A stretch of DNA of 64,000 bases from contig NZ_NNRM01000006.1 in NCBI RefSeq assembly GCF_002252525.1, positions 294,790 to 358,789 of the forward strand. Direction: 5' to 3'. The DNA comes from Brucella pseudogrignonensis. Lineage in GTDB: Bacteria; Pseudomonadota; Alphaproteobacteria; Rhizobiales; Rhizobiaceae. The notes under the pieces are model-generated. The model saw only the letters and a program-made list of their open reading frames with translations. It was not told the origin of the DNA and searched no databases. Both the position numbers and the translations under genes were made by a program. Below are positions 1 through 64,000 of this stretch, in pieces; the stretch's first letter is position 1, and every line of letters begins with the position of its first letter.

Positions 1-1045
1 ACAACTTGAACAACGGGCGGTAAACCGCCGAACGGACCTTCGATGTGTCGAGCCAAGGCACGACAAAGAGGATCGCGATCGAACCGAACATGGTCAGAAC
101 GCCGCCAAGCTTTGAGTCGATCGGGCCGATATTGAAGGTGATCGCACGCAGCATCGCGTAGAACGGCAGGAAGTACCATTCAGGAACAATGTGAGCTGGC
201 GTCTTCAGTGAGTCAGCCGGAATGTAGTTATCCGGATGGCCCAGGAAGTTTGGCATGTAGAAGACGAAGTAAGCGAAGAAAATGAAGAACACGAGCGCGC
301 CGAAAGCATCCTTGATGGTTGCATAAGGCGTGAACGGCAGCGTGTCTGTCTTCGACTTCACTTCAATCCCTGTCGGATTGGTCTGCCCGGTTACGTGCAA
401 AGCCCATACGTGCAGGATAACAACGCCCACAATCATGAACGGCAGCAGGTAATGCAGCGAGAAGAAGCGGTTAAGCGTTGGATTATCAACGGCAAAGCCA
501 CCGAGCAGCAATTGCTGGATCGGCTCGCCGATTATCGGAAAAGCCGTAAAGAAGCCCGTGATAACCGTCGCACCCCAGAAGGACATCTGTCCCCAAGGCA
601 GAACATAACCCATGAAGGCGGTTGCCATCATGAGAAGGAAGATCACCACGCCGAGGATCCAAAGCAGCTCGCGCGGTGCCTTGTAGGAGCCGTAATAAAG
701 ACCGCGAGCAATATGAAGATAAACGGCGATAAAGAAGAATGATGCACCGTTTGCGTGCATGTAACGCAGCAGCCAACCAGAGTTGACGTCACGCATAATC
801 TTTTCAACGGAGTTGAATGCAATGCCCGTATCCGCAGCATAATGCATGGCCAGCACGATACCGGTGATGAGCTGCGCAATAAGCATAAAGCTTAGAATGC
901 CACCAAAGGTGTACATATAGTTCAGGTTACGCGGCGTCGGATAGGCAACAAAGGAATCATAGACCAGGCGCGGCAAAGGAAGCCGTTCGTCGACCCATTT
1001 TTCGATGCCGGTCGAGGGCGTATATGTGGAGTGATTACCACTCAT
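1..1045 (-). CDS. petB: cytochrome b of the bc1 complex, 3' end outside window
   Basis: Membrane subunit of ubiquinol-cytochrome c reductase that carries hemes bL and bH and the quinone sites. Translating the minus strand from ATG at 1045 gives [20 protein letters not shown], then a long multi-span membrane protein with no stop before position 1. The two heme-ligand helices are visible, one near the segment [20 protein letters not shown] and one near [20 protein letters not shown], each with paired His. The Qo-site signature [10 protein letters not shown] is also present. A GGGAGAG ribosome site precedes the start. It lies 23 bp downstream of petA on the same strand, so the order is petA-petB, with petC expected beyond the window. 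About 348 codons are seen and the C-terminus is missing. Confidence 0.95.
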
Positions 1046-1068
1046 GTTTTCTCTCCCCAAGATCTGTC

Positions 1069-1632
1069 TTAGCCGATCCTGATGACCGTATCGGAAGCAA
1101 ATGCGTATTCCGGAATGTGCATGTTTTCCGGCGCCGGACCGCTGCGGATACGACCCGCAGTGTCATAGGTCGAGCCATGGCACGGGCAGAACCAGCCGCC
1201 AAACGAACCTGACTCACCCAGTGGCACGCAACCAAGGTGGGTACAAACACCGATCATGATGATCCAGTTTTCCTTACCTTCACCAGCAGAACGCGCAACG
1301 TCGGTCGCCTGTGCGTCCGAAGCAAGATTGGCGTTACGGGCATTCGGATCTTTAAGATCGCCAAGCGCTGTTGTCTTCGCGTCTTCTATTTCCTTGGCCG
1401 TACGGTTTCGGATGAAAACTGGCTTACCGCGCCATTTGACGGTGAGCGATGCGCCTTCTGCGAGAGAAGAAACATCAACCTCAATAGACGCTGCAGCAAG
1501 CGTCGAAGCGTCGGGGCGCATCTGGTCGATAAACGGCCATGCCAGTCCGCCGACACCGACGACACCGGCCATTCCCGTCGCAATATACAAAAAATCACGC
1601 CGTGTCGGCTCAGCCGTGTCGTGTGCGCTCAC
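1069..1632 (-). CDS. petA: Rieske iron-sulfur subunit of the bc1 complex
   Basis: Passes electrons from ubiquinol to cytochrome c1 through a 2Fe-2S centre. The frame stays open up to 1698, but GTG at 1632 is the better start. AAGGA lies at a normal distance from it, and the protein then begins [15 protein letters not shown], giving 187 residues, the usual alphaproteobacterial length. TRRDFL followed by a hydrophobic stretch is the twin-arginine-type signal and anchor. The cluster-binding boxes are CTHLGC and CPCHGS, with GPAPENM close to the C-terminus. It is the first gene of the petAB(C) operon. Confidence 0.95.
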
Positions 1633-1874
1633 GTGCCAATTCCTTTTTAACCTGGATATCCAATTGAAATCTCCCCTCGTTCCCTTGCACTTAGGCAAAA
1701 GCAGTCCAGCCTTTCGCGTTCACGCAAAAAGCAGTTCTACAATTGCTTGCAGAACGAAATTCCCTCCATCTCAACATTCAGGTTTAGGCAGGTTGAAATG
1801 CCTTGTCCAGACGCCAACCCCATAGGACGGCACCATGTCGCAGGCTGATTTATTGGGATGTTTTAAAAGCGACA

Positions 1875-1916
1875 AAACAAACCAAGCCGCTCAAATCTTA
1901 CTTTGAGCGGCTTGGT
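1875..1916 (-). terminator. Rho-independent terminator after the ABC exporter pair
   Basis: A perfect 15-bp inverted repeat (1881-1895 with 1902-1916) and a 6-nt loop. Read on the minus strand it is followed by GGTTTGTTTTG, a T-rich tail. It lies 25 bp past the stop of the minus-strand ABC transporter gene. Confidence 0.85.
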
Positions 1917-1941
1917 GAGTGTCGTCTGAAAATACTTGAAA

Positions 1942-3801
1942 TTAGCTGTTTATACCGAGAAAACCGCCCGACTGGCGGGCCCAGAGGCCCGCATAGATTC
2001 CGCCTTGCGCAATCAATTCCTCATGGGTGCCTTCTTCGACAATCCGGCCCTTATCCATGACGATGAGGCGATCAAGAGCTGCAATAGTCGAAAGCCGATG
2101 TGCAATTGCGATAACGGTCTTGCCTTCCATGAGCTGACGAAGATTCTCCTGGATCGAGGCTTCAACCTCTGAGTCGAGTGCCGAGGTTGCTTCATCCAGA
2201 ATGAGGATCGGTGCGTCTTTCAGGATCGCACGCGCAATCGCGATACGCTGACGCTGACCGCCCGAAAGCTTGACGCCGCGCTCACCTACGAAGGCATCGA
2301 AGGATTTCCGTCCATTGAAGTCTTCCAGCTTCGCGATGAACTCGTCTGCTTCGGCCTGTCGTGCAGCCTGCGCAAGCTCTTCATCCGTGGCATCATCACG
2401 CGCCAGCATAATGTTGTCACGCAGCGAACGGTGCAGCAGCGCTGTTTCCTGACTGACGACCGCAAAGGCGCGTCGCAGAGAGGATTGCGTCACATCGCGA
2501 ACATCCTGACCATCGACAAGGATCGCGCCCTTCTCAACATCATAAAGACGCAGGATCAGATTGATGAGTGTCGACTTGCCCGCCCCTGAATGGCCAACAA
2601 GTCCGACCCGTTCGCCACCCCTGATGGAAAAGTTGATACCGTCAAGAACACCCGCCGCCTTACCATAATGAAACGTGACATTCTGAATGTCGATGCGCGC
2701 TTCGGTAATCTGCAACGGTTTTGCACCGCGCTTGTCTTCCAGACCCAATGGTTCGGAAACAAGCTTCATCGAGTTTTCTATAAGCCCAAGCTGACGCAGC
2801 ATACCATTCAGCTGCATCATCAGACGGCCAAGCAGCATATTAAGACGCAACACCAGACCGAGCGTGAACGACACCTGCCCAACAGTGATGGCATCTTTGG
2901 TCCACAGGTCGATGGTAATTGCTGCCACAGTCACAATCATCAGACCTGACAAGGCGGTCATGGCAAGACGCACGCCGGTCAGTGAGCGCATAAACGGCAG
3001 GATTGCCCCGAGATAGCGCATAAAACCGTCGCGCATATAGCGCTCATCGTCATCGACGGTGTTGAGCTTGATGGTCTGGATATTGGAATAGCTATCAACG
3101 ATACGGCCGTTGATCAGGGAGCCCGCTTCCGCGGAGGCTTCAGCATTCTTTCGAATGCGCGGCAAATAGTGCCGGGCAATCAGGCCGAAAGCCACGATCC
3201 ATGCAATCACCGCGGCAGCCAGCCGCCAGTCGAGACGACCCACCAGAAACAGCGTCGTCACGCTATAGATCGCCATGAACCAGACGACCTGAATGAGACT
3301 TTCAATCAGATCACCTGCCGCCTGCCCCGCCTGCCAGACCTTGGTGGCAATGCGCCCGGCAAAATCATTCTGAAAGAATGCATAGGATTGCCGCTGGACA
3401 TAGGAATTCGCCTGCCAGCGGATCATGTTGTAGAAACCGGGCGAAAGTGTCTGACCTTCAAGAAGGGTGTTTATGGCCGTGACTACAAAACGGATCACAA
3501 GAACCGTGATCCCCATGAACAGAAGTTCCGGACCCGCAGCCTGAAACAGTGCCGACCAGCTACGCTCGACACCGCCCTTGCCTGCCTGATCGAGAATATC
3601 GACAAGCCTGCCCGTGAAATAAAACAACCCCGCCTCCACAAGAGGCAGAAGACCGCCAACAGCCAGCGAGGCTGCAAGCGGCCATTTAGCCTGTCGCGCA
3701 TAATGCCAGAGGAAGGCCAATGTTGTTGAAGGCGGTCTAAGCTTGTCCGGTTCGCGGAAGGGATCAACCCAACGCTCGAACAGGCTATAAACCGCTTTCA
3801 T
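1942..3801 (-). CDS. ABC exporter half-transporter (fused TMD and ATPase), second gene of a pair
   Basis: Type IV ABC exporter in the inner membrane, substrate unknown. The N-terminal half (about residues 35-330) is a six-helix ABC membrane domain. The C-terminal ATPase has Walker A GHSGAGKST, the signature LSGGQRQR, Walker B ILILDEATSALDSE and the switch His in AIAHRLSTIA. ATG at 3801 is taken as the start. A TTG one codon upstream also sits well behind AAGGA. It follows the paralogous exporter gene by only a few bases and is followed by a strong terminator. Two adjacent half-transporters suggest a heterodimer, which is inference. Both catalytic Glu residues look intact, so neither site is obviously degenerate. 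Confidence 0.9.
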   Translation of the reverse strand: MKAVYSLFERWVDPFREPDKLRPPSTTLAFLWHYARQAKWPLAASLAVGGLLPLVEAGLFYFTGRLVDILDQAGKGGVERSWSALFQAAGPELLFMGITVLVIRFVVTAINTLLEGQTLSPGFYNMIRWQANSYVQRQSYAFFQNDFAGRIATKVWQAGQAAGDLIESLIQVVWFMAIYSVTTLFLVGRLDWRLAAAVIAWIVAFGLIARHYLPRIRKNAEASAEAGSLINGRIVDSYSNIQTIKLNTVDDDERYMRDGFMRYLGAILPFMRSLTGVRLAMTALSGLMIVTVAAITIDLWTKDAITVGQVSFTLGLVLRLNMLLGRLMMQLNGMLRQLGLIENSMKLVSEPLGLEDKRGAKPLQITEARIDIQNVTFHYGKAAGVLDGINFSIRGGERVGLVGHSGAGKSTLINLILRLYDVEKGAILVDGQDVRDVTQSSLRRAFAVVSQETALLHRSLRDNIMLARDDATDEELAQAARQAEADEFIAKLEDFNGRKSFDAFVGERGVKLSGGQRQRIAIARAILKDAPILILDEATSALDSEVEASIQENLRQLMEGKTVIAIAHRLSTIAALDRLIVMDKGRIVEEGTHEELIAQGGIYAGLWARQSGGFLGINS

Positions 3802-3815
3802 CAATTGCGTATTCC

Positions 3816-5672
3816 TTACTTTGCCATTTCCGCTTCGGTCTGCTCGTCAAAACCAAGGAACCCGCCCGACTGACGTGCCCATAGTCCGGCATAAATGCCG
3901 CCGAGCGCAACAAGTTCCTCATGCGTGCCATCTTCGACAATCTGTCCCTTGTCCATCACAACGAGGCGATCAAGGGCGGCGATAGTCGAAAGGCGATGGG
4001 CGATCGCAATAACGGTCTTGCCTTCCATCAGTGTGTTGAGACTGTCCTGAATGGCTGCCTCCACTTCCGAGTCGAGTGCAGAGGTTGCCTCATCCAGAAT
4101 GAGGATGGGAGCATCCTTCAGCATCACGCGCGCAATCGCGATACGCTGACGCTGGCCACCGGAAAGCTTCACACCACGCTCACCGACATGAGCATCCAGT
4201 CCGCGTCGGCCCTTCGCATCAGTCAATAGAGGAATGAACTGGTCAGCCTGAGCGAGACGGATTGCCCGTTCGACCATTTCTTCTGTCGCATCCGGACGGC
4301 CATACATGATGTTCTCGCGCACCGAACGATGCAGCAAAGACGTGTCCTGCGTAACCATGCCGATGCTTGCGCGAAGCGAATCCTGCGTGACCTTGGAAAT
4401 ATTCTGCCCATCAATCAGGATGCGGCCTTTTTCAAGATCGTAGAAGCGCAGCAGCAGATTGACGAGCGTGGATTTACCCGCACCGGAACGTCCGACGAGA
4501 CCGATCTTCTGCCCGGCCTGAATGTCGAGCGACAGGCCTTCGATAACACCCTTGCCCTTGCCGTAGTGGAAACCGATCTTGTCGAAATCCAGCGCACCCT
4601 TGCTCACTTTCAGCACAGGCGCATTTGGCGTATCCACCACTTCATGTGCGCGCGAAATCGTCGTGATGCCGTCTTCCACCGTGCCGATATTTTCGAACAG
4701 TGCAGACATTTCCCACATGATCCACTGCGACATGCCGTTAAGGCGCAGCACAAGGCCGATGCCGACAGCAACAGCACCCACCGAAATGGCTTCATTCATC
4801 CAGAGCTTGATGCCGATCGCACCCACAGCAAACAGCAGGATGCAGTTCGCCATATAAAGCGTGAAGTGGAACATCGTTATGAGACGCATCTGTCGATGCA
4901 CCGTGACGAGGAAGCCATCGAGGCTTTCTTTCACATAAGACTCTTCACGGCTTGAATGCGAGAACAGCTTCACGGTCGCGATGTTGGTATAACTATCGAC
5001 AATACGTCCGGTCATGGACGAACGCGCATCAGCCTGCTGTTCGGAAATCACCCTGAGACGCGGAATGAAGAAGCGCAACAGGATGATGTAGACGATCAGC
5101 CAGACCGCAAACGGGATCATCAGAACAATATCCGCCGAGGCCGCGATAAACAGCGTACCGGCAAAATAGACGATGACGTAGTTCAGCACGTCGAGCAGCT
5201 TCATCACCGTTTCACGCACAGCGAGAGCAGTCTGCATCAGCTTGGTTGAGATACGTCCGGCAAACTCGTCCTGAAAGAACGACATGGACTGACGGATCAG
5301 ATAGCGATGCATAAGCCAGCGCACACGCATCGGATAGTTGCCGAGCAACGTCTGGTGAATAAGCAGCGAGTGGATGAGAACCACGCCCGGCAAACCGACC
5401 AGAACGACGCCCGCGATCAGCGCAAGCCGCCAGCCTTCATTGCTCAGGAATGTCTCACGCGACTGGTGCGAAAGCCAGTCGACGATATTGCCCATGAAGG
5501 CAAAAAGCGACACTTCGATAATAGCGATCAGTGTCGTGAAAATTGCCATGCCGATAATCCATGGCCATGCGCCACGGGTGTAATAAAGGCAAAAGGCTAC
5601 CAGCCCGCGCGGAGGCTCGCGCGGCGGTTCTTCGGGATAAGCTTCGAGTCGTTTTTCAAACCATTTGAACAT
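3816..5672 (-). CDS. ABC exporter half-transporter (fused TMD and ATPase), first gene of a pair
   Basis: Partner of the next gene. It is a 618-residue exporter with an N-terminal membrane domain and a C-terminal ATPase: Walker A GRSGAGKST, signature LSGGQRQR, Walker B ILILDEATSALDSE. Start chosen at ATG 5672 (MFKWFEKRLEAYPEEPP), which has AAGGA at good spacing. A longer frame to 5708 has no such site. The C-terminal ATPase is very similar to that of its neighbour, including the shared ending IYAGLWARQSGGFLG, so the pair probably arose by tandem duplication. Known relatives export lipids, peptides or drugs. Nothing here fixes the cargo. Confidence 0.9.
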   Translation of the reverse strand: MFKWFEKRLEAYPEEPPREPPRGLVAFCLYYTRGAWPWIIGMAIFTTLIAIIEVSLFAFMGNIVDWLSHQSRETFLSNEGWRLALIAGVVLVGLPGVVLIHSLLIHQTLLGNYPMRVRWLMHRYLIRQSMSFFQDEFAGRISTKLMQTALAVRETVMKLLDVLNYVIVYFAGTLFIAASADIVLMIPFAVWLIVYIILLRFFIPRLRVISEQQADARSSMTGRIVDSYTNIATVKLFSHSSREESYVKESLDGFLVTVHRQMRLITMFHFTLYMANCILLFAVGAIGIKLWMNEAISVGAVAVGIGLVLRLNGMSQWIMWEMSALFENIGTVEDGITTISRAHEVVDTPNAPVLKVSKGALDFDKIGFHYGKGKGVIEGLSLDIQAGQKIGLVGRSGAGKSTLVNLLLRFYDLEKGRILIDGQNISKVTQDSLRASIGMVTQDTSLLHRSVRENIMYGRPDATEEMVERAIRLAQADQFIPLLTDAKGRRGLDAHVGERGVKLSGGQRQRIAIARVMLKDAPILILDEATSALDSEVEAAIQDSLNTLMEGKTVIAIAHRLSTIAALDRLVVMDKGQIVEDGTHEELVALGGIYAGLWARQSGGFLGFDEQTEAEMAK

Positions 5673-5857
5673 GGCGATCCTTTTACGGGCACCTTGCAAA
5701 ATTTCCAAGTCGGAACAGGAACAAAAAGGGAATATTTTCGTGATGCTAGAATGATTTTATTCTTGCGGGCACCATCCCGCGAATTGATGTGTTGACGTGT
5801 GCGACACAACCAATCTGAACACTTGCAGCCATCGGATTTGTGAGCTACCCGCCTTAT

Positions 5858-6337
5858 ATGGATCTGCGTATCGCCCTTTACCAGCCCGACATTCCCGGCA
5901 ACACGGGAACCATTCTGCGCATGGCCGCCTGCCTTGGCTTCGCGGTGGACCTGATCGAGCCTGCAGGCTTCGACGTTTCCGACAGATCATTGAAACGCGC
6001 AGGCATGGATTATCTCGAACAGGCCGCCCTCACCCGCCATGCGGACTGGCAGAATTTCAACGATTGGCGCAGCCAGGCAGGCAAGCGCCTCGTGTTGCTG
6101 TCGACCAAGGCAGCAATCCCCTATACGGAATACGCGTTTCAGGAAAATGACATCCTGTTGTTCGGGCGGGAGTCCGCAGGCGTCCCTGACAGCATTCAGG
6201 ACATCGCGGATGCGCGACTGATTATCCCCATGGTGCCGGGTGCCAGATCCCTCAATCTTGCGGTTTCTGTTGCGATCACGGCAGGCGAAGCTCTGCGCCA
6301 GCAAAATTTAAAAAGCGATTCCGTTTCAACCGCATAG
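5858..6337 (+). CDS. trmL: tRNA (cytidine/uridine-2'-O)-methyltransferase, SPOUT family
   Basis: Cytoplasmic SPOUT methyltransferase that modifies the wobble ribose (position 34) of tRNA-Leu isoacceptors. The N-terminus LRIALYQPDIPGNTGTILR and the knotted SAM site LLFGRESAGVP ... MVPGARSLNLAVSVAI match TrmL. Length about 159 residues, normal for the family. ATG at 5858 fits homologues best. GTG at 5840 would add six residues, and neither has a strong ribosome site. The gene diverges from the ABC exporter pair. Confidence 0.88.
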   Translation: MDLRIALYQPDIPGNTGTILRMAACLGFAVDLIEPAGFDVSDRSLKRAGMDYLEQAALTRHADWQNFNDWRSQAGKRLVLLSTKAAIPYTEYAFQENDILLFGRESAGVPDSIQDIADARLIIPMVPGARSLNLAVSVAITAGEALRQQNLKSDSVSTA

Positions 6338-6400
6338 ACGGACAAACGGAATCAGTTCCCGAAGCAGATTTAGTATTCAGTCAGAAAAGGTTCTTCTCCG

Positions 6401-7438
6401 ATGAAGCCATCGTTCCGCACTTCTGTTCTTACGGCCTCTCTTCTGGCAACCGCAGTTGCCGCTCCTGCATTTGCACAGGCTGCTGAAACCATTTCGCCAA
6501 AGGTCATGGTCATCACCATGTTCGGTGAGGAAGCAAAGCCTTGGCTGGAAGGTGAAAAGTTCACACAGAAGCTGAAGCTTGCGGGCTTGAGCCCTGAATA
6601 TCCTGAGATCGATTGTACGGCTGAAGGCCTCTGCCACATGACCACGGCCATGGGTTTTGCCAATGCAGCCAGTGCGGTCTCGGCAATGGCGCTGAGCGAC
6701 AAGCTTGATCTGAGCCACACTTATTTCCTCATCGCCGGTATCGCAGGCGTTGATCCAAAACATGGTACACTCGGTTCTGCGCATTGGGCAAAATACGCAA
6801 TCGATGCCAACCTCAACCATCGCATTGATATCCGCGAAGCACCTGAAGGCTGGGCGACCGACTTCTTCGGCCTCGGCGCTGAAAAGCCGGGTGAAAAGCC
6901 AAAATGGGCTGCAGGCACGGAAGTCTTCGAACTCAATGGCAAGCTTGCCGATTACGCACTCGCAACGACCAAGGGCGTTGAACTTCTCGACAGCGACGAT
7001 GCCAAGGAATATCGCAAGCATTACACGGAAGAAGCAGCAACCAGCGCGCCTCAGGTCACAATCTGCGATACCGCATCGGGCGACACATACTGGCACGGCA
7101 CCAAGCTCGGCGAAGCCATGGAACAGTGGGCAAAGCTCCTGACTGATGGCAAAGCGAACTACTGCACCTCACAGATGGAAGACAATGCAACGCTGACCTC
7201 GCTCAAGCGCGCAGCCGATGCAGGCAAGCTCGATTATGACCGTATTGCGCTGCTGCGTACGTCTTCCAACTTCGACCGTCAGGGCAAAGACCAGACGGCG
7301 GCAGAATCCCTTGCTGCGAAGTCGGGCGGTTTCCCGCTGGCAACGACCAATGCCTATCGCGTTGGCAAGGCATATGCTGACAGCATCATCAAGGATTGGA
7401 AGTCGTGGGAGCAGGCCCCTCAGACGGAAGCGAAATAA
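6401..7438 (+). CDS. purine nucleoside permease-like (NUP family) periplasmic protein
   Basis: 345 residues with a clear Sec signal peptide (lysine/arginine start, hydrophobic core, cleavage near AFAQA). The body resembles the NUP family (PF06516), related to the yeast nucleoside permease and to nucleoside phosphorylases: ISPKVMVITMFGEE, GFANAASAVSAMAL, FLIAGIAGVDPKHGTLGSA, CDTASGDTYWHG. The role is inferred from family only, namely nucleoside binding or cleavage in the periplasm. It stands alone between trmL and a terminator. Confidence 0.82.
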   Translation: MKPSFRTSVLTASLLATAVAAPAFAQAAETISPKVMVITMFGEEAKPWLEGEKFTQKLKLAGLSPEYPEIDCTAEGLCHMTTAMGFANAASAVSAMALSDKLDLSHTYFLIAGIAGVDPKHGTLGSAHWAKYAIDANLNHRIDIREAPEGWATDFFGLGAEKPGEKPKWAAGTEVFELNGKLADYALATTKGVELLDSDDAKEYRKHYTEEAATSAPQVTICDTASGDTYWHGTKLGEAMEQWAKLLTDGKANYCTSQMEDNATLTSLKRAADAGKLDYDRIALLRTSSNFDRQGKDQTAAESLAAKSGGFPLATTNAYRVGKAYADSIIKDWKSWEQAPQTEAK

Positions 7439-7468
7439 AGCTGTAACGCTATAACAACTCAGAAATGT

Positions 7469-7502
7469 AAACGCCCTTCGGAAAAACCGGAGGGCGTTTT
7501 CG
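7469..7502 (+). terminator. Rho-independent terminator of the NUP gene
   Basis: AAACGCCCT(TCGG) and (CCG)GAGGGCGTTT form a strong hairpin around a short A-rich loop, followed by TTTT. It begins about 30 bp after the NUP stop. Confidence 0.85.
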
Positions 7503-7560
7503 CAAATGCCTGATTTGAATCTGGTTTCAATGGCTTAAAGCGTCTCGTTGACTCAGATCT

Positions 7561-7821
7561 CTAATCCGATGTCGGCAGGCGACGCATGGTAAATTCGATG
7601 ACATCATCAGGCCGTTCACACCAGCTTTCGATCTCAGTCCAATAGGCAGCCTTGGGGAAAGCCTCAAACCATTCCCGCGCTTTATCGCGTGCGGCCTGTC
7701 GCGGTAGGGTGAATGTCTCGCGGACAAACCCGTCGCGTGGCATACGGCTCTTCTTGGCACGACCTTTTTCTAGCTGCTTGCGCAAGCCTTCAAGTGGTGG
7801 GCGGGGCGAAGATGCGGTCAT
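7561..7821 (-). CDS. conserved hypothetical protein, 86 aa
   Basis: Small basic protein beginning MTASSPRPPLEGLRKQLEKG. I do not recognise a named domain. GGGAGG lies eight bases before ATG 7821, which supports translation. The N-terminal third is rich in Lys/Arg. The C-terminal half has Trp-rich segments (WFEAFPKAAYWTEIESWCE) and ends MRRLPTSD. It converges with the NUP gene and diverges from hemF. No signal peptide or membrane segment. Confidence 0.65.
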   Translation of the reverse strand: MTASSPRPPLEGLRKQLEKGRAKKSRMPRDGFVRETFTLPRQAARDKAREWFEAFPKAAYWTEIESWCERPDDVIEFTMRRLPTSD

Positions 7822-8004
7822 GCAATTGCCTCCCGAAACAAGGGAAAACTCGAAACTTCCAATCCCTTGGAAGCTTAAGATAGGGAAGCAACGACTTCAT
7901 GACGAGTCTTTTCTTGGGGAGAGGAATTCGCACCCGCAAGCCGCGCACTCTTCGCGCTTTGCCAGACTGCAGGACTTTGCTAAGTCAAGAAGATAGACGT
8001 TTGA

Positions 8005-8970
<966 letters not shown>

Positions 8971-8988
8971 AAGTTAATATGAACCAAA

Positions 8989-9019
8989 CAAAAGGGCGGG
9001 AATTTCCCGCCCTTTCTTT
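8989..9019 (+). terminator. bidirectional terminator between hemF and the GNAT gene
   Basis: AAAGGGCGGG ... CCCGCCCTTT forms a GC-rich stem with A and T runs on both sides, so it can end transcripts from both convergent genes. Confidence 0.85.
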
Positions 9020-9512
9020 ATGCATCAAATGCTGAGTGATAGGTCACTTTGCCTTTCGGCATTTCACCCTCAATCACAAGGCATTGGAAATACTCAGCCG
9101 GAACACCGTCAAGTGTTAGCCTTTCATCGACTTTAAAACCAAACCGTTGATAATAGCCCGGGTCACCGAGCAGCACGCAACCTTTGGCACCCACTTCATG
9201 CAAGCATGTTAGACCTTGCCGGATGAGCGCACTGCCAATGCCCTCACCCTGCCTGTCCGGCCGCACGGAGACGGGGCCAAGCCCGTACCAGCCACAATCA
9301 ACACCATTGATGAGAACCGGCGAGAATGCCACATGCCCGACAAGAGCCTCTCCCTCTTCGGCAACCAGCGATAAGGTCAAGGCCGATGCCGAACGAAGAG
9401 CGTCGACAATTGCCGCCTCTTTCTGATTGCTATAGGGCACCGTACGAAAGGCGTCATTCGTCAAATGCCGGATTGAGGAAATATCCTTCAGTTGTTCCTT
9501 GCGGATATGCAT
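9018..9512 (-). CDS. GNAT acetyltransferase paired with yjhX (YjhQ-like)
   Basis: N-acetyltransferase of the GNAT fold, 164 residues. The acetyl-CoA loop is visible as VRPDRQGEGIGSALI, followed by LLGDPGYYQRFGFKV, a typical strand 5/helix 4 region. Two ATGs are adjacent (9515 and 9512). The second has better spacing from GAGGAG. It follows the yjhX-like gene by 10 bp on the same strand. In E. coli, yjhX is likewise next to the acetyltransferase gene yjhQ, and the pair has been proposed as toxin and antitoxin. By analogy this could be the antitoxin or the modifying partner. The sequence alone does not prove it. Confidence 0.8.
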   Translation of the reverse strand: MHIRKEQLKDISSIRHLTNDAFRTVPYSNQKEAAIVDALRSASALTLSLVAEEGEALVGHVAFSPVLINGVDCGWYGLGPVSVRPDRQGEGIGSALIRQGLTCLHEVGAKGCVLLGDPGYYQRFGFKVDERLTLDGVPAEYFQCLVIEGEMPKGKVTYHSAFDA

Positions 9513-9522
9513 CATGCACTCC

Positions 9523-9777
9523 TCATCGATTGTTGGCTTGTGCTCGGACGTTGGTGCGTCCTTTGAGCGAGATGCGATAAGCACTTCCTGCACGCGATTC
9601 GATCAGCCGTTTTCGTCGCAATTGCTGGAAAACAACCATCGTGCAATCGGAAAGCAGATAGCCTTCACGCGTGTAGCATTCGATTTCGCAGATGCGTCCG
9701 TCTTCGCGCAGATGGCGAATGTAGCCGCCCTGCGCCAGCACGTGAAGCACGCGCTGTTCAATACGTGAGATATTCAT
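9523..9777 (-). CDS. yjhX: YjhX-family (UPF0386) putative toxin
   Basis: 84 residues, MNISRIEQRVLHVLAQGGYI onward, with ECYTREGYLLSDCTM and a C-terminal RLIESRAGSAYRISLKGR. This matches the UPF0386/YjhX family (PF09857) over its full length (E. coli YjhX is 85 aa). The predicted fold is a small winged helix. A longer frame to 9855 exists, but ATG 9777 matches the family start. It is the first gene of a two-gene unit with the GNAT gene. Confidence 0.82.
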   Translation of the reverse strand: MNISRIEQRVLHVLAQGGYIRHLREDGRICEIECYTREGYLLSDCTMVVFQQLRRKRLIESRAGSAYRISLKGRTNVRAQANNR

Positions 9778-9998
9778 TGTTGTTATGCCTGGATGGAAAC
9801 CATGACAAGCATCAGCGCACGCGGACAGCCAATACCTGTCCACGGCCAATGCCATTTCCGTCCCTGAACATCTGCGCTCTACTCAAGGCGCAGCAATCGT
9901 TCGGAACGATCAGAGGCTTCCTACAATCTCCGGCATCAACAATTCCTTCTGGAGCACACTCGAAAAGTATGCGGCCCACTCATTTGGGGCACAAACAA

Positions 9999-10022
9999 CT
10001 GGAGGGCTAAAAAGCCCTCCAG
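9999..10022 (-). terminator. terminator of the LpxO-like gene
   Basis: Perfect inverted repeat CTGGAGGGCT-AAAA-AGCCCTCCAG. On the minus strand it is followed by TTGTTTG. It lies about 40 bp beyond the stop of the hydroxylase gene. The stretch 9778-9998 between it and yjhX holds nothing else I can support. Confidence 0.75.
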
Positions 10023-10061
10023 AAGATTATTTAAAAGCGGCGAGGCTTGAAGTCAAATCGC

Positions 10062-10898
10062 TCAGGCTTTTGGCTGGTTGCGAAGCTGTTCAGCTTGCGC
10101 ATAGAACTTCTTTTCCCACTCATTGTGGTTATCCAGCCCTTCCTTGATGAAGGGCGTGAAGATCGCGAGATTCATCAGTGCCCAGTTCACAAAACGGGCC
10201 GGGAATTTCAGCGGCTTCACAAAATCAACGAACAGCACCACGCGCGTATGCTCGGTGTGGTTCCAGGCTTCATGCTCATAAGCATCGTCGAAAATCAGAA
10301 CCTTGCCTTCCTGCCAATGGCAAACCTGCTTATCCACGCGGATCGCAAGCTTATCGACAGGTTCCGGCACGATCATGCCCATATGCAGACGCAGCACGCC
10401 ATTATAAGGACCGCGATGCGGCGGCAGGTGCTTGCCCGGCTCGAAGATCGAGAACATGGCAGTCGTCAGACCCGGAATATGCTGCACCGCATTCCATGTA
10501 TTGGGACAGGCCTTAATGTTCTGCTCCGACTTCACACCAAAGCCCAGCAGGAAGAATGTCTTCCAATGATTATCTGTCGAGATCGTCTTCACGTCGGACG
10601 AAATATCCTGAAACGAAGGAAGCTCGCTCTGACGCAGCAGAACCTTTTCAAGTTCCTTGCGAATAGCCGGATAGGCCTTCTCAACCTCTGCTGCCCATGG
10701 GAACGTGGCATTGTCATAAACAGGCGGATTGCCGAGCTTCGCATATTTCAGATTAAGGCTCTCTGCCCAGGCAACAATCCCCATAAAGAAGCGCGTTACA
10801 GCACCCGGACGCTCCATCGGCGCGATACCGCTGGTGCCAAAATTCTGCTTGGGATCTGAGCTGGCATTCTGCGAAGTTGATGTATCAGGATTGGACAT
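10062..10898 (-). CDS. aspartyl/asparaginyl beta-hydroxylase family protein (LpxO-like)
   Basis: 278-residue Fe(II)/2-oxoglutarate dioxygenase of PF05118. Metal-ligand and cosubstrate regions are visible as FEPGKHLPPHRGPYNGVLRLH and FDDAYEHEAWNHTEHTRVVL. In Salmonella and others this family includes LpxO, which hydroxylates the secondary acyl chain of lipid A. That role is a plausible inference, not proven. The N-terminal 30 residues are low-complexity, and an amphipathic or membrane-near segment (VTRFFMGIVAWAESL) follows. Monocistronic with its own terminator. Confidence 0.8.
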   Translation of the reverse strand: MSNPDTSTSQNASSDPKQNFGTSGIAPMERPGAVTRFFMGIVAWAESLNLKYAKLGNPPVYDNATFPWAAEVEKAYPAIRKELEKVLLRQSELPSFQDISSDVKTISTDNHWKTFFLLGFGVKSEQNIKACPNTWNAVQHIPGLTTAMFSIFEPGKHLPPHRGPYNGVLRLHMGMIVPEPVDKLAIRVDKQVCHWQEGKVLIFDDAYEHEAWNHTEHTRVVLFVDFVKPLKFPARFVNWALMNLAIFTPFIKEGLDNHNEWEKKFYAQAEQLRNQPKA

Positions 10899-10974
10899 GC
10901 CAAGACGCTTTCAAAACAAAACTAAAAACATTCGATCATAAGTTAATGAAACTATGGCTGAATTTTGCAAGCCA

Positions 10975-12246
10975 TCAGCCGTTCATTTTATTGCGATCAA
11001 GTTTGTCCAGAAGCGCTTCGCGGTCAAGACTAAATCCGGAGTCAATCCATAGAGTTTCGAGATCACGCAATGCTTCACCAAGCCCCGGCCCCTTCTCGAC
11101 ACCAAGCGACAGCAGGTCTCCGCCGGTCACTGGAAAGACCAGCGGTTCATATTTCTCAACCGCATCCAGAAGACGTGAATATCCGCCAGCGCGGATCATC
11201 GCTTCATCACTGGCAGCCGCTTCCTGTCGCGCAGACGCATAGGCAAGACGAATACGGTCCGCGACTGCCTGCGAACTGCCGCGATAGATGAGCTTCTTCA
11301 ATGCCTGTTCAGACGTTTCCGACTTGATGGCATCGGCCCGCGCCCATGCTTCAAGACGAGCGCGTTCGGCATTCGACATTTTCAGCCGCTTGCCAAGTTC
11401 TGTCATACGGGCAGCATCCGGCGGAACAATGCTTTCAAGACGCAAAAGCGCATCCACCTGCCAGTCGAGATCAGTTTCTGCACGAACGAGGCCGTGAATG
11501 GCATCAATGCCCCATTTCTCGCTTTCAGGCAGAATGATATTCAGCACACCCGATTGCCGCATCCACAGCATCGCACGAGAAGGATCAGGCGCAGATAGCA
11601 GCTTCTTGAGCTCCGACCAGACGCGCTCGGCTGAAAGCTGGTTCAACCCGTCTTTCAAACGAGCGCTCGCCCGCAATCCGTTGGCCTCGGGCCGACCCGA
11701 ACCATACCAGGCAAAGAAGCGGAAAAAGCGCAGAATGCGCAGATAATCCTCGCGGATACGTTCTTCAGCATCGCCGATAAAACGCAGCGTCTTAGTTTCA
11801 ATGTCAGCAAGACCGCCGACATAATCGATCACATGGCCGTCAGAAGTCGCATAAAGCGCATTGATGGTGAAGTCACGCCGCTCTGCATCCGTCTTCCAGT
11901 CGGTGCCAAACGCAACCTTGGCGTGGCGACCGTTGGTCTCAATATCCTTGCGCAAGGTCGTGACTTCAAAAGGCTGCCCCTGCACCACAACGGTAATCGT
12001 GCCATGCTCAATCCCGGTCGGCACCGGCTTGAAGCCAGCTTCCTTGGCAAGCCGAACCGTTTCTTCCGGCAAATGCGTGGTCGCCAGATCGACATCGCTG
12101 ACTTTCGTGCCAAGCAGGGTATTGCGAACTGCACCGCCCACCACACGTACCTCGCCACCATCGCGGTTGAGTGCCGCAAACAGCGCCTGTAACGGCTTGG
12201 AGCGAAGCCAGTTGGCCCGATCTGAAATATTCACTGTATTGCTCAA
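10975..12246 (-). CDS. cca: CCA tRNA nucleotidyltransferase / poly(A) polymerase family
   Basis: Adds or repairs the 3' CCA of tRNAs. 423 residues with an N-terminal nucleotidyltransferase head: VRVVGGAVRNTLLGTKVSDVDLATT carries the GG and DxD catalytic motifs, and RRDFTINALY follows. The RNA-binding neck IREDYLRILRFFRFFAWYG is also clear. Its start overlaps the stop of the NUDIX gene by four bases (ATGA), so the genes are translationally coupled in a DUF1285-NUDIX-cca operon. Confidence 0.9.
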   Translation of the reverse strand: MSNTVNISDRANWLRSKPLQALFAALNRDGGEVRVVGGAVRNTLLGTKVSDVDLATTHLPEETVRLAKEAGFKPVPTGIEHGTITVVVQGQPFEVTTLRKDIETNGRHAKVAFGTDWKTDAERRDFTINALYATSDGHVIDYVGGLADIETKTLRFIGDAEERIREDYLRILRFFRFFAWYGSGRPEANGLRASARLKDGLNQLSAERVWSELKKLLSAPDPSRAMLWMRQSGVLNIILPESEKWGIDAIHGLVRAETDLDWQVDALLRLESIVPPDAARMTELGKRLKMSNAERARLEAWARADAIKSETSEQALKKLIYRGSSQAVADRIRLAYASARQEAAASDEAMIRAGGYSRLLDAVEKYEPLVFPVTGGDLLSLGVEKGPGLGEALRDLETLWIDSGFSLDREALLDKLDRNKMNG

Positions 12247-12881
12247 CGGTAGAGCCTTTCATAAAGTCCGCGAATAATGCCTGCAGTCACGCCCCAGATG
12301 AATCGCTCGTGATAAGGCATCGCGTAATAAAAGCGTTCCGTGCCATTGAACAGCCTGCTTTCGCGCCGGTGATTGTCCGGGTTCATCAGAAAGGACAACG
12401 GCACTTCAAAAATATCCGCAACCTCATCAGGGTTCGGATGCACATCGAAAGGTGTGTTGACGACCGCCAGAACCGGCGTAATCGAAAAGCCGCTACCGGT
12501 GAGATAACGCGGCAGACTGCCGAGAATTTCGGCGCGTTCCGACACAAGGCCAATCTCTTCATTGGCTTCGCGCAAAGCGGCATTTTCCGCCGTCCCATCC
12601 TCCGGGTCGATTGCACCGCCCGGGAAAGCGATCTGACCCGAATGTTTACGCAAAGTGTCCGTGCGACGCGTCAGCAAAAGGGTTGCTTCCGAACCGCGAT
12701 CAACCACCGGCACGAGCACGGCGGCATCGCGCATCTTCGCCGTCACCATAGCTTGTGTGAAATCCGGATTAAGCGAATGATCGCCGGTCAGATCATCTTG
12801 ATCAGGCTGCCAGTGGCGAACACGCTCAGCAAAATCACCGGCCGAAAATCGGGTGTTTAGATGCAATGCACGGTCCATCAT
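12243..12881 (-). CDS. NUDIX hydrolase, CoA pyrophosphatase type
   Basis: 212 residues with an intact NUDIX box, GGAIDPEDGTAENAALREANEEIGL in sense, giving the GX5EX7REUXEEXGU pattern. The preceding LRKHSGQIAFPGG is the UPF0035/CoA-pyrophosphatase signature (NudL/YeaB group). It probably hydrolyses CoA or related diphosphates. It overlaps both neighbours by four bases, the hallmark of a tight operon with DUF1285 upstream and cca downstream. Confidence 0.88.
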   Translation of the reverse strand: MMDRALHLNTRFSAGDFAERVRHWQPDQDDLTGDHSLNPDFTQAMVTAKMRDAAVLVPVVDRGSEATLLLTRRTDTLRKHSGQIAFPGGAIDPEDGTAENAALREANEEIGLVSERAEILGSLPRYLTGSGFSITPVLAVVNTPFDVHPNPDEVADIFEVPLSFLMNPDNHRRESRLFNGTERFYYAMPYHERFIWGVTAGIIRGLYERLYR

Positions 12882-13543
12882 TTCAGCGAAGCCTCAAGAG
12901 CTTCCGCTGGCATGATAGGGAAAACTGTGCCGCCAGAGCGTATTGCAAACATCACAACGCCATTCACTTCGATTTCTTCGCCCAATGCCACAAGATCATA
13001 CATAACTGAACGCCCAACCAGCGCCTCAAGCCGTCCACGCACGTTGATATAGGGCTTCAACCCACCGCTTTCATCCTCAACGACAAAGCGCAATGGATGC
13101 TCGGCGTCGGCGTCAACCACATCGCCAACATTGGTGCGGAAGGTCAATTTCTGATCGTCACCTTCACCTGAAACCTGCATTTCAACGGCTATGAAATGCG
13201 CGTCTTCGACACTGATTTCAATCTTCTCCACCGGCGTTACGAGATAGGTTTTACCGTCTTCATCCTTGCGCAACACGGTTGAAAACAAGCGCACCAGCTG
13301 TTTACGCCCGATAGGCGTGCCCATGTAAAACCATGTTCCATCGGCCTTGATGTCGATATCAAGCGCGCCACAAAATTCCGGATTCCAGCGCTCTACCGGC
13401 GGAATTCCACGTTCTTTCGTAGCCGGTCCGCTTTGCGCGTCCGCATGAGCGCGTGCAATCAGGGCCTCCAGTCCGCCCATTCCTTCAGTGCCCGGCTTTG
13501 CGCTTTGCGGCGTTTCATTGCCTTCAGGGGTGCTTTTTGTCAT
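12878..13543 (-). CDS. DUF1285 domain protein
   Basis: 221 residues, no signal peptide. The core ERWNPEFCGALDIDIKADGT, FYMGTPIGRKQLVRLFSTVL and YLVTPVEKIEISVEDAHFIA is the DUF1285 family, whose function is unknown to me. An N-terminal 50 residues rich in Ala, Gly and Pro precede it. First gene of the DUF1285-NUDIX-cca operon, which diverges from moxR. Confidence 0.85.
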   Translation of the reverse strand: MTKSTPEGNETPQSAKPGTEGMGGLEALIARAHADAQSGPATKERGIPPVERWNPEFCGALDIDIKADGTWFYMGTPIGRKQLVRLFSTVLRKDEDGKTYLVTPVEKIEISVEDAHFIAVEMQVSGEGDDQKLTFRTNVGDVVDADAEHPLRFVVEDESGGLKPYINVRGRLEALVGRSVMYDLVALGEEIEVNGVVMFAIRSGGTVFPIMPAEALEASLK

Positions 13544-13583
13544 CCGACTCGGTTATCCCTGTCTGAATGTGAATTTAACTCGT

Positions 13584-13687
13584 AGAGCGCATCCCGAAAA
13601 GTGCGAAGCGGTTTTCGGAGCAAGATGCGCGTAAAAACAAATTGATAGAGCATTTCCAATGACTCAATCAAAACAGGAAATGCTCTA
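13584..13687. repeat. intergenic palindromic repeat, two-module copy
   Basis: Module 1 runs from AGAGCGCATCCCGAAAAG to GATGCGCG with an internal CCGAAAA ... TTTTCGG stem. After a TAAAAACAAA linker, module 2 begins TAGAGCATTTCC and ends GGAAATGCTCTA, a perfect 12-bp inverted repeat. It lies between the divergent DUF1285 and moxR genes. Module 2 is almost identical to the copy at 28977-29077. Confidence 0.85.
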
Positions 13688-13779
13688 AAGTCATGAAATA
13701 GTCACCGTTTCACGGCTTGTCAGTATATATAGTGATTTAACCGATCACATGCAGGTGCGGATATTTTTGCGAGGTTCTT

Positions 13780-14787
13780 ATGAGTGTTGTTGTTACGCCC
13801 GAAGCCGTCAACCCCGATCAGATCGTCGCCGAAGCTGAACGTGCACTTGCAGATATTGCGCGGATCAAGGAAAGCATCGGCACCGTTATCTTCGGACAGG
13901 AAAGCGTTATTGAGCGCACGCTCGTAGCGGTTCTGGCTGGCGGTCATGCTCTGCTTGTCGGCGTACCCGGCCTTGCAAAAACCAAGCTGGTCGAAACACT
14001 GGGAACGGTGCTTGGCCTTTCGGGCCAGCGCATCCAGTTCACGCCCGACCTGATGCCATCCGACATCATCGGTTCGGAAGTGATGGAGCAGGATGCCGAT
14101 GGTCGCCGTTCTTTCCGTTACCTCAAAGGTCCGATCTTCGCACAGCTTCTGATGGCCGACGAAATCAACCGTGCTTCGCCGCGCACGCAATCAGCCCTTT
14201 TGCAGGCCATGCAGGAATACCACGTCACGGTCGCCGGTCAGCGTTATGATCTGCCTGCGCCCTTTCATGTGCTTGCAACACAAAACCCGCTGGAACAGGA
14301 AGGCACCTATCCGCTGCCAGAAGCCCAGCTCGACCGCTTCCTCATGCAGATCGATATTCTCTATCCGGAACTCGACGCCGAACGTCGTATTCTTCTGGAA
14401 ACCACCGGCGTTGCGGAAGCAAAGGCCTATGAAATTCTCGATGCCGAGCGTCTGCGTCAGATGCAGGCGCTGGTGCGCCGTATGCCTGTTTCTGAAAGTG
14501 TGGTGGATGCAATTCTCAAGCTGGTTCGTTCGGCGCGACCTGACGCTGATAATGAACATGCGAAAAAGCATATTGCCTGGGGTCCGGGCCCGCGTGCCAG
14601 TCAGGCGCTGATGCTCTGCGCCCGTGCGCGCGCACTTTACGAAGGCCGCCTTGCTCCATCCGTTGACGATGTCAAAGCGCTGGCCGAGCCTGTTCTTCAA
14701 CACCGCATGGCGCTCAATTTCGCAGCGCGCGCCGATGGTATGCATGTCCGTGATGTCATTGCCAATCTGGTGAAGGCAGCAGCCTGA
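13780..14787 (+). CDS. MoxR-family AAA+ ATPase
   Basis: 335 residues. Walker A is seen as GVPGLAKTKL, Walker B as LLMADEINRA, sensor 1 as ATQNPLEQEGTYPLPEAQLD and a C-terminal lid follows. MoxR ATPases act as chaperones for assembling or activating VWA-containing partners. It starts the operon with DUF58, DUF4159 and a membrane VWA-like gene, overlapping the next gene by one base (TGATG). A GAGG ribosome site precedes the start. Confidence 0.9.
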   Translation: MSVVVTPEAVNPDQIVAEAERALADIARIKESIGTVIFGQESVIERTLVAVLAGGHALLVGVPGLAKTKLVETLGTVLGLSGQRIQFTPDLMPSDIIGSEVMEQDADGRRSFRYLKGPIFAQLLMADEINRASPRTQSALLQAMQEYHVTVAGQRYDLPAPFHVLATQNPLEQEGTYPLPEAQLDRFLMQIDILYPELDAERRILLETTGVAEAKAYEILDAERLRQMQALVRRMPVSESVVDAILKLVRSARPDADNEHAKKHIAWGPGPRASQALMLCARARALYEGRLAPSVDDVKALAEPVLQHRMALNFAARADGMHVRDVIANLVKAAA

Positions 14788-15707
14788 TGGCGGTTGGCGC
14801 ACAGGTTTCAGCTACAGACCGCAAGGATACGCTCGCTCGTGCTCGGGCGCGAGCTGCAAGCATTCCCGATCTGCTGGTCGAGGCCCGGCGCGTCGTCAAC
14901 ACCGTCATGAATGGCTGGCACGGACGGCGCAAACGCGGCCCCGGAGAAAACTTCTGGCAGTTCCGCCCCTATGTTGAAGGCGATGCGCTTGCACGCATCG
15001 ACTGGCGACGCTCGGCCCGCGACGACCATACCTATGTTCGCGACCGGGAATGGGAATCAGCCCATACGGTCTGGCTGTGGTGCGACTTCTCGCCATCCAT
15101 GCTCTACCGCTCCAATCTGACGCCGATCTCCAAGGAAGCACGCGCATTGGTCCTGACGCTGGCTATGGCCGAGCTTCTCTCAAGATCAGGCGAACGCATC
15201 GCCTTTCCGGCCCTGCTGCCACCTTTCTCAGCCCGCAATGGTGCCGAACGCCTTGCAGGAGCCCTGATGGGTTCAATGATGAATGAAGCATCTGAAAGCG
15301 CTCTGCCGGACATCAACCAGATCCGCCGCTTTTCCGAAGTGGTACTTGTTTCAGACTTTCTGCATCCGTTCGATGAACTGACCGATTTACTCGATCAGCT
15401 TGCACGTCGCGGCGTCCGCGCACATCTTGTCGAAGTCGCAGATCCTGCAGAAGAAACATTCCCCTATGCGGGACGTACAGAGTTTCGCGACCCTGAGACG
15501 GGCAGTACCCTTGTTGCCGGTCGCGCAGAAACCTATGCCGAGGACTACCGGCGCTTATACATCGCGCGTCGGGAAACATTGTCTGATTTCTGCAAACGAC
15601 TTGGCTGGAGCTATACGGTGCATCGTACAGATCGACCAGCGACCGAAGCGCTATCACGATTGCATAGTTCTTTAAGCGCGTCCTCTCTTAGTGGAGCACG
15701 CGCATGA
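14787..15707 (+). CDS. DUF58 domain protein
   Basis: 306 residues. The DUF58 motif is present, FRPYVEGDALARIDWRRSAR followed by VRDREWE. Just after it, CDFSPSM has the DxSxS pattern of a VWA-type metal site. These proteins are standard partners of MoxR ATPases. The start overlaps the moxR stop and the stop overlaps the next start (ATGA), so the genes are translationally coupled. No membrane segment seen. Confidence 0.88.
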   Translation: MAVGAQVSATDRKDTLARARARAASIPDLLVEARRVVNTVMNGWHGRRKRGPGENFWQFRPYVEGDALARIDWRRSARDDHTYVRDREWESAHTVWLWCDFSPSMLYRSNLTPISKEARALVLTLAMAELLSRSGERIAFPALLPPFSARNGAERLAGALMGSMMNEASESALPDINQIRRFSEVVLVSDFLHPFDELTDLLDQLARRGVRAHLVEVADPAEETFPYAGRTEFRDPETGSTLVAGRAETYAEDYRRLYIARRETLSDFCKRLGWSYTVHRTDRPATEALSRLHSSLSASSLSGARA

Positions 15708-18559
15708 ATTTTCTGCCTCTCGCCTTTGGATCACCGCTGATCCTCGCAGGCCTTCTCGCCTTGCCGGTTATCTGGTGGCTGCTGCGTATGACGCCACCGC
15801 GCCCGCAGGAAGAAAGCTTCCCGCCTTTGCGTATTCTGGCGCAAGTCTTCAAACGCGAGGAAGTGCCGTCAAAAAGCCCCTGGTGGATGACGCTGCTACG
15901 CCTGCTGATCGCAGCACTGGTTATTCTGGCACTTGCCTCCCCTGTCTGGAACCCGCGTGCCACCGCAATTGCAGGCGATGAGCCGCTTGCAATCATGATC
16001 GATAACGGCTGGGCCTCGGCTGAAGACTGGTCGCAACGTGTGGCTGCTGCGGAAAAACTTATTTCCGATACAGATGAAACCAACACGCAGATTTATATTA
16101 TCGGCACCGCAGAACCAGCCAATGCTGCAATCGGGCCTTATGATCGCACTGGAGCAACCGAACGTTTGCAGGCGTTGCAGGCACGCCCACTTCCTGTGGA
16201 CCGCAAAGCCGCCACTGAACGCCTCTCTTCAGCCTTGCCTGAAGGCGTAAAAATACGCCTCGCTTTCCTGAATGACGGCCTTGCCAGCGAGAACGACGCC
16301 GAAAGCTTCGGCGCGCTCGACAAGACCGGCCATCTGGGTTCGATCCTCTGGTATAGGGCGAGCCTCGGTCGCACATTTGCCCTCACCGGCATCGACAACA
16401 AAGCCGACAGTCTGGATGCGATTGCAATCCGTCCGGAAGGGGTACAGGCACCGCGTTCGTTGACTGCCGCAGCTTATGACGACAAAGGACGCCGCATTGC
16501 CGAAGCACCGCTTACCTTTGCGCTCGGCAGCGTCGAGGGTACAGCGCGTTTCAATCTGCCGGTGGAATTACGCAATGATTTCCGCCTGATACGCGTTGAT
16601 GGCGTTGAGCAGGCAGGCGCGACCCATCTGATCGATGCCGGTTCAGAGCGCCGTACCATTGGGCTTCTTGCAAGTGGTGATGGCGATCTCGCCCAGCCAC
16701 TGCTGTCACCGCTGCATTATATTTCGCGCGCCCTTTCCCCTTACGCAAATCTGGTTGAGCCGCGCTCTGCCGACCTCCTGCAATCCGTACCGGAATTGCT
16801 CGATGGCAAGCCTTCCCTGCTCATTATGGCCGACATCGGTACGATGCCGCAGCCGGTCATCGAACAGCTTTCAAAATGGGTGGAAGACGGCGGCACACTT
16901 GTGCGTTTTGCGGGTCCACGCCTTGCCGGTGCAAATGACAACGATCCGCTACTTCCGGTTAAACTGCGCAAAGGCGAACGCGCTTTGGGTGGTACGCTCT
17001 CATGGTCGGAACCGCAGAAACTCCGTACCTTTCCGCAGCAGGGCCCATTTGCTGGTCTGACTATTCCCGACGATGTGAATGTCTCGCGACAGGTGCTGGC
17101 TGAACCGTCTTTTGATCTGAATGACAAGACCTATGCCGTGCTTGCCGACGGCACTCCGCTTGTAACCGGCGAAAAACGCGGACGCGGCAATATCGTGTTG
17201 TTCCATATTTCGCCTGACGCAACTTGGTCGACGCTGCCTATTTCCGGCTCATTTGTCGACATGCTTCGCCGCATCGTCTCATTGTCCAACCGCGCAGGCG
17301 GACAGGACAATCAGGACGCAGTCTCGCTGCCGCCGTTCCAGCTTCTTTCTGCTTCTGGAGCGCTTGTGCCACCGACATCGGAGGCCAAGCCTTTGATCGT
17401 TGAGAAAAACAAACAGGCCAGTGTCAGTATCAACACGCCGCCCGGTTTCTACGGCAATGAGGATGGCTTGAAAGCACTCAATATTTTTGATGGCAGCAAC
17501 ATCAAATTGCAGCCAATCGAGCAACCAGCATTTTCCACGGGCGTCACCGAAGCATCCTACACGTCGGATGAGTCGATCTCGCTCGCAGGACCATTTCTTG
17601 GCTTCGCAGCTATGCTTTTGGCACTCGATACATTGTTGATGCTCTGGCTGCGCGGTGCCTTCCGTCGTCGCATGAAGACGCGGGCCAAGGCTGCAAGCAT
17701 CGCCCTGCTATTGGCAGGTGGACTGGCATTCAGTTTTGCCCCTGCAACCGTCAATCATGCGCGAGCCCAAGAGCCACAACAAACACACGACGACAGCAAA
17801 CCCGGCGATGAAGCGATCATCAACTCGGTTTCGCAAACCCACCTTGCCTATATCATCACCGGCAATGCCGAGACCGACGATATCAGCAAGGCAGGTCTGC
17901 GTGGCCTTACCTTCGCTCTTAACGACAAGACCGCGCTTGAGCCGGGCGATCCGATTGGCGTTGATCCTGCCAAGGATGAACTGGCTTTCTATCCGTTGAT
18001 TTACTGGCCGATTGATCCAAATGCAGCCATGCCAAGCGCTGAGGCCATAGCCAAGGTCGATGCCTATATGCAGCAGGGCGGAACAGTGCTTTTCGATACC
18101 CGCGACCAGCTTCAGGCAGGCGCAAGCCTTGATGCATCTGCGTCACCTGCAAATCAGCGGCTAAGGGCGATCCTCGACAACATGAACGTGCCACCTCTGG
18201 AACCCGTTCCGGACGACCATGTCCTGACCAAGTCCTTCTTCATCATGCCAGATTTTCCAGGTCGTTATGAGGGAAGCCCGCTCTGGGTGGAAGCAACAAC
18301 ACCCAACAATGCCACACAGGATCGCCCCGTTCGCACCGGCGATGGTGTGACACCAATCATGATCACCGCAAATGATTTTGCGGGCGCATGGGCAGTCGAT
18401 GAACAGGGCAATCCTCTGTTGCCAACCGTTCCGAACGATCCAATGCAGCGCATCTATGCCATCCGTGGCGGTGTCAATATCGTGATGTATATGCTCACCG
18501 GCAATTACAAATCCGATCAGGTCCACGTCCCGGCCCTGCTTGAACGGCTGGGGAATTAA
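15704..18559 (+). CDS. BatA-N / DUF4159 membrane protein
   Basis: 951 residues. The N-terminus has two membrane segments and reads like the aerotolerance-regulator N-terminal domain (PF07584): LIPVIWWLL-like LALPVIWWLLRMTPPRP and WWMTLLRLLIAALVILALAS. A large soluble region follows. Two further membrane segments lie near residues 625-670 (FLGFAAMLLALDTLLMLWL, AASIALLLAGGLAFSFA). The C-terminal 250 residues are the DUF4159 domain, including LTFALNDKTALEP, GGTVLFDTRDQ and IYAIRGGVNIVMYMLTGNYK. Probably an inner-membrane component of a MoxR-assembled complex. Function unknown. Confidence 0.85.
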   Translation: MNFLPLAFGSPLILAGLLALPVIWWLLRMTPPRPQEESFPPLRILAQVFKREEVPSKSPWWMTLLRLLIAALVILALASPVWNPRATAIAGDEPLAIMIDNGWASAEDWSQRVAAAEKLISDTDETNTQIYIIGTAEPANAAIGPYDRTGATERLQALQARPLPVDRKAATERLSSALPEGVKIRLAFLNDGLASENDAESFGALDKTGHLGSILWYRASLGRTFALTGIDNKADSLDAIAIRPEGVQAPRSLTAAAYDDKGRRIAEAPLTFALGSVEGTARFNLPVELRNDFRLIRVDGVEQAGATHLIDAGSERRTIGLLASGDGDLAQPLLSPLHYISRALSPYANLVEPRSADLLQSVPELLDGKPSLLIMADIGTMPQPVIEQLSKWVEDGGTLVRFAGPRLAGANDNDPLLPVKLRKGERALGGTLSWSEPQKLRTFPQQGPFAGLTIPDDVNVSRQVLAEPSFDLNDKTYAVLADGTPLVTGEKRGRGNIVLFHISPDATWSTLPISGSFVDMLRRIVSLSNRAGGQDNQDAVSLPPFQLLSASGALVPPTSEAKPLIVEKNKQASVSINTPPGFYGNEDGLKALNIFDGSNIKLQPIEQPAFSTGVTEASYTSDESISLAGPFLGFAAMLLALDTLLMLWLRGAFRRRMKTRAKAASIALLLAGGLAFSFAPATVNHARAQEPQQTHDDSKPGDEAIINSVSQTHLAYIITGNAETDDISKAGLRGLTFALNDKTALEPGDPIGVDPAKDELAFYPLIYWPIDPNAAMPSAEAIAKVDAYMQQGGTVLFDTRDQLQAGASLDASASPANQRLRAILDNMNVPPLEPVPDDHVLTKSFFIMPDFPGRYEGSPLWVEATTPNNATQDRPVRTGDGVTPIMITANDFAGAWAVDEQGNPLLPTVPNDPMQRIYAIRGGVNIVMYMLTGNYKSDQVHVPALLERLGN

Positions 18560-18621
18560 AGCATGTTTCGGAAAAGTAAAAACCGGCTTTCCGGTAAAAG
18601 ATATGCGGAAAGGAGATCGGC

Positions 18622-20697
18622 ATGAATGTTGAATTCGAACCGTTCCTCTCTCTGCCGTGGCTCATTGGTATTCTCGTGCCATTGGCGCTTCTCATTTTGG
18701 CAACTATTGCGCTTCGTATGCGTGGCGGTCTTATTCGTCTGGCTGCCGCAGCAGCTCTCGCACTTGCCCTGTTCAATCCGGTCATCATCAATGAAGAGCG
18801 TGAACCGTTAAAGAGTGTCGTGGCTGTTGTGGTTGATCGCAGCCAGAGCCAGGAGCTGGGCGAACGCAGCAGCGATACGGATGCCGCACTGAAAGCCGTT
18901 CAGGATCAGTTGTCAGCAATGCCGCAGTTTGAAACGCGCGTGGTTGAAGCTGGCAAGCCTGATGACAATGATGACGGCTATGCAACGCGCCTGTTTGGTC
19001 CACTTGCACGCACACTTCTCGACGTACCGCCATCGCGTGTAGCTGGCGCGATCATGATCACCGATGGTCAGGTCCATGATATTCCAGCCAATGAGAATGC
19101 ACTTGGCTTCGACGCACCGGTCCATGGTCTTATCACCGGAAAGCCTGACGAATTCGACCGCCGGATCAAATTCAACAAGGCGCCGCGCTATGGCATCAGC
19201 GGCAAGCCGCTGGAAATGTCCTTTACGGTGATGGACGAAGGCAAAAGCCTCGGAAATCCCGCACAGGTTCAGATCAGTGTTAATGGCGAAGTCGTCAGCG
19301 AAGAAGAAGCACAGGTTGGACAGGAAACAACGACCAGCATCAACCTGCCTCGCGCTGGCGTGAATATAGTCGAGATAACAACGCCTACACTTCCGGGCGA
19401 AGTAACGGACGCCAATAACCGCGCAGTCGCAACCATTGACGGCATTCGCGAAAACCTGCGTGTGCTTCTGGTTTCCGGCGAGCCGCATAATGGCGAACGC
19501 ACATGGCGCAATCTTCTGAAATCCGACGCCGCTGTGGATCTCGTCCATTTCACGATTCTGCGTCCGCCTGAAAAACAGGACGGAACGCCGATCAACGAGC
19601 TGTCGCTGATTGCCTTTCCGACGCGCGAACTCTTTGTCGATAAGGTCAACGAGTTCGATCTCATCATTCTTGATCGCTACCAACACCGCGATGTGCTGCC
19701 GCTTCTCTATTACGATTATATCGCTCAATATGTGGAGAATGGCGGCGCACTGCTGATTGCAGCTGGTCCGGAATATGCAGGCGATATGTCGATTGCCCGC
19801 ACGCCGCTTTATAGCGCGCTGCCAGCCATGCCGACCGGCACGATAACCGAGAAGGCTTTCTATCCGCGACTGACCAACCTTGGCAAACGCCATCCAGTCA
19901 CGCGCGGTCTTGATGGAGCCGAACAGGAGCCGCCACATTGGAGCCGCTGGTTCCGCACCATTGATATCGGTCAGCCGCAAGGCGAAACCGTGATGAGCGG
20001 TGCCGACAACAAGCCGCTGCTGGTACTCAATCGCGTTGGCAAAGGTCGCGTTGGCATGTTCCTTTCTGATCAGGGCTGGCTTTGGGCGCGTGGTTTTGAA
20101 GGTGGAGGCCCATACGCCTCGCTTTATCGCCGCATCGCACATTGGCTAATGCAGGAACCGGAACTGGAAGAAGAAGCACTGACCGCAAGCGGCAACGGCC
20201 GCACCCTCTCAATCCGGCGTCAGACGATGGGCGATAATCCGGGCATTGCCACCGTCACATCACCATCCGGCAAGCAATTGCAGGTTAATCTTGCACAGGG
20301 AAAACCTGGCCTGTTCGAGGGTTCGCTGCAAACCGATGAAATTGGCATTTTCCGTGTGAAGAATGGCGATCTGGAAACACTTGCGCATGTCGGCCCTGTC
20401 GATGCGCCGGAATTTGCAGACAGCATTTCGACAGCTGATCGCCTGAAGCCACTGGCCGATGCAACGGGTGGCTCAGTTCACCGCGTTCATGAAAGTGCCG
20501 ATAGTTCGGTTCAGGTGCCAGCAATCACCGCCGTTGCAGCCAATCGTACAGCTGCAGGCAATGACTGGATCGGCTTGCGCGAAACATCAGACACGCAGCT
20601 TAAAAGCGTCAACCGTCTGCCGTTGTTCTCTGGATTGTTTGCGCTCGCCGCCCTGCTCTTTGTCTTCGGCGGCATGTGGTATCGCGAAGGGCGGTAA
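18622..20697 (+). CDS. membrane protein with glutamine-amidotransferase-like fold, moxR operon
   Basis: 691 residues with two membrane helices at the N-terminus and one at the C-terminus (FSGLFALAALLFVFGGMWY). A VWA-like first strand VVAVVVDRSQS (DxSxS) follows the N-terminal helices. A central part (LLYYDYIAQYVENGGALLIA) resembles class I amidotransferase-like folds found in such operons. GGAAAGGAG precedes ATG. The 62-bp gap to the previous gene holds a small inverted repeat. Last gene of the operon. Function unknown. Confidence 0.82.
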   Translation: MNVEFEPFLSLPWLIGILVPLALLILATIALRMRGGLIRLAAAAALALALFNPVIINEEREPLKSVVAVVVDRSQSQELGERSSDTDAALKAVQDQLSAMPQFETRVVEAGKPDDNDDGYATRLFGPLARTLLDVPPSRVAGAIMITDGQVHDIPANENALGFDAPVHGLITGKPDEFDRRIKFNKAPRYGISGKPLEMSFTVMDEGKSLGNPAQVQISVNGEVVSEEEAQVGQETTTSINLPRAGVNIVEITTPTLPGEVTDANNRAVATIDGIRENLRVLLVSGEPHNGERTWRNLLKSDAAVDLVHFTILRPPEKQDGTPINELSLIAFPTRELFVDKVNEFDLIILDRYQHRDVLPLLYYDYIAQYVENGGALLIAAGPEYAGDMSIARTPLYSALPAMPTGTITEKAFYPRLTNLGKRHPVTRGLDGAEQEPPHWSRWFRTIDIGQPQGETVMSGADNKPLLVLNRVGKGRVGMFLSDQGWLWARGFEGGGPYASLYRRIAHWLMQEPELEEEALTASGNGRTLSIRRQTMGDNPGIATVTSPSGKQLQVNLAQGKPGLFEGSLQTDEIGIFRVKNGDLETLAHVGPVDAPEFADSISTADRLKPLADATGGSVHRVHESADSSVQVPAITAVAANRTAAGNDWIGLRETSDTQLKSVNRLPLFSGLFALAALLFVFGGMWYREGR

Positions 20698-20727
20698 ACC
20701 GCCCCTCGCTTCCCCTCTTTTTAACTT

Positions 20728-21234
20728 TTAAACTCTGCTTGCGTGGCGCACTATGCCGGTTGCGCCGTTCAGCGCATTTGGCGCAAGCTCACAGGCGAGC
20801 ATCCGGCGCGGATCGACGGGCGCTGGCATAATCATCGAACCCGGCTGCACCATCTTGAAGCCAAAAGGCGCATAATAAGGCTCGTCACCTACCAGAACGA
20901 TCAGCTTGTGACCGGCATTCTGAGCTGCCTCGATTGACATCCGCATCAAGGTGCCACCGATGCCGCGCTTCTTCCATTCCGGCCTTACAGCGAGCGGTCC
21001 GAGCAGCAAAGCAGGCGTCTTGCCAACCATGACTGGCGTCTGCCGAACTGACCCAACAACGATGCCCCCCATCAGCGCGACGAAGGACAGGTTCAGATCG
21101 TGAGGGCCACCTTCACGGATGAAATGCGCTGCTTTGGTAAAACGGGCAGGACCGAAAGCCTCGGCATTGATGGCTTCGATTTCGATGTCGTGCGCCGGGT
21201 TTTCCTGCGCGTATGTCAGTTCAAGCTGCTGCAT
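20728..21234 (-). CDS. GNAT acetyltransferase
   Basis: About 168 residues from ATG 21234 (MQQLELTYAQENPAHDIEIE). The open frame continues to 21387, and no candidate start has a clear ribosome site, so the N-terminus is uncertain. The acetyl-CoA loop is VRPEWKKRGIGGTLM, then VLVGDEPYYAPFGFK. Substrate unknown. It converges with the moxR operon. The layout of the C-terminal part resembles that of the acetyltransferase at 9018-9512. Confidence 0.78.
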   Translation of the reverse strand: MQQLELTYAQENPAHDIEIEAINAEAFGPARFTKAAHFIREGGPHDLNLSFVALMGGIVVGSVRQTPVMVGKTPALLLGPLAVRPEWKKRGIGGTLMRMSIEAAQNAGHKLIVLVGDEPYYAPFGFKMVQPGSMIMPAPVDPRRMLACELAPNALNGATGIVRHASRV

Positions 21235-21548
21235 GGGGCTTTGATCGCAATAGGAGATGTCGGTGACCGTTCGATGGTCAATGGAATGCATACCGCGCAT
21301 TTCACGCAGTCCAGATTTCATCGTCGGAGGATGAAAAGCATTTCCATTACACGGCTCTCCTGATTGGTCGGAATTATCCAACCGCAATTTGGAAGCTGGG
21401 TATCACCAAAATGATCACAGGTAAAACAAAATCTTTCAAAACGGCGGTTCAAATTTAGCTTTTTGGCACCGTTACGCACTGTTCACGCGTTGATAGGCTG
21501 TCAAACGGCAGTTTTGCGGCTATTTTCCTTATCAAAAGGAGAAATCAC
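21235..21548. other. intergenic region between divergent GNAT and hydroquinone reductase genes
   Basis: About 314 bp that should hold both promoters and perhaps the real N-terminus of the GNAT gene. No strong hairpin or palindrome seen. Confidence 0.4.
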
Positions 21549-22532
21549 ATGGGACTTCTGGTTGACGGCAAATGGCAGGATGTCTGGTATGACACAAAAG
21601 CCACCAAAGGCCGTTTCGAGCGCTCGAAATCGCAGTTCAGAAACTGGGTCACAGCGGATGGAAGCGCAGGCCCAACTGGCGAAGGCGGCTTCAAGGCCGA
21701 ACCCGGCCGCTATCACCTCTATGTCTCCTACGCCTGCCCATGGGCACATCGTACGCTGATATTCCGTGCATTGAAGAAGCTTGAAGATGTAATTTCCGTC
21801 TCGGTTGTCGATTATCTCATGGTCGAAGAAGGCTGGACCTTCTACGGCACAACCGGCAGTACGGGTGACGCTCTCTACGGCTCAAAACGCCTGCATGAGA
21901 TTTATACCCGCGCCGATCCAACCTATTCCGGTCGCGTAACCGTACCGGTTCTCTGGGACAAGCAGCGCGAGACGATTGTTTCAAATGAGTCATCTGAGAT
22001 TATCAGAATGCTCAATTCGGCTTTCGATGCGTTTGGCGATGCGTCGCTTGATCTTTATCCGGAAGCCCTGCGCGGAGAGATCGACGCACTCAATGAGTTT
22101 GTCTATCCAAACATCAATAATGGTGTTTACCGGGCTGGCTTTGCGACCTCACAGGAAGCCTATGAAGAAGCTTTCGGACAGGTTTTCGCAGCGCTCGATA
22201 CACTGGAGGAAAAACTTTCAAAGAGCCGCTATCTGGCAGGCTCCAGCCTGACGGAAGCTGATTGGCGGCTGTTCACTACACTGTTACGCTTTGATCCGGT
22301 TTATGTCGGGCATTTTAAATGCAACCTGCGGCGCATCGCCGACTATCCGAACCTTTGGAATTACACGAAAGAGCTTTATCAGGTGCCGGGCGTGGCTTCG
22401 ACCGTCAATATGGAACACATCAAGGGCCATTATTATTGCAGCCACAAGACGATCAACCCAACAGGCATTGTTCCGCTTGGACCGGAAATCGACCTCTCAG
22501 CACCACATGACCGGGACCGTCTCAGCAACTGA
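21549..22532 (+). CDS. glutathionyl-hydroquinone reductase (Xi-class GST)
   Basis: 327 residues. Reduces glutathionyl-hydroquinones to hydroquinones with glutathione. The catalytic motif CPWAHRTL lies near residue 60 and is preceded by YHLYVSYA. The C-terminal helical domain includes DWRLFTTLLRFDPVYVGHFK and the conserved HIKGHYYCSH. E. coli YqjG is the model relative. AAAGGAG precedes ATG at good spacing. Monocistronic. Confidence 0.9.
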   Translation: MGLLVDGKWQDVWYDTKATKGRFERSKSQFRNWVTADGSAGPTGEGGFKAEPGRYHLYVSYACPWAHRTLIFRALKKLEDVISVSVVDYLMVEEGWTFYGTTGSTGDALYGSKRLHEIYTRADPTYSGRVTVPVLWDKQRETIVSNESSEIIRMLNSAFDAFGDASLDLYPEALRGEIDALNEFVYPNINNGVYRAGFATSQEAYEEAFGQVFAALDTLEEKLSKSRYLAGSSLTEADWRLFTTLLRFDPVYVGHFKCNLRRIADYPNLWNYTKELYQVPGVASTVNMEHIKGHYYCSHKTINPTGIVPLGPEIDLSAPHDRDRLSN

Positions 22533-22698
22533 GCTTTTCCTGCAACAGTCCCATCAGAACATCCTTACTTTCTAAAATCTTGAGCGCCTCTTTGATCCTG
22601 ATCAATGGGGCGCTTTGCTATGCGGTCCAGAGTGCGCGCATCACTACCCCAGACTACCGGGATCAGGACTGTTAGACCAAGACTTTTAGGAGAGACTG

Positions 22699-23382
22699 AT
22701 GAACCGCTTTGCCAAAGGGCTTCTCGCCGCAACCGCACTGACATTCGCAGCACCTGCAGCTTTTGCTGCTGATGCGATTGTTGCGCAGCCAGCAACCGAG
22801 ATCGTTGCCGTGCCACAGGCTTTGTCGCCATGGCAGATCCGCGTGCGTGCGCTTGGCGTTATTGCCGAGAATAAAGGCTATGTGAACGGCGTCGATGGCT
22901 CTGGTCTTGATTACTCGAAGTCGATCACGCCAGAACTCGACATCACCTACTACTTCACTGACAATCTGGCCGCTGAACTCATCCTCGGCACCACCTATGC
23001 CAATATTAATGGCACTGGTTCGATTGAAGGTCTGGGCAAGGTCGGCAAGGTATGGATGCTGCCTCCAACGCTCACCATGCAGTATCACTTCACCAACTTC
23101 GGCGCTTTCAAGCCTTATGTCGGTGCGGGCGTGAACTACACCATTTTCTATAATCAGGATGCAGCTGGCGTTGATTATCTGAAAGTGAAGAACACCTTTG
23201 GCGGGGCGCTTCAGGTCGGCTTCGACTACATGATCGATGAACATTGGGGTATCAACTTCGATGTGAAGAAGCTGTTCCTCGAACCCAAGTTCGATGCGAC
23301 TCTGGCTGGCGGCACACAGGTTAGCGGTAAGGCCAAGCTTAACCCTTGGCTGATCGGTACGGGTATCACCTACCGCTTCTAA
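22699..23382 (+). CDS. OmpW-family outer membrane protein
   Basis: 227 residues. A signal peptide ends near AAFAADA. The mature part starts PWQIRVRALGV and contains the OmpW features ITPELDITYYFTDNLAAELI, YGV-like PYVGAGVNYTIFYNQ and a C-terminal aromatic residue (GTGITYRF) as needed for barrel insertion. An eight-stranded beta-barrel is expected. TAGGAGAG lies before ATG. A weak hairpin (around 22582-22616) separates it from the previous gene. Confidence 0.9.
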   Translation: MNRFAKGLLAATALTFAAPAAFAADAIVAQPATEIVAVPQALSPWQIRVRALGVIAENKGYVNGVDGSGLDYSKSITPELDITYYFTDNLAAELILGTTYANINGTGSIEGLGKVGKVWMLPPTLTMQYHFTNFGAFKPYVGAGVNYTIFYNQDAAGVDYLKVKNTFGGALQVGFDYMIDEHWGINFDVKKLFLEPKFDATLAGGTQVSGKAKLNPWLIGTGITYRF

Positions 23383-23391
23383 TCTCTGAAT

Positions 23392-23420
23392 ATAAGGGCG
23401 CGAAAGCGCCCTTTCCTTTT
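23392..23420 (+). terminator. bidirectional terminator after ompW
   Basis: AAGGGCGC-GAAA-GCGCCCTT with a T-rich right flank (TCCTTTT). It lies between the convergent OmpW and NUDIX genes and slightly overlaps the NUDIX stop. Confidence 0.85.
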
Positions 23421-23874
23421 ACCAGTTTGGGAGCGGATCAAGATCGTGAAGCGCTTCCTGCAGGCGGCGCTTGGTTGAAGGCGTCGTCCCTTCAGGCAAA
23501 TTATCGAGCGGAAAGAAACCTGCTTCCGCTATTTCCCTGTCTCGCTGTTTCGGCTCTGTCTGCTCAAACGCCCGACAGACATAAAGCGCCACATGATCCC
23601 GCTTTGAGGCATGAGCATTTTTGTAAAGCGCGAAAAGCTCAGGCCGTCCGGTGAGGAAAATATTACCTTCCTCACGCAATTCCTTTTCGAGAGCCTGTCC
23701 AAAAGTTTCGCCACTATCCACGCCACCGCCCGGCAATTGCCAGCCTGGTACGTAAGTATGCTTCACCAGAAAAACTGAATTTTTCTGCTCATCAAGTACA
23801 ATTGCCCTGACCCCGAGGGTCATCGGGCGGCGTAATAGAAAATAGGTATGAAATAAAAAATGGCGGAAGCGCAT
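23419..23874 (-). CDS. NUDIX hydrolase
   Basis: About 151 residues from ATG 23874 (MRFRHFLFHTYFLLRRPMTL), chosen because AGGA lies eight bases upstream. The open frame extends to a GTG at 23922. The NUDIX box is GGGVDSGETFGQALEKEL followed by REEGNI. The first glycines and the REEG core are present. RPMTLGVRAIVLD before it is a frequent start in alphaproteobacterial NUDIX proteins. Substrate unknown. Confidence 0.82.
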   Translation of the reverse strand: MRFRHFLFHTYFLLRRPMTLGVRAIVLDEQKNSVFLVKHTYVPGWQLPGGGVDSGETFGQALEKELREEGNIFLTGRPELFALYKNAHASKRDHVALYVCRAFEQTEPKQRDREIAEAGFFPLDNLPEGTTPSTKRRLQEALHDLDPLPNW

Positions 23875-23982
23875 ACCGTCGATCCTGAACAAATTTCTTT
23901 GCAGCATCATTGCTACAGACACATCAATAAAAAGTCGCTAAACACGGTTTCGATTTAAAAAATAATACAGTACACCGACTAT

Positions 23983-24891
23983 ATGTTTCGCCTCGCCCAT
24001 ATTTCCGACATCCACCTGTCGCCTCTGCCCCGCATTCGTTATCGCGAATTGGCGTCGAAACGTATCACAGGTTACATCAACTGGCTGCGTAATCGTAAAA
24101 ACGCCATGCACGGCACCGTGCTGGATAGTCTGATTGCCGACATGCTGGCACAAAAGCCTGATCATATCTCAGTCACGGGCGATCTGGTGAACCTTGCCCT
24201 CAATCTGGAAATCGACATCGCCCATGACTGGCTGTTGAAGCTTGGCAATCCGGATAACGTATCTGTCGTTCCGGGCAATCACGATGCCTATGTCCCCGGT
24301 GCGCTGGATAAATCCTGCCGCAAATGGGAGCCATGGATGCGTGGCGATGGCGTGGACAACCACGGCCAGCGACCGCTATTCCCCTATATGCGCGAGCGCG
24401 GGCCGGTAGCGATAATCGGCGTCTCGTCTGCACGCGCAACTGCTCCCTTCATGGCCAGCGGTGACTTTAAATCCGCACAGGCCAAGCGCCTGGCCATGGC
24501 GCTTGATGAAGCTGGCGCACGCGGACTGTTCCGTGTGGTGATGATCCATCACCCGCCGATCCACGGCGCAACGCCCACGCATAAGCGGCTCTACGGTATT
24601 CGCCGCTTTCAGAAAGTTATTCGCAAGCATGGTGCCGAGCTGGTCATTCATGGCCACACGCATCTGGCAACGCGCTACGATATTGACGGGCTGAACGGAA
24701 AAGTGCCGGTTATCTGCGTGCCATCTGCCAGCCAGAATTTCGGCGGGCATAAGCCGCCTGCACGCTACAACATCTTCAACATCGACCGGAAGCCGGAAGG
24801 CGGATGGCTATGCCAGTGGGAACAGCACGGCATTGAAGATGAAAGCGAAAGAATAATCGAGCTCAGCCGGCAAGAGCTGAAAATTCCATAG
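23983..24891 (+). CDS. calcineurin-like metallophosphoesterase
   Basis: 302 residues. All dinuclear metal motifs are visible: SDIHLS near the N-terminus, GDLVN, GNHD (VVPGNHDAYVP), a later MIHHPPI and GHTH (VIHGHTHLAT). Cytoplasmic, no signal peptide. The family includes cyclic-nucleotide and other phosphodiesterases, and the exact substrate cannot be told. No clear ribosome site precedes ATG 23983, so translation may be leaderless or start elsewhere. Confidence 0.85.
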   Translation: MFRLAHISDIHLSPLPRIRYRELASKRITGYINWLRNRKNAMHGTVLDSLIADMLAQKPDHISVTGDLVNLALNLEIDIAHDWLLKLGNPDNVSVVPGNHDAYVPGALDKSCRKWEPWMRGDGVDNHGQRPLFPYMRERGPVAIIGVSSARATAPFMASGDFKSAQAKRLAMALDEAGARGLFRVVMIHHPPIHGATPTHKRLYGIRRFQKVIRKHGAELVIHGHTHLATRYDIDGLNGKVPVICVPSASQNFGGHKPPARYNIFNIDRKPEGGWLCQWEQHGIEDESERIIELSRQELKIP

Positions 24892-24923
24892 TTCAACACG
24901 ACGATTAATGGATGTTTCGAATT

Positions 24924-25029
24924 TATAGCATTTCCAGCAAAAGTGGGAACCGTTTTCGCGTCGGATAATGCGTAAAAACAAATAGTTAAAGCGGCCCCAA
25001 CGATTTAGTCTTAACTGGAACCGCTGTAA
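24924..25029. repeat. intergenic palindromic repeat, subfamily B
   Basis: TATAGCATTTCCAGCAAAAG ... TTTTCGCGTCGGATAATGCG, then TAAAAACAAA, then AGCGG ... AACTGGAACCGCT. Closely similar to the copy at 50087. It lies between convergent genes and does not overlap either stop codon. Confidence 0.8.
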
Positions 25030-25098
25030 CGTCTGACGCAGTGTTTCAACCGGCGATATCAAACGCTAAATTCAAACCACTCATTACATCATTAAAGT

Positions 25099-25464
25099 TC
25101 AGCGAGAGCGAAACGTGATATTGCAGTTCTTTTGGGCTGCAGCGACTTCCAATGCCTGCATTTCACCTTTCAGGCGGGCAACATCGGCGGCTTTTGCGCC
25201 GTTACCTTCATTGAAGAAAAGTACGGGCCAGAACAGGACAAGACCAACCCCTGTTTTTACTGCATCTCCAGTGGCCGCTGAATCTTGGCGTCCTGCAGCC
25301 GCTGCTGCACTATATGAAACGCGCACGGCCTCTTCTTTAAGAGCAGCACATGAAAGCGAGCTGTATGCCGAAGGAGATACATAACTCGCCGAAATATTGC
25401 TGGAGCGCGATGCACAACCTGCAACAACAGATAAAAATACTACTAACATTAGAATATTCTTCAT
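25099..25464 (-). CDS. small lipoprotein
   Basis: 121 residues from ATG 25464 (MKNILMLVVFLSVVAGCASR), a classic lipoprotein signal with lipobox VAGC. A longer frame upstream lacks this logic. The mature part has YVSPSAYSSLSCAALKEEAV and a hydrophobic glycine-containing stretch AVKTGVGLVLFWPVLFF, then a helical tail ending KNC. This pattern recurs in small proteobacterial lipoproteins of unknown role. It lies alone upstream of nothing obvious, in AT-rich DNA. Confidence 0.7.
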   Translation of the reverse strand: MKNILMLVVFLSVVAGCASRSSNISASYVSPSAYSSLSCAALKEEAVRVSYSAAAAAGRQDSAATGDAVKTGVGLVLFWPVLFFNEGNGAKAADVARLKGEMQALEVAAAQKNCNITFRSR

Positions 25465-25574
25465 AAACATACCCAATAAATAAAATAATTCACTGGGCCT
25501 TGTATTTATAAATATGAATATATGATGACAATCCCAAAATATAAATAAACATAAAGGCACATATAATAGATACA

Positions 25575-25612
25575 TAAATTAAAGGCGACGCATAGCGCCG
25601 CCTTTAATAGAA
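25575..25612 (-). terminator. terminator of leuA
   Basis: TTAAAGGCG (25579-25587) pairs with CGCCTTTAA (25599-25607). On the minus strand it is followed by TTTATG. It lies just beyond the leuA stop at 25626. Confidence 0.75.
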
Positions 25613-25625
25613 TAAATTGCCCGTA

Positions 25626-27347
25626 TTATTTTCCGATTACGCGATTAGCTGCCGAAACAATTGCTTCGAGCGAGGCGCTCACGATGTTGTCGTTGATACC
25701 GGCGCCGAACAATTTGCCGTCCGGGTATGCAACTTCAACATAGGAAATAGCAGCCGCGTCCGAACCTTGCTTTAGCGAATGCTCGGAGTAATCAATAACC
25801 GACATCTTCACACCCAGATATTTCGACAGCGCATCGATGAAGCCATCAATCGGGCCTGTACCTTTGCCTTCGATATTCTTGGTCACGCCGTTATCGGTGA
25901 TTTCAGCAGTCAGAATACGACGACCCTTCTGCTCAGGATCAGGATAGGTGTGGTGATCCACGAACTTGATGCGGCCTTCTGCCTGTTCGACATAGAGCTT
26001 CTGGAACTCTTCATGAATGCGCTTTGATGGCAGTTCCTTGCCTTCATCATCCGTGATGTTCTGGATGATTTCGCGGAACTCAACCTGCAGATTGCGCGGC
26101 AAATTCAAGCCGTAATCAGCCTGCAGAATATAGGCGATGCCGCCCTTACCAGACTGCGAATTAATGCGGATGATCGCCTCATAGGAACGGCCAACATCCT
26201 GTGGATCGATTGGCAGATAAGGCACTTCCCAGACCGGCGAATTGGCGGTCTTGCGAACCTTCATACCCTTGTTGATCGCATCCTGATGCGAACCGGAGAA
26301 AGCCGTATAGACCAGCTCGCCCACATAAGGATGACGCTCTGCAATCTTCAGCTGGTTTGAATATTCGTAGACATCCTTCATGCGATTGATGTCTGTGCAA
26401 TCCAGCTCTGGATCGATGCCCTGCGTGTACATGTTGAGCGCCAACGTCACCACGTCCACATTGCCGGTGCGTTCGCCATTGCCGAACAGCGTACCTTCAA
26501 CGCGATCAGCGCCCGCCATCAGGCCGAGTTCGGTTGCAGCGATGCCCGTTCCACGATCATTGTGCGGGTGCAGCGAAATGATCAGGTTTTCGCGATTGTC
26601 GAGATTGCGGCACATCCATTCGATCTGGTCGGCGTAAACATTTGGCGTGTTCATTTCGACAGTCGACGGCAGGTTGAGGATCAGCTTGTGCTCTGCTGTC
26701 GGCTTGACGATTTCCGTCACCGCATTGCAGATTTCCAGCGCAACTTCCAGCTCGGTGCCGGTGAAGCTTTCTGGCGAATACTGGAAACGATAACCACCGC
26801 CTGCTTTCGCAGCCATGTCCATGATCATCTTTGCGGCATCGGTCGCAATCTGCTTGATGCCCTTGACGTCCTTGTTGAAAACAACGCGGCGCTGCAATTC
26901 ACTGGTCGAATTGTAGAAGTGGATAATTGGCGTCTTAGCACCTTCCAGCGCTTCAAACGTACGCGTGATCAATTCAGGGCGGCACTGCACCAGCACCTGC
27001 AGATCAACTTCGTCAGGCGTGTCGCCCTGCTCAATTGCCCAGCGGCAGAAGTCAAAATCGGTCTGCGAAGCCGATGGGAAGCCGATTTCGATTTCAGGGA
27101 AACCCATATCGACCAGCAAGCGGAACATGCGTTCCTTTCGGTCGTGACCCATTGGGTCGATCAGTGCCTGATTACCGTCGCGCAAATCGACCGAACACCA
27201 GATTGGTGCCTTTTCGATGCGCTTTGCAGGCCAGGTGCGGTCATCGAGTTTTGGGTAAGGAAACGGCGAATATTTCACAGCCGCGTCTGGCATACCTTTA
27301 TGCTTAGCAGCGGAATTCGGCGTGTTTACGTTCTGATTCATGGTCAT
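25626..27347 (-). CDS. leuA: 2-isopropylmalate synthase
   Basis: First committed step of leucine synthesis: condenses acetyl-CoA with 2-oxoisovalerate. 573 residues, the long LeuA type with catalytic barrel and C-terminal leucine-sensing domain. VDLRDGNQALIDPM and LHPHNDRGTGIAATELG carry the HMGL-like and metal-binding signatures. The regulatory domain is near the C-terminus (GTGPIDGFIDALSKYLG). GGGAGG precedes ATG 27347. Expression is probably controlled by the leader peptide and attenuator immediately upstream. Confidence 0.96.
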   Translation of the reverse strand: MTMNQNVNTPNSAAKHKGMPDAAVKYSPFPYPKLDDRTWPAKRIEKAPIWCSVDLRDGNQALIDPMGHDRKERMFRLLVDMGFPEIEIGFPSASQTDFDFCRWAIEQGDTPDEVDLQVLVQCRPELITRTFEALEGAKTPIIHFYNSTSELQRRVVFNKDVKGIKQIATDAAKMIMDMAAKAGGGYRFQYSPESFTGTELEVALEICNAVTEIVKPTAEHKLILNLPSTVEMNTPNVYADQIEWMCRNLDNRENLIISLHPHNDRGTGIAATELGLMAGADRVEGTLFGNGERTGNVDVVTLALNMYTQGIDPELDCTDINRMKDVYEYSNQLKIAERHPYVGELVYTAFSGSHQDAINKGMKVRKTANSPVWEVPYLPIDPQDVGRSYEAIIRINSQSGKGGIAYILQADYGLNLPRNLQVEFREIIQNITDDEGKELPSKRIHEEFQKLYVEQAEGRIKFVDHHTYPDPEQKGRRILTAEITDNGVTKNIEGKGTGPIDGFIDALSKYLGVKMSVIDYSEHSLKQGSDAAAISYVEVAYPDGKLFGAGINDNIVSASLEAIVSAANRVIGK

Positions 27348-27429
27348 CTCATCCTCCCGGCGTACTAAGCAGTTCTGTACTGCTGTAACGACACGGATAT
27401 CTCGTCTTAAAATTCAAATTTGGATTTTG

Positions 27430-27498
27430 AGAAAGGAGCATGCGTCAGCGGGACTTCAATCGACCGCCGGACGCTCCTTTCAACGAGCCCGGCGATCG
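27430..27498 (-). promoter_or_regulatory. leuA transcription attenuator
   Basis: On the minus strand, after the leader stop, AAAGGAGC (27480-27473) pairs with GCTCCTTT (27439-27432), with inner pairs GTC/GAC and GCGG/CCGC, forming a terminator-like hairpin. A competing pairing exists: CGATCGCCGG inside the leader codons (27498-27489) can pair with CCGGCGGTCG (27470-27461), which is part of the terminator stem. Stalling on leucine codons would favour the second structure and read-through into leuA. The T-run after the hairpin is weak. The mechanism is inferred from the pairing logic. Confidence 0.7.
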
Positions 27499-27596
27499 CC
27501 GCTAAGGCCGAGGGTAAGAAGCGAGTTTAGAACGCAAACGTTCACGCGCGCGCTGGAAGCGGCTGCGGAATGTTCCATAGATGTTGCGTTCTTCAT
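27480..27596 (-). CDS. leuA leader peptide, leucine-rich
   Basis: 38-codon frame MKNATSMEHS... ending RVNVCVLNSLLTLGLSGDRR-A-R and TGA. The last third holds five Leu codons in nine positions (L-N-S-L-L-T-L-G-L), and the stop abuts the first arm of the attenuator. An internal Met at codon 7 would give a 32-residue peptide. No strong ribosome site is seen for either, and a -35/-10-like pair (TTGCGC, 17 bp, TAAAAG) lies shortly upstream, so the leader RNA may begin very close to the ATG. Position, codons and pairing support a leucine-sensing leader. Confidence 0.72.
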   Translation of the reverse strand: MKNATSMEHSAAASSARVNVCVLNSLLTLGLSGDRRAR

Positions 27597-27651
27597 AACC
27601 ATGGAAACGCTTTTACACTCGAGGTTCAAAACGCGCAAGCCGCTATTTGTT

Positions 27652-27754
27652 TCATGCGCACCCCGAAAAGTGCGTAGCGGTTTTCGGATAGGATGCGCAT
27701 CAAATATAAAGATTAGAGCGCCGATCTGATAAAATCAGATCGAAACGCGCTCTA
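27652..27754. repeat. intergenic palindromic repeat supplying the CDF stop codon
   Basis: GCGCACCCCGAAAAGTGCG ... TTTTCGGATAGGATGCGC followed by module 2, TAGAGCG-CCGATCTGATAAAATCAGATCG-AAACG-CGCTCTA. The last three bases (27752-27754), read on the minus strand, are the TAG stop of the cation transporter gene. Confidence 0.8.
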
Positions 27755-28660
27755 GGCAAATGGCACAGAACTCGTTCCAATCGGCAGTTTTGCCTCATCT
27801 TCCGGCTCAACATGGATCACAACACGCGCGCTTTCGATCTGCGTCTTCAGTGCGTCTTCGATTCGGTCGCATATGACATGCGCGTCGCCCACGCTCATTT
27901 CAGCAGCCACAACCAGATGAAACTCGATGAAAGTTACACGGCCTGCAATGCGGGTCTTGAGATCATGAACCTCAATCGCGCCACCGGCATTTGCTGAAAT
28001 AACGTCGCGAATCCGCATTTCCTCGGAAGGTTCGACACCGATATCCATCAAACCCTGTACGGATTTATTGATAACACCCCAACCCTGCCAGAGAATGTTG
28101 ATCGCAACCAGAATAGCGAGCAGCGGATCGAGGATCGCCCAGCCTGTTATGACGGCTCCAACAAGACCAACCAGAACACCGACCGACGTAAACACGTCAG
28201 TCATAATATGCTGACCATCTGCTTCCAAAGCAGGCGAGCGCGCACTGCGACCTGTGCGGATGAGCAGCATGGCCCAGAAAGCATTTATCACAGCAGCGCC
28301 CGTATTGATCGCAAGACCCAGCCACGGCTCATCAAGCTGACGCGGATTCTCAAGCGCAGACCATGCTTCTTTTGCAATCAAAAGCGCCGCAATCGTAATC
28401 AGTACGCCTTCGACAACTGCCGAAATATACTCTGCTTTATGATGGCCAAACGGGTGGTTTTCATCCGCTGGCTTATAGCTGACACTGATCGCCCACCAGG
28501 CGCCAAGTGCCGCAATCACATTGACGATGGATTCCAGAGCATCCGAATAGAGTGCCACGGAGCCGGTCACTGCATAGGCCAGATATTTCAGCCCCATTAC
28601 GCCCAGCGCAACAGGAATCGACCAAGCGGCGAGCCGCCGAACTTTTACACTCGCGTCCAT
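27752..28660 (-). CDS. cation diffusion facilitator (CDF) metal exporter
   Basis: About 302 residues. Inner-membrane antiporter of divalent metals (Zn, Fe, Mn, Co are usual). The metal site of helix 2 is seen as SVALYSDALES and that of helix 5 as ALEADGQHIMTDVFTSVGV. PFGHHKAEYISAVVEG is the family loop. A cytoplasmic domain with IEVHDLKTRIAG follows. ATG 28660 is preferred over GTG 28663 because AAGG is better spaced. Its TAG stop comes from a repeat end. Confidence 0.88.
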   Translation of the reverse strand: MDASVKVRRLAAWSIPVALGVMGLKYLAYAVTGSVALYSDALESIVNVIAALGAWWAISVSYKPADENHPFGHHKAEYISAVVEGVLITIAALLIAKEAWSALENPRQLDEPWLGLAINTGAAVINAFWAMLLIRTGRSARSPALEADGQHIMTDVFTSVGVLVGLVGAVITGWAILDPLLAILVAINILWQGWGVINKSVQGLMDIGVEPSEEMRIRDVISANAGGAIEVHDLKTRIAGRVTFIEFHLVVAAEMSVGDAHVICDRIEDALKTQIESARVVIHVEPEDEAKLPIGTSSVPFA

Positions 28661-28976
28661 CACAAACCTTCAGATACTTTAATTCTTATCCCGACAGGCG
28701 GGTTCAGGCTAACAAGAAGCCTATTGCGCATTCACTCCGGCGTGGCCGGTAAGCAGCATTTCGATAGCCGTTCTATAGCCCATAAAATTCAAATTTCGAA
28801 ACCCTGTTTTTTTACTTCGCGCATTTAATTTTCTCTTGCGAATGCAATGCATTACAGTTGCAAATGGTTCGCCAGAGCAGCTCTGAAAAACCATGATTTT
28901 ATAAGGCCATAAACAAAAAACCGGCCACGGTTTTCACCACGGCCGGCTCATTATTTTGCAACTGAGAAAATCAATT
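28661..28976. other. intergenic region upstream of the CDF gene
   Basis: AT-rich stretch that should hold the CDF promoter. Apart from the terminator listed at 28917-28950, no structured element or open frame stands out. Confidence 0.4.
28917..28950 (-). terminator. terminator downstream of trpE(G)
   Basis: GC-rich stem CCGGCC ... GGCCGG with an inner GGT/ACC pair. On the minus strand it ends in a run of six T. It follows the repeat at the trpE end, so trpE transcripts probably run through the repeat before stopping here. Confidence 0.75.
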
Positions 28977-29077
28977 AGAGCGCATCCCGAAAAGTGCGAA
29001 GCGGTTTTCGGAACAAGATGCGCGCAAAAAATAGATAGAGCATTTCCAATGACTCAATCAAAACAGGAAATGCTCTA
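28977..29077. repeat. intergenic palindromic repeat supplying the trpE(G) stop codon
   Basis: Two-module copy: AGAGCGCATCCCGAAAAG ... GATGCGCG, then TAGAGCATTTCC ... GGAAATGCTCTA. The terminal CTA (29075-29077) is the TAG stop of trpE(G) on the minus strand. Module 2 is nearly identical to that at 13646-13687. Confidence 0.85.
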
Positions 29078-31270
29078 GTAATTGCTGCGACGCGCTTTGT
29101 GCTTTGCTGCAAAATGCACCACGACATTTTCGATCATTCGCATCCCCGCATTATGACCAAGCGTCATGATGGATTCGGGGTGGAACTGAACGGCTGCCAC
29201 AGGCTCTTTTTTATGTTCAAAAGCCATGATGACGCCGTCCTCTGTCTCCGCCGTAACCAGAAAATCATCCGGCAGACGTTCAGGATCAGCAAAGATCGAG
29301 TGATAGCGGCCAACCGTTACTTCCTTCGGCAGACCCGAGAAGATGCGTTCAGGCTTTGAAACCCGGATACGCGACGGCTTGCCATGCATCGGAATGCGCA
29401 GCTGACGCAGAGTGCCGCCATAGGCTTCTGCCAAAGCCTGAAGCCCAAGGCAGACACCGAAGATTGGCAGCTGGCGCTTAAGCGCCTTGTCGATGGTCGC
29501 CTTGCAATCGAAGTCTTGCGGTGTACCCGGTCCGGGTGACAGCACAACAAGATCAGGATTAATGCGGTCGAACACTTCTTCGGCGACCGGCGAGCGTACC
29601 GTCGAAACCGTAGCACCCGTCTGGCGGAAGTAATTGGCGAGCGTGTGCACGAAGGAATCTTCGTGATCGACCAGCAGGATCGAAATCCCCTCGCCCACCT
29701 TTGCCGCAACCCGTTCTTCAGCAACCTGATTGCTCTTCTGTGCTTCACGCACAGCAGCGATCATCGCGGATGCCTTCAGTTCGGTTTCTGCTTCCTCCTC
29801 TTCAGGATTGGAATCAAACAGCAGCGTCGCACCGGCGCGGATCTGTGCCACGCCATCCTTGACGCGGATCGTGCGCAGCGTGAGGCCAGTGTTCATGTCG
29901 CCGTTGAAGTGCATCATGCCGATGGCACCGCCATACCATGCGCGTGGGCTACGCTCGTTTTCTTCGAGGAAGCGCATAGCCCAAAGTTTTGGTGCACCGG
30001 TTACGGTTACAGCCCATGCATGACTGAGGAAGCCGTCAAAGGCATCCATACCGTCACGCAGACGGCCTTCGATATGGTCAACAGTGTGGATCAGACGCGA
30101 GTACATCTCGATCTGACGACGACCGATCACCCGCACCGAACCTGGCTCACAAACCCGGCTTTTGTCATTGCGATCAACGTCCGAACACATGGTCAGCTCG
30201 GACTCGTCCTTCTTGGAATTGAGCAGTTTCAGAATCTGTTCCGAATCCGAAATTGCATCTTCACCACGCTTGATGGTGCCGGAAATCGGACAGGTCTCAA
30301 TGCGGCGACCATTGACGCGCACGAACATCTCTGGCGAAGCGCCCACCAGATACTCGTTCTCTCCAAGATTGATGAAGAACGAATAAGGCGATGGATTGAT
30401 CGACTTCAGGCGACGGAAGATTTCCGAAGGGGCCGTGTGACAGCGCTCATAGAAAGTCTGCCCCGGCACGACTTCAAACAGATCGCCGCGCTTGAAGCTT
30501 TCCTTCGCGCGTTCGACCAGCTTGGCATATTCGCCCGGATTATGATCGCCACGCGGCAGATCGCGCTCTGCGGGCTTGAATGGCTGCACCGGTGTCGCCC
30601 GTGCAAGATCATGCGTTGAAGAACCACCGCAGACAAATTCGTAGCGATCCACCCATGCGCGTGCCGAATAGTGGTCGGCCACGAAGATTTCGTCCGGTAT
30701 GAAAAGCACCAGATCACGCTGATCGTCCGGGCGCTTCAACTTGTACTGAATTGGATCGAACTGGAATGCCAGATCATAGCCAAACGCACCGTAAAGTCCG
30801 AGATTTGCATCTTCCTCGGAGAAGAAAAGGCCCACAATCGCGCGCAGCACGGTGAAGACCGAAGGCATACGCGAGCGTTCTTCTTCGGTGAATGTGCCAG
30901 TGGGTTTAGCAATTGTCAGCTCGATAAGATCTTCGTCGGCCTTATCGACCTTCACTTCGGCAAGCGCCTGAACCGTCTTGAGGATCGGGCGCAGCAGGAT
31001 CGTGCCGCGCTTGTTCAGCGCTTCAATACGCATCTGGCGATTGCGGGAGGTAATCACGACTGGCGGATCGACAATTGCCGTGTCCCATCGCGTGTAGCGG
31101 CCGGGATATTCGTAGTTGGAAGAAAAGACCGCGCCTCGCCGCTCATTGAGAGCATCGATATAAGTCTCGATAGCTCCTTTATAAGCAGTCAAATGGCGCA
31201 CACGTTCGACAACAATGCCGCCCGCTGTCTCGTGCGTGAATATCTCGCTATCCGCAATCTTCGCATTCAT
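29075..31270 (-). CDS. trpE(G): fused anthranilate synthase, TrpE and TrpG
   Basis: Converts chorismate and glutamine to anthranilate, the first step of tryptophan synthesis. 731 residues from ATG 31270 ([20 protein letters not shown]). The frame runs on to 31333 but homologues begin here. The TrpE part contains [29 protein letters not shown] and [15 protein letters not shown]. The TrpG part starts near residue 530 ([16 protein letters not shown]) with the nucleophile in [15 protein letters not shown] and the His-Glu pair in [10 protein letters not shown]. The fusion is typical of Hyphomicrobiales. Upstream trpL and attenuator control it. Its stop lies in a repeat. Confidence 0.96.
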
Positions 31271-31362
31271 GACTGGCAATTCCCAAGTGTTATTCGTTAT
31301 CGAGCACTTCCAAAGCTCAGGCCCCTCAACCAAAGCGCATCGTGCTTCGGCTTTTTATTCTA

Positions 31363-31403
31363 GCATGTTGCCCAAAACTGGCTTCCGCTCTTGGGCAACA
31401 TGC
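31363..31403. repeat. 13-bp inverted repeat in the trp leader
   Basis: GCATGTTGCCCAA (31363-31375) and TTGGGCAACATGC (31391-31403) are perfect complements around a 15-nt loop. It lies between the trp attenuator terminator and the trpE start, so it is transcribed only on read-through. It may be a solitary short repeat or a stabilising stem. Confidence 0.7.
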
Positions 31404-31421
31404 GGTGGCATTATTCAAACA

Positions 31422-31498
31422 GCCAAACAAAAAGGCCGCCCGGATAATCCCAGCGGCCTTAACTAAAACGCAAATGCACAAACGCCTGCGTGGCCGCT
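31422..31498 (-). promoter_or_regulatory. trp transcription attenuator
   Basis: Terminator: AAGGCCGC and GCGGCCTT (plus-strand arms 31432-31439 and 31453-31460) followed on the minus strand by TTTTTGTTTGG. Antiterminator: AGCGGCC just after the leader stop (31498-31492) is perfectly complementary to GGCCGCT (31458-31452) inside the terminator arm. This is the classic mutually exclusive arrangement. In Sinorhizobium the released leader RNA (rnTrpL) also acts in trans. Confidence 0.9.
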
Positions 31499-31499
31499 T

Positions 31500-31547
31500 T
31501 TAGCGAGCCCACCACCAGATTTTTGTGTCAATGCGCGAAATGTTCAT
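31500..31547 (-). CDS. trpL: trp leader peptide with three consecutive Trp codons
   Basis: 15-residue frame MNISRIDTKIWWWAR, TAA. Tandem TGG TGG TGG codons followed by Ala-Arg are the same design as the Sinorhizobium meliloti leader peptide. The candidate promoter places the transcription start at or next to the ATG, so translation is probably leaderless, as in S. meliloti. It senses charged tRNA-Trp for the attenuator. Confidence 0.93.
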   Translation of the reverse strand: MNISRIDTKIWWWAR

Positions 31548-31554
31548 GGCGATA

Positions 31555-31583
31555 CTGTTAGCCTTCCCTCGCATCGCTTGCAA
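31555..31583 (-). promoter_or_regulatory. candidate trpL promoter
   Basis: TTGCAA (31583-31578), 17-bp spacer, TAACAG (31560-31555). Start would be near 31548, immediately before the trpL ATG. Assigned by eye from spacing and position only. Confidence 0.5.
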
Positions 31584-31679
31584 CTGGAAAATTCAAAGCC
31601 TCAATTCACTGATGTAGACTTGTCAGAATTGACCGTATTTCAGCGGTGCAAATTTTTTAGAATGTTTTATCCCGCACAA

Positions 31680-31840
31680 AAAGAAAATCCGGACTGCTTT
31701 AAATAGTCCGGATTCTCCCTAGTCCTTGATAAGGACAAACTGACTAAAGGTTGGAGTACCTTTTCCGGCCCGCCGTGGGTATAACACCTGCCAAAAGTCT
31801 TAACTCTATGCGTGCAATATCACTTTAAGTACACATCTTT
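31680..31840 (-). ncRNA. candidate small RNA upstream of trpL, about 160 nt
   Basis: On the minus strand a strong promoter-like sequence is followed by an unannotated, structured stretch with no good reading frame. It ends in a textbook terminator: AATCCGGACT and AGTCCGGATT arms followed by TTTCTTTTTG. A second hairpin, GTCCTT-ATC-AAGGAC (31722-31736), precedes it. The terminator cannot serve any known minus-strand gene upstream, because the next gene there (Lrp family) is on the plus strand. Rhizobial trans-acting RNAs look like this, but I cannot assign a named family. Confidence 0.65.
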
Positions 31841-31844
31841 ACTA

Positions 31845-31874
31845 CTATGGATTGCACATTTCCGCAACTGTCAA
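31845..31874 (-). promoter_or_regulatory. promoter of the candidate small RNA
   Basis: CTTGACA at the -35 position (TTGACA 31874-31869), a 17-18 bp spacer and CCATAG (31850-31845) at -10. This resembles the rhizobial housekeeping pattern CTTGAC-N17-CTATAT. Start predicted near 31838-31840. Confidence 0.6.
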
Positions 31875-32042
31875 GTCTATCGTCGTAGCCTTCTACCAAA
31901 CCGTGTAATGCAGCTGTAATTTAAGTATGTTTCAAAAATTTTGCCTTGCGTGCGAGACGGATTTCGGATTCATTTCGCAAGCAAATCATTTATAAACTAA
32001 CAATAAAAAGCCGCCATCGCAGGCGGTCGAGTGGGGACACCA

Positions 32043-32504
32043 ATGAAGAATCTTGATGTAATGGACAGGAGTATTCTGCACGCCCTTCAAGAGAACGGGC
32101 GACTGACCAATACTGAACTTGCCGATCGTATTAATCTGTCTCAGACCGCCACCGCAGAACGCGTCAAACGCCTCACACGCGAAGGCTATATTCTCGGCTA
32201 TTCTGCCCATCTGTCGCCAAAGATGCTTGATCGATCGATGCTGGTTTTCATTGAAATCAAGCTTGATCGCACCACGCCAGAGGTCTTTGAAACCTTCTCC
32301 GCCTTCACGCGCGGCAATCCCGATATTCTCGAATGTCATATGGTTGCAGGCGGCTTCGATTATCTGATCAAGGCACGCGTCTCCGATATGGATCACTATC
32401 GCCGTTTTCTCTCGGAAGCACTTCTATCCCTGCCGGGCGTAAGGGAATCCCACACCTACGCCGTAATGGAAGAGGTCAAGGAAACGTCACACATCGCTGT
32501 GTGA
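32043..32504 (+). CDS. Lrp/AsnC family transcriptional regulator
   Basis: 153 residues. An N-terminal winged helix (LDVMDRSILHALQENGRLTN, ELADRINLSQTATAERVKRL) and a C-terminal RAM ligand domain (AGGFDYLIKARVSDMDHYRR). ATG 32043 has GGGGA at good spacing. A GTG twelve bases upstream is less likely. It stands alone. The plus-strand upstream region 31550-32030 carries the opposing small RNA and trpL. Effector unknown, amino acids are usual. Confidence 0.88.
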   Translation: MKNLDVMDRSILHALQENGRLTNTELADRINLSQTATAERVKRLTREGYILGYSAHLSPKMLDRSMLVFIEIKLDRTTPEVFETFSAFTRGNPDILECHMVAGGFDYLIKARVSDMDHYRRFLSEALLSLPGVRESHTYAVMEEVKETSHIAV

Positions 32505-32599
32505 CGTCGCTATCGTCGGCTATCGACCTAAATTTATTGCCAGCGTGATGACAGTATAGATCGGCTCATTGCCGATACAGGCTTGCCAATAACTATTTA

Positions 32600-32613
32600 C
32601 GGGTATATACCCG
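32600..32613. promoter_or_regulatory. palindromic operator at the marR start
   Basis: Perfect 14-bp palindrome CGGGTATATACCCG ending four bases before the marR ATG. The size and position suit autorepression by a MarR dimer. No second copy is seen before the MFS gene, which suggests one marR-MFS transcript. Confidence 0.6.
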
Positions 32614-32617
32614 CATC

Positions 32618-33019
32618 ATGTCAAATCCATGTTTCTGCATCCTTCTGCGGCAGGCCGCGAGAAAATCATCCAGCGTTTACGACAAGGCGCTGGCGCCGCT
32701 CGGCATCAATGTCGCGCAGTTCAGTCTGCTGCGAAAAATTGCGCGTGCGCAATCGATCTCATTGACCGAGCTTGCCCGGCTTGCCGACCTTGATCGATCA
32801 ACAATGGGCCGCAATGCGAAGGTGTTGCAGCGTATGGATCTTATCGAACAGACATCGGGCGAAGATCATCGTGAGACGCACATCGCTTTGACGTCGACAG
32901 GCCGCGACCTTGTCGAGCGCGGTGGGCCGCTCTGGGATCAGGCACAAGATGAAATAGAAGCAAAACTTGGCAGCGAAGGCGTGGAGCAATTGCTTACCCT
33001 TCTCCGCGCCTTTGACTGA
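32618..33019 (+). CDS. MarR family regulator
   Basis: 133 residues. Winged helix: GINVAQFSLLRKIAR, SLTELARLADLDRSTMGRNA and a wing with GEDHRETHIALTSTGRDLV. Two Cys at positions 5 and 7 (NPCFCILLRQAAR) lie in the dimer helix and could sense oxidants or thiol-reactive compounds. That is inference. It has a palindrome right at its start and a major facilitator gene 100 bp downstream that it probably controls. Confidence 0.87.
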   Translation: MSNPCFCILLRQAARKSSSVYDKALAPLGINVAQFSLLRKIARAQSISLTELARLADLDRSTMGRNAKVLQRMDLIEQTSGEDHRETHIALTSTGRDLVERGGPLWDQAQDEIEAKLGSEGVEQLLTLLRAFD

Positions 33020-33119
33020 AAACAATGACCAAAGCCCATTGAGCCTGTAACTGGCCAACTGGGTTGACCTTCAACTTTGCGGCTGTTCAAAAATCAGCCA
33101 GTCTCCGAAAGCGCCGAAG

Positions 33120-34412
33120 ATGATTTCTGCCAGCCTTGCAAGCTTTCTTCAAAAACGAAACATCCACTATGGATGGGTTGTTGCTGCCATCACGTTTCTG
33201 ACCATGCTTGCAACCGCTGCAGCCATGGGCTCGGCGGGCATCCTGATCGAGCCATTGCAGAAGGAATTCGGCTGGACCAATGCCAATATTTCCTTCGCCA
33301 TGGCGCTGCGTCTGGTGCTGTTTGGTTTGATGGGGCCTTTTGCTGCTGCTTTCATGAACCAGTTTGGCCTGCGACGCGTCGTGTCCGCAGCACTCGTCAT
33401 GATCGCCTGCGGACTGGTCGGCTCGATCTTCATGACTGAAGAATGGCAGATGGTCGGCCTTTGGGGCATCGTTATCGGCCTTGGCACCGGCATGACCGCA
33501 CTTGTCCTGGGTGCGACTGTTGCTGCTCGCTGGTTTGAAAAGCGCCGGGGTCTCGTGGTTGGCCTCATGACAGCCAGCAATGCAACCGGCCAACTTGTTT
33601 TCATGCCGATCCTCGCCAGTGTGAGCCAGAATATCGGCTGGCGCACGTCGCTAACCATTGTCGTCGGCTTTCTTATAGCAGCACTCGTGCTGGTGCTTGC
33701 CCTGATGCGCGATCATCCCGCAGATATCGGGCTGAAGCCTTATGGCCGAACCGCCCCTCTCCCTGCCGCAGAGCCTAAGAAAAGCTTTGCCTCGCTGCTC
33801 GCTTCCCCGCTGATTACCTTGCGCGAAGTATCGTCCACATCAACCTTCTGGGTGCTGTTCGTCACCTTCTTCGTCTGCGGCTTTTCCACCAACGGTTTGA
33901 TCCAGACCCACTGGATCGCATTGTGCGGCGATTTCGGCATCGTACCTGTGGGTGCAGCAGGCATTCTGGCCGTCATCGGTGCTTTCGATCTCATCGGCAC
34001 CATCGGCGCAGGTTGGCTTTCCGACCGCTTTGACAACCGCTGGCTGCTGTTCTGGTTCTACAGCCTGCGCGGATTGTCACTGATCTACCTGACCTTTACC
34101 GATTTCACGCTCTATGAACTGGCACTCTTTGCCGTCTTCTATGGTCTCGATTGGGTTGCAACCGTACCACCAACGGTCAAGCTTGCCGCAGAACGTTTCG
34201 GTCCAGAAAAGGCTGGCATGGTGTTCGGATGGGTGTTCACCGGCCACCAGGTGGGTGCAGCTGCAGCCGCAGCTTTCGCAGGCTTCGTCCGCACCGATTA
34301 TGGCAGCTATACACCTGCCCTCATTCTGGCAGGGGCGATGTGTTTCGCAGCAGCCGCCATGGTGTTCATCATCAGCAGGCCAGCTCCAAGACCCGCTTTG
34401 CAGGCATCATAA
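33120..34412 (+). CDS. major facilitator superfamily transporter
   Basis: 430 residues with about 12 membrane helices. HYGWVVAAITFLTMLATAAA at the start and the loop GWLSDRFDNRW recall the monocarboxylate/oxalate-formate antiporter group. Substrate not determinable. It follows the MarR gene on the same strand. A weak ribosome site precedes ATG. It could be an efflux pump for a compound sensed by MarR. Confidence 0.87.
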   Translation: MISASLASFLQKRNIHYGWVVAAITFLTMLATAAAMGSAGILIEPLQKEFGWTNANISFAMALRLVLFGLMGPFAAAFMNQFGLRRVVSAALVMIACGLVGSIFMTEEWQMVGLWGIVIGLGTGMTALVLGATVAARWFEKRRGLVVGLMTASNATGQLVFMPILASVSQNIGWRTSLTIVVGFLIAALVLVLALMRDHPADIGLKPYGRTAPLPAAEPKKSFASLLASPLITLREVSSTSTFWVLFVTFFVCGFSTNGLIQTHWIALCGDFGIVPVGAAGILAVIGAFDLIGTIGAGWLSDRFDNRWLLFWFYSLRGLSLIYLTFTDFTLYELALFAVFYGLDWVATVPPTVKLAAERFGPEKAGMVFGWVFTGHQVGAAAAAAFAGFVRTDYGSYTPALILAGAMCFAAAAMVFIISRPAPRPALQAS

Positions 34413-34415
34413 CAC

Positions 34416-35324
34416 TCAACGCTTCCTGCCCTTTCTGTTCAGCGCCAGCACACCCAAGCTGATCAGAAGGGCAGCGGCGGTGTCGGTCCATCCCGGCACC
34501 TCACCAAGCAGCAAGAGCCCCAAAACCAGTGTCGCAACCGGTATAAGTGCGGATAAGGCCGCTCCTGCGGCGGTTCCCAACAGCACAACAGCACGATTAA
34601 AGGCAAAAACACCGAAAGCCGACGTCAGCACGCCCTGATAAAAGCCCTGCAAGGCTATATCACCCCACGAAGTCTGTCCGATGCCTTTGTCGAGCAACAG
34701 GATGTAAATCGGCAGAAACACCAGTGCAGAGGCAACCGCTGCAATCGCAGTGGCATGAAGGCCGTCCATGCCTTTCCGGCGAAAGACCATCACGTAGATC
34801 GACCAAACCAGCGCCGCTGCAAAAAACGAGAGATGACCCATCATCTCCTGCCCGCCAAGTTGTGACAGGCCAGCGATCAAGCCACTGCCGATAAGGATGA
34901 GCACCACCCCGATCCAGCGCGACAGCGCCAATCGCTCCTGAAGCAGCAACACGCCAAGGACCGCAACAAGTGCTGTCATCAGGCCGGGGATAAGCGCTGC
35001 CGCGTGCGATGCAGGCGCGAATTGCAGCCCATAAACCGTCAGAAGCGCATAGGGAAATCCGGCACCAGATGCGAGCAGCACGAAGCCAAGCAGCCCCAAT
35101 TGCCGGAAGCCAAACCCTTTGGCGAAGACAACCGGCAGCAGAACCAGCCCGGCCACCCCAAATCGCAATGCGATGATGTCAGAAGGCATAAGCGCTGTCT
35201 TGAATCCAAAGCGGGTCAAAACGAATGAACCAGACCAGACGAGAACTCCTGAGAGGCCCCAAACAAGGCCTTTCACTGTATCGGAGGTTGAAACGGGAAT
35301 GGTCGTATCGGTGGTCGCCGTCAT
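34416..35324 (-). CDS. EamA (DMT) family transporter
   Basis: About 302 residues with ten membrane helices in two EamA repeats (GLVWGLSGVLVWSGSFVLTR and MMGHLSFFAAALVWSIYVMV). Probably exports small metabolites or amino acids. ATG 35324 (MTATTDTTIPVSTSD) is chosen over an upstream start at 35390. A LysR gene lies 97 bp upstream on the same strand and may regulate it. It ends three bases from the convergent MFS gene. Confidence 0.85.
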   Translation of the reverse strand: MTATTDTTIPVSTSDTVKGLVWGLSGVLVWSGSFVLTRFGFKTALMPSDIIALRFGVAGLVLLPVVFAKGFGFRQLGLLGFVLLASGAGFPYALLTVYGLQFAPASHAAALIPGLMTALVAVLGVLLLQERLALSRWIGVVLILIGSGLIAGLSQLGGQEMMGHLSFFAAALVWSIYVMVFRRKGMDGLHATAIAAVASALVFLPIYILLLDKGIGQTSWGDIALQGFYQGVLTSAFGVFAFNRAVVLLGTAAGAALSALIPVATLVLGLLLLGEVPGWTDTAAALLISLGVLALNRKGRKR

Positions 35325-35421
35325 ATTTGCTGTGCTCTGCTTCGTGAATAGTCGGGCAACTATTACAGAAACCATGAATGCATACGGCACGGATAAATCA
35401 GATATGAGATATTAGAAATTC

Positions 35422-36300
35422 TTATGCCGCTTTGACATTTGCCTGTTTGGCAATCGCGCAGAAACTGTCGATCAAATGCCTGACCGGACTATCTGAACGA
35501 TACACGACATAAACCGTCCTGAAAGTCGGTGGATCCAGCTTGATCGCCCTGAGATCGTGCAGATTGGACCCCGGAAGGCTGATTTCCGATAGCAGCGTCA
35601 AGCCGACCCCATGGCGTACCATTTCAAGCACGGTCGCAACGTCTCGCGTTCTGACCTGCTCGCTGCGTGCGCCGCCATCTGCATGAATGATGCGGTCGAT
35701 AATCAGCTCACAGCCAGCAGCCGCGATAAGCTGTCGATCACGCAAATCACCGGGAGAGATGAGATCGCGGCGCATGAACGGATCGTCACGACGCCCCACG
35801 ACAACCAGCTCTTCCTGCCCGACTTCGTCTGCTTCAAGGCCGGAAGTCGGTAATGAGGTAATGCCCAGATCGGCAATTCCTTCGCTGACCCAAAGGCTCA
35901 CATCGTCATGACCACCTTCAAAGGTACTGAACTCAACACGCGGATGAAGCCGCAAAAAGTTTTTGCGCAGCTCCGGCACCACATATTCGAGCTGGCTGGG
36001 AATAGCCGCCACACGCAACCTGTCGGGCGCATTCGTGACCATCTTGCGTGCCTGCGCTTCGATCCGATCAACCGCCGATAAAGCGCTGCGTGCATCATCG
36101 AGAATGGTCTGTGCGAAAGCAGTCAGCATCGCACCGTCGCGTTTGCGCGCAAGCAGATCCAGTCCGAGGATTTTCTCCAATGTCGCCAGCGCCTGACTTG
36201 CACCCGACTGGGTAAGGCCAAGCTTGCGCGCTGCAGCACCGACACTGCCGGTTTCGGCTACCGCTTCAAGCAAACGCAGCTGCACGAGACTGATCTTCAT
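35422..36300 (-). CDS. LysR family regulator
   Basis: 292 residues. The N-terminal helix-turn-helix is MKISLVQLRLLEAVAETGSV, GAAARKLGLTQSGASQALAT. A periplasmic-binding-like effector domain follows (RLRVAAIPSQLEYVVPELRK, GIADLGITSLPT). It lies three bases after rsm22 and upstream of the EamA gene on the same strand. Effector unknown. Confidence 0.9.
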   Translation of the reverse strand: MKISLVQLRLLEAVAETGSVGAAARKLGLTQSGASQALATLEKILGLDLLARKRDGAMLTAFAQTILDDARSALSAVDRIEAQARKMVTNAPDRLRVAAIPSQLEYVVPELRKNFLRLHPRVEFSTFEGGHDDVSLWVSEGIADLGITSLPTSGLEADEVGQEELVVVGRRDDPFMRRDLISPGDLRDRQLIAAAGCELIIDRIIHADGGARSEQVRTRDVATVLEMVRHGVGLTLLSEISLPGSNLHDLRAIKLDPPTFRTVYVVYRSDSPVRHLIDSFCAIAKQANVKAA

Positions 36301-36303
36301 CGC

Positions 36304-37272
36304 TTAGTTTCCCAGTGCTGCGTCGCCCCAATCGGCACGACGCGCCCAACGGAAAAACTCGCCATCCCGCTTGGTGACGAGACGCTCTTCGGCGCTGCCA
36401 TCATCATTGCACAGCTTAAGTGAAACCTTGCCGCCGCCAACGCGCGTAGGCGCGATCACGCGCGCCGTGGCACTCATCGACGGATCACGCGTTGCAGCCA
36501 GATAGATGAACTTCTCGTCTTCCCATGGCACTTCCGCATCCTTCGTCAGGCGATGGATACGGGACCGGGCAACACGGCGCGAAAAATGGCACCAGTCAGG
36601 CGCAATCAACGGACAGTCGTGCTGATGCGTGCATGGCGCTGCGATATGCGCACCTTGCGCAATCAGTGCTGACCGGGCATCAAGAATGCGTTGCCAACCG
36701 GCAGGTGTTCCCGGCTCCACAATCACAAACAGATGGCGAGCCGAGGCCCATAGCCGCTCGACAAGCGCCTTACGATCAAGGGGAGCGAGTTCGTCCAGAA
36801 CATAGGCAATCGTCACGAGATCGGCTTGCGGAAAATCGATCTTTTCCTTGACCAGATCGCCTGCACGCCACTCGGTTTGAAGCCCAACATTTTCTGCAAG
36901 CTTGCTTCCCACGGCACGGATTGCCGGGCTTGCTTCGATCATCGTGGCTGATTGCAAGTCAGACCAGCATCCGCGTGCGGCCCAAAGGGCGGTCCCTGGT
37001 CCACAGCCAACATCAAGCATGGTGGCAGGGGTAAAATCCGGGCACATTTCCGCAACACTCTCAAGGCTTGCGCGCACAGCCGCATAGGTCGCAGGCAGTC
37101 GCGCAGCCAGATAGGCTTTTGCGGCAAGTTCATCCGAAATATGCAGACGACCATCGCGCGTTTCCGCGCGATAGCGCCGCGAAAGAACCTCAGACGCACG
37201 CTTGAGATCAGCCAGAGCCACCCCTTCAAGCGACGCGTCCACAGCCTGACGCAATAGTGATGGCAGTTCCAT
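36304..37272 (-). CDS. Rsm22-family small-ribosomal-subunit methyltransferase-like protein
   Basis: 322 residues, PF09243. The SAM site is MLDVGCGPGTALWA and the acidic loop DLVTIAYVLDELAP. The C-terminal part has Cys residues in CTHQHDCPLIAPDWCHFSRR followed by VPWEDEKFIYLA. This layout matches the iron-sulfur-binding segment reported in mitochondrial relatives (METTL17/Rsm22). It may bind a 4Fe-4S cluster and assist small-subunit assembly. It lies six bases after the DUF2333 gene. Confidence 0.85.
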   Translation of the reverse strand: MELPSLLRQAVDASLEGVALADLKRASEVLSRRYRAETRDGRLHISDELAAKAYLAARLPATYAAVRASLESVAEMCPDFTPATMLDVGCGPGTALWAARGCWSDLQSATMIEASPAIRAVGSKLAENVGLQTEWRAGDLVKEKIDFPQADLVTIAYVLDELAPLDRKALVERLWASARHLFVIVEPGTPAGWQRILDARSALIAQGAHIAAPCTHQHDCPLIAPDWCHFSRRVARSRIHRLTKDAEVPWEDEKFIYLAATRDPSMSATARVIAPTRVGGGKVSLKLCNDDGSAEERLVTKRDGEFFRWARRADWGDAALGN

Positions 37273-37278
37273 TAGAAA

Positions 37279-38535
37279 TTAGCGCTCCAGAACCTGCTTC
37301 ACGTCCACCAGATTGGAGCGAACGCGCAGGATGTAAAAGCCCATGGTCGTCAGATGCGACGGCGTAAACCAAGCATCCGGGCTACCATTGGAAACGATAA
37401 ATGGCTGCATATCGAGCGCCGAGCGCAGCTGCCGCTCCATTTCGTCCCAAACGCCATCAAGATGCTTTTCCGCCAGTACATTACGGAAGTCCGAGTGCGA
37501 CGCACGCAGCAGGCCGTAATAGGCATAGAGCTGGCCATAGGCGAACCAGAAGCGATCATCGGCACGCGTATCGAACCAGCCAGCATGATAGTTTTCAGCA
37601 CGATCCTTGAGGATTGCAGAGGTCGAACCCAGATCGCTTGCAATACGATCAACGAACTGGATCAGATTATCGGCGCGTGCATCAAAGGTTGCCTGACAGT
37701 TTTCAAGACGGGTGTTGAACGAGCGCAGATCCTTGATCGCAGAACGATAATAGCTCGGCGTCGGTGTCTTTGGACCAAACGGGCTCAGGCCAAAATACCA
37801 GGCGTCTTCTGCAAACTGCAGATTGCCGCGTGCTTTCTGCAGGTCGCCATCAATTTGCGATGTGCCGCGCAGACGGCCGATATTGTCCACCAGTTCGATT
37901 GCCGTGCGGCGCACAGCTGCATTGATACCGCGCTGGAACGACGCCTTGTTGTCGAGGAAAGGTGTGCGATCCCAATCAACACCGAAGAAGCCAACCTTGT
38001 ACAGCAGCATGGAAGAAATCCACGCGTTCTGGTTCACATTGAAATCGGTAAGATCAGCGGCGACTTCAGCAATCGCGGAAGGCGAACACTTGCGCGCTGT
38101 CGACGGAATTTGCGCTGCCTGCATGGGCGGTGTCTGCGTTGAAGTGTCACCATCACCCGTTGCAGGCGTGGTGTCTGTCCCGCTCGCACTGTTTTCGGAA
38201 GGCGTTGAGGTTGCAGGCTCCGGCGTTCCAGACTCTGGTGTTGAAGTCAGGGGCTGAGGTGTCGTCTGCACCACTTCACCAGGCGTCACAGCATTCTGGT
38301 AGCTATACTTGGCTGGATAATCAGGATTGAAGTTGGTCCAGACCTGCGTTTGCCAGATAAAATAGACATAAAGGCCGCCAAGTCCGATTACGATCACCGC
38401 AATCGCAACTTTCCACAAATTTCCCAACTTGAGAAAAAGTCCCCACAGACCGCCGAGTGGCACTGCAATCACGCGAGCCAATGCCGCGATAAAACGACCA
38501 AGGAAGGAGAAAACGCCCCGAACTGCATTCCACAC
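37279..38535 (-). CDS. DUF2333 membrane-anchored protein
   Basis: 418 residues. One N-terminal membrane anchor (residues about 42-62, VAIAVIVIGLGGLYVYFIW), then a Pro/Thr/Ser-rich linker (residues about 90-140) and a mostly helical periplasmic domain (CSPSAIAEVAADLTDFNVNQ, WYFGLSPFGPKTPTPSYYRS, FDTRADDRFWFAYGQLYAYYG). Function unknown. It starts the minus-strand block that continues with rsm22, lysR and eamA. Confidence 0.85.
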   Translation of the reverse strand: MWNAVRGVFSFLGRFIAALARVIAVPLGGLWGLFLKLGNLWKVAIAVIVIGLGGLYVYFIWQTQVWTNFNPDYPAKYSYQNAVTPGEVVQTTPQPLTSTPESGTPEPATSTPSENSASGTDTTPATGDGDTSTQTPPMQAAQIPSTARKCSPSAIAEVAADLTDFNVNQNAWISSMLLYKVGFFGVDWDRTPFLDNKASFQRGINAAVRRTAIELVDNIGRLRGTSQIDGDLQKARGNLQFAEDAWYFGLSPFGPKTPTPSYYRSAIKDLRSFNTRLENCQATFDARADNLIQFVDRIASDLGSTSAILKDRAENYHAGWFDTRADDRFWFAYGQLYAYYGLLRASHSDFRNVLAEKHLDGVWDEMERQLRSALDMQPFIVSNGSPDAWFTPSHLTTMGFYILRVRSNLVDVKQVLER

Positions 38536-38977
38536 TGTAACGAATCCTTCCTGTTACCTGCAATTGCAGGCTCTCCGACACTTTTACCCATCCGGATCAC
38601 AGACCCGGAAAATCGCCGATTACCAAGCAGCATATGCTGATAAGTTTCACACTTCTCAAATAGAGTGCGTCAGGCTTTTCGACAACCATCAACCAGACAG
38701 GTTCGGACTTTATTGGGTGTTTTCAAGCCTTCAAGGGTTGAAACAACACGGGCTGTGCGTAACATGGCGCCACTTCGCACTGCTTCGGCTTTTAACGCTT
38801 TATCTGCAGAACCTTTTGTCTGACGGTCCAGAAAAACGAGTACAACACACCCCAAAGTCGCAATCAGAAATATTTTCGCCGCAATGGTACTTGATCGGCG
38901 AAATCTTTGGTGTTTGCTAAAAGCCGGAACCGGAAAAACAATCAACCGTTAAAGCGGCCCGGTTAATGGAGAGAAAA
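38536..38977. other. intergenic region with a doubtful 91-codon frame
   Basis: 442 bp between divergent DUF2333 and choX. The minus strand 38670-38945 is open for 91 codons from TTG and would give a short protein with one membrane segment (IAAKIFLIATLGCVVLVFL) and a polar tail. It has no ATG and no ribosome site, so it may be a remnant or chance. The choX promoter must also lie here. Confidence 0.25.
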
Positions 38978-39946
38978 ATGAAGTCCACTTCGACGCCTAC
39001 GCTCAAATATGCCTTGAGTATGTTAGCCATCACGACAGCGATCTTTGCGCTGCCCGCAACCGCCTCGGCTGCGGAGCCTGCAAGCTGCTCAACTGTCCGC
39101 TTTTCCGATGTGGGCTGGACCGACATCACTTCCACCACAGCGGTAGCCACCGAGATCCTCAAGGGCCTTGGCTACAAGACCGACATCAAGGTTCTTTCCG
39201 TGCCGGTGACCTATGCGTCGCTCAGCAAGAAGGACATCGACGTTTTCCTCGGCTATTGGAACCCATCGATGAGCGCTGATCTCAAGCCTTATCTGGATGA
39301 CAAGAGCGTCGAAACCCTCCGCACCAACCTGACGGGCGCAAAATACACCCTCGCGGTGCCGAAATATGCCTATGACGAAGGCCTGAAGGACTTCAAAGAC
39401 ATCGCCACCTTCAAGGACAAGCTCGGCGGCAAGATTTACGGCATTGAACCGGGCAATGACGGCAATCGTCTGATTCTCGACATGATCAGCAAGGATGCGT
39501 TCGGCCTCAAGTCGTTCGAACTGGCAGAATCGTCTGAACAGGGAATGCTGGCGCAGGTTGCCCGCAGCATCAAAAGCAAAGACCCGGTCGTCTTCCTCGC
39601 CTGGGAACCGCATCCGATGAACAAGCGCTTTGAGATCGCTTATCTGACCGGCGGCAACGACTTCTTCGGACCAAACCTTGGTGGCGCGAAGGTCGAAACA
39701 AATGTCCGTGCTGGCTATACGCAGGAATGCCCTAATGTCGGCAAGTTCCTGACCAATCTTGAGTTCCAGCTTGAAATGGAAAACGAGATCATGGGCAAGA
39801 TTCTCGACGATGGCGAAGATCCGGCAAAGGCCGCAACTGCGTGGCTCAAGGCAAATCCTGCTGTGCTCGACAAGTGGCTTGACGGTGTAACCACCGTTGA
39901 TGGCAAGGAAGGTCTGCCAGCCGTTAAGTCGGAACTGGGCCTGTAA
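38978..39946 (+). CDS. choX: choline ABC transporter substrate-binding protein
   Basis: 322-residue periplasmic protein with a signal peptide ending near ASAAEPA. Binds choline (in S. meliloti also acetylcholine and betaine weakly). Aromatic cage candidates are visible in FSDVGWTDI, GYWNPSM, KYTLAVPKYAYD and LAWEPHPM. ATG 38978 is used because GGAGAG lies before it. An in-frame ATG at 38966 overlaps that site. Followed by choW and choV, with a terminator hairpin and a repeat between choX and choW. Confidence 0.92.
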   Translation: MKSTSTPTLKYALSMLAITTAIFALPATASAAEPASCSTVRFSDVGWTDITSTTAVATEILKGLGYKTDIKVLSVPVTYASLSKKDIDVFLGYWNPSMSADLKPYLDDKSVETLRTNLTGAKYTLAVPKYAYDEGLKDFKDIATFKDKLGGKIYGIEPGNDGNRLILDMISKDAFGLKSFELAESSEQGMLAQVARSIKSKDPVVFLAWEPHPMNKRFEIAYLTGGNDFFGPNLGGAKVETNVRAGYTQECPNVGKFLTNLEFQLEMENEIMGKILDDGEDPAKAATAWLKANPAVLDKWLDGVTTVDGKEGLPAVKSELGL

Positions 39947-39957
39947 TCCTTAGAAAG

Positions 39958-39991
39958 TCAGGCCGCGGATTACCGCGGCCTACTCTTTTGT
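39958..39991 (+). terminator. hairpin after choX
   Basis: AGGCCGCGG-ATTA-CCGCGGCCT followed by TACTCTTTTG. It probably reduces read-through into choWV so that the binding protein is made in excess, or it stabilises the choX mRNA. Confidence 0.75.
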
Positions 39992-40003
39992 AGGTAAACT
40001 ATC

Positions 40004-40110
40004 GAAGCGCATCCCGAAAAGGGTGAAGCGGTTTTCGGACAGGATGCGCGTTAAGATAAACAGCTGGAGCAGCGAAGCGATCTGATAAAGCAGGTCGCAC
40101 CACGCTCCAC
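40004..40110. repeat. degenerate intergenic palindromic repeat in the cho operon
   Basis: GAAGCGCATCCCGAAAAGGG ... TTTTCGGACAGGATGCGCG, then a module with TGGAGC/GCTCCA ends instead of TAGAGC/GCTCTA and inner CGATCTGATAAAGCAGGTCG. Lies between choX and choW. Confidence 0.75.
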
Positions 40111-40141
40111 GACTGAAAGAACGCGGCAGGAGACATAATCG

Positions 40142-40978
40142 TTGAACTGGCTGACGGACTATAAAATTCCGGTCGGACCCACCGCAAAGTCGGTGGTCGA
40201 TTGGCTCACGGACAATATGGGTGGCTTTTTCGATGGGCTGGCTGCAGTTATGCAGTGGCTTATCGACGGCCTGTTGTATCTGTTGCAACTGCCGCATCCG
40301 CTTGTCCTGATCGTCATTTTTGCAGTGATCGCCTGGTTTATCCAGCGCCGCATCTCGGTGATGATCCTCACCATCCTGGGTTTTCTGTTCATCATCAATC
40401 AGGGCTATTGGGATGGCACACTCAAGACACTGACGCTGGTTCTGTCGGCCTGTTTCCTCTGTATGGCAATTGGCGTCCCGCTCGGCATCGCCGCAGCGCA
40501 CCGCCCTACCCTTTATGCAGTCCTGCGACCGATTCTCGATCTGATGCAGACGTTGCCAACCTTCGTCTATCTGATCCCGGCCATCGTCTTCTTCGGCATC
40601 GGCATGGTTCCCGGCCTGCTGGCAACCGCGATCTTTGTGCTGCCCGCACCGGTACGACTGACCCATCTCGGTATCTCATCGACACCTTCGTCATTGATCG
40701 AAGCCGGTGAAGCTTTCGGCGCATCCCGCACACAGCTTCTCTGGAAAATCGAGCTGCCTTACGCCATGCCGCAAATTCTGGCTGGCCTGACACAGACGAT
40801 CATGCTGTCGCTTTCCATGGTGGTGATTGCGGCGCTTGTCGGTGCTGACGGCCTCGGTGTGCCGGTCGTTCGAGCCCTGAACTCGGTCAATACCGCACTG
40901 GGCTTTGAATCGGGCTTTGTCATTGTCGTGGTCGCTATCGTGCTCGACCGCATCTTCCGCGCCGGACGCGAGAAATAG
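40142..40978 (+). CDS. choW: choline ABC transporter permease
   Basis: 278 residues starting at TTG 40142 (LNWLTDYKIPVGPTAKSVVD), with AGGAGA seven to eight bases upstream and a close match to rhizobial ChoW N-termini. About six to seven membrane helices. The EAA loop is EAGEAFGASRTQLLWKIELP. Ten bases separate it from choV. Confidence 0.92.
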   Translation: MNWLTDYKIPVGPTAKSVVDWLTDNMGGFFDGLAAVMQWLIDGLLYLLQLPHPLVLIVIFAVIAWFIQRRISVMILTILGFLFIINQGYWDGTLKTLTLVLSACFLCMAIGVPLGIAAAHRPTLYAVLRPILDLMQTLPTFVYLIPAIVFFGIGMVPGLLATAIFVLPAPVRLTHLGISSTPSSLIEAGEAFGASRTQLLWKIELPYAMPQILAGLTQTIMLSLSMVVIAALVGADGLGVPVVRALNSVNTALGFESGFVIVVVAIVLDRIFRAGREK

Positions 40979-40987
40979 GAGCCGATC

Positions 40988-42037
40988 ATGACAATCATTG
41001 CACTGGAAGATGTCAGCATCATTTTCGGCAAAAATGTCGATAACGCGCTGGAACTCGCGGACCGGGGTGCTTCGCGTTCGGAAATTCAGGCTGAAACCGA
41101 TCTCGTTCTGGGCGTGCATGACTGCGCGCTCAATATTCAGGAAGGCGAGATTCTCGTCCTGATGGGCCTCTCAGGCTCTGGAAAATCAACGCTCCTGCGG
41201 GCCATCAACCGGCTCAACCCGATTTCACGCGGCCGTGTGCTGGTGCGTGATGGCGAGCGGACTATCGATGTCGGCAAAGCAGATCGGGGAACGCTTCGCC
41301 ATCTGCGCACGGAACTCGTTTCAATGGTGTTTCAGCAGTTTGGTCTGCTACCATGGCGCACGGTTGAGGAAAACGTCGCGTTTGGGCTGGAAATCTCCGG
41401 TATGCGCAAGGACGAGCGGTTGGCACAAGCGCGTAAGCAGCTTGAGCTGGTGGGCTTGCAGGACTGGGCCAAGCGCAAGGTAGGCGAACTTTCCGGCGGT
41501 ATGCAGCAGCGCGTCGGCCTGGCGCGCGCCTTTGCAACCGGCGCACCGATTCTGCTCATGGATGAGCCGTTTTCCGCGCTCGATCCGTTGATCCGCACGC
41601 GTTTGCAGGATGAGCTGCTGGCTTTCCAGTCACGGCTCAAGAAGACAATCGTTTTCGTGAGCCACGATCTCGACGAAGCCATGAAAATCGGCAATCGTAT
41701 CGCCATCATGGAAGGCGGTCGCATCGTTCAATGTGGTACGCCGCAGGAAATTCTTCTGCAGCCGGCAGATCAATATGTCGCCGATTTCGTAGCGCATATG
41801 AACCCGCTCGGCGTTTTGTGTGCAGGCGATATCATGACGCCATTTGACCGCACTGCCGCACCTCGCCCCTTTGCCGCAACCGCTCGACGCGAAACCCTTA
41901 TTCGCGACCTGATGGGCGCAGTTGCGGATAGCAGCGGTGATGTGGGGATTGTCGAGAATGGCGCCATCATCGGCAAAATTGCCGCCGATGACATTGTGCG
42001 CGCTCTTGCCTGGCACCAGCAACGCGGTCAGCATTAG
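40988..42037 (+). CDS. choV: choline ABC transporter ATPase
   Basis: 349 residues. Walker A GLSGSGKSTL, Q-loop VFQQFGLLPWRTV, signature LSGGMQQRVGLARA, Walker B ILLMDEPFSALDP, and a C-terminal CBS-like regulatory part (residues about 275-345). Energises choline import with ChoX and ChoW. The TAG stop (42035-42037) is the first three bases of a palindromic repeat. Confidence 0.93.
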   Translation: MTIIALEDVSIIFGKNVDNALELADRGASRSEIQAETDLVLGVHDCALNIQEGEILVLMGLSGSGKSTLLRAINRLNPISRGRVLVRDGERTIDVGKADRGTLRHLRTELVSMVFQQFGLLPWRTVEENVAFGLEISGMRKDERLAQARKQLELVGLQDWAKRKVGELSGGMQQRVGLARAFATGAPILLMDEPFSALDPLIRTRLQDELLAFQSRLKKTIVFVSHDLDEAMKIGNRIAIMEGGRIVQCGTPQEILLQPADQYVADFVAHMNPLGVLCAGDIMTPFDRTAAPRPFAATARRETLIRDLMGAVADSSGDVGIVENGAIIGKIAADDIVRALAWHQQRGQH

Positions 42038-42139
42038 AGCGCATCCCGAAAAGTGCGAAGCGGTTTTCGGAACAAGATGCGCGTAAAGACAAATGGATAG
42101 AGTACCGTGCGCCCTTATGGGCGCACAAAGGGCGCTCTA
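42035..42139. repeat. intergenic palindromic repeat supplying the choV stop codon
   Basis: TAGAGCGCATCCCGAAAAG ... TTTTCGGAACAAGATGCGCG, linker TAAAGACAAAT, then a second module around TAGAGTACCGTGCGCCC-TTAT-GGGCGCAC and ending GGGCGCTCTA. Its first TAG is in frame as the choV stop. Confidence 0.85.
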
Positions 42140-42154
42140 AAACAAGAGCTTCAA

Positions 42155-42190
42155 ACAAAAACGCCGCCTCAAAGGGCGGCGTTTTTTATT
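42155..42190 (-). terminator. bidirectional terminator between choV and dppF
   Basis: AAAACGCCGCC and GGCGGCGTTTT around a short loop, with A and T runs outside. Serves the minus-strand dpp operon and can stop choXWV read-through. Confidence 0.9.
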
Positions 42191-42205
42191 ATCGAATTGA
42201 AGGCT

Positions 42206-43054
42206 TTAAGCCTGTGCGGCCTCTCGTGCAGCGGCACGCGCTTCAACACGGGCGCGGATTGCATCCACATCCGCACGCGGCGTGGCTGCAAAAAGCTTCT
42301 TCGTATAGTCGTGCTGCGGGTTGTTAAACACGTCGTCACGCGAGCCATATTCAACAACTTCACCGAAATACATCACCATCACATCGTCAGCGATGTAACG
42401 GACAACCGACAGATCGTGGCTGATGAATACGTAAGTCAGGCCAAATTCTTCCTGCAGATCAGCAAGAATATTGAGCACCTGCGCCTGCACAGAAAGATCG
42501 AGCGCCGAAACCGGCTCATCAAGAATGAGCAGCTTCGGATTGAGCATCAATGCGCGTGCAATAGCGATACGCTGACGCTGACCGCCCGAGAACATGTGCG
42601 GGTAGCGATTGAAATGCTCCTTGCCAAGACCAACCTTGAGCAGCATTTCCATCGACTTTTCACGACGTTCCTTGGCAGACATATTGGTGTTGAGCAGCAG
42701 AGGCTCAGCCAGCACATCGCCAATCTTCTGGCGCGGATTGAGCGAACCGTAAGGGTTCTGGAAAACGATCTGCACCTTCTGGCGCATTTCGGCTGTCAGA
42801 CCATCACGGGCAATGTTCACATCCTTCCCGCCGATCATCAGATCGCCAGAGGTCTGCGGGTCGATCATGGTCAGGATGCGGGCGAGTGTTGACTTGCCGC
42901 AACCTGATTCACCGACGATTGCCAGCGTCTTGCCTTTTTCAAGCTTGAAGCTCACGCCCTTGACGGCATGAACAATCTTGGGCTTGCCAAAAAGACCGCC
43001 GCCAACATGGTAGTCGCGCTTGATATCGCGCGCTTCGAGAACGATCTCGCTCAT
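42206..43054 (-). CDS. dppF: peptide ABC transporter ATPase, DppF type
   Basis: 282 residues. Walker A GESGCGKSTL, signature FSGGQRQRIAIARA, Walker B LLILDEPVSALDLS, and the oligopeptide ATPase C-terminal extension (NNPQHDYTKKLFAATPR). ATG 43054 overlaps the dppD stop (ATGA) and lies well behind AGGAGA. A GTG one codon earlier is less likely. Last gene of dppABCDF, followed by a terminator. Confidence 0.9.
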   Translation of the reverse strand: MSEIVLEARDIKRDYHVGGGLFGKPKIVHAVKGVSFKLEKGKTLAIVGESGCGKSTLARILTMIDPQTSGDLMIGGKDVNIARDGLTAEMRQKVQIVFQNPYGSLNPRQKIGDVLAEPLLLNTNMSAKERREKSMEMLLKVGLGKEHFNRYPHMFSGGQRQRIAIARALMLNPKLLILDEPVSALDLSVQAQVLNILADLQEEFGLTYVFISHDLSVVRYIADDVMVMYFGEVVEYGSRDDVFNNPQHDYTKKLFAATPRADVDAIRARVEARAAAREAAQA

Positions 43055-43902
43055 CACGCTTCTCCTGCGGCATTGTTTGCAAAGACGAAATCGGAAACCG
43101 TCGGCAGACGGTCGCCGGTCGCATTTTCCGGCAGAGCCGAAAGCAACGCACGCGTATATGGGTGCTTTGGCGCGGAAAACAACGACAACACGTCAGCGTC
43201 TTCCATCTTGTGGCCCTTATACTGCACGATCACTCGGTCAGCAGTTTCGGCAACAACGCCCATATCATGGGTAATCATGATGAGGCCCATGCCGTGCTCC
43301 ACCTGAAGACGCATCAGCAGATCGAGGATCTGCTTCTGGATCGTCACGTCAAGCGCGGTTGTCGGCTCATCGGCAATCAATAGCTTCGGATTACAGGCGA
43401 TTGCAATCGCGATCATAACGCGCTGGCACTGACCGCCAGACATCTGATGCGGGAAGCTGGACAGGCGCTCGGCAGCATCACGGATGCCAACGAGTTCCAG
43501 CAGCTCAATCGCACGGGCACGGCTTGCAGAACCTTTAAGCCCCATATGGCGCTTAAGCACTTCTTCAAGCTGATAGCCCACCGTGAAACACGGATTGAGG
43601 CTTGCAACCGGCTCCTGAAAGATCATCGAAATATCGCGCCCGATAATCTTGCGGCGTTCCTTGTCGGACATCCCTTTCAGGTCTTGTCCGTCAAACGTCA
43701 TGCTGTCGGCGGTTACGGTTGCAGTCTTGGGCAGCAAGCCCATGACAGCAAGCATACCGACAGATTTACCAGAGCCTGACTCACCCACGATGGCAAGGAC
43801 TTCGCCCTTGTCCACCGAGATATCGATGCCATCGACCGCCTTGAACGGGCCAGTCGAGGTATCAAACGAAACCGTAAGGTTCTTGATTTCAAGCAGAGCC
43901 AT
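43054..43902 (-). CDS. dppD: peptide ABC transporter ATPase, DppD type
   Basis: 282 residues. Walker [12 protein letters not shown] (Ser-Val in place of the common Ser-Thr), signature [14 protein letters not shown] and Walker [15 protein letters not shown], with the oligopeptide extension [18 protein letters not shown]. Couples ATP hydrolysis to peptide uptake together with DppF. Its stop overlaps the dppF start. Confidence 0.9.
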
Positions 43903-43905
43903 CGA

Positions 43906-44814
43906 TCAGCTCCTCTTCAGTTTCGGGTCAAGCGCATCGCGCAGACCATCGCCGACCAGATTGATCGCGAGAACAGTGATCAGGATCGCAAGACCCGGGA
44001 AAGTCACAACCCACCATGCACGCATGATGAATTCACGCGCTTCTGCAAGCATTGTGCCCCATTCCGGTGTCGGCGGCTGCGCACCCATACCAAGGAAGCC
44101 AAGTGCTGCAACGTCGAGAATGGCGTTGGAGAACGACATGGTTGCCTGAACAACCAGAGGTGCAAGGCAGTTTGGCAGAATGGTCTTGAACATCAGACGC
44201 AGTTTGCTTGCACCGGCAAGCTTGGCTGCGGTCACATATTCACGTTCCTTTTCGGCCATGACTGCGGCGCGGGTCAGACGTGAAAAGTGCGGAAGCAGAA
44301 CCAGCGTGATCGCAAGAACGGCGTTGATGAGGCCTGGTCCCAGAATCGCCACCAGAACCAGTGCGAGCAACAGCGATGGAAACGCCAGAATGACGTCCAT
44401 GATACGCATGAAAATCGTATCGACGCCGCCGCCAAAATAGCCGGAGAGAAGGCCGATGGTGATGCCAAGGCACATCGAAATGATGACGATGACAAAGCCG
44501 ACCAGCAGCGAATACTGGGCGCCATAGATCAAACGCGACAGCATATCGCGACCGACAGCATCCGTGCCAAGCAGGAACTGCGTTGTGCCGCCCTGTTCCC
44601 AGAAAGGAGGAACCAGCATGAAGTCACGGAACTGTTCCGAAGGATTGTGCGGTGCGAGAACCGGCGCGAGGATCGCGACGATAACAAGCGCCAGAAATAC
44701 GAAAAGACCGATGACAGCGCCGCGATTGACGCTGAAATAGAACCAGAAATCTTTCAAAGCACGGATTTTTCCGACTTCGTTTACGGCTTCCGGCTGAATT
44801 GCTGAGTGTGTCAT
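43906..44814 (-). CDS. dppC: peptide ABC transporter permease, DppC type
   Basis: 302 residues. A hydrophobic first helix after a 25-residue cytoplasmic tail, the extracellular segment with LLGTDAVGRDMLSRLIYGAQ and the EAA loop REYVTAAKLAGASKLRLMFK are DppC/OppC hallmarks. Seven bases after dppB and three before dppD. Confidence 0.92.
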   Translation of the reverse strand: MTHSAIQPEAVNEVGKIRALKDFWFYFSVNRGAVIGLFVFLALVIVAILAPVLAPHNPSEQFRDFMLVPPFWEQGGTTQFLLGTDAVGRDMLSRLIYGAQYSLLVGFVIVIISMCLGITIGLLSGYFGGGVDTIFMRIMDVILAFPSLLLALVLVAILGPGLINAVLAITLVLLPHFSRLTRAAVMAEKEREYVTAAKLAGASKLRLMFKTILPNCLAPLVVQATMSFSNAILDVAALGFLGMGAQPPTPEWGTMLAEAREFIMRAWWVVTFPGLAILITVLAINLVGDGLRDALDPKLKRS

Positions 44815-44821
44815 GATACCC

Positions 44822-45829
44822 TCACTTATGCCGGATACGCGGATTGATCAGGCCGTAAAGCAGATCGACAACCAGATTCACGATCATGATGATGAAAGCG
44901 ATAATCAGGAGTCCGCTCTGCACAACCGGATAGTCGCGACGCGAAATGGAATCGAGCATCCATTTGCCAATTCCGGGCCATGAGAAGATCGTCTCAGTCA
45001 GGATAGCACCCGCCATAAGCACACCGACCTGAAGGCCAATGGTGGTGATGACCGGGATCATTGCGTTACGCAACGCATGAAGACCGATAACGCGGCGAAC
45101 CGGCAGGCCTTTTGCACGAGCTGTACGTACGTAGTCTTCACCCAGCACTTCCAGCATTGCCGAACGTGTCTGGCGCGCAATCACCGCAAGCGGGATCGTT
45201 GCAAGCACGATGGTCGGCAGGATGAGATGCGAAGCCGCAGAAGCGAAAGCGCCCTTCTGACCTGACAGCAGGCTGTCAATCAGCATGAAGCCCGTTACTG
45301 GCGGGAAGAAATACAGCAATGAGATACGGCCAGAAACCGGCGTCCACTGCATCATGCCCGAGAAAAAGATGATGAGCAGCAAAGCCCACCAAAAGATCGG
45401 CATCGAATAACCAACGAGCGAGATGCCCATCAGGCCCTGATCGAACCATGAACCGCGCTTCACAGCTGCGATGACACCTGCAGGAATACCAACCAGGATA
45501 GCCACGATAATCGCGCAGATTGAAAGCTCGACAGTTGCAGGGAACAGGGCGAAGAATTCCGTCAGAACCGGCTTTTTCGTGACCAGAGACTGGCCGAAGT
45601 CACCATTGAGAAGGTTCCAGACATAGTTGATATATTGCTCCCACAACGGGCGGTCAAAGCCGAGCTGAGCCAGCAGCTGTGCATGGCGCTCAGGACTGAC
45701 GCCGCGTTCGCCTGCCATCAACAGCACGGGATCGCCCGGTAGAACGCGGACGAATGCGAAAGCAACGATCGTGATGCCAATGAAAGTCGGCACCAGATAG
45801 ATGAGTTTGTTTAATATAAAACGAAACAT
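44822..45829 (-). CDS. dppB: peptide ABC transporter permease, DppB type
   Basis: 335 residues from ATG 45829 (MFRFILNKLIYLVPTFIGIT), with GGAG seven bases upstream. The frame continues 12 codons further without a ribosome site. RVLPGDPVLLMAGERG, GEDYVRTARAKGLPVRRVIG (EAA loop) and TETIFSWPGIGKWMLDSISR are typical. A strong hairpin lies between dppA and dppB. Confidence 0.92.
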   Translation of the reverse strand: MFRFILNKLIYLVPTFIGITIVAFAFVRVLPGDPVLLMAGERGVSPERHAQLLAQLGFDRPLWEQYINYVWNLLNGDFGQSLVTKKPVLTEFFALFPATVELSICAIIVAILVGIPAGVIAAVKRGSWFDQGLMGISLVGYSMPIFWWALLLIIFFSGMMQWTPVSGRISLLYFFPPVTGFMLIDSLLSGQKGAFASAASHLILPTIVLATIPLAVIARQTRSAMLEVLGEDYVRTARAKGLPVRRVIGLHALRNAMIPVITTIGLQVGVLMAGAILTETIFSWPGIGKWMLDSISRRDYPVVQSGLLIIAFIIMIVNLVVDLLYGLINPRIRHK

Positions 45830-45842
45830 ACAAAAACTCCGA

Positions 45843-45871
45843 CCGGGTGCGGAGGAAACCTCCACACCCGG
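45843..45871 (-). terminator. hairpin between dppA and dppB
   Basis: CCGGGTGCGGAGG-AAA-CCTCCACACCCGG, 13-bp arms with one mismatch and no T-run. More likely a stem that protects dppA mRNA or attenuates the operon than a full terminator. It would explain higher dppA than dppBCDF expression. Confidence 0.65.
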
Positions 45872-45890
45872 CCGCTGGTGTTGTTAGATT

Positions 45891-47486
45891 TTACTCGGAG
45901 ATATCGACATCTTCGAAGCGATAATCACCAAGCGGGCTCTGCTTGAAGCCCGTAACCTTGGCCGACATCGGCACGAATACGGTCGAGTGAGCGATGGTGT
46001 TCCATGGAGCCTGCTCCTTGAAGATCACCTGAGCTTCTTCATAAAGCTTGACGCGTTCTTCATGGTTGGTCGAGACCTTTGCCTTCTGGATCAGGTCTTC
46101 GAACGGCTGGTAGCACCACTGTGCACGGTTGTTCGAACCAACGCCGGCGCAGCCCAGAAGCGTGCCGAGGAAGTTATCCGGATCACCATTGTCACCGGTC
46201 CAGCCGAGGATGACGGCACCGTCGCGGTCCTTTTCGCCGGACTTCTTGAGGTATTCACCCCATTCCATCGAAACGATTTCAGCGCTTACGCCAACCTTGG
46301 CAAGATCGGACTGCATGAGTTCTGCAGTACGACGTGCGTTTGGCATGTAAGGACGGCTCACAGGCATTGCCCAGAGCTTCATCTTAAGATCCTTAACGCC
46401 AGCAGCTTCGAGAGCCTTCTTGGCAGCTTCCGGATCATACTTGTCGTCCTCGATCTTGTCGTTGTAGCTCCACATTGTCGGTGGGATCGGGTTCTTAGCA
46501 ACCTGTCCCTGACCCTGGAACACTGCATCAACGATAGCCTGCTTGTTAACAGCCTGGTTGAGTGCCTTACGAACTTCCGGCTTGTCGTATGGAGCGACAG
46601 TCGTGTTGTAAGCGAAGTAAGCAATGTTCAGACCAGCCTGTTCGTCAACCTTGAGGTTGGAATCAGCCTGAAGGTCCTTGATGTCTGCTGGAGCAGGATA
46701 GGACATCAGGTGGCATTCGCCAGCCTTGAGCTTCTGCGCGCGGACTGCAGGATCGGTCGTGATTGCGAAAACCAGATCGTCGATCTTTGGCTTATCGCCC
46801 CAATAGTCCTTGTTAGCCTTGAAGCGAACAACGGCGTCCTTCTGGTAGGCTACGAACTGGAAAGGACCAGTGCCGACAGGAACCTGATTGAGATCGTCCT
46901 TCTTACCGTCAGCTGCGAGCTTGTCGGTATATTCCTTCGAGATGATCGAAGCGAAAGGCATCGAGATATTGGCGAGGAAAGCAGCTTCCGAACGGTTCAG
47001 AACGAACTTGACGGTGTTGTCGTCGATCTTCTGAATTTCCTTGATCAGCGAGCCCATTTCCATCGAATCGAAATATTCGTAGGAAATGCCAGCCGTATAT
47101 TCGTGCCAAGGGTTTTCCTTGTTACCCATACGGTCGAAGGAAAGGATCACGTCGTCGGCGTTGAAATCACGGGTTGGCGTGAAGTAATCGCTCGAATGGA
47201 ACTTTACGCCCTTACGCAGATGGAAGGTATATTCCTTACCGTCTTCCGAAACTTCCCAGCTTTCTGCCAGACCCGGTACGACTTCTGTCGTGCCGTTCTT
47301 GAACTCTGCAAGGCGGTTGTAGACCGGATGCGCCGACGCATCGAACGTGTCACCACCGGTGTAAGCTGCCGGATCAAAGCCCTCAGGCGATGCTGGCGAG
47401 CAATATACAAAGGTCTTAGCCGATGCAGCGCCGCTCATTAGAGCGACAACTGCAGTTGCCGCCAAAAGTTTCTGGTAGAATTTCAT
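45891..47486 (-). CDS. dppA: peptide ABC transporter substrate-binding protein
   Basis: 531 residues from ATG 47486 ([20 protein letters not shown]), a Sec signal ending near ASAKT. The mature start [19 protein letters not shown] and [15 protein letters not shown], then [20 protein letters not shown], is DppA/OppA (SBP_bac_5). A periplasmic dipeptide or heme/peptide binder. In some bacteria DppA also delivers heme or ALA. First gene of dppABCDF. Confidence 0.93.
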
Positions 47487-47916
47487 TGTAGTGCCCGCCT
47501 CCACGGAAAATAATATTGCGCGCACCCTAAGCACGCAATTGGACCTTATCGAAACGCTTGGCTTGCCACAATGCAAGCGCAATTTTTAGAATCGCGTCAT
47601 ATTCTCAACCGATTTTACCCAGTTTTATTAGATTTTTATTCCATGACAGCGTTGGGTTTTAGAAAATTGCGCTAAACGGCATGGAATTATAATAATCTTC
47701 GCATCTAAAATATGTGCGACAACAGCCACCTGACATCCCGTCAGAGGTGTACTGTTCGGCACATTATGCATTCGTACTCCAAACATAATTTAGCAAAAGA
47801 TTGGATATTGCTACAGGCTATCACTCTTCGATAAGCAAAAATTGATCCGCTTCTATACTACAATATGCGGATGAGCTATTAACTGGATAAATTCACTCAC
47901 ATTTGAGCTGCGTTCC
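47487..47916. other. AT-rich intergenic region, dppA / hugZ
   Basis: 430 bp between divergent genes, clearly more AT-rich than its surroundings. It should carry both promoters. TTTAG ... CTAAA arms at about 47658-47676 faintly resemble an Irr/iron-control motif but are too imperfect to call. No open frame or strong hairpin seen. Confidence 0.4.
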
Positions 47917-48663
47917 ATGCCCGAAGAAAAAAGCCCTATTCGGCCCACCACGCCAGAAGCGATCCAGTTGGCCAAAGCCTTGCTGCGCACGTCCCGTTAT
48001 GGCGCAATCGCAGTCCTTGATCCCAAGACGGGCAGACCGCTTGCAAGCCGAGTGGCTGTCGCCACGGACATCGACGGAACGCCGATTATTCTCATTTCGG
48101 CACTGGCAGCGCATACTCCCGGGTTAATCGCCAATCCCGCCTGCTCGCTGCTTCTTGGTGAGGCAGGAAAGGGAGATCCACTCGCCCATCCGCGCATCAC
48201 CCTTCACTGTAATGCCAACAAAATTGAACGAATCTCTAGCGAGTATCCTCGTGTAAGACGGCGTTATCTCAACCATAATCCCAAGGGCGCTTTATATGTC
48301 GACCTGGGAGACTTTGCCTTTTTCCGACTGACAATTGAGTCTGCCAGCCTGAATGGCGGCTTCGGCAAGGCATTTAATCTGACCGATAACGACCTCATAA
48401 ACCCGCCTGAGAGCGTCGGTGCAATCGCGGTTTCCGAACAGGACACGATTGATGACCTCAACAACAAATATGGTAACGAAATCAATCTTCACGCCGCCCG
48501 TCACAAAGACGTGGCAAAAAACTGGAAGATAACGAGTTTCGATCCCGACGGCTTCAATATGTCGAGTGGTGACCACATCATCCGCTCTGATTTTTCCGCT
48601 CGGGCCGATTCTGGTGAGAACGCAATGAAAATGCTGCAAGGCTTGTTCAAAGCCGAGCGCTGA
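47917..48663 (+). CDS. HugZ-family heme-utilization / PNPOx-fold protein
   Basis: 248 residues. The N-terminal split-barrel flavin-type domain includes LLRTSRYGAIAVLDPKTGRP and SALAAHTPGLIANPACSLLL. The middle has ASLNGGFGKAFNLT and the C-terminal part resembles DUF2470 (AARHKDVAKNWKITSFDPDG, FSARADSGENAMKML). HugZ homologues bind heme and some degrade it. Not all do, so activity is uncertain. The ribosome site is weak. It diverges from dppA. Confidence 0.78.
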   Translation: MPEEKSPIRPTTPEAIQLAKALLRTSRYGAIAVLDPKTGRPLASRVAVATDIDGTPIILISALAAHTPGLIANPACSLLLGEAGKGDPLAHPRITLHCNANKIERISSEYPRVRRRYLNHNPKGALYVDLGDFAFFRLTIESASLNGGFGKAFNLTDNDLINPPESVGAIAVSEQDTIDDLNNKYGNEINLHAARHKDVAKNWKITSFDPDGFNMSSGDHIIRSDFSARADSGENAMKMLQGLFKAER

Positions 48664-48829
48664 AACAAAACCCTGCTATTTTTGGGACAAATCGATGATT
48701 TTTTGAGCTGGTTAATATAAGCAAGCCCTTTTCAATTTCTCGGTATAGTATTAATTTTGGGGTGTCTGCGGCTAATGAACCACAGGCATTTTTTTAACCG
48801 AATGCTGTCTTACGGGGGTATGACTGCAA

Positions 48830-49177
48830 ATGACCAATGAACATAATTTTTTTGATTTAATAGAAAACGTTGATCAAGCGGCTGATTTTCTTTCAGCTCT
48901 TGCTAACAACAAAAGACTACTCATTTTGTGCAAGTTACTTCACAATGAAATGTCTGTTGGTGCTTTAGCAAAAGCAATTGATCTTAGCCAATCCGCGCTA
49001 TCCCAGCACCTCGCAAAACTACGGGCACTTGACCTCGTATCGACGCGGCGTGACGCGCAAACCATATATTACATGGTATCTTCACCACACATCGAGTTGA
49101 TGTTGTCTACGCTTTCAAGTCTCTATATGAGTCCTGCACCGCGTCGACGTGAGATTGCTGCGGTCGTTCACCAATAA
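48830..49177 (+). CDS. ArsR-type regulator similar to NolR
   Basis: 115 residues. ADFLSALANNKRLLILCKLL, VGALAKAIDLSQSALSQHLA and LVSTRRDAQTIYYMV closely track rhizobial NolR, including the recognition helix SQSALSQHL. NolR represses nodulation and other genes through AT-rich sites. A non-symbiont would use it for other targets. There is one Cys near the first helix (ILCKLL) but no second metal or persulfide Cys as in BigR. The gene and its leader are AT-rich compared with neighbours. Confidence 0.82.
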   Translation: MTNEHNFFDLIENVDQAADFLSALANNKRLLILCKLLHNEMSVGALAKAIDLSQSALSQHLAKLRALDLVSTRRDAQTIYYMVSSPHIELMLSTLSSLYMSPAPRRREIAAVVHQ

Positions 49178-49205
49178 CGCACCTATATGAGGCATAAGTC
49201 GTGCG

Positions 49206-50033
49206 ATGAAGGAACAAACCGGATCGCACGACTTTGTCGTAAGCATCTCTGATTCTGCCGATGCTCGTTTATCCCCCTACACGAACATTCGTGAAAAAGA
49301 TCTTGTCGGTCGCCAGCAGCGTTTCATCGCTGAGGGAAAAGTGGTCGTTAACGTCCTGTTCTCCTCTCATGCACGCTTTCAAACAGAATCCTTGCTCGTT
49401 CTGGAAAATCGCCTGAACGGGCTTGAGGAGCAACTAAAACAGCGTCCCGATGGCGTCGCTGTCTATTCTGTGCCTCAATCTGTTATGGATGAAGTTGCAG
49501 GATTTCACGTCCATCGCGGCATTCTCGCGGTCGGACGACGCAAAACTCAGCCAACCCTTGAAGAAATGGTCGGCCAGTTACCAGAGAACGCTCTGGTTGT
49601 TGTGCTGTGTGGCATTTCCAATCACGACAATGTCGGCTCGATCTTCCGCAATGCGGCAGCATTTGAAGCGGATTGTGTTCTTATGGATGAGACCTGCTGC
49701 GATCCACTTTACCGAAAAGCCATTCGCGTTTCTGTCGGCGCCACGCTGAAAATGCCATATTTCCACGGTGCTTCTATCGAAGATATCATTGCAGCGCTGC
49801 AAGTTGCCAACTTCAACATATTGGCGCTAAGCCCTTCTTCTGAAACAAGCATCTTCAAGGCTCCGGACCATAAAAAACAGGCTTTGCTGTTAGGTACGGA
49901 AGGCGAAGGTTTGCCCCCTCACCTATTACAGCGATTAGCAACAGCACGCATACCGATGTCCAAAGAGTTCGATAGCCTCAACGTGGCAACGGCGTCGGGC
50001 ATAGCATTATCCCGCTTCAGTCGTTTCGATTAA
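49206..50033 (+). CDS. TrmH-family (SpoU) RNA 2'-O-methyltransferase
   Basis: 275 residues. The N-terminal substrate-binding part (about 1-110) precedes the SPOUT domain with VVVLCGISNHDNVGSIFRNA, LLLGTEGEGLPPHLL and MSKEFDSLNVATASGIALSR, the three SpoU motifs. Target (23S rRNA or tRNA) unknown. It begins 28 bp after the nolR-like gene on the same strand and may be cotranscribed. Confidence 0.88.
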   Translation: MKEQTGSHDFVVSISDSADARLSPYTNIREKDLVGRQQRFIAEGKVVVNVLFSSHARFQTESLLVLENRLNGLEEQLKQRPDGVAVYSVPQSVMDEVAGFHVHRGILAVGRRKTQPTLEEMVGQLPENALVVVLCGISNHDNVGSIFRNAAAFEADCVLMDETCCDPLYRKAIRVSVGATLKMPYFHGASIEDIIAALQVANFNILALSPSSETSIFKAPDHKKQALLLGTEGEGLPPHLLQRLATARIPMSKEFDSLNVATASGIALSRFSRFD

Positions 50034-50049
50034 AAATAACTGTTCAAAT

Positions 50050-50083
50050 GAAAAAGCCTCCGAACAATGTCGGAGGCTTTTGA
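50050..50083 (+). terminator. terminator after the SpoU methyltransferase gene
   Basis: AAAAGCCTCCGA and TCGGAGGCTTTT, 12-bp perfect arms, then TGATTTT. Confidence 0.9.
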
Positions 50084-50086
50084 TTT

Positions 50087-50210
50087 TATAGCATTTCCAG
50101 CAAAAGTGCGAAGCGATTTTGCGTCGGATAATGCGTAAAAACAAACAGTTACAGCGGTTCCAACGATTCTTTCTTAACTGGACCGCTGTAAACGCATATG
50201 TCGCGCTCTA
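50087..50210. repeat. intergenic palindromic repeat (subfamily B) reaching the mnmA stop codon
   Basis: TATAGCATTTCCAGCAAAAG ... TTTTGCGTCGGATAATGCG, TAAAAACAAA, then AGCGGTTCC ... GGACCGCT and a final CGCGCTCTA. The last CTA (50208-50210) is the TAG stop of mnmA on the minus strand. The last 25 bp may be a separate short end. Confidence 0.75.
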
Positions 50211-51404
50211 AGCTGCAGATACCTTTGAGGTATTGGCAACCAGACGACGCAGCATTTCTTCTGCCTGCGGTTCACGTTCGGAGCGACCGATGAAACCGCC
50301 GCCAAACACACGCGCAGTGTTCGAATCATCTGAATAGAGAACGCACGCCTGTCCGGGTGCGATACCGCTTTCGCCGTCGACCAGCTCCACCCAGGTCTTG
50401 CCATCTGCATGATGCAGAACAGCTGGACGTGGCGGACGCGTCGAGCGAACCTTTGCGAAGACTTCAATACCGCCCTTTGGCAGCGCGTCCAGCGCGCCAT
50501 CGCCGAGCCAGTTAACATCGCGCAGGAAAACCTTATGGGTTTCAAGGGCTTCACGCGGGCCAACAATCACACGCGTATTGGCAGCATCGAGATGCACCAC
50601 ATAAAGCGGCTCACCGGTTGCAACACCAATTCCGCGGCGCTGGCCGACCGTATAATGAACAATGCCATCATGGCGACCGAGCACGCGACCGTCGATATGA
50701 ACGATATCGCCCGGCGTTGCCGCTTCAGGCTTCAGCTTGGAAATGATGTCGGAATATTTGCCCTGCGGAACAAAGCAGATGTCCTGGCTATCCTGCTTCT
50801 TGGCAACAGTCAGGCCCATTTCTTCGGCGATTTCGCGAACCTGTGCCTTTGGCAGATGGCCCAGCGGGAAACGCAGATAATCGATCTGGTCCTGCGTGGT
50901 CGCAAACAGGAAGTAGCTCTGATCACGGTCCGAATCGACCGGACGGAACATCGCACGATGGTCGCCATTCTGACTGCTGCGGATATAGTGGCCGGTTGCC
51001 AGCGCATCGGCACCAAGTTCACGCGCAGTCTGCAGAAGATCGGCAAACTTTACAGTCTGATTGCAGGATACGCATGGAATCGGCGTTTCACCGCTCACAT
51101 AGGAATTTGCAAATGGATCGATCACGGCTTCACGAAAGCGTGCTTCATAATCCAATACATAATGAGGAATGCCGAGGCTTTCCGAAACGCGGCGGGCATC
51201 TTCAATGTCCTGGCCAGCGCAGCAAGAACCGGCGCGATGCACTGCCGCACCATGATCGTAAAGCTGCAGCGTTACGCCAACAACATCATAGCCTTCACGT
51301 TTGAGAATGCCTGCCACAACAGAGGAATCGACGCCGCCCGACATGGCGACGACAACGCGCGTGTCTTCCGGCTTTCCCGGTAGATCGAGGCTGTTCAGGC
51401 TCAT
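50208..51404 (-). CDS. mnmA: tRNA-uridine 2-sulfurtransferase
   Basis: 398 residues. Makes s2U34 in tRNA-Lys, Glu and Gln. The PP-loop is [16 protein letters not shown]. The two catalytic Cys are in [15 protein letters not shown] and [11 protein letters not shown]. Also typical: GHYIRSS and [17 protein letters not shown]. Its TAG stop is part of a repeat end. Confidence 0.95.
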
Positions 51405-51644
51405 GATTATTTCCAGCTTCCGGGCAAATGCCCTGCTTTTAAAAGTTTAGGTTTGCGCCCTATATAGGTCACACAACGGGTACTTGCCAAGATGTCGCAG
51501 CAAAAACAGTGGCCGTTTTGCGGCATTGCAACCACAAATTCCCGTGAGACTTTTTATCAAATGCCTGCCAAGACAGGTTTTTTTATGACTTTCTTTCGAA
51601 ATAAGTCATTTTTTTGCAAGTGTTACCAGAGAGTTACCGCCTGT

Positions 51645-51659
51645 TTAGGTAATTCTTAA
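51645..51659. promoter_or_regulatory. CtrA-box-like site upstream of sciP
   Basis: TTAG-GTAATTC-TTAA, one mismatch from TTAA-N7-TTAA, 57 bp before the sciP ATG. In Caulobacter sciP is activated by CtrA, so the site makes sense. The rest of the 312-bp gap (51405-51716) between mnmA and sciP shows no other clear element. Confidence 0.55.
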
Positions 51660-51716
51660 AGCTGTGGCGTTAGTCTCGGTCTCGATTAGGTCCTTGAGTG
51701 TTGTGTAGAGAGTACA

Positions 51717-51992
51717 ATGACCGATCTGACAAGACCGCGTATAAAATATGTTATCGGTCCTGATGGCAGTCCACTGACCATCGCGGACCTCCCGCCCGCC
51801 ACTACAAGGCGCTGGGTCATTCGCCGTAAGGCTGAAGTTGTCGCCGCTGTACGCGGTGGGCTTCTCAGCCTTGAGGAAGCATGTCAGCGTTATACCTTGA
51901 CGGTGGAGGAATTTCTTGGCTGGCAGTCCTCGATCGATGAGCATGGTCTCGCCGGTCTCAGGACCACACGTATCCAGCAGTATAGACACTAA
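51717..51992 (+). CDS. sciP: CtrA inhibitor SciP
   Basis: 91 residues, the whole DUF1153/SciP fold: RIKYVIGPDGSPLTIADLPP, RRWVIRRKAEVVAAVRGGLL and YTLTVEEFLGWQSSID, ending GLRTTRIQQYRH. SciP binds CtrA (and DNA) and blocks CtrA-dependent transcription in the cell cycle. It lies in the same cluster as ctrA and chpT. The GNAT gene follows after a strong terminator. Confidence 0.95.
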   Translation: MTDLTRPRIKYVIGPDGSPLTIADLPPATTRRWVIRRKAEVVAAVRGGLLSLEEACQRYTLTVEEFLGWQSSIDEHGLAGLRTTRIQQYRH

Positions 51993-52034
51993 AAATCTGC
52001 CGGTTTCTCCGGAAAAGGCAGATACGCAAATTAA

Positions 52035-52068
52035 GCCCCGGCCGGTTAACCCGGCCGGGGTTTTTCTT
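52035..52068 (+). terminator. terminator of sciP
   Basis: CCCCGGCCGG-TTAAC-CCGGCCGGGG followed by TTTTTCTTT. A very strong GC-rich hairpin. Confidence 0.95.
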
Positions 52069-52121
52069 TGGCCGTTCATCACTATATCAATGAGAACTGA
52101 AACCCTCATGGGGAGAGCAGA

Positions 52122-52418
52122 ATGGCCGAAAATATTCAGATCCAGAAAGCCGACAGCACCGATAGCGGTCGTTACTTTGCCAATATCGATGGCGACGAAG
52201 CGGAGATGACTTATACAAAGCTCGGGCCTGCACTCATCTCCATCGATCACACCTTCGTGCCCGATTCCATGCGTGGCAAAGGTGTAGCGCAGGCCTTAGC
52301 GCTAAATGCTGTCGAAGACGCCCGTAAAACCGGCTGGAAAATCATCCCACGCTGCAGTTTCATGCAGGCGCAGGTCAAGCGCCATCCAGATTGGTCAGAC
52401 GTTATAGCCAGTGATTGA
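52122..52418 (+). CDS. short GNAT acetyltransferase (YjdJ-like)
   Basis: 98 residues, the small GNAT type (PF14542). AEMTYTKLGPALISIDHTFV, MRGKGVAQALALNAVEDARK (acetyl-CoA loop) and IIPRCSFMQAQVKRHP are present. GGGGAGAG precedes ATG. Target unknown. Confidence 0.85.
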   Translation: MAENIQIQKADSTDSGRYFANIDGDEAEMTYTKLGPALISIDHTFVPDSMRGKGVAQALALNAVEDARKTGWKIIPRCSFMQAQVKRHPDWSDVIASD

Positions 52419-52420
52419 TA

Positions 52421-53350
52421 TCAGCGCAGATCGCGGATGCGACTGGCAAGGCTCTTTGGGCTGGCATTTTTGCCCTTGCCAACTGAACCTTCAGCGTCAA
52501 GCACCTTATGGATAGGCGAGTTTTCGCCTTCCTTCTCTGCGGTAGCTGCAACCATGCGCGCGGCCAAGGCTGCCATCTCTTCGCGAAGCGCCGCATTTTC
52601 TTTTGAGAATTCTGCGGGTTGCTCTGTTTCGGCGTTTGATGCCGAACCCTTGCGGGTAAAGCGCTCCAGCTTTTCCTGAGCGTCGGAGAAATCGGTAATC
52701 AGCTTGTCGAGTTTGGCCTGCAATTCAGTATTGCGGCGCTTCTCGCTCTTTAACTCAGTCTGTGCTGTCGTCAATTGCGTCGAAACCTCATTATAGCGGG
52801 CAGATGCATCTTTACGTTCCCGACGCATTTCGCTCATCTCATTCATCAGACGACCATGTTCGGTCTCTTTGGCACTCATTTCGATACGTAGCGTATCGGC
52901 CAGTTCTTCGAGAGATGAAAGATGTTTCTGCAGCCGCTCAACCTCGGCCTCAACAATTTCTGCTTTTTCAGCAGCAGTGTCGCGTTCCGATATCGTTTCT
53001 GCGACCTGCTTTGCACGTTCCGCCAGCGTCTCTTTTAGCTGTGCGATATCATTTTCCAATGAAGCGAAACGCTTGAGTTCATCATTCTGCTTGCCGAGCT
53101 CGATCAGCTGGCCGGATGATTTATCACGTTCAAGCTTGAGCTGCTGTGCAAGCTTGCTGGCCACCACCGCATGTTCGGCTCTCAGGCCATCACGATCCGC
53201 TCTGATTTCAGCAAGCGTTATCGGCAGTTCGGCTTGAACCTGCCGACGCGCCAGAAAGAAAGCGCGGCGCCAAACCGAAGGGCCAAGCAGAACCACGACG
53301 AAAACCGCCACGAGAACGCCAAGTATGAAAATGAGCGCAGACTGGATCAC
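52421..53350 (-). CDS. membrane-anchored coiled-coil protein
   Basis: 309 residues. One N-terminal helix (LIFILGVLVAVFVVVLLGP), then about 200 residues of predicted coiled coil rich in Glu, Lys, Leu and Arg (RDGLRAEHAVVASKLAQQLK, AEKAEIVEAEVERLQKHLSS, MSEMRRERKDASARYNEVST), and a flexible end (KGKNASPKSLASRIRDLR). I recognise no domain. It starts 102 bp after eipA on the same strand. A structural or scaffolding role at the envelope is possible. Confidence 0.75.
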   Translation of the reverse strand: MIQSALIFILGVLVAVFVVVLLGPSVWRRAFFLARRQVQAELPITLAEIRADRDGLRAEHAVVASKLAQQLKLERDKSSGQLIELGKQNDELKRFASLENDIAQLKETLAERAKQVAETISERDTAAEKAEIVEAEVERLQKHLSSLEELADTLRIEMSAKETEHGRLMNEMSEMRRERKDASARYNEVSTQLTTAQTELKSEKRRNTELQAKLDKLITDFSDAQEKLERFTRKGSASNAETEQPAEFSKENAALREEMAALAARMVAATAEKEGENSPIHKVLDAEGSVGKGKNASPKSLASRIRDLR

Positions 53351-53376
53351 GGCTTTGTCACTAAACGGGAAAATGG

Positions 53377-53399
53377 ACCAGCCAAAAGACTTGGCTGGT
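53377..53399 (-). terminator. hairpin after eipA
   Basis: ACCAGCCAA (53377-53385) pairs with TTGGCTGGT (53391-53399), 5-nt loop. On the minus strand CCATTTTCCCGTTT follows. Moderate terminator between eipA and the coiled-coil gene. Confidence 0.5.
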
Positions 53400-53452
53400 T
53401 GTTATTCATAATGGAGCGGCGTTCCGCTTTCCAGCTCGAACGCCAGTCCAAA

Positions 53453-54055
53453 TCAGAATGGGTTCCAGGTCGGAGCCGCAGAAAGCTTCAGATAACCAAT
53501 ATTGACGCCAAGGCGGGCACCAACGCCCGTACGAATTGGCACCAGCATGATATTCTGACGCTTTAGCACGTTGAAGCCCGCTCCGGCGATCACATAAGCA
53601 GAACCTGCAACGCCGGCATAACGCCCATAAAGGCTCTGAATATCGTCGAGATTATAGACGAGCATCATGACGCGCGAGCCTTGCCCGCCAAAATCCCAGC
53701 CGAGCGACGGACCCTGCCAGAACGTGCGATGATCGCCAGCATTCTTGGTGTAGAGCGTACCTTCGCCATAGGTGAGACCACCTATGAAGGCACCAGAGCC
53801 CTCTTCACCCAGAATATAGCCATTGGGAAGTCCGAAGCTCTGGAACGCCTTTTCGACTGCGCTGGCGATACCGCCAGATGTCGAACCGAAGAACCGGTGT
53901 CCGGATTCAACAACTTCCTCGGCCGAATATGTGTTGCTGCTCTGTGCCTGCGCTTTGTGCGGCACGGCGGTGATGGAGATCAGAAAGGCCGCAAAGAACG
54001 CTACAATATACGCCGCGTTGCGGAACCTGATCTGCGACAGGGACGGTATGGCCAT
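53453..54055 (-). CDS. eipA: DUF1134 envelope protein EipA
   Basis: 200 residues with a Sec signal ending near AQAQS. The mature domain GHRFFGSTSGGIASAVEKAF, GYILGEEGSGAFIGGLTYGE, GWDFGGQGSRVMMLVYNL and PIRTGVGARLGVNIGYLKLS is DUF1134. In Brucella the member EipA is a periplasmic protein needed for envelope integrity and reported to be under direct CtrA control. That fits its place beside chpT and ctrA. It diverges from chpT. Confidence 0.88.
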   Translation of the reverse strand: MAIPSLSQIRFRNAAYIVAFFAAFLISITAVPHKAQAQSSNTYSAEEVVESGHRFFGSTSGGIASAVEKAFQSFGLPNGYILGEEGSGAFIGGLTYGEGTLYTKNAGDHRTFWQGPSLGWDFGGQGSRVMMLVYNLDDIQSLYGRYAGVAGSAYVIAGAGFNVLKRQNIMLVPIRTGVGARLGVNIGYLKLSAAPTWNPF

Positions 54056-54150
54056 CTATAATTCCTTTTGCCTACCAGCTTCTCTGTCTGACGGCCCTGT
54101 TAAAAGCCTGGCAGCGCTTCTTGCGAGCACTTTGCCGAATCGCGCGTAGT

Positions 54151-54165
54151 TTAACCGCGAATTTA
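54151..54165. promoter_or_regulatory. CtrA-box-like site between eipA and chpT
   Basis: TTAA-CCGCGAA-TTTA, one base short of TTAA-N7-TTAA, 96 bp before the eipA ATG and about 200 bp before chpT. Could serve either gene. It agrees with published CtrA control of eipA. Confidence 0.5.
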
Positions 54166-54368
54166 TTGTCTAAATCTTTAAGCGCCGAAATTGGCTTTAG
54201 AATGGCGGCAAAAAACAGCTTTGTTGCGGCAAATGGATGTCGCGTGTATCCAGATTCCCAAGGTTCCCGGTGGTGATTCGTCGGGATTTATGCTCATCAA
54301 CTGATTGCCGCCTGACATTCGATTACAAAGTCGATTCGCAGAGCCGGTTCGCGCCTGGAGAAAACACC

Positions 54369-54998
54369 ATGCCATTGCCCGTTACCCTGTCCGCACTCGA
54401 TCTTGGTGCGCTTCTGTGCAGCCGGATCTGTCATGACATCATCTCGCCGGTTGGCGCCATTAACAATGGTCTCGAACTGCTCGAAGAAGGTGGCGCGGAC
54501 GAAGACGCAATGGCGCTCATCAAGTCGAGCGCTCGCAATGCTTCGGCCCGTCTTCAGTTTGCCCGCATCGCGTTCGGTGCAGCCGGTTCCGCAGGCGTAC
54601 AGATCGATACCGGCGATGCGCAGCATGTCGCAACCGAATATTTCAAGAATGAAAAGCCGGAACTGACCTGGGAAGGCGCCCGCGTTCTGCTGCCAAAGAA
54701 CAAGGTCAAGCTTTTGCTCAACCTGCTTCTGATCAGCAATGCAGCCATTCCACGCGGCGGTTCGCTGGCTGTTCGCCTCGAAAATGGCGACACCAATCCA
54801 CGTTTTGTCATCACCGCCAAAGGTCGGATGCTGCGCGTACCGCCAAAGTTCCTCGAACTGCATTCAGGCGCAGAGCCGGAAGAGCCAATCGACGCCCATT
54901 CGGTTCAGCCATACTACACACTGCTTCTGGCTGAAGATGCAGGCATGACCATTTCCATCCATGCGACTGCCGAAGACATCGTCTTCGCCGCAGAATAA
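54369..54998 (+). CDS. chpT: histidine phosphotransferase ChpT
   Basis: 209 residues from ATG 54369 (MPLPVTLSALDLGALLCSRI), with TGGAG upstream. The frame is open 44 codons earlier but family members start here. The phospho-accepting His22 lies in CSRICHDIISPVGAINNGLE, then LLEEGG and SARNASARLQFARIAFG. Passes phosphate from CckA to CtrA (and CpdR). It converges with ctrA. Confidence 0.94.
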   Translation: MPLPVTLSALDLGALLCSRICHDIISPVGAINNGLELLEEGGADEDAMALIKSSARNASARLQFARIAFGAAGSAGVQIDTGDAQHVATEYFKNEKPELTWEGARVLLPKNKVKLLLNLLLISNAAIPRGGSLAVRLENGDTNPRFVITAKGRMLRVPPKFLELHSGAEPEEPIDAHSVQPYYTLLLAEDAGMTISIHATAEDIVFAAE

Positions 54999-55014
54999 GA
55001 AGCATTTCTTTAAG

Positions 55015-55048
55015 CAAAAGGCGCAGGGTAAAACCTGCGCCTTTTTTG
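55015..55048 (+). terminator. terminator of chpT
   Basis: AAAGGCGCAGG ... CCTGCGCCTTT followed by TTTTG. Confidence 0.9.
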
Positions 55049-55061
55049 TTTGCGGCCTCAT

Positions 55062-55094
55062 ATAAGAAAAGGCCCCGCTTACGCGGAGCCTTAT
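55062..55094 (-). terminator. terminator of ctrA
   Basis: Plus-strand arms AAGGCCCCGC (55069-55078) and GCGGAGCCTT (55083-55092). On the minus strand TTTTCTT follows. It lies about 45 bp after the ctrA stop. Confidence 0.8.
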
Positions 55095-55139
55095 TCAATC
55101 AGGTATTTCCAGCAGAACTGCTAAGCGCTTTAAAAACGC

Positions 55140-55841
55140 TTATGCGCTTTCACGCAGTTCTGTGCCATCTGGCTCGCGCAGCACATAGCCGCGACCCCAA
55201 ACGGTTTCGATGTAGCTCTGGCTGCCGGAAACGGCATCAAGCTTCTTGCGCAGCTTGCAGATAAACACGTCGATGATCTTCAGCTCAGGCTCGTCCATGC
55301 CGCCATAAAGGTGGTTGAGGAACATTTCCTTGGTGAGCGTCGTGCCCTTGCGGAGCGAAAGAAGCTCGAGCATCTGATATTCTTTGCCGGTCAGGTGAAC
55401 GCGCTGACCACCAACCTCAACCGTCTTGGCGTCGAGGTTAACAATCAGGTCGCCAGTGGTGATGACCGACTGGGCGTGGCCCTTGGAACGACGAACAATC
55501 GCATGAATACGGGCGATCAGCTCGTCCTTGTGGAACGGCTTCGTCATGTAGTCGTCTGCACCGAAGCCCAGACCGCGAACCTTGTCCTCAATGCCAGCCA
55601 TGCCGGAGAGGATAAGGATTGGCGTCTTGACCTTCGAAAGGCGCAAGGTACGCAGAACTTCATAACCGGACATGTCCGGCAAGTTCAGGTCCAGCAAGAT
55701 GATGTCGTAATCATAAAGCTTGCCGAGATCGATGCCTTCTTCACCCAGATCGGTGGTGTAGACATTGAAGCTCTCGGACTTCAGCATCAATTCAATGCTC
55801 TGTGCGATAGCACTGTCGTCTTCAATCAAAAGGACGCGCAT
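55140..55841 (-). CDS. ctrA: cell-cycle response regulator CtrA
   Basis: 233 residues. The receiver domain has the acidic pocket IEDD, the phosphoacceptor Asp51 in [17 protein letters not shown], and the switch Lys in [15 protein letters not shown] winged-helix DNA-binding domain follows ([52 protein letters not shown]). Master regulator of division, flagella and envelope genes that binds TTAA-N7-TTAA. Upstream GANTC sites suggest control by CcrM methylation. Confidence 0.97.
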
Positions 55842-55942
55842 ATCTTATCCCCTTTCCGCCGCTGATCAGTTTTCCCTCACGGCAGCTGACGGAACTGTCG
55901 TTGCCTTAGCATGAAGGTGCCTGCAAATGGTTAACAAAATAT

Positions 55943-56075
55943 GATTCCGGTTGGCAAGTACAATTCTTTCCAGTTTAGAAAAAACTCTTATCCAACTGAA
56001 TCATATGTAATTATTCGACTCATTAGACCCTTATGAATCACATTAAGAAAACTTCCTAAGTGATTCATTTGACTC
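55943..56075. promoter_or_regulatory. cluster of six GANTC (CcrM) sites upstream of ctrA
   Basis: GANTC at 55943, 55998, 56017, 56035, 56062 and 56071, six in 133 bp where about 0.5 would be expected by chance. CcrM methylates GANTC, and in Caulobacter methylation state sets ctrA P1 activity. The region is AT-rich and starts 102 bp before the ctrA ATG. It lies within the 532-bp gap to the fliJ-like gene. Confidence 0.75.
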
Positions 56076-56109
56076 TAGCTTTCACCTGTTACTCAAAAAC
56101 CACACCAGA

Positions 56110-56124
56110 TTTACCGAGCCTTAA
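56110..56124. promoter_or_regulatory. CtrA-box-like site between ctrA and the fliJ-like gene
   Basis: TTTA-CCGAGCC-TTAA, one mismatch from consensus. Could autoregulate ctrA (269 bp) or act on fliJ (250 bp). Single-site evidence only. Confidence 0.4.
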
Positions 56125-56373
56125 TTCCTAACGCGTATGATTAACGTTGCCGGTAAAGGAATGGTTACCAAAAGGGCGAAATCTTAACTTTTTGTTTCGC
56201 TTATTGAGGCTGTTCTTAAAATTGGTGGCAGAGCTGAAGCCCTTAAAAGCCAGGCATTGCAACGGATTTCACGGCATATTGTGGGAAAACCGCCCGCATA
56301 TATGCCTGTTAATAAAGTCGGGGGGAACGCCCCAACGTTAAGAGAGCTGGTTGGTGTTCAAGGAGTATTGCGT

Positions 56374-56766
56374 ATGAAGCCACGTGAAAGCCTCGTCAGG
56401 CTGAAATTGTTCCAGGTGAAGGAAAAGCGCCGTCAGCTGGGCCAACTTGACTTGATGATCGGCGAGTTCGAGCGGATGGCCGGAGAACTCGACGCCCAGA
56501 TTCTATCGGAAGAAAAGAAGGCAGGCATCACTGACATCAATCATTTTGCCTATCCGACCTTCGCAAAGGCAGCGCGCCAGCGGCGCGATAACCTGTTTGG
56601 TTCGATTCGCGATCTGATGCAGCAGAAGGAAGGCGCCGAGGCCGAACTGGTTGTGGCTGAGGCTGACCTTGCGAAAGCCGAAGCACTGGAAGAGCGCGAC
56701 GGCGTAAAAGCCCCGCGTGATGTAGTGGAACGCCCGGTCAATCAGCGCCGCGCGATGATCGGCTAA
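56374..56766 (+). CDS. FliJ-like flagellar export chaperone
   Basis: 130 residues from ATG 56374 (MKPRESLVRLKLFQVKEKRR), with AAGGAG upstream. The open frame starts earlier at 56257 but lacks a ribosome site there. Almost wholly helical and charged (LDLMIGEFERMAGELDAQIL, ARQRRDNLFGSIRDLMQQKE, AELVVAEADLAKAEALEERD), typical of FliJ/YscO stalk proteins. No other flagellar gene is visible in the window, so it is an orphan beside ctrA. Confidence 0.75.
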   Translation: MKPRESLVRLKLFQVKEKRRQLGQLDLMIGEFERMAGELDAQILSEEKKAGITDINHFAYPTFAKAARQRRDNLFGSIRDLMQQKEGAEAELVVAEADLAKAEALEERDGVKAPRDVVERPVNQRRAMIG

Positions 56767-56859
56767 GATTACGAACTGCGAAGTCTCTGGATTTCGGAAA
56801 AATGAGGCGCGGCTTCTGCGGGGGAGCCGTGCCTTTCGTGTTTTTAGCCTTGGGGGCGC

Positions 56860-56900
56860 TAGAGCGCCATGCGCCCTTCCGGGCTCACAAAGGCGCTCTA
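56860..56900. repeat. short repeat module supplying the WYL gene stop codon
   Basis: 41 bp with perfect ends TAGAGCGCC and GGCGCTCTA. The middle has GCGCCC-TTCC-GGGC(T). Similar to the end of the repeat at 42102-42139. Bases 56898-56900 (CTA) are the TAG stop of the WYL regulator on the minus strand. Confidence 0.8.
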
Positions 56901-57575
56901 AAGCGTGAGCAGATAGTCCTCGAAGCGCTGCCCCTTCTGATGCCGAAACACCCGACCGGCAGTTTCAACATTACTGATGCGGTCGAGACGGAAATTCCGG
57001 AAATCGTTACGACTTTCACACCAACCTGTCAGCAGCCAGACCGCATCGAACATCGTTAAACCAAGTGGCCTTACAATACGCTCTGTGATGTTGTCTTTCA
57101 GATCAAGATATTCGAGCGTAACAACCACGCGATCACGAACCGCACGCCGTAGAAATGAAAGATGCAGGTTCGCCTTGCTGTGTTCCTCGGTCAGTTTCGA
57201 CACAGCCCTCAACGGCAGGTTCTTGTAACGATCCCCCGCCCCAGCCTGCATGGTTGAACTGATTTTTCCTGAAACGCGCTGCGCTGCGGCACCAAGATCG
57301 CCATCACCTCTGGCCATAACAAGCCTCACACCGAGCATAATGGCTTCCAGCTCATCCGCATCGAAGTGAAGCGGCGGCAAAAAGTAACCTTTCTCAAGCT
57401 GATAACCCAACCCGGCTTCACCTCTGACCGGCGCGCCCATTGCAACCAGCGTCGCCATATCGCGATAGATCGTGCGCGGTGACACTTCCAGCATATCGGC
57501 AAGCACCTCCGCCGAAACGGGTGTGGAAGCCGAACGAAGTCTATCGAGCAGAGAAAAGAGCCGCAGTGTTTTCAT
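56898..57575 (-). CDS. HTH/WYL-domain transcriptional regulator (YafY-type)
   Basis: 225 residues. N-terminal HTH (LFSLLDRLRSASTPVSAEVL, MLEVSPRTIYRDMATLVAMG), then the WYL ligand domain (RVVVTLEYLDLKDNITERIV, FDAVWLLTGWCESRNDFRNF). Such proteins bind small molecules or nucleic acid signals. It diverges from the ABM-like gene around a perfect inverted repeat that is its probable operator. Its TAG stop comes from a repeat end. Confidence 0.87.
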   Translation of the reverse strand: MKTLRLFSLLDRLRSASTPVSAEVLADMLEVSPRTIYRDMATLVAMGAPVRGEAGLGYQLEKGYFLPPLHFDADELEAIMLGVRLVMARGDGDLGAAAQRVSGKISSTMQAGAGDRYKNLPLRAVSKLTEEHSKANLHLSFLRRAVRDRVVVTLEYLDLKDNITERIVRPLGLTMFDAVWLLTGWCESRNDFRNFRLDRISNVETAGRVFRHQKGQRFEDYLLTL

Positions 57576-57595
57576 GCGCCAAGCCTATAGCACAC

Positions 57596-57616
57596 CCCTG
57601 ACAGGAACTGTCAGGG
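57596..57616. promoter_or_regulatory. inverted-repeat operator between the WYL regulator and the ABM-like gene
   Basis: CCCTGACAG-GAA-CTGTCAGGG, perfect 9-bp arms with a 3-bp centre, 20 bp from the WYL start and 42 bp from the TTG start of the ABM-like gene. Suits binding by the divergent WYL protein. Confidence 0.65.
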
Positions 57617-57658
57617 ACTCCGTGTATGTGCAGCACACCAAATACACAGGAGCTTTTC

Positions 57659-58255
57659 TTGAACACGCCATACTTCGAAATTGTAACATATAAGGTCAAC
57701 GACATAGCGAGCGCAGATAAGGAGCGCGAAAACGCACGCGAACAAATCTGTGCTCTTCCTGGCTTCATCTCTTGGGTGCCATTTAGCGGCATAACGCATG
57801 CGGGAGATCGTGTTGATCTCGTTTCCTGGTCCACGCTGGATGATGCGCTGGCTGCAGCATCGCTCGTTGGCACCGCACCAGAATTTGCCGCCTTTAGAGA
57901 AACGCTAAAAGAAATGGTATCGATAGGCCATTACCAAGCCCAGGCAGAGCCGCAGCAGCCGGTAACATCAGGCAACGGCATAGAACTCGGGCGCTTCCGA
58001 TTGAAAGCCGGCGTGGATGAACAAGCCATGCGAGACGCCTATACCGCGATGGTGAGCAACCACCTCTCGCATCAGTCGGGCTGGCTTGCACAGCATCTCG
58101 TAAAACTCGCTGATGGGACATTTGTCGATCTGGCCTTCGCCGATAATCAGACCACCGCCACCGAAATTTGTGCAAGCTGGCAAGGCAATGCAGATTGCGA
58201 TGCATTCCTGTCGCTGATTGATCCCGTCAGCATGGAATTCGGCACCATCGTTTGA
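57659..58255 (+). CDS. protein with two tandem ABM-like (dimeric alpha/beta barrel) domains
   Basis: 198 residues starting at TTG 57659 (LNTPYFEIVTYKVNDIASAD), with AGGAG at good distance. An upstream GTG frame lacks one. Residues about 5-95 and 110-195 look like a repeat of the antibiotic biosynthesis monooxygenase/ferredoxin-like fold (FEIVTYKV, PGFISWVPFSG; and ELGRFRLKAG, SGWLAQHLVKLADGTFVDLA). Enzymatic role unknown. Probably a target of the divergent WYL regulator. Confidence 0.7.
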   Translation: MNTPYFEIVTYKVNDIASADKERENAREQICALPGFISWVPFSGITHAGDRVDLVSWSTLDDALAAASLVGTAPEFAAFRETLKEMVSIGHYQAQAEPQQPVTSGNGIELGRFRLKAGVDEQAMRDAYTAMVSNHLSHQSGWLAQHLVKLADGTFVDLAFADNQTTATEICASWQGNADCDAFLSLIDPVSMEFGTIV

Positions 58256-58352
58256 TGGCACGAACCGCGTGAGTTTCTTCTCGCGCATATATGCCTTTGG
58301 GGGAAAAACGCGTTTGCATTCTCACCTTCGCTAGTTGTAGGGAAGAAGCGCG

Positions 58353-59459
58353 ATGCAAAAACCCGTCCCCCCCGGGCAAGAAAAGGCCCGCAATACGTTC
58401 ACGTTCAGCAATACACCGAAGCCAGTCCAGTGGGGCGTGCTGCTGATCGCCTCTGCCTTGCTGATCTTCCTCGGAGAAATGCTGGGATTACCCGCAGCTT
58501 TGCTGCTTGGCGCGATGCTGGGCGCCATCTTTCTCGCGTCTCGTGAGAGCACGATCAAGGTTCACAAGAATTTCTCCCTGCTCGCACAGGCAATCGTCGG
58601 CCTGTTGATCGCCCGTGCCATGACCGCTGAATTCTTCAGCAATATGGGACAACATCTGCCGATCATCCTGTTTTCGACGGGCTTCACGCTGCTCGCCAGC
58701 ACCACAATAGGCTATCTTCTGGCACGCTTTCGCGTTTTGCCCGGAACAACCGCCGTCTGGGGTGTCTCGCCGGGGGCTGCGACAGCAATCGTGCTCATGG
58801 CTGAATCCTTTGGGTCTGACGCACGCCTTATCGCCTTCATGCAATATTTGCGCGTAGTGCTGGTGGCAACCACTGCATCGCTTGTTGTCATGTTCACGGC
58901 CGATGTCGAAACAGTCGCTCCAGCGGCCGTAGAATGGTTTCCGACAATAAACTGGCATACGCTTGGCCCGACCCTCGCATTGATCGTCTGCGGCGCCTTT
59001 CTGGGCCAAATATCACGCATTCCAACCGGAGCGATGCTCGTACCGCTGGCGCTCGGTGCCTTGTTGCAGGATTTCGGCCTTATGGTCATTGATCTGCCGC
59101 CATGGCTGCTGGCTGCGAGCTATATATTCATCGGCTGGCGCATTGGCCTTGGCTTTACCCGCGCGATCATTGCACACGCTGCCCGCGCCTTTCCGGCTGT
59201 GCTCGCATCAGCGCTTATTCTGATTGCCGTTTGTGGCCTGTTCGGCATGACACTCGGCCATGTGCTGGACCTAGATCCACTCACCGCTTACCTCGCCACC
59301 AGCCCCGGCGGCGCAGATACCGTGGCCATTATCGCAGCATCGAGCAATGTCGATCTGCCATTCATCATCGCCATGCAAACCAGCCGCTTTTTCATCGTGC
59401 TGCTTGCTGGTCCGGCAATTGCCCGCTTCGTCGCCTCACGTATCGCGAAACGGCAATAA
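58353..59459 (+). CDS. AbrB-family (PF05145) membrane transporter
   Basis: 368 residues, about ten membrane helices in two repeats (each with GxxPGAxxxI-like motifs: TAVWGVSPGAATAIVLMAES and YLATSPGGADTVAIIAASSN). Related proteins have been described as ammonia or small-molecule exporters. The substrate here is unknown. GGGAAG precedes ATG. Confidence 0.8.
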   Translation: MQKPVPPGQEKARNTFTFSNTPKPVQWGVLLIASALLIFLGEMLGLPAALLLGAMLGAIFLASRESTIKVHKNFSLLAQAIVGLLIARAMTAEFFSNMGQHLPIILFSTGFTLLASTTIGYLLARFRVLPGTTAVWGVSPGAATAIVLMAESFGSDARLIAFMQYLRVVLVATTASLVVMFTADVETVAPAAVEWFPTINWHTLGPTLALIVCGAFLGQISRIPTGAMLVPLALGALLQDFGLMVIDLPPWLLAASYIFIGWRIGLGFTRAIIAHAARAFPAVLASALILIAVCGLFGMTLGHVLDLDPLTAYLATSPGGADTVAIIAASSNVDLPFIIAMQTSRFFIVLLAGPAIARFVASRIAKRQ

Positions 59460-59462
59460 TAT

Positions 59463-59494
59463 AAAGAAAGCCCGACTTTCGCCGGGCTTTTCTC
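59463..59494 (+). terminator. bidirectional terminator between the AbrB and aminotransferase genes
   Basis: AAAGCCCG (59467-59474) and CGGGCTTT (59483-59490), then TCTC. Convergent genes on both sides. Confidence 0.8.
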
Positions 59495-59513
59495 AATCAC
59501 TGGTAAATCAGGC

Positions 59514-60632
59514 TTACTTGCCGTGGAAACCACGGATCGCGCCGATGATCTTGTCCTGATCTTCTTCCGAAAGGTAAGGATGCATCGGCAGGCTGAGAAT
59601 GCGCGCAGGCAGCGCTTCCGAAACAGGCAGACCGCCGGGTGCAATCGGATAATGCTTGTATGCCGTCTGCAGATGCAAAGGCTTCACATAGTAGATGACC
59701 GATGGAACGCCGGCTGCCTGAAGATGTGCCTTCAGACCATCGCGGTTTTCGCTTTCAATCGAATACTGTGCCCAGGCCGAACGATTGCCAGCAGGCAGAC
59801 CCGGAACCTTGACCACATCCTTGAGCAGCTCATTGTAGCGCTTGGCAATACGGTCGCGCGCTTCCATTTCGTCTTCAAGGATCGCCAGCTTTTCCAAAAG
59901 AATAGCTGCCTGGATGGTGTCGAGACGCGAGTTGAGACCGATGCGAACATTGTCATACTGCGTTTCGCCCTTGCCGTGAAACAGAACGGAACGCAGCGTG
60001 TCGGCCAGTTCGGCATCGTTGGTGAACATTGCACCGCCGTCGCCATAGCAGCCGAGCGGCTTGGCAGGGTAAAAGCTCGTTGCACCGACATGGCCGAAAG
60101 CACCGCACATGACGTTGTCGCGCTTGCCGCCAATCGACTGAGCCGCGTCTTCGATCACAAACAGGTTTTCGCGATCAGCAACTGCGGTGATGCGGTTGTA
60201 ATCGGCAGCAAGACCAAACAGATCGACAGGAATGATTGCCTTTGGCTCAAGACGACCTTCCTTGCGGACAGCAGCAATGGCAGCTTCAAGCTGTTCGATA
60301 TTCATGTTGTAGGTGTCGGCATCGACATCGACGAAAACCGGCTCTGCACCAACAAGCGCAACAACTTCAGCAGTCGCTGCAAACGTGAACGACGGAACGA
60401 AAACTGCATGGCCCGGGCCGATGCCGCGCGCCATCAAAGGCATCTGCAAGGCGTCGGTGCCGTTGGCGCAGGCGATCACATGCTCCACGCCCAGATATTC
60501 ACCGAGCTTCTTTTCGAACTCAGCCACTTCAGGACCGAGAATGTAACGGCCTTCCGCAACAACCTTGGAAACGGCGGCATTAAGACGGTCTTCGATACGC
60601 GCGCGTTGCGCTCCAAGATCAATGAACTGCAT
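59514..60632 (-). CDS. DegT/DnrJ/EryC1-family nucleotide-sugar aminotransferase
   Basis: 372 residues. PLP-dependent. The Schiff-base Lys is in SFYPAKPLGCYGDGG, with IEDAAQSIGGKRD before it. MQFIDLGAQRARIEDRLNAA and VIACANGTDALQMPLMARGI are typical of the WbpE/WlbC group that makes 3-amino sugars from 3-keto nucleotide sugars. It pairs with the Gfo/Idh dehydrogenase upstream (WbpB/WlbA-like). Product probably enters a surface polysaccharide. Confidence 0.88.
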   Translation of the reverse strand: MQFIDLGAQRARIEDRLNAAVSKVVAEGRYILGPEVAEFEKKLGEYLGVEHVIACANGTDALQMPLMARGIGPGHAVFVPSFTFAATAEVVALVGAEPVFVDVDADTYNMNIEQLEAAIAAVRKEGRLEPKAIIPVDLFGLAADYNRITAVADRENLFVIEDAAQSIGGKRDNVMCGAFGHVGATSFYPAKPLGCYGDGGAMFTNDAELADTLRSVLFHGKGETQYDNVRIGLNSRLDTIQAAILLEKLAILEDEMEARDRIAKRYNELLKDVVKVPGLPAGNRSAWAQYSIESENRDGLKAHLQAAGVPSVIYYVKPLHLQTAYKHYPIAPGGLPVSEALPARILSLPMHPYLSEEDQDKIIGAIRGFHGK

Positions 60633-60783
60633 GTTGGCTCCAATTTATCTGGTTTACTGAGAATGCTCAGCGAATCCACGACAATTCTCTTATTCCTTCG
60701 CGCCCCGCCCTGCCATGGGTGGAGCGTTCAAAGTTTTGCTATTCCCGTAACACCGCTTGACAGAAATTTCCGTCAAGTGCGTG

Positions 60784-61740
60784 TTATCTGGAATGACTGA
60801 CCGATCCTTCGGTCAGAATGCGCAATACGTTGATTGCTTCCTGCCCATCAGTGCGCGGATTTTCGCGCGTTTCGATGCAGTGCAGGAAATGCTGCAACTC
60901 GCGTGTCAGCGGCATTCCTTCTTCGACGGGGATATAGATCGGATCGACCGATTTGAAAGCCCACTGATCATTCTCACGCCATACTTCGTGCTTGTAGAAT
61001 GCAAGCTTGCGATCCCAGGGCTCGGCATCGTCAAAGACAAGCATACCCTTGGTTCCCGTCACACTCAGGCGGCGCTCACGATAGGAGTTCATTCGGGAAG
61101 CGAAGAGATGGCCGCGAATGCCGCTCGGGAATTCGAGATGCACATGCGCAAAATCGCTGATCTTGTCGATGATCGCCGTGCCTTCTCCGCGAACAGCTGA
61201 CGGCTCTTCGCCAGTGATGGCGAGGATCATCGAAAGGTCGTGCGGAGCAAGATCCCAAAGCGCATCGAACTTGTCGTGGAATTTTCCGAAACCGACGCGG
61301 TGCGAATGCACATAGCGAATATCGCCGAGCTCTCCGCCCTTCACCATTTCGAGCAGCTTCTCAAATGCCGGATGGAAGCGCAGAATATGCCCGACCATGA
61401 ACACGCGACCATTTTCGCGTGCAGCCGCAACTTCTGCTTCCGCATCGGCAACTTCCAGCGCGATAGGCTTTTCAACCAGAACGTCTTTGCCGTTTTTCAC
61501 TGCTTCAATCGCATATTGCGCATGAAACTGCGCAGGCAGCGCCAAAACGATGCCATCAATATCGGGATGGGAGAAGAGTTCATCGACCGGAATGTTGGGA
61601 ACACCGAACTCAGAAGCGAATCGTTCCGCATTCTGTGGATTGGCGTCAGAAACACCCTGAAGGACACCGAGCCCCTTCAAGGTACGAATATGGTTGCCGC
61701 CCCAATAGCCACAACCCAAAACCGCAATACGAGGTGCCAT
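60784..61740 (-). CDS. Gfo/Idh/MocA-family dehydrogenase (WlbA/WbpB-like)
   Basis: 318 residues. N-terminal Rossmann site AVLGCGYWGGNHIRTLKGLG, then the family motif VEKPIALEVADAEAEV and the active-site region DLAPHDLSMILAITG. In the WlbA/WbpB group it oxidises a UDP-amino-uronate at C3, giving the substrate for the aminotransferase downstream. A 151-bp gap lies between them. An acetyltransferase of the pathway is not seen. Confidence 0.85.
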   Translation of the reverse strand: MAPRIAVLGCGYWGGNHIRTLKGLGVLQGVSDANPQNAERFASEFGVPNIPVDELFSHPDIDGIVLALPAQFHAQYAIEAVKNGKDVLVEKPIALEVADAEAEVAAARENGRVFMVGHILRFHPAFEKLLEMVKGGELGDIRYVHSHRVGFGKFHDKFDALWDLAPHDLSMILAITGEEPSAVRGEGTAIIDKISDFAHVHLEFPSGIRGHLFASRMNSYRERRLSVTGTKGMLVFDDAEPWDRKLAFYKHEVWRENDQWAFKSVDPIYIPVEEGMPLTRELQHFLHCIETRENPRTDGQEAINVLRILTEGSVSHSR

Positions 61741-61819
61741 AAAACTAAGCCTTTGCTTTCCGCTAGTTACTTATCTACGCAAAACGTGGAAAACAAGACG
61801 AAAGCTATGCGAAGAGTGC

Positions 61820-61848
61820 TTGACAGGGTCCCGTTCCCCACATATACC
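61820..61848 (+). promoter_or_regulatory. promoter of tRNA-Met
   Basis: TTGACA, exactly 17 bp, TATACC. Start expected near 61855, about 65 nt before the tRNA. Confidence 0.75.
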
Positions 61849-61919
61849 GCCGCCATTCCTTGCGAAATCATTCGTTCAAAACACTGGAAACGGTGGTGAA
61901 CAGAGTTCGCAGAAAACGT

Positions 61920-61996
61920 GGCGGAGTAGCTCAGTAGGTTAGAGCAGAGGAATCATAATCCTTGTGTCGGCGGTTCGAATCCGTCCTCCGCTACCA
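61920..61996 (+). tRNA. tRNA-Met (CAT), elongator type
   Basis: 77 nt with encoded CCA. Acceptor GGCGGAG pairs with CTCCGCT (one G-U), D-stem GCTC/GAGC, anticodon loop ATCATAA with CAT, T-arm GGCGG-TTCGAAT-CCGTC. The body matches alphaproteobacterial elongator tRNA-Met rather than the lysidine-modified tRNA-Ile. A weak hairpin (61998-62011) may end the transcript. Confidence 0.95.
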
Positions 61997-62049
61997 TCAC
62001 TTCAAAGTGAAGTAACTTTCTCCCGACAAAACAAATTGATTTCCTAAAG

Positions 62050-62967
62050 CTACAACTGCTTTGCGCAGGTCGCTGCTTGTTTCAGGCCGATATCGTCACG
62101 CAGTTTATGGTATTGCGGCGGAAAAGCGCCGTAAGTCATAAGCTGTGCGGAATATCCATTCCCAGTCAACAAATCGACAAAACGGCGCTGCAAAACAAAT
62201 GGCGCAACGCGATCCCTCGGATTTCCAATCACAATAATCTTCAGCTGCGGATTTCGTACGAATCCACGGATATGTTCCATCGGATCATAGGGCGTAGGCA
62301 GTCCCGTTGTGTCACGTCCGGGCCGTTGCTTCAGCCCGGATTCAGCACGCAACATCTGCGCACGTTCCAGAAGGCCGAATGCACCCGACGTCAACACCGC
62401 ACAAGATACATCATTGCGCCCAAGTGTGAGCAAAGCTGCAGCCGCAGTTGCACCGCCGCTATGCCCCATCAGCACAAACTGCTGGATGTTGTATCGCTGT
62501 TTGATTGCATCCAGCGCAGAATTCAGCGCCAGGAATTCGGGCGCCTGTCGTCTCCGCAAGTGGTTGCCGGTTGAACCGAAAGTTCCGGGCCGCTCCAGCA
62601 CGATGACAGGAACATCGATCACCTGCGCTGTTCGTTCCGCGCGGCCTTTCTGCGCTTTCACCGTATTGTCGGGAATATCTGCCGGCTTGCGTTTCACCCA
62701 GCCAACGGTATCGCCGCGCAGCAGAACAATGACCACCGGCGCATCCTTGATGGTGCCGCCTGAGAAAAAGCGGATACAATCCTGCCCGCCTGCATATTCC
62801 GCCCAGACTGCATCATCTGTTTTCTGGCAGGTCGCAAAATCAGGCTTGAGGCTCCACTGCAGCAGCTCGGCTCTGGCACCATCGATGGTTAAGATAATCA
62901 GCATCAGGCCCAGCGAAATCACCCATTCACAGCTGAACCGGCGACTTTCGCGAACCATTTTCCACAT
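62050..62967 (-). CDS. secreted alpha/beta hydrolase
   Basis: 305 residues. An N-terminal signal/anchor (VISLGLMLIILTIDGARAEL). The nucleophile elbow is GHSGGATAAAALL and a His lies near the C-terminus (FPPQYHKLRDD). Cys pairs (ATCQKTDD, QDCIRF, VSCAVL, ATCAKQL) could form disulfides, fitting the periplasm. Substrate unknown. It starts 15 bp after the HlyD gene on the same strand, so export and hydrolysis may be linked. Confidence 0.78.
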   Translation of the reverse strand: MWKMVRESRRFSCEWVISLGLMLIILTIDGARAELLQWSLKPDFATCQKTDDAVWAEYAGGQDCIRFFSGGTIKDAPVVIVLLRGDTVGWVKRKPADIPDNTVKAQKGRAERTAQVIDVPVIVLERPGTFGSTGNHLRRRQAPEFLALNSALDAIKQRYNIQQFVLMGHSGGATAAAALLTLGRNDVSCAVLTSGAFGLLERAQMLRAESGLKQRPGRDTTGLPTPYDPMEHIRGFVRNPQLKIIVIGNPRDRVAPFVLQRRFVDLLTGNGYSAQLMTYGAFPPQYHKLRDDIGLKQAATCAKQL

Positions 62968-62982
62968 GGCGCCACCTGGTCC

Positions 62983-64000
62983 CTACCGTTCTCGCAACGC
63001 TTCGCTTGCCCTGTTGAGCGGTTTGATCAGGTAATCAAAGACTGTCTTGCTACCAGTATGAATATCCACCGTCGCAACCATGCCTGGAACGATGGGAAAG
63101 CGTTCTCCATGCTTGTTTAAAAGCGCATCTGTCTCGGTCTTGATGAATACGCGATAATAATAATTTTCAGGCTTCGCTTCATCCTTGATTGTGTCGGCCG
63201 AGATGCTGACAACCTTGCCTTCCAATCCGCCATAAATCGCATAATCATATGCGGTCACCTTGACGGTCGCACGCTGATCCGGGTGAATATAAGCAATATC
63301 CCGCGGCGAGATACGCGTCTCGATCAGCAGCTGTTCATCAAGCGGCACAATAATCATCAGTTTGCCATTCGGAGGCACCACACCACCAATGGTCGAGACT
63401 TCGATATTCTTGACGATGCCGCGCACCGGCGAACGCAACGTCAGACGCGCAAGCGCATCGGATCGTCCGCGAATAACCGATGAAAGCGATTCCACCTCGG
63501 CATTTGCCTTTGCAAGCTCCTCACGCGCCTGAACGATATAATCCGATTTGATCTCAGTTTCCTTGAGTTGCAACTCAACCAGCTGCCGTTTCAGGCGGAT
63601 CACTTCCACATTACTGGCAGCACCCATTTTGCTTAGTGACTGGCTGATATTGAGTTCGTCTTGCACAAGCTTTTTGGATTCGGTGATCCATTCAAGCGAA
63701 TCCTGCAGGCTGCGTGTACGCGCATCGAAAAGTCGTGTTTCTGCAGCCACCAGCATCGGAAACGCATCAAGCTCCGGCGAAAATTGCAGCTCAGTCTGGC
63801 TGACTTCAGCAGTTAGCCGCGCAGAACTTGCCAAAGCCGCACGATATTTGGCGGCACTTTCCTGCACGCTTGATTCTGTAACGGTTGGGTCGAGCTGCGC
63901 CAGAATCTGCCCCGGCTCCACCACATCATCCTGTCGCACCATGAGCTTGGCGACAACACCGCCCTCGAGTGACTGAATGACCTGTTCCTGCGAGGTCGGC
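62983..64000 (-). CDS. HlyD-family type I secretion membrane fusion protein, 5' end outside window
   Basis: The frame is open to the window edge. The visible part begins with EQVIQSLEGGVVAKLMVRQD, the biotinyl-lipoyl hairpin motif of HlyD/PrsE proteins (consensus HLEGGIV). A long helical hairpin follows (VLSSV-type AKANAEVESLSSVIRGRSDA), then LTLRSPVRGIVKNIEVST and the C-terminal PGMVATVDIHTGSKTVFDYL. Bridges the inner-membrane ABC protein and outer-membrane TolC in protein or glycan export. The ABC partner should lie upstream, outside the window. Confidence 0.9.
   Translation of the reverse strand, partial: PTSQEQVIQSLEGGVVAKLMVRQDDVVEPGQILAQLDPTVTESSVQESAAKYRAALASSARLTAEVSQTELQFSPELDAFPMLVAAETRLFDARTRSLQDSLEWITESKKLVQDELNISQSLSKMGAASNVEVIRLKRQLVELQLKETEIKSDYIVQAREELAKANAEVESLSSVIRGRSDALARLTLRSPVRGIVKNIEVSTIGGVVPPNGKLMIIVPLDEQLLIETRISPRDIAYIHPDQRATVKVTAYDYAIYGGLEGKVVSISADTIKDEAKPENYYYRVFIKTETDALLNKHGERFPIVPGMVATVDIHTGSKTVFDYLIKPLNRASEALRER

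What the first reader, a model, noticed from the sequence alone, without database searches (positions are those of the whole stretch)
27752..56900. Palindromic repeats supply the stop codon of five unrelated genes
The repeats end in TAGAGC (or GCTCTA). In five places the TAG of that end is the in-frame stop of the adjoining gene: choV (42035-42037, +), CDF exporter (27752-27754, -), trpE(G) (29075-29077, -), mnmA (50208-50210, -) and the WYL regulator (56898-56900, -). The repeats thus join gene 3' ends exactly at the stop. This suggests insertion into or next to stop codons, or selection to keep only such insertions. Every C-terminus here ends where the repeat begins.
Basis: seen in the sequence. 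Interest (0 to 1): 0.72.

Follow-up and report, generated by a model that had tools for sequence, protein, structure and literature searches.

The report
Jumping repeats that replace stop codons
Small jumping DNA repeats in an Ochrobactrum-type Brucella genome land on a short motif that can itself be a stop codon, and because their own ends spell a new one they can split a gene's stop signal without changing its protein.

Summary
At mnmA the TAG is not a repeat end; another kind of repeat lies 17 bases away. The repeats are two-hairpin elements of about 105 bp, probably the Bru-RS/CIR repeats of Brucella. Relatives without the element show insertion into the stop codon itself: at CDF and trpE(G) B. 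grignonensis has TAA at the same codon and its flank resumes after the element. Of 25 orthologous stop sites with an apparently empty relative, 23 have the stop at the same codon in at least one. Insertion sites follow YTAR, which can read TAA or TAG on both strands. IS630-family elements of the genus share the terminal bases (TA|GAGC) and the target, so they are the likely movers. The element's first base after TA is G or A, so a stop is remade. A sister family ending TAT/TAC is a natural control: among full-length copies of the window's genome 19 of 57 TAR ends lie in a gene's frame, all as its stop, against 1 of 49 TAY ends. Five elements end two convergent genes each. Target choice plus selection explains most of it; no stop-seeking is needed.

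The parts
27653..27754 (-). Two-hairpin element, 102 bp counting both target dinucleotides, whose end supplies the TAG stop of the CDF exporter gene; its far dinucleotide is TG here, TA in B. pituitosa
   Evidence: Empty site in B. grignonensis: TAA at the same codon, 25 of 26 flank bases resume after the element; same insertion in B. pituitosa
27752..28663 (-). Cation-efflux (CDF) gene ending at the element
28976..29077 (-). Type 1 element (TAGAGC...GCTCTA) supplying the TAG stop of trpE(G)
   Evidence: TAA at the same codon in B. grignonensis and B. pituitosa; flank resumes in register after one TA (16 and 15 of 26 bases)
29075..31333 (-). trpE(G), chorismate-binding + glutamine amidotransferase
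40988..42037 (+).
42035..42139 (+). Type 1 element with another second hairpin, supplying the TAG stop of the ABC gene
   Evidence: Stop at the same codon without this element in B. grignonensis (TAG) and B. gallinifaecis (TAA); one codon later in B. pituitosa; a different element at the same stop in B. rhizosphaerae. No clean far junction
56860..56900 (-). Single-hairpin 41-bp element with TA at both ends, supplying the TAG stop of the WYL regulator
   Evidence: stop at the same codon (TAG, no element) in B. rhizosphaerae, an element one codon later in B. grignonensis. No clean far junction
56898..57575 (-). WYL-domain regulator gene
50087..50190 (+). Type 2 element (TATAGC...GCTGTA), 17 nt beyond the mnmA stop; the mnmA TAG at 50208-50210 is NOT a repeat end
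13583..13687 (+). Type 1 element not at a stop codon
24924..25028 (+). Type 2 element not at a stop codon
40005..40072 (+). Decayed type 1 element without intact ends

Best explanation
The repeats are non-autonomous transposable elements (MITEs) that insert at the dinucleotide TA within YTAR and duplicate that TA. Full-length IS630-family insertion sequences of the same genus share their terminal bases, target and duplication and most likely move them (inferred). A stop codon TAA or TAG preceded by a pyrimidine is a YTAR site. Insertion there splits the codon after TA; the element's own first base (G or A) completes a new TAG or TAA, so translation ends at the same residue. YTAR as a motif is its own reverse complement and both element ends are of the same kind, so this works in both orientations and on both strands, and one element can end two convergent genes. 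Insertions at other places (promoters, coding frames, or with ends TAT/TAC at a stop) are mostly removed by selection. Shown: stops at the same codon in relatives without the element, resumed flanks at about ten sites, YTAR preference, rarity of TAY ends in frame. Inferred: the IS630 transposase as mover, and selection as the cause of the distribution.
For: Empty sites: trpE(G) and CDF. By my reading, the flank resumes right after the element at 10 distinct stop sites, with the far TA intact at 5 and changed by one or two letters at the others; clear non-stop cases are. 23 of 25 orthologous stop sites with an apparently empty relative have the stop at the same codon in at least one of them; 52 of 61 such orthologues have the same C-terminal length. 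Offsets: 42 of 108 ends exactly at 0. Target: a pyrimidine precedes the TA at 89% of 160 ends of non-stop copies against 49% at intergenic TAs; in full-length copies Y before in 23 of 24 (type 1) and 29 of 29 (type 2), R after in 22 of 24 and 26 of 29. IS630 type: of 32 PF13358 loci, 10 show a terminal inverted repeat pair beginning GAGC or AAGC, and all 10 are flanked by YTA...TAR (several are copies of one element). Some repeat ends equal an IS end over ten bases (AAGCATGTCG, GAGCGCGTCC). IS5-type elements of the own genome have GGC ends where found, 3 of 10 loci. Natural control: TAR ends 19 of 57 in frame, all as the stop; TAY ends 1 of 49, p = 3e-5.
Against: Two stop sites have only TGA, which is no TA target, in the empty relatives, and 17 of 61 empty orthologues carry TGA, more than the 13-15% seen for orthologues of TAA/TAG genes. 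Two of 25 sites changed the C-terminus by 3-5 codons; 85% equal length is a little below the 93% of orthologous pairs in these stretches. Many comparisons give no clear far junction, choV and WYL among them, and the trpE(G) flank matches only 15-16 of 26. 'Empty' means no repeat found by BLAST within 40 nt; at CDF in B. rhizosphaerae the stop still reads TAGAGC and may be a decayed copy. With a YTAR null only two of four stretches are significant (own p=0.0017, B. pituitosa 0.008; B. grignonensis 0.087, B. rhizosphaerae 0.42). Most repeat ends share only about 4-6 bases with a given IS end, and 22 of 32 IS630 loci gave no GAGC/AAGC pair (5 gave other candidate pairs, 17 none). Genes come from a home-made hexamer caller.
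Confidence: 0.9

Rival explanations
1. Chance: TAG is a common stop and TAGAGC a common hexamer.
For: TAGAGC as a bare hexamer is hardly over-abundant in the window (24 matches, 17 +/- 4 expected, 6 of 100 shuffles as high), and the mnmA case is such a coincidence.
Against: 42 of 108 ends at offset 0, no other offset above 3; 14 of 24 full-length type 1 copies of the own genome have an end at a stop.
Confidence: 0.01
2. The elements landed inside or downstream of genes and the TAG is a new stop made by truncation or extension of the protein.
For: Two of 25 sites differ by 3-5 codons from their orthologues.
Against: 23 of 25 sites have the stop at the same codon in at least one apparently empty relative; 52 of 61 orthologues have the same C-terminal length (3469 of 3742 for orthologous pairs of the four stretches in general).
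Confidence: 0.04
3. The transposition itself is attracted to stop codons or to translation termination, beyond the YTAR rule.
For: Type 1 full-length copies between convergent genes are at a stop in 10 of 13, while 45% of YTAR sites in element-free convergent regions are stops (p=0.02).
Against: Type 2 copies use the same YTAR sites and are as often between convergent genes, yet their TAY ends are almost never in frame with a gene, which fits selection after insertion. The remainder after the YTAR and convergent-gene nulls is small.
Confidence: 0.06
4. Copies at stops are kept because they work there, for example as bidirectional terminators or 3' mRNA stabilisers.
For: Hairpins directly after the stop (predicted fold of one copy of each type); 13 of 24 and 17 of 29 full-length copies lie between convergent genes, where only 10% of element-free intergenic YTAR sites are.
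Against: Avoidance of promoters predicts the same distribution; no expression data; no Rfam match in window 27000-57700; the same stop bears different elements or none in sister species.
Confidence: 0.2

Closest known systems
Bru-RS1/Bru-RS2 repeats of Brucella (Halling and Bricker 1994; not read, known from passages of PMC3163539, PMC2266754, PMC2267715, PMC10800456)
   Same: Same genus, 103-106 bp palindromic intergenic repeats, two related types, many copies.
   Different: Their published letters were not available here. The passages read speak of them as hot spots of IS711 insertion; none of those passages describes their own target, duplication or use as stop codons.
CIR repeats (Chen and Shapiro 2003; not read, known from sections 4 and 7 of PMC2229807)
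   Same: About 110 bp, two hairpin arms joined by a linker, GANTC motif, TA at the termini, reported in Caulobacter and Brucella.
   Different: PMC2229807 lists no TIR and a target duplication '?', no intragenic copies, and says more information is needed on mobility. Here a TA duplication, a YTAR target, a short shared end and stop-codon sites are found.
RUP of Streptococcus pneumoniae with IS630-Spn1 (passages of PMC2229807 and PMC3049150)
   Same: 107-bp element with TA target whose ends resemble those of an IS630-family element.
   Different: Stop-codon replacement is not described for RUP in the passages read.
BOX repeats of S. pneumoniae (section 9 of PMC3049150)
   Same: In 36 genes the repeat encodes the stop codon, without strong evidence of truncation: the closest precedent found.
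   Different: That section gives no target-site or empty-site explanation; other sequence and host.
IS711/IS6501 of Brucella (passages of PMC2266754 and PMC3163539)
   Same: YTAR target with TA duplication.
   Different: 842 bp, with its own transposase and 20-bp imperfect inverted repeats; its ends were not compared here. That it belongs to the IS5 family is recalled, not tested.

Membership tests
MITE of IS630/Tc1-mariner type | Target-site duplication of TA | tested here: met
   Comparisons with empty sites; far TA intact at 5 of 10 clean stop sites by my reading
MITE of IS630/Tc1-mariner type | Ends shared with an autonomous element of the genus | tested here: met
   GAGC/AAGC ends in YTA...TAR in 10 of 32 IS630-family loci; agreement of 4-6 bases for most copies, ten for a few
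MITE of IS630/Tc1-mariner type | Mobilised by that transposase | not testable with these tools
   No transposition data
Bru-RS | 103-106 bp palindromic repeat of the genus Brucella, many copies | tested here: met
   Full-length copies about 105 bp; 104 and 71 end-pattern matches in the own genome; type 1 end pattern in 33 of 34 other genomes of the genus
Bru-RS | Sequence identity with published Bru-RS1/Bru-RS2 | not tested
   Published sequences not held
CIR | Two hairpin arms with linker | tested here: met
   Predicted fold of one copy of each type
CIR | GANTC methylation motif | tested here: met
   12 of 24 type 1 and 24 of 29 type 2 full-length copies, 15% of random 105-mers of the contig; absent from half of type 1
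IS711-derived | Ends shared with IS711 | tested here: inconclusive
   IS5-type (PF13340) loci of the own genome have GGC ends in the 3 of 10 where ends were found; IS711 itself not examined

The most novel reading that the evidence does not exclude
The terminal purine and the YTAR target form a self-preserving pair: insertion at YTAR remakes YTAR at both junctions, so the element is stop-safe on both strands and offers fresh targets for further insertions. The purine end was favoured because it opens stop codons, especially those of convergent genes, as harmless landing sites that pyrimidine-ended sister elements cannot use.
Probability: 0.3. Interest if true: 0.75.

Novelty: new variant of a known kind. 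Interest (0 to 1): 0.62.

Why it matters
It offers a mechanism (TA duplication at YTAR, IS630-type ends) for repeats whose mobility a 2007 overview (PMC2229807) left open, and explains how a transposable element can enter stop codons without harm. It warns annotators that a repeat can be the stop codon, and gives a natural experiment (purine-ended against pyrimidine-ended families) for measuring selection on stop-codon loss.

Tried and rejected
Rfam search of window 27000-57700: no match at the gathering score. IS5/PF13340 as partner: 10 own loci, ends found in 3, none beginning GAGC. A first strict empty-site finder kept 77 of 296 indels at 55 places, but its rule of best flank identity left junctions ambiguous, so exact TA/TA/TA was scored at only 3 of 55; I read the junctions by eye and repeated the test from the stop codon. 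The plain-TA null overstated the excess and was replaced by YTAR and convergent-region nulls. The zero count of TAY ends at offset 0 is partly true by definition, since a TAY codon cannot be the called stop; one search repeats the test without that flaw.

Rows dropped: offset counts use only ends with intact TANAGC (172 ends from 195 merged elements), 15 and 21 elements without an intact end were left out in O, A, B and C, and one search puts them back as non-stop. Searches use only the 53 full-length copies of the own genome. One search found 113 intact left ends in the own sequence that was fetched; searches counted 104 and 71 pattern matches (the list was cut), and places with broken ends were not fetched on purpose. 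Of the 80 loci, 14 entered the counts as loci; L031, L032 and L035 were replaced by longer stretches of the same contigs. Copies in sister species are related by descent; the single-genome tests avoid this.

Papers: PMC2229807, sections 4 and 7 and passages; PMC3049150, section 9 and passages; PMC3163539, PMC2266754, PMC2267715, PMC10800456, PMC2677664, PMC2759123 and PMC5896051, passages only; all others, search listings only. No paper describing stop-codon insertion of Bru-RS/CIR was seen in the listings (open-licence papers only; the 1994 and 2003 originals were not read).

Full report
What was claimed and what is there. All five TAGs are in-frame stops. In four (CDF, trpE(G), choV, WYL) the TAG is the outer end of a repeat; the fifth (mnmA) is not. 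Its stop region aligns through in B. pituitosa and B. grignonensis without a repeat there, and the nearest repeat, of another type, lies 17 nt away. Other copies in the window are not at stops.

The host. The closest relatives of the TrpE(G) region among the loci returned are Ochrobactrum-type Brucella species (98% protein identity to B. grignonensis). The window lies in a 5.53-Mb genome in 53 contigs.

The elements. Two families were used: type 1 (ends TAGAGC or TAAAGC) and type 2 (usually TATAGC...GCTGTA), about 105 bp when full-length, with two predicted hairpins and a linker, and a GANTC motif in 12 of 24 and 24 of 29 full-length copies. The own genome has 104 and 71 matches to a 19- or 20-base end pattern with up to 2 mismatches, and none to the reversed control. 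The type 1 pattern (1 mismatch) is in 33 of 34 other genomes of the genus, in the one genome of another genus of the family (one match), and in 0 of 24 genomes of other families. The second hairpin varies between copies, so the elements look like mosaics.

More than chance. I compared collinear stretches of 359-380 kb of the own genome and three relatives, plus 14 shorter genus loci. Of 172 intact repeat ends 108 have a gene 3' end within -60..+300, and 42 of these lie exactly on the stop; no other offset has more than 3. The 42 are 27 orthologous sites.

Insertion into the stop. At CDF, B. grignonensis has TAA at the same codon, and 25 of 26 flank bases resume after the element in the window and in B. 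pituitosa; the far dinucleotide is TA in B. pituitosa and TG in the window. At trpE(G), B. grignonensis and B. pituitosa have TAA at the same codon and the flank resumes in register after one TA, with only 16 and 15 of 26 bases equal. By my reading the flank resumes directly after the element at 10 distinct stop sites, with the far TA intact at 5; at others, choV and WYL among them, no clean far junction was found. Of 25 stop sites with an apparently empty relative among the four stretches, 23 have the stop at the same codon in at least one, and 52 of 61 such orthologues have the same C-terminal length. Two sites changed by 3-5 codons, two have only TGA in the empty relatives, and 17 of 61 carry TGA. 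'Empty' means no repeat found by BLAST within 40 nt; at CDF in B. rhizosphaerae a decayed copy may remain.

Target and partner. At 160 ends of non-stop copies a pyrimidine precedes the TA in 89% (background 49%), and full-length copies have Y before in 23 of 24 and 29 of 29, R after in 22 of 24 and 26 of 29. YTAR with TA duplication is also the target published for IS711, another element of Brucella (passages of PMC2266754, PMC3163539). IS630-family matches (PF13358) were found in 28 of 40 genomes searched, own included. Of the 32 loci fetched show a terminal inverted repeat pair beginning GAGC or AAGC, and all 10 sit in YTA...TAR; several are copies of one element. Five others gave different candidate pairs and 17 none. 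A few repeat ends equal such an IS end over ten bases, most over four to six. The IS5-type elements have other ends where found (3 of 10).

Why the stop survives. YTAR can read TAA or TAG on both strands. An element beginning with G or A turns the split codon into TAG or TAA. Type 2 copies, mostly ending TAT/TAC, use the same target and the same places (17 of 29 between convergent genes; type 1 13 of 24) but would destroy the stop. Among full-length copies of the one genome, 19 of 57 TAR ends are in frame with a called gene, all as its stop; 1 of 49 TAY ends is, and there the reading frame runs on for five codons from the TA (p = 3e-5). Of type 1 full-length copies 14 of 24 have an end at a stop, against 0 of 24 type 2 copies with two TAY ends (the latter partly true by definition). 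Five elements of the own genome end both convergent neighbours, three of them full-length; in L023 one neighbour is only a predicted 66-aa gene.

How much is left to explain. Against a plain TA null the excess is 4- to 7-fold. With YTAR as the null and elements without intact ends counted as misses it is significant in two of four stretches. In element-free regions between convergent genes 45% of YTAR sites are stops, against which type 1 has 10 of 13 (p = 0.02). So target choice, avoidance of other places and the purine end explain most of it; a modest remainder may be selection, retention of ends that serve as stops, or function.

Known and new. The repeats are most likely Bru-RS/CIR elements, though their published letters were not compared. 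PMC2229807 (2007) lists CIR with unknown target duplication and unclear mobility. BOX repeats of pneumococcus encode the stop codon of 36 genes without strong evidence of truncation (PMC3049150, section 9), so a repeat acting as a stop is not unheard of. What I did not find in the listings of nine searches is the empty-site evidence, the YTAR and IS630 link, and the purine/pyrimidine natural control.

Noticed in passing
L019, L023, L336, L276, L343 (own genome): One element supplies the stop codons of both convergent neighbouring genes; in L276 and L343 it is a single hairpin of about 48 bp.
   Followed up: partly
Orthologous stops of a 1162-aa gene and a 218-aa gene in the four stretches: Sister species carry different element types at the same stop codon, suggesting repeated insertion or exchange of hairpins.
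   Followed up: no
window 56860-56900: A 41-bp second-hairpin module stands alone with TA at both ends, so single hairpins may move or remain by themselves.
   Followed up: no
L002, about 1605: One element's end is followed directly by what looks like another sharing a TA, as if junctions serve as new targets.
   Followed up: no
L123, right end of the type 2 element (own genome): The one TAY end found in frame with a gene: the frame continues five codons from the TA into the element.
   Followed up: no
L243 (own genome, C26): An IS630-family element of about 1.05 kb with ends TA|AAGCATGTCGC; two repeat ends in the compared sequences share its first ten bases.
   Followed up: partly
window 1954-2298 and 3852-4196: A pair of stretches 81-82% identical, 1898 bp apart, inside two neighbouring long ORFs on the minus strand.
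   Followed up: no
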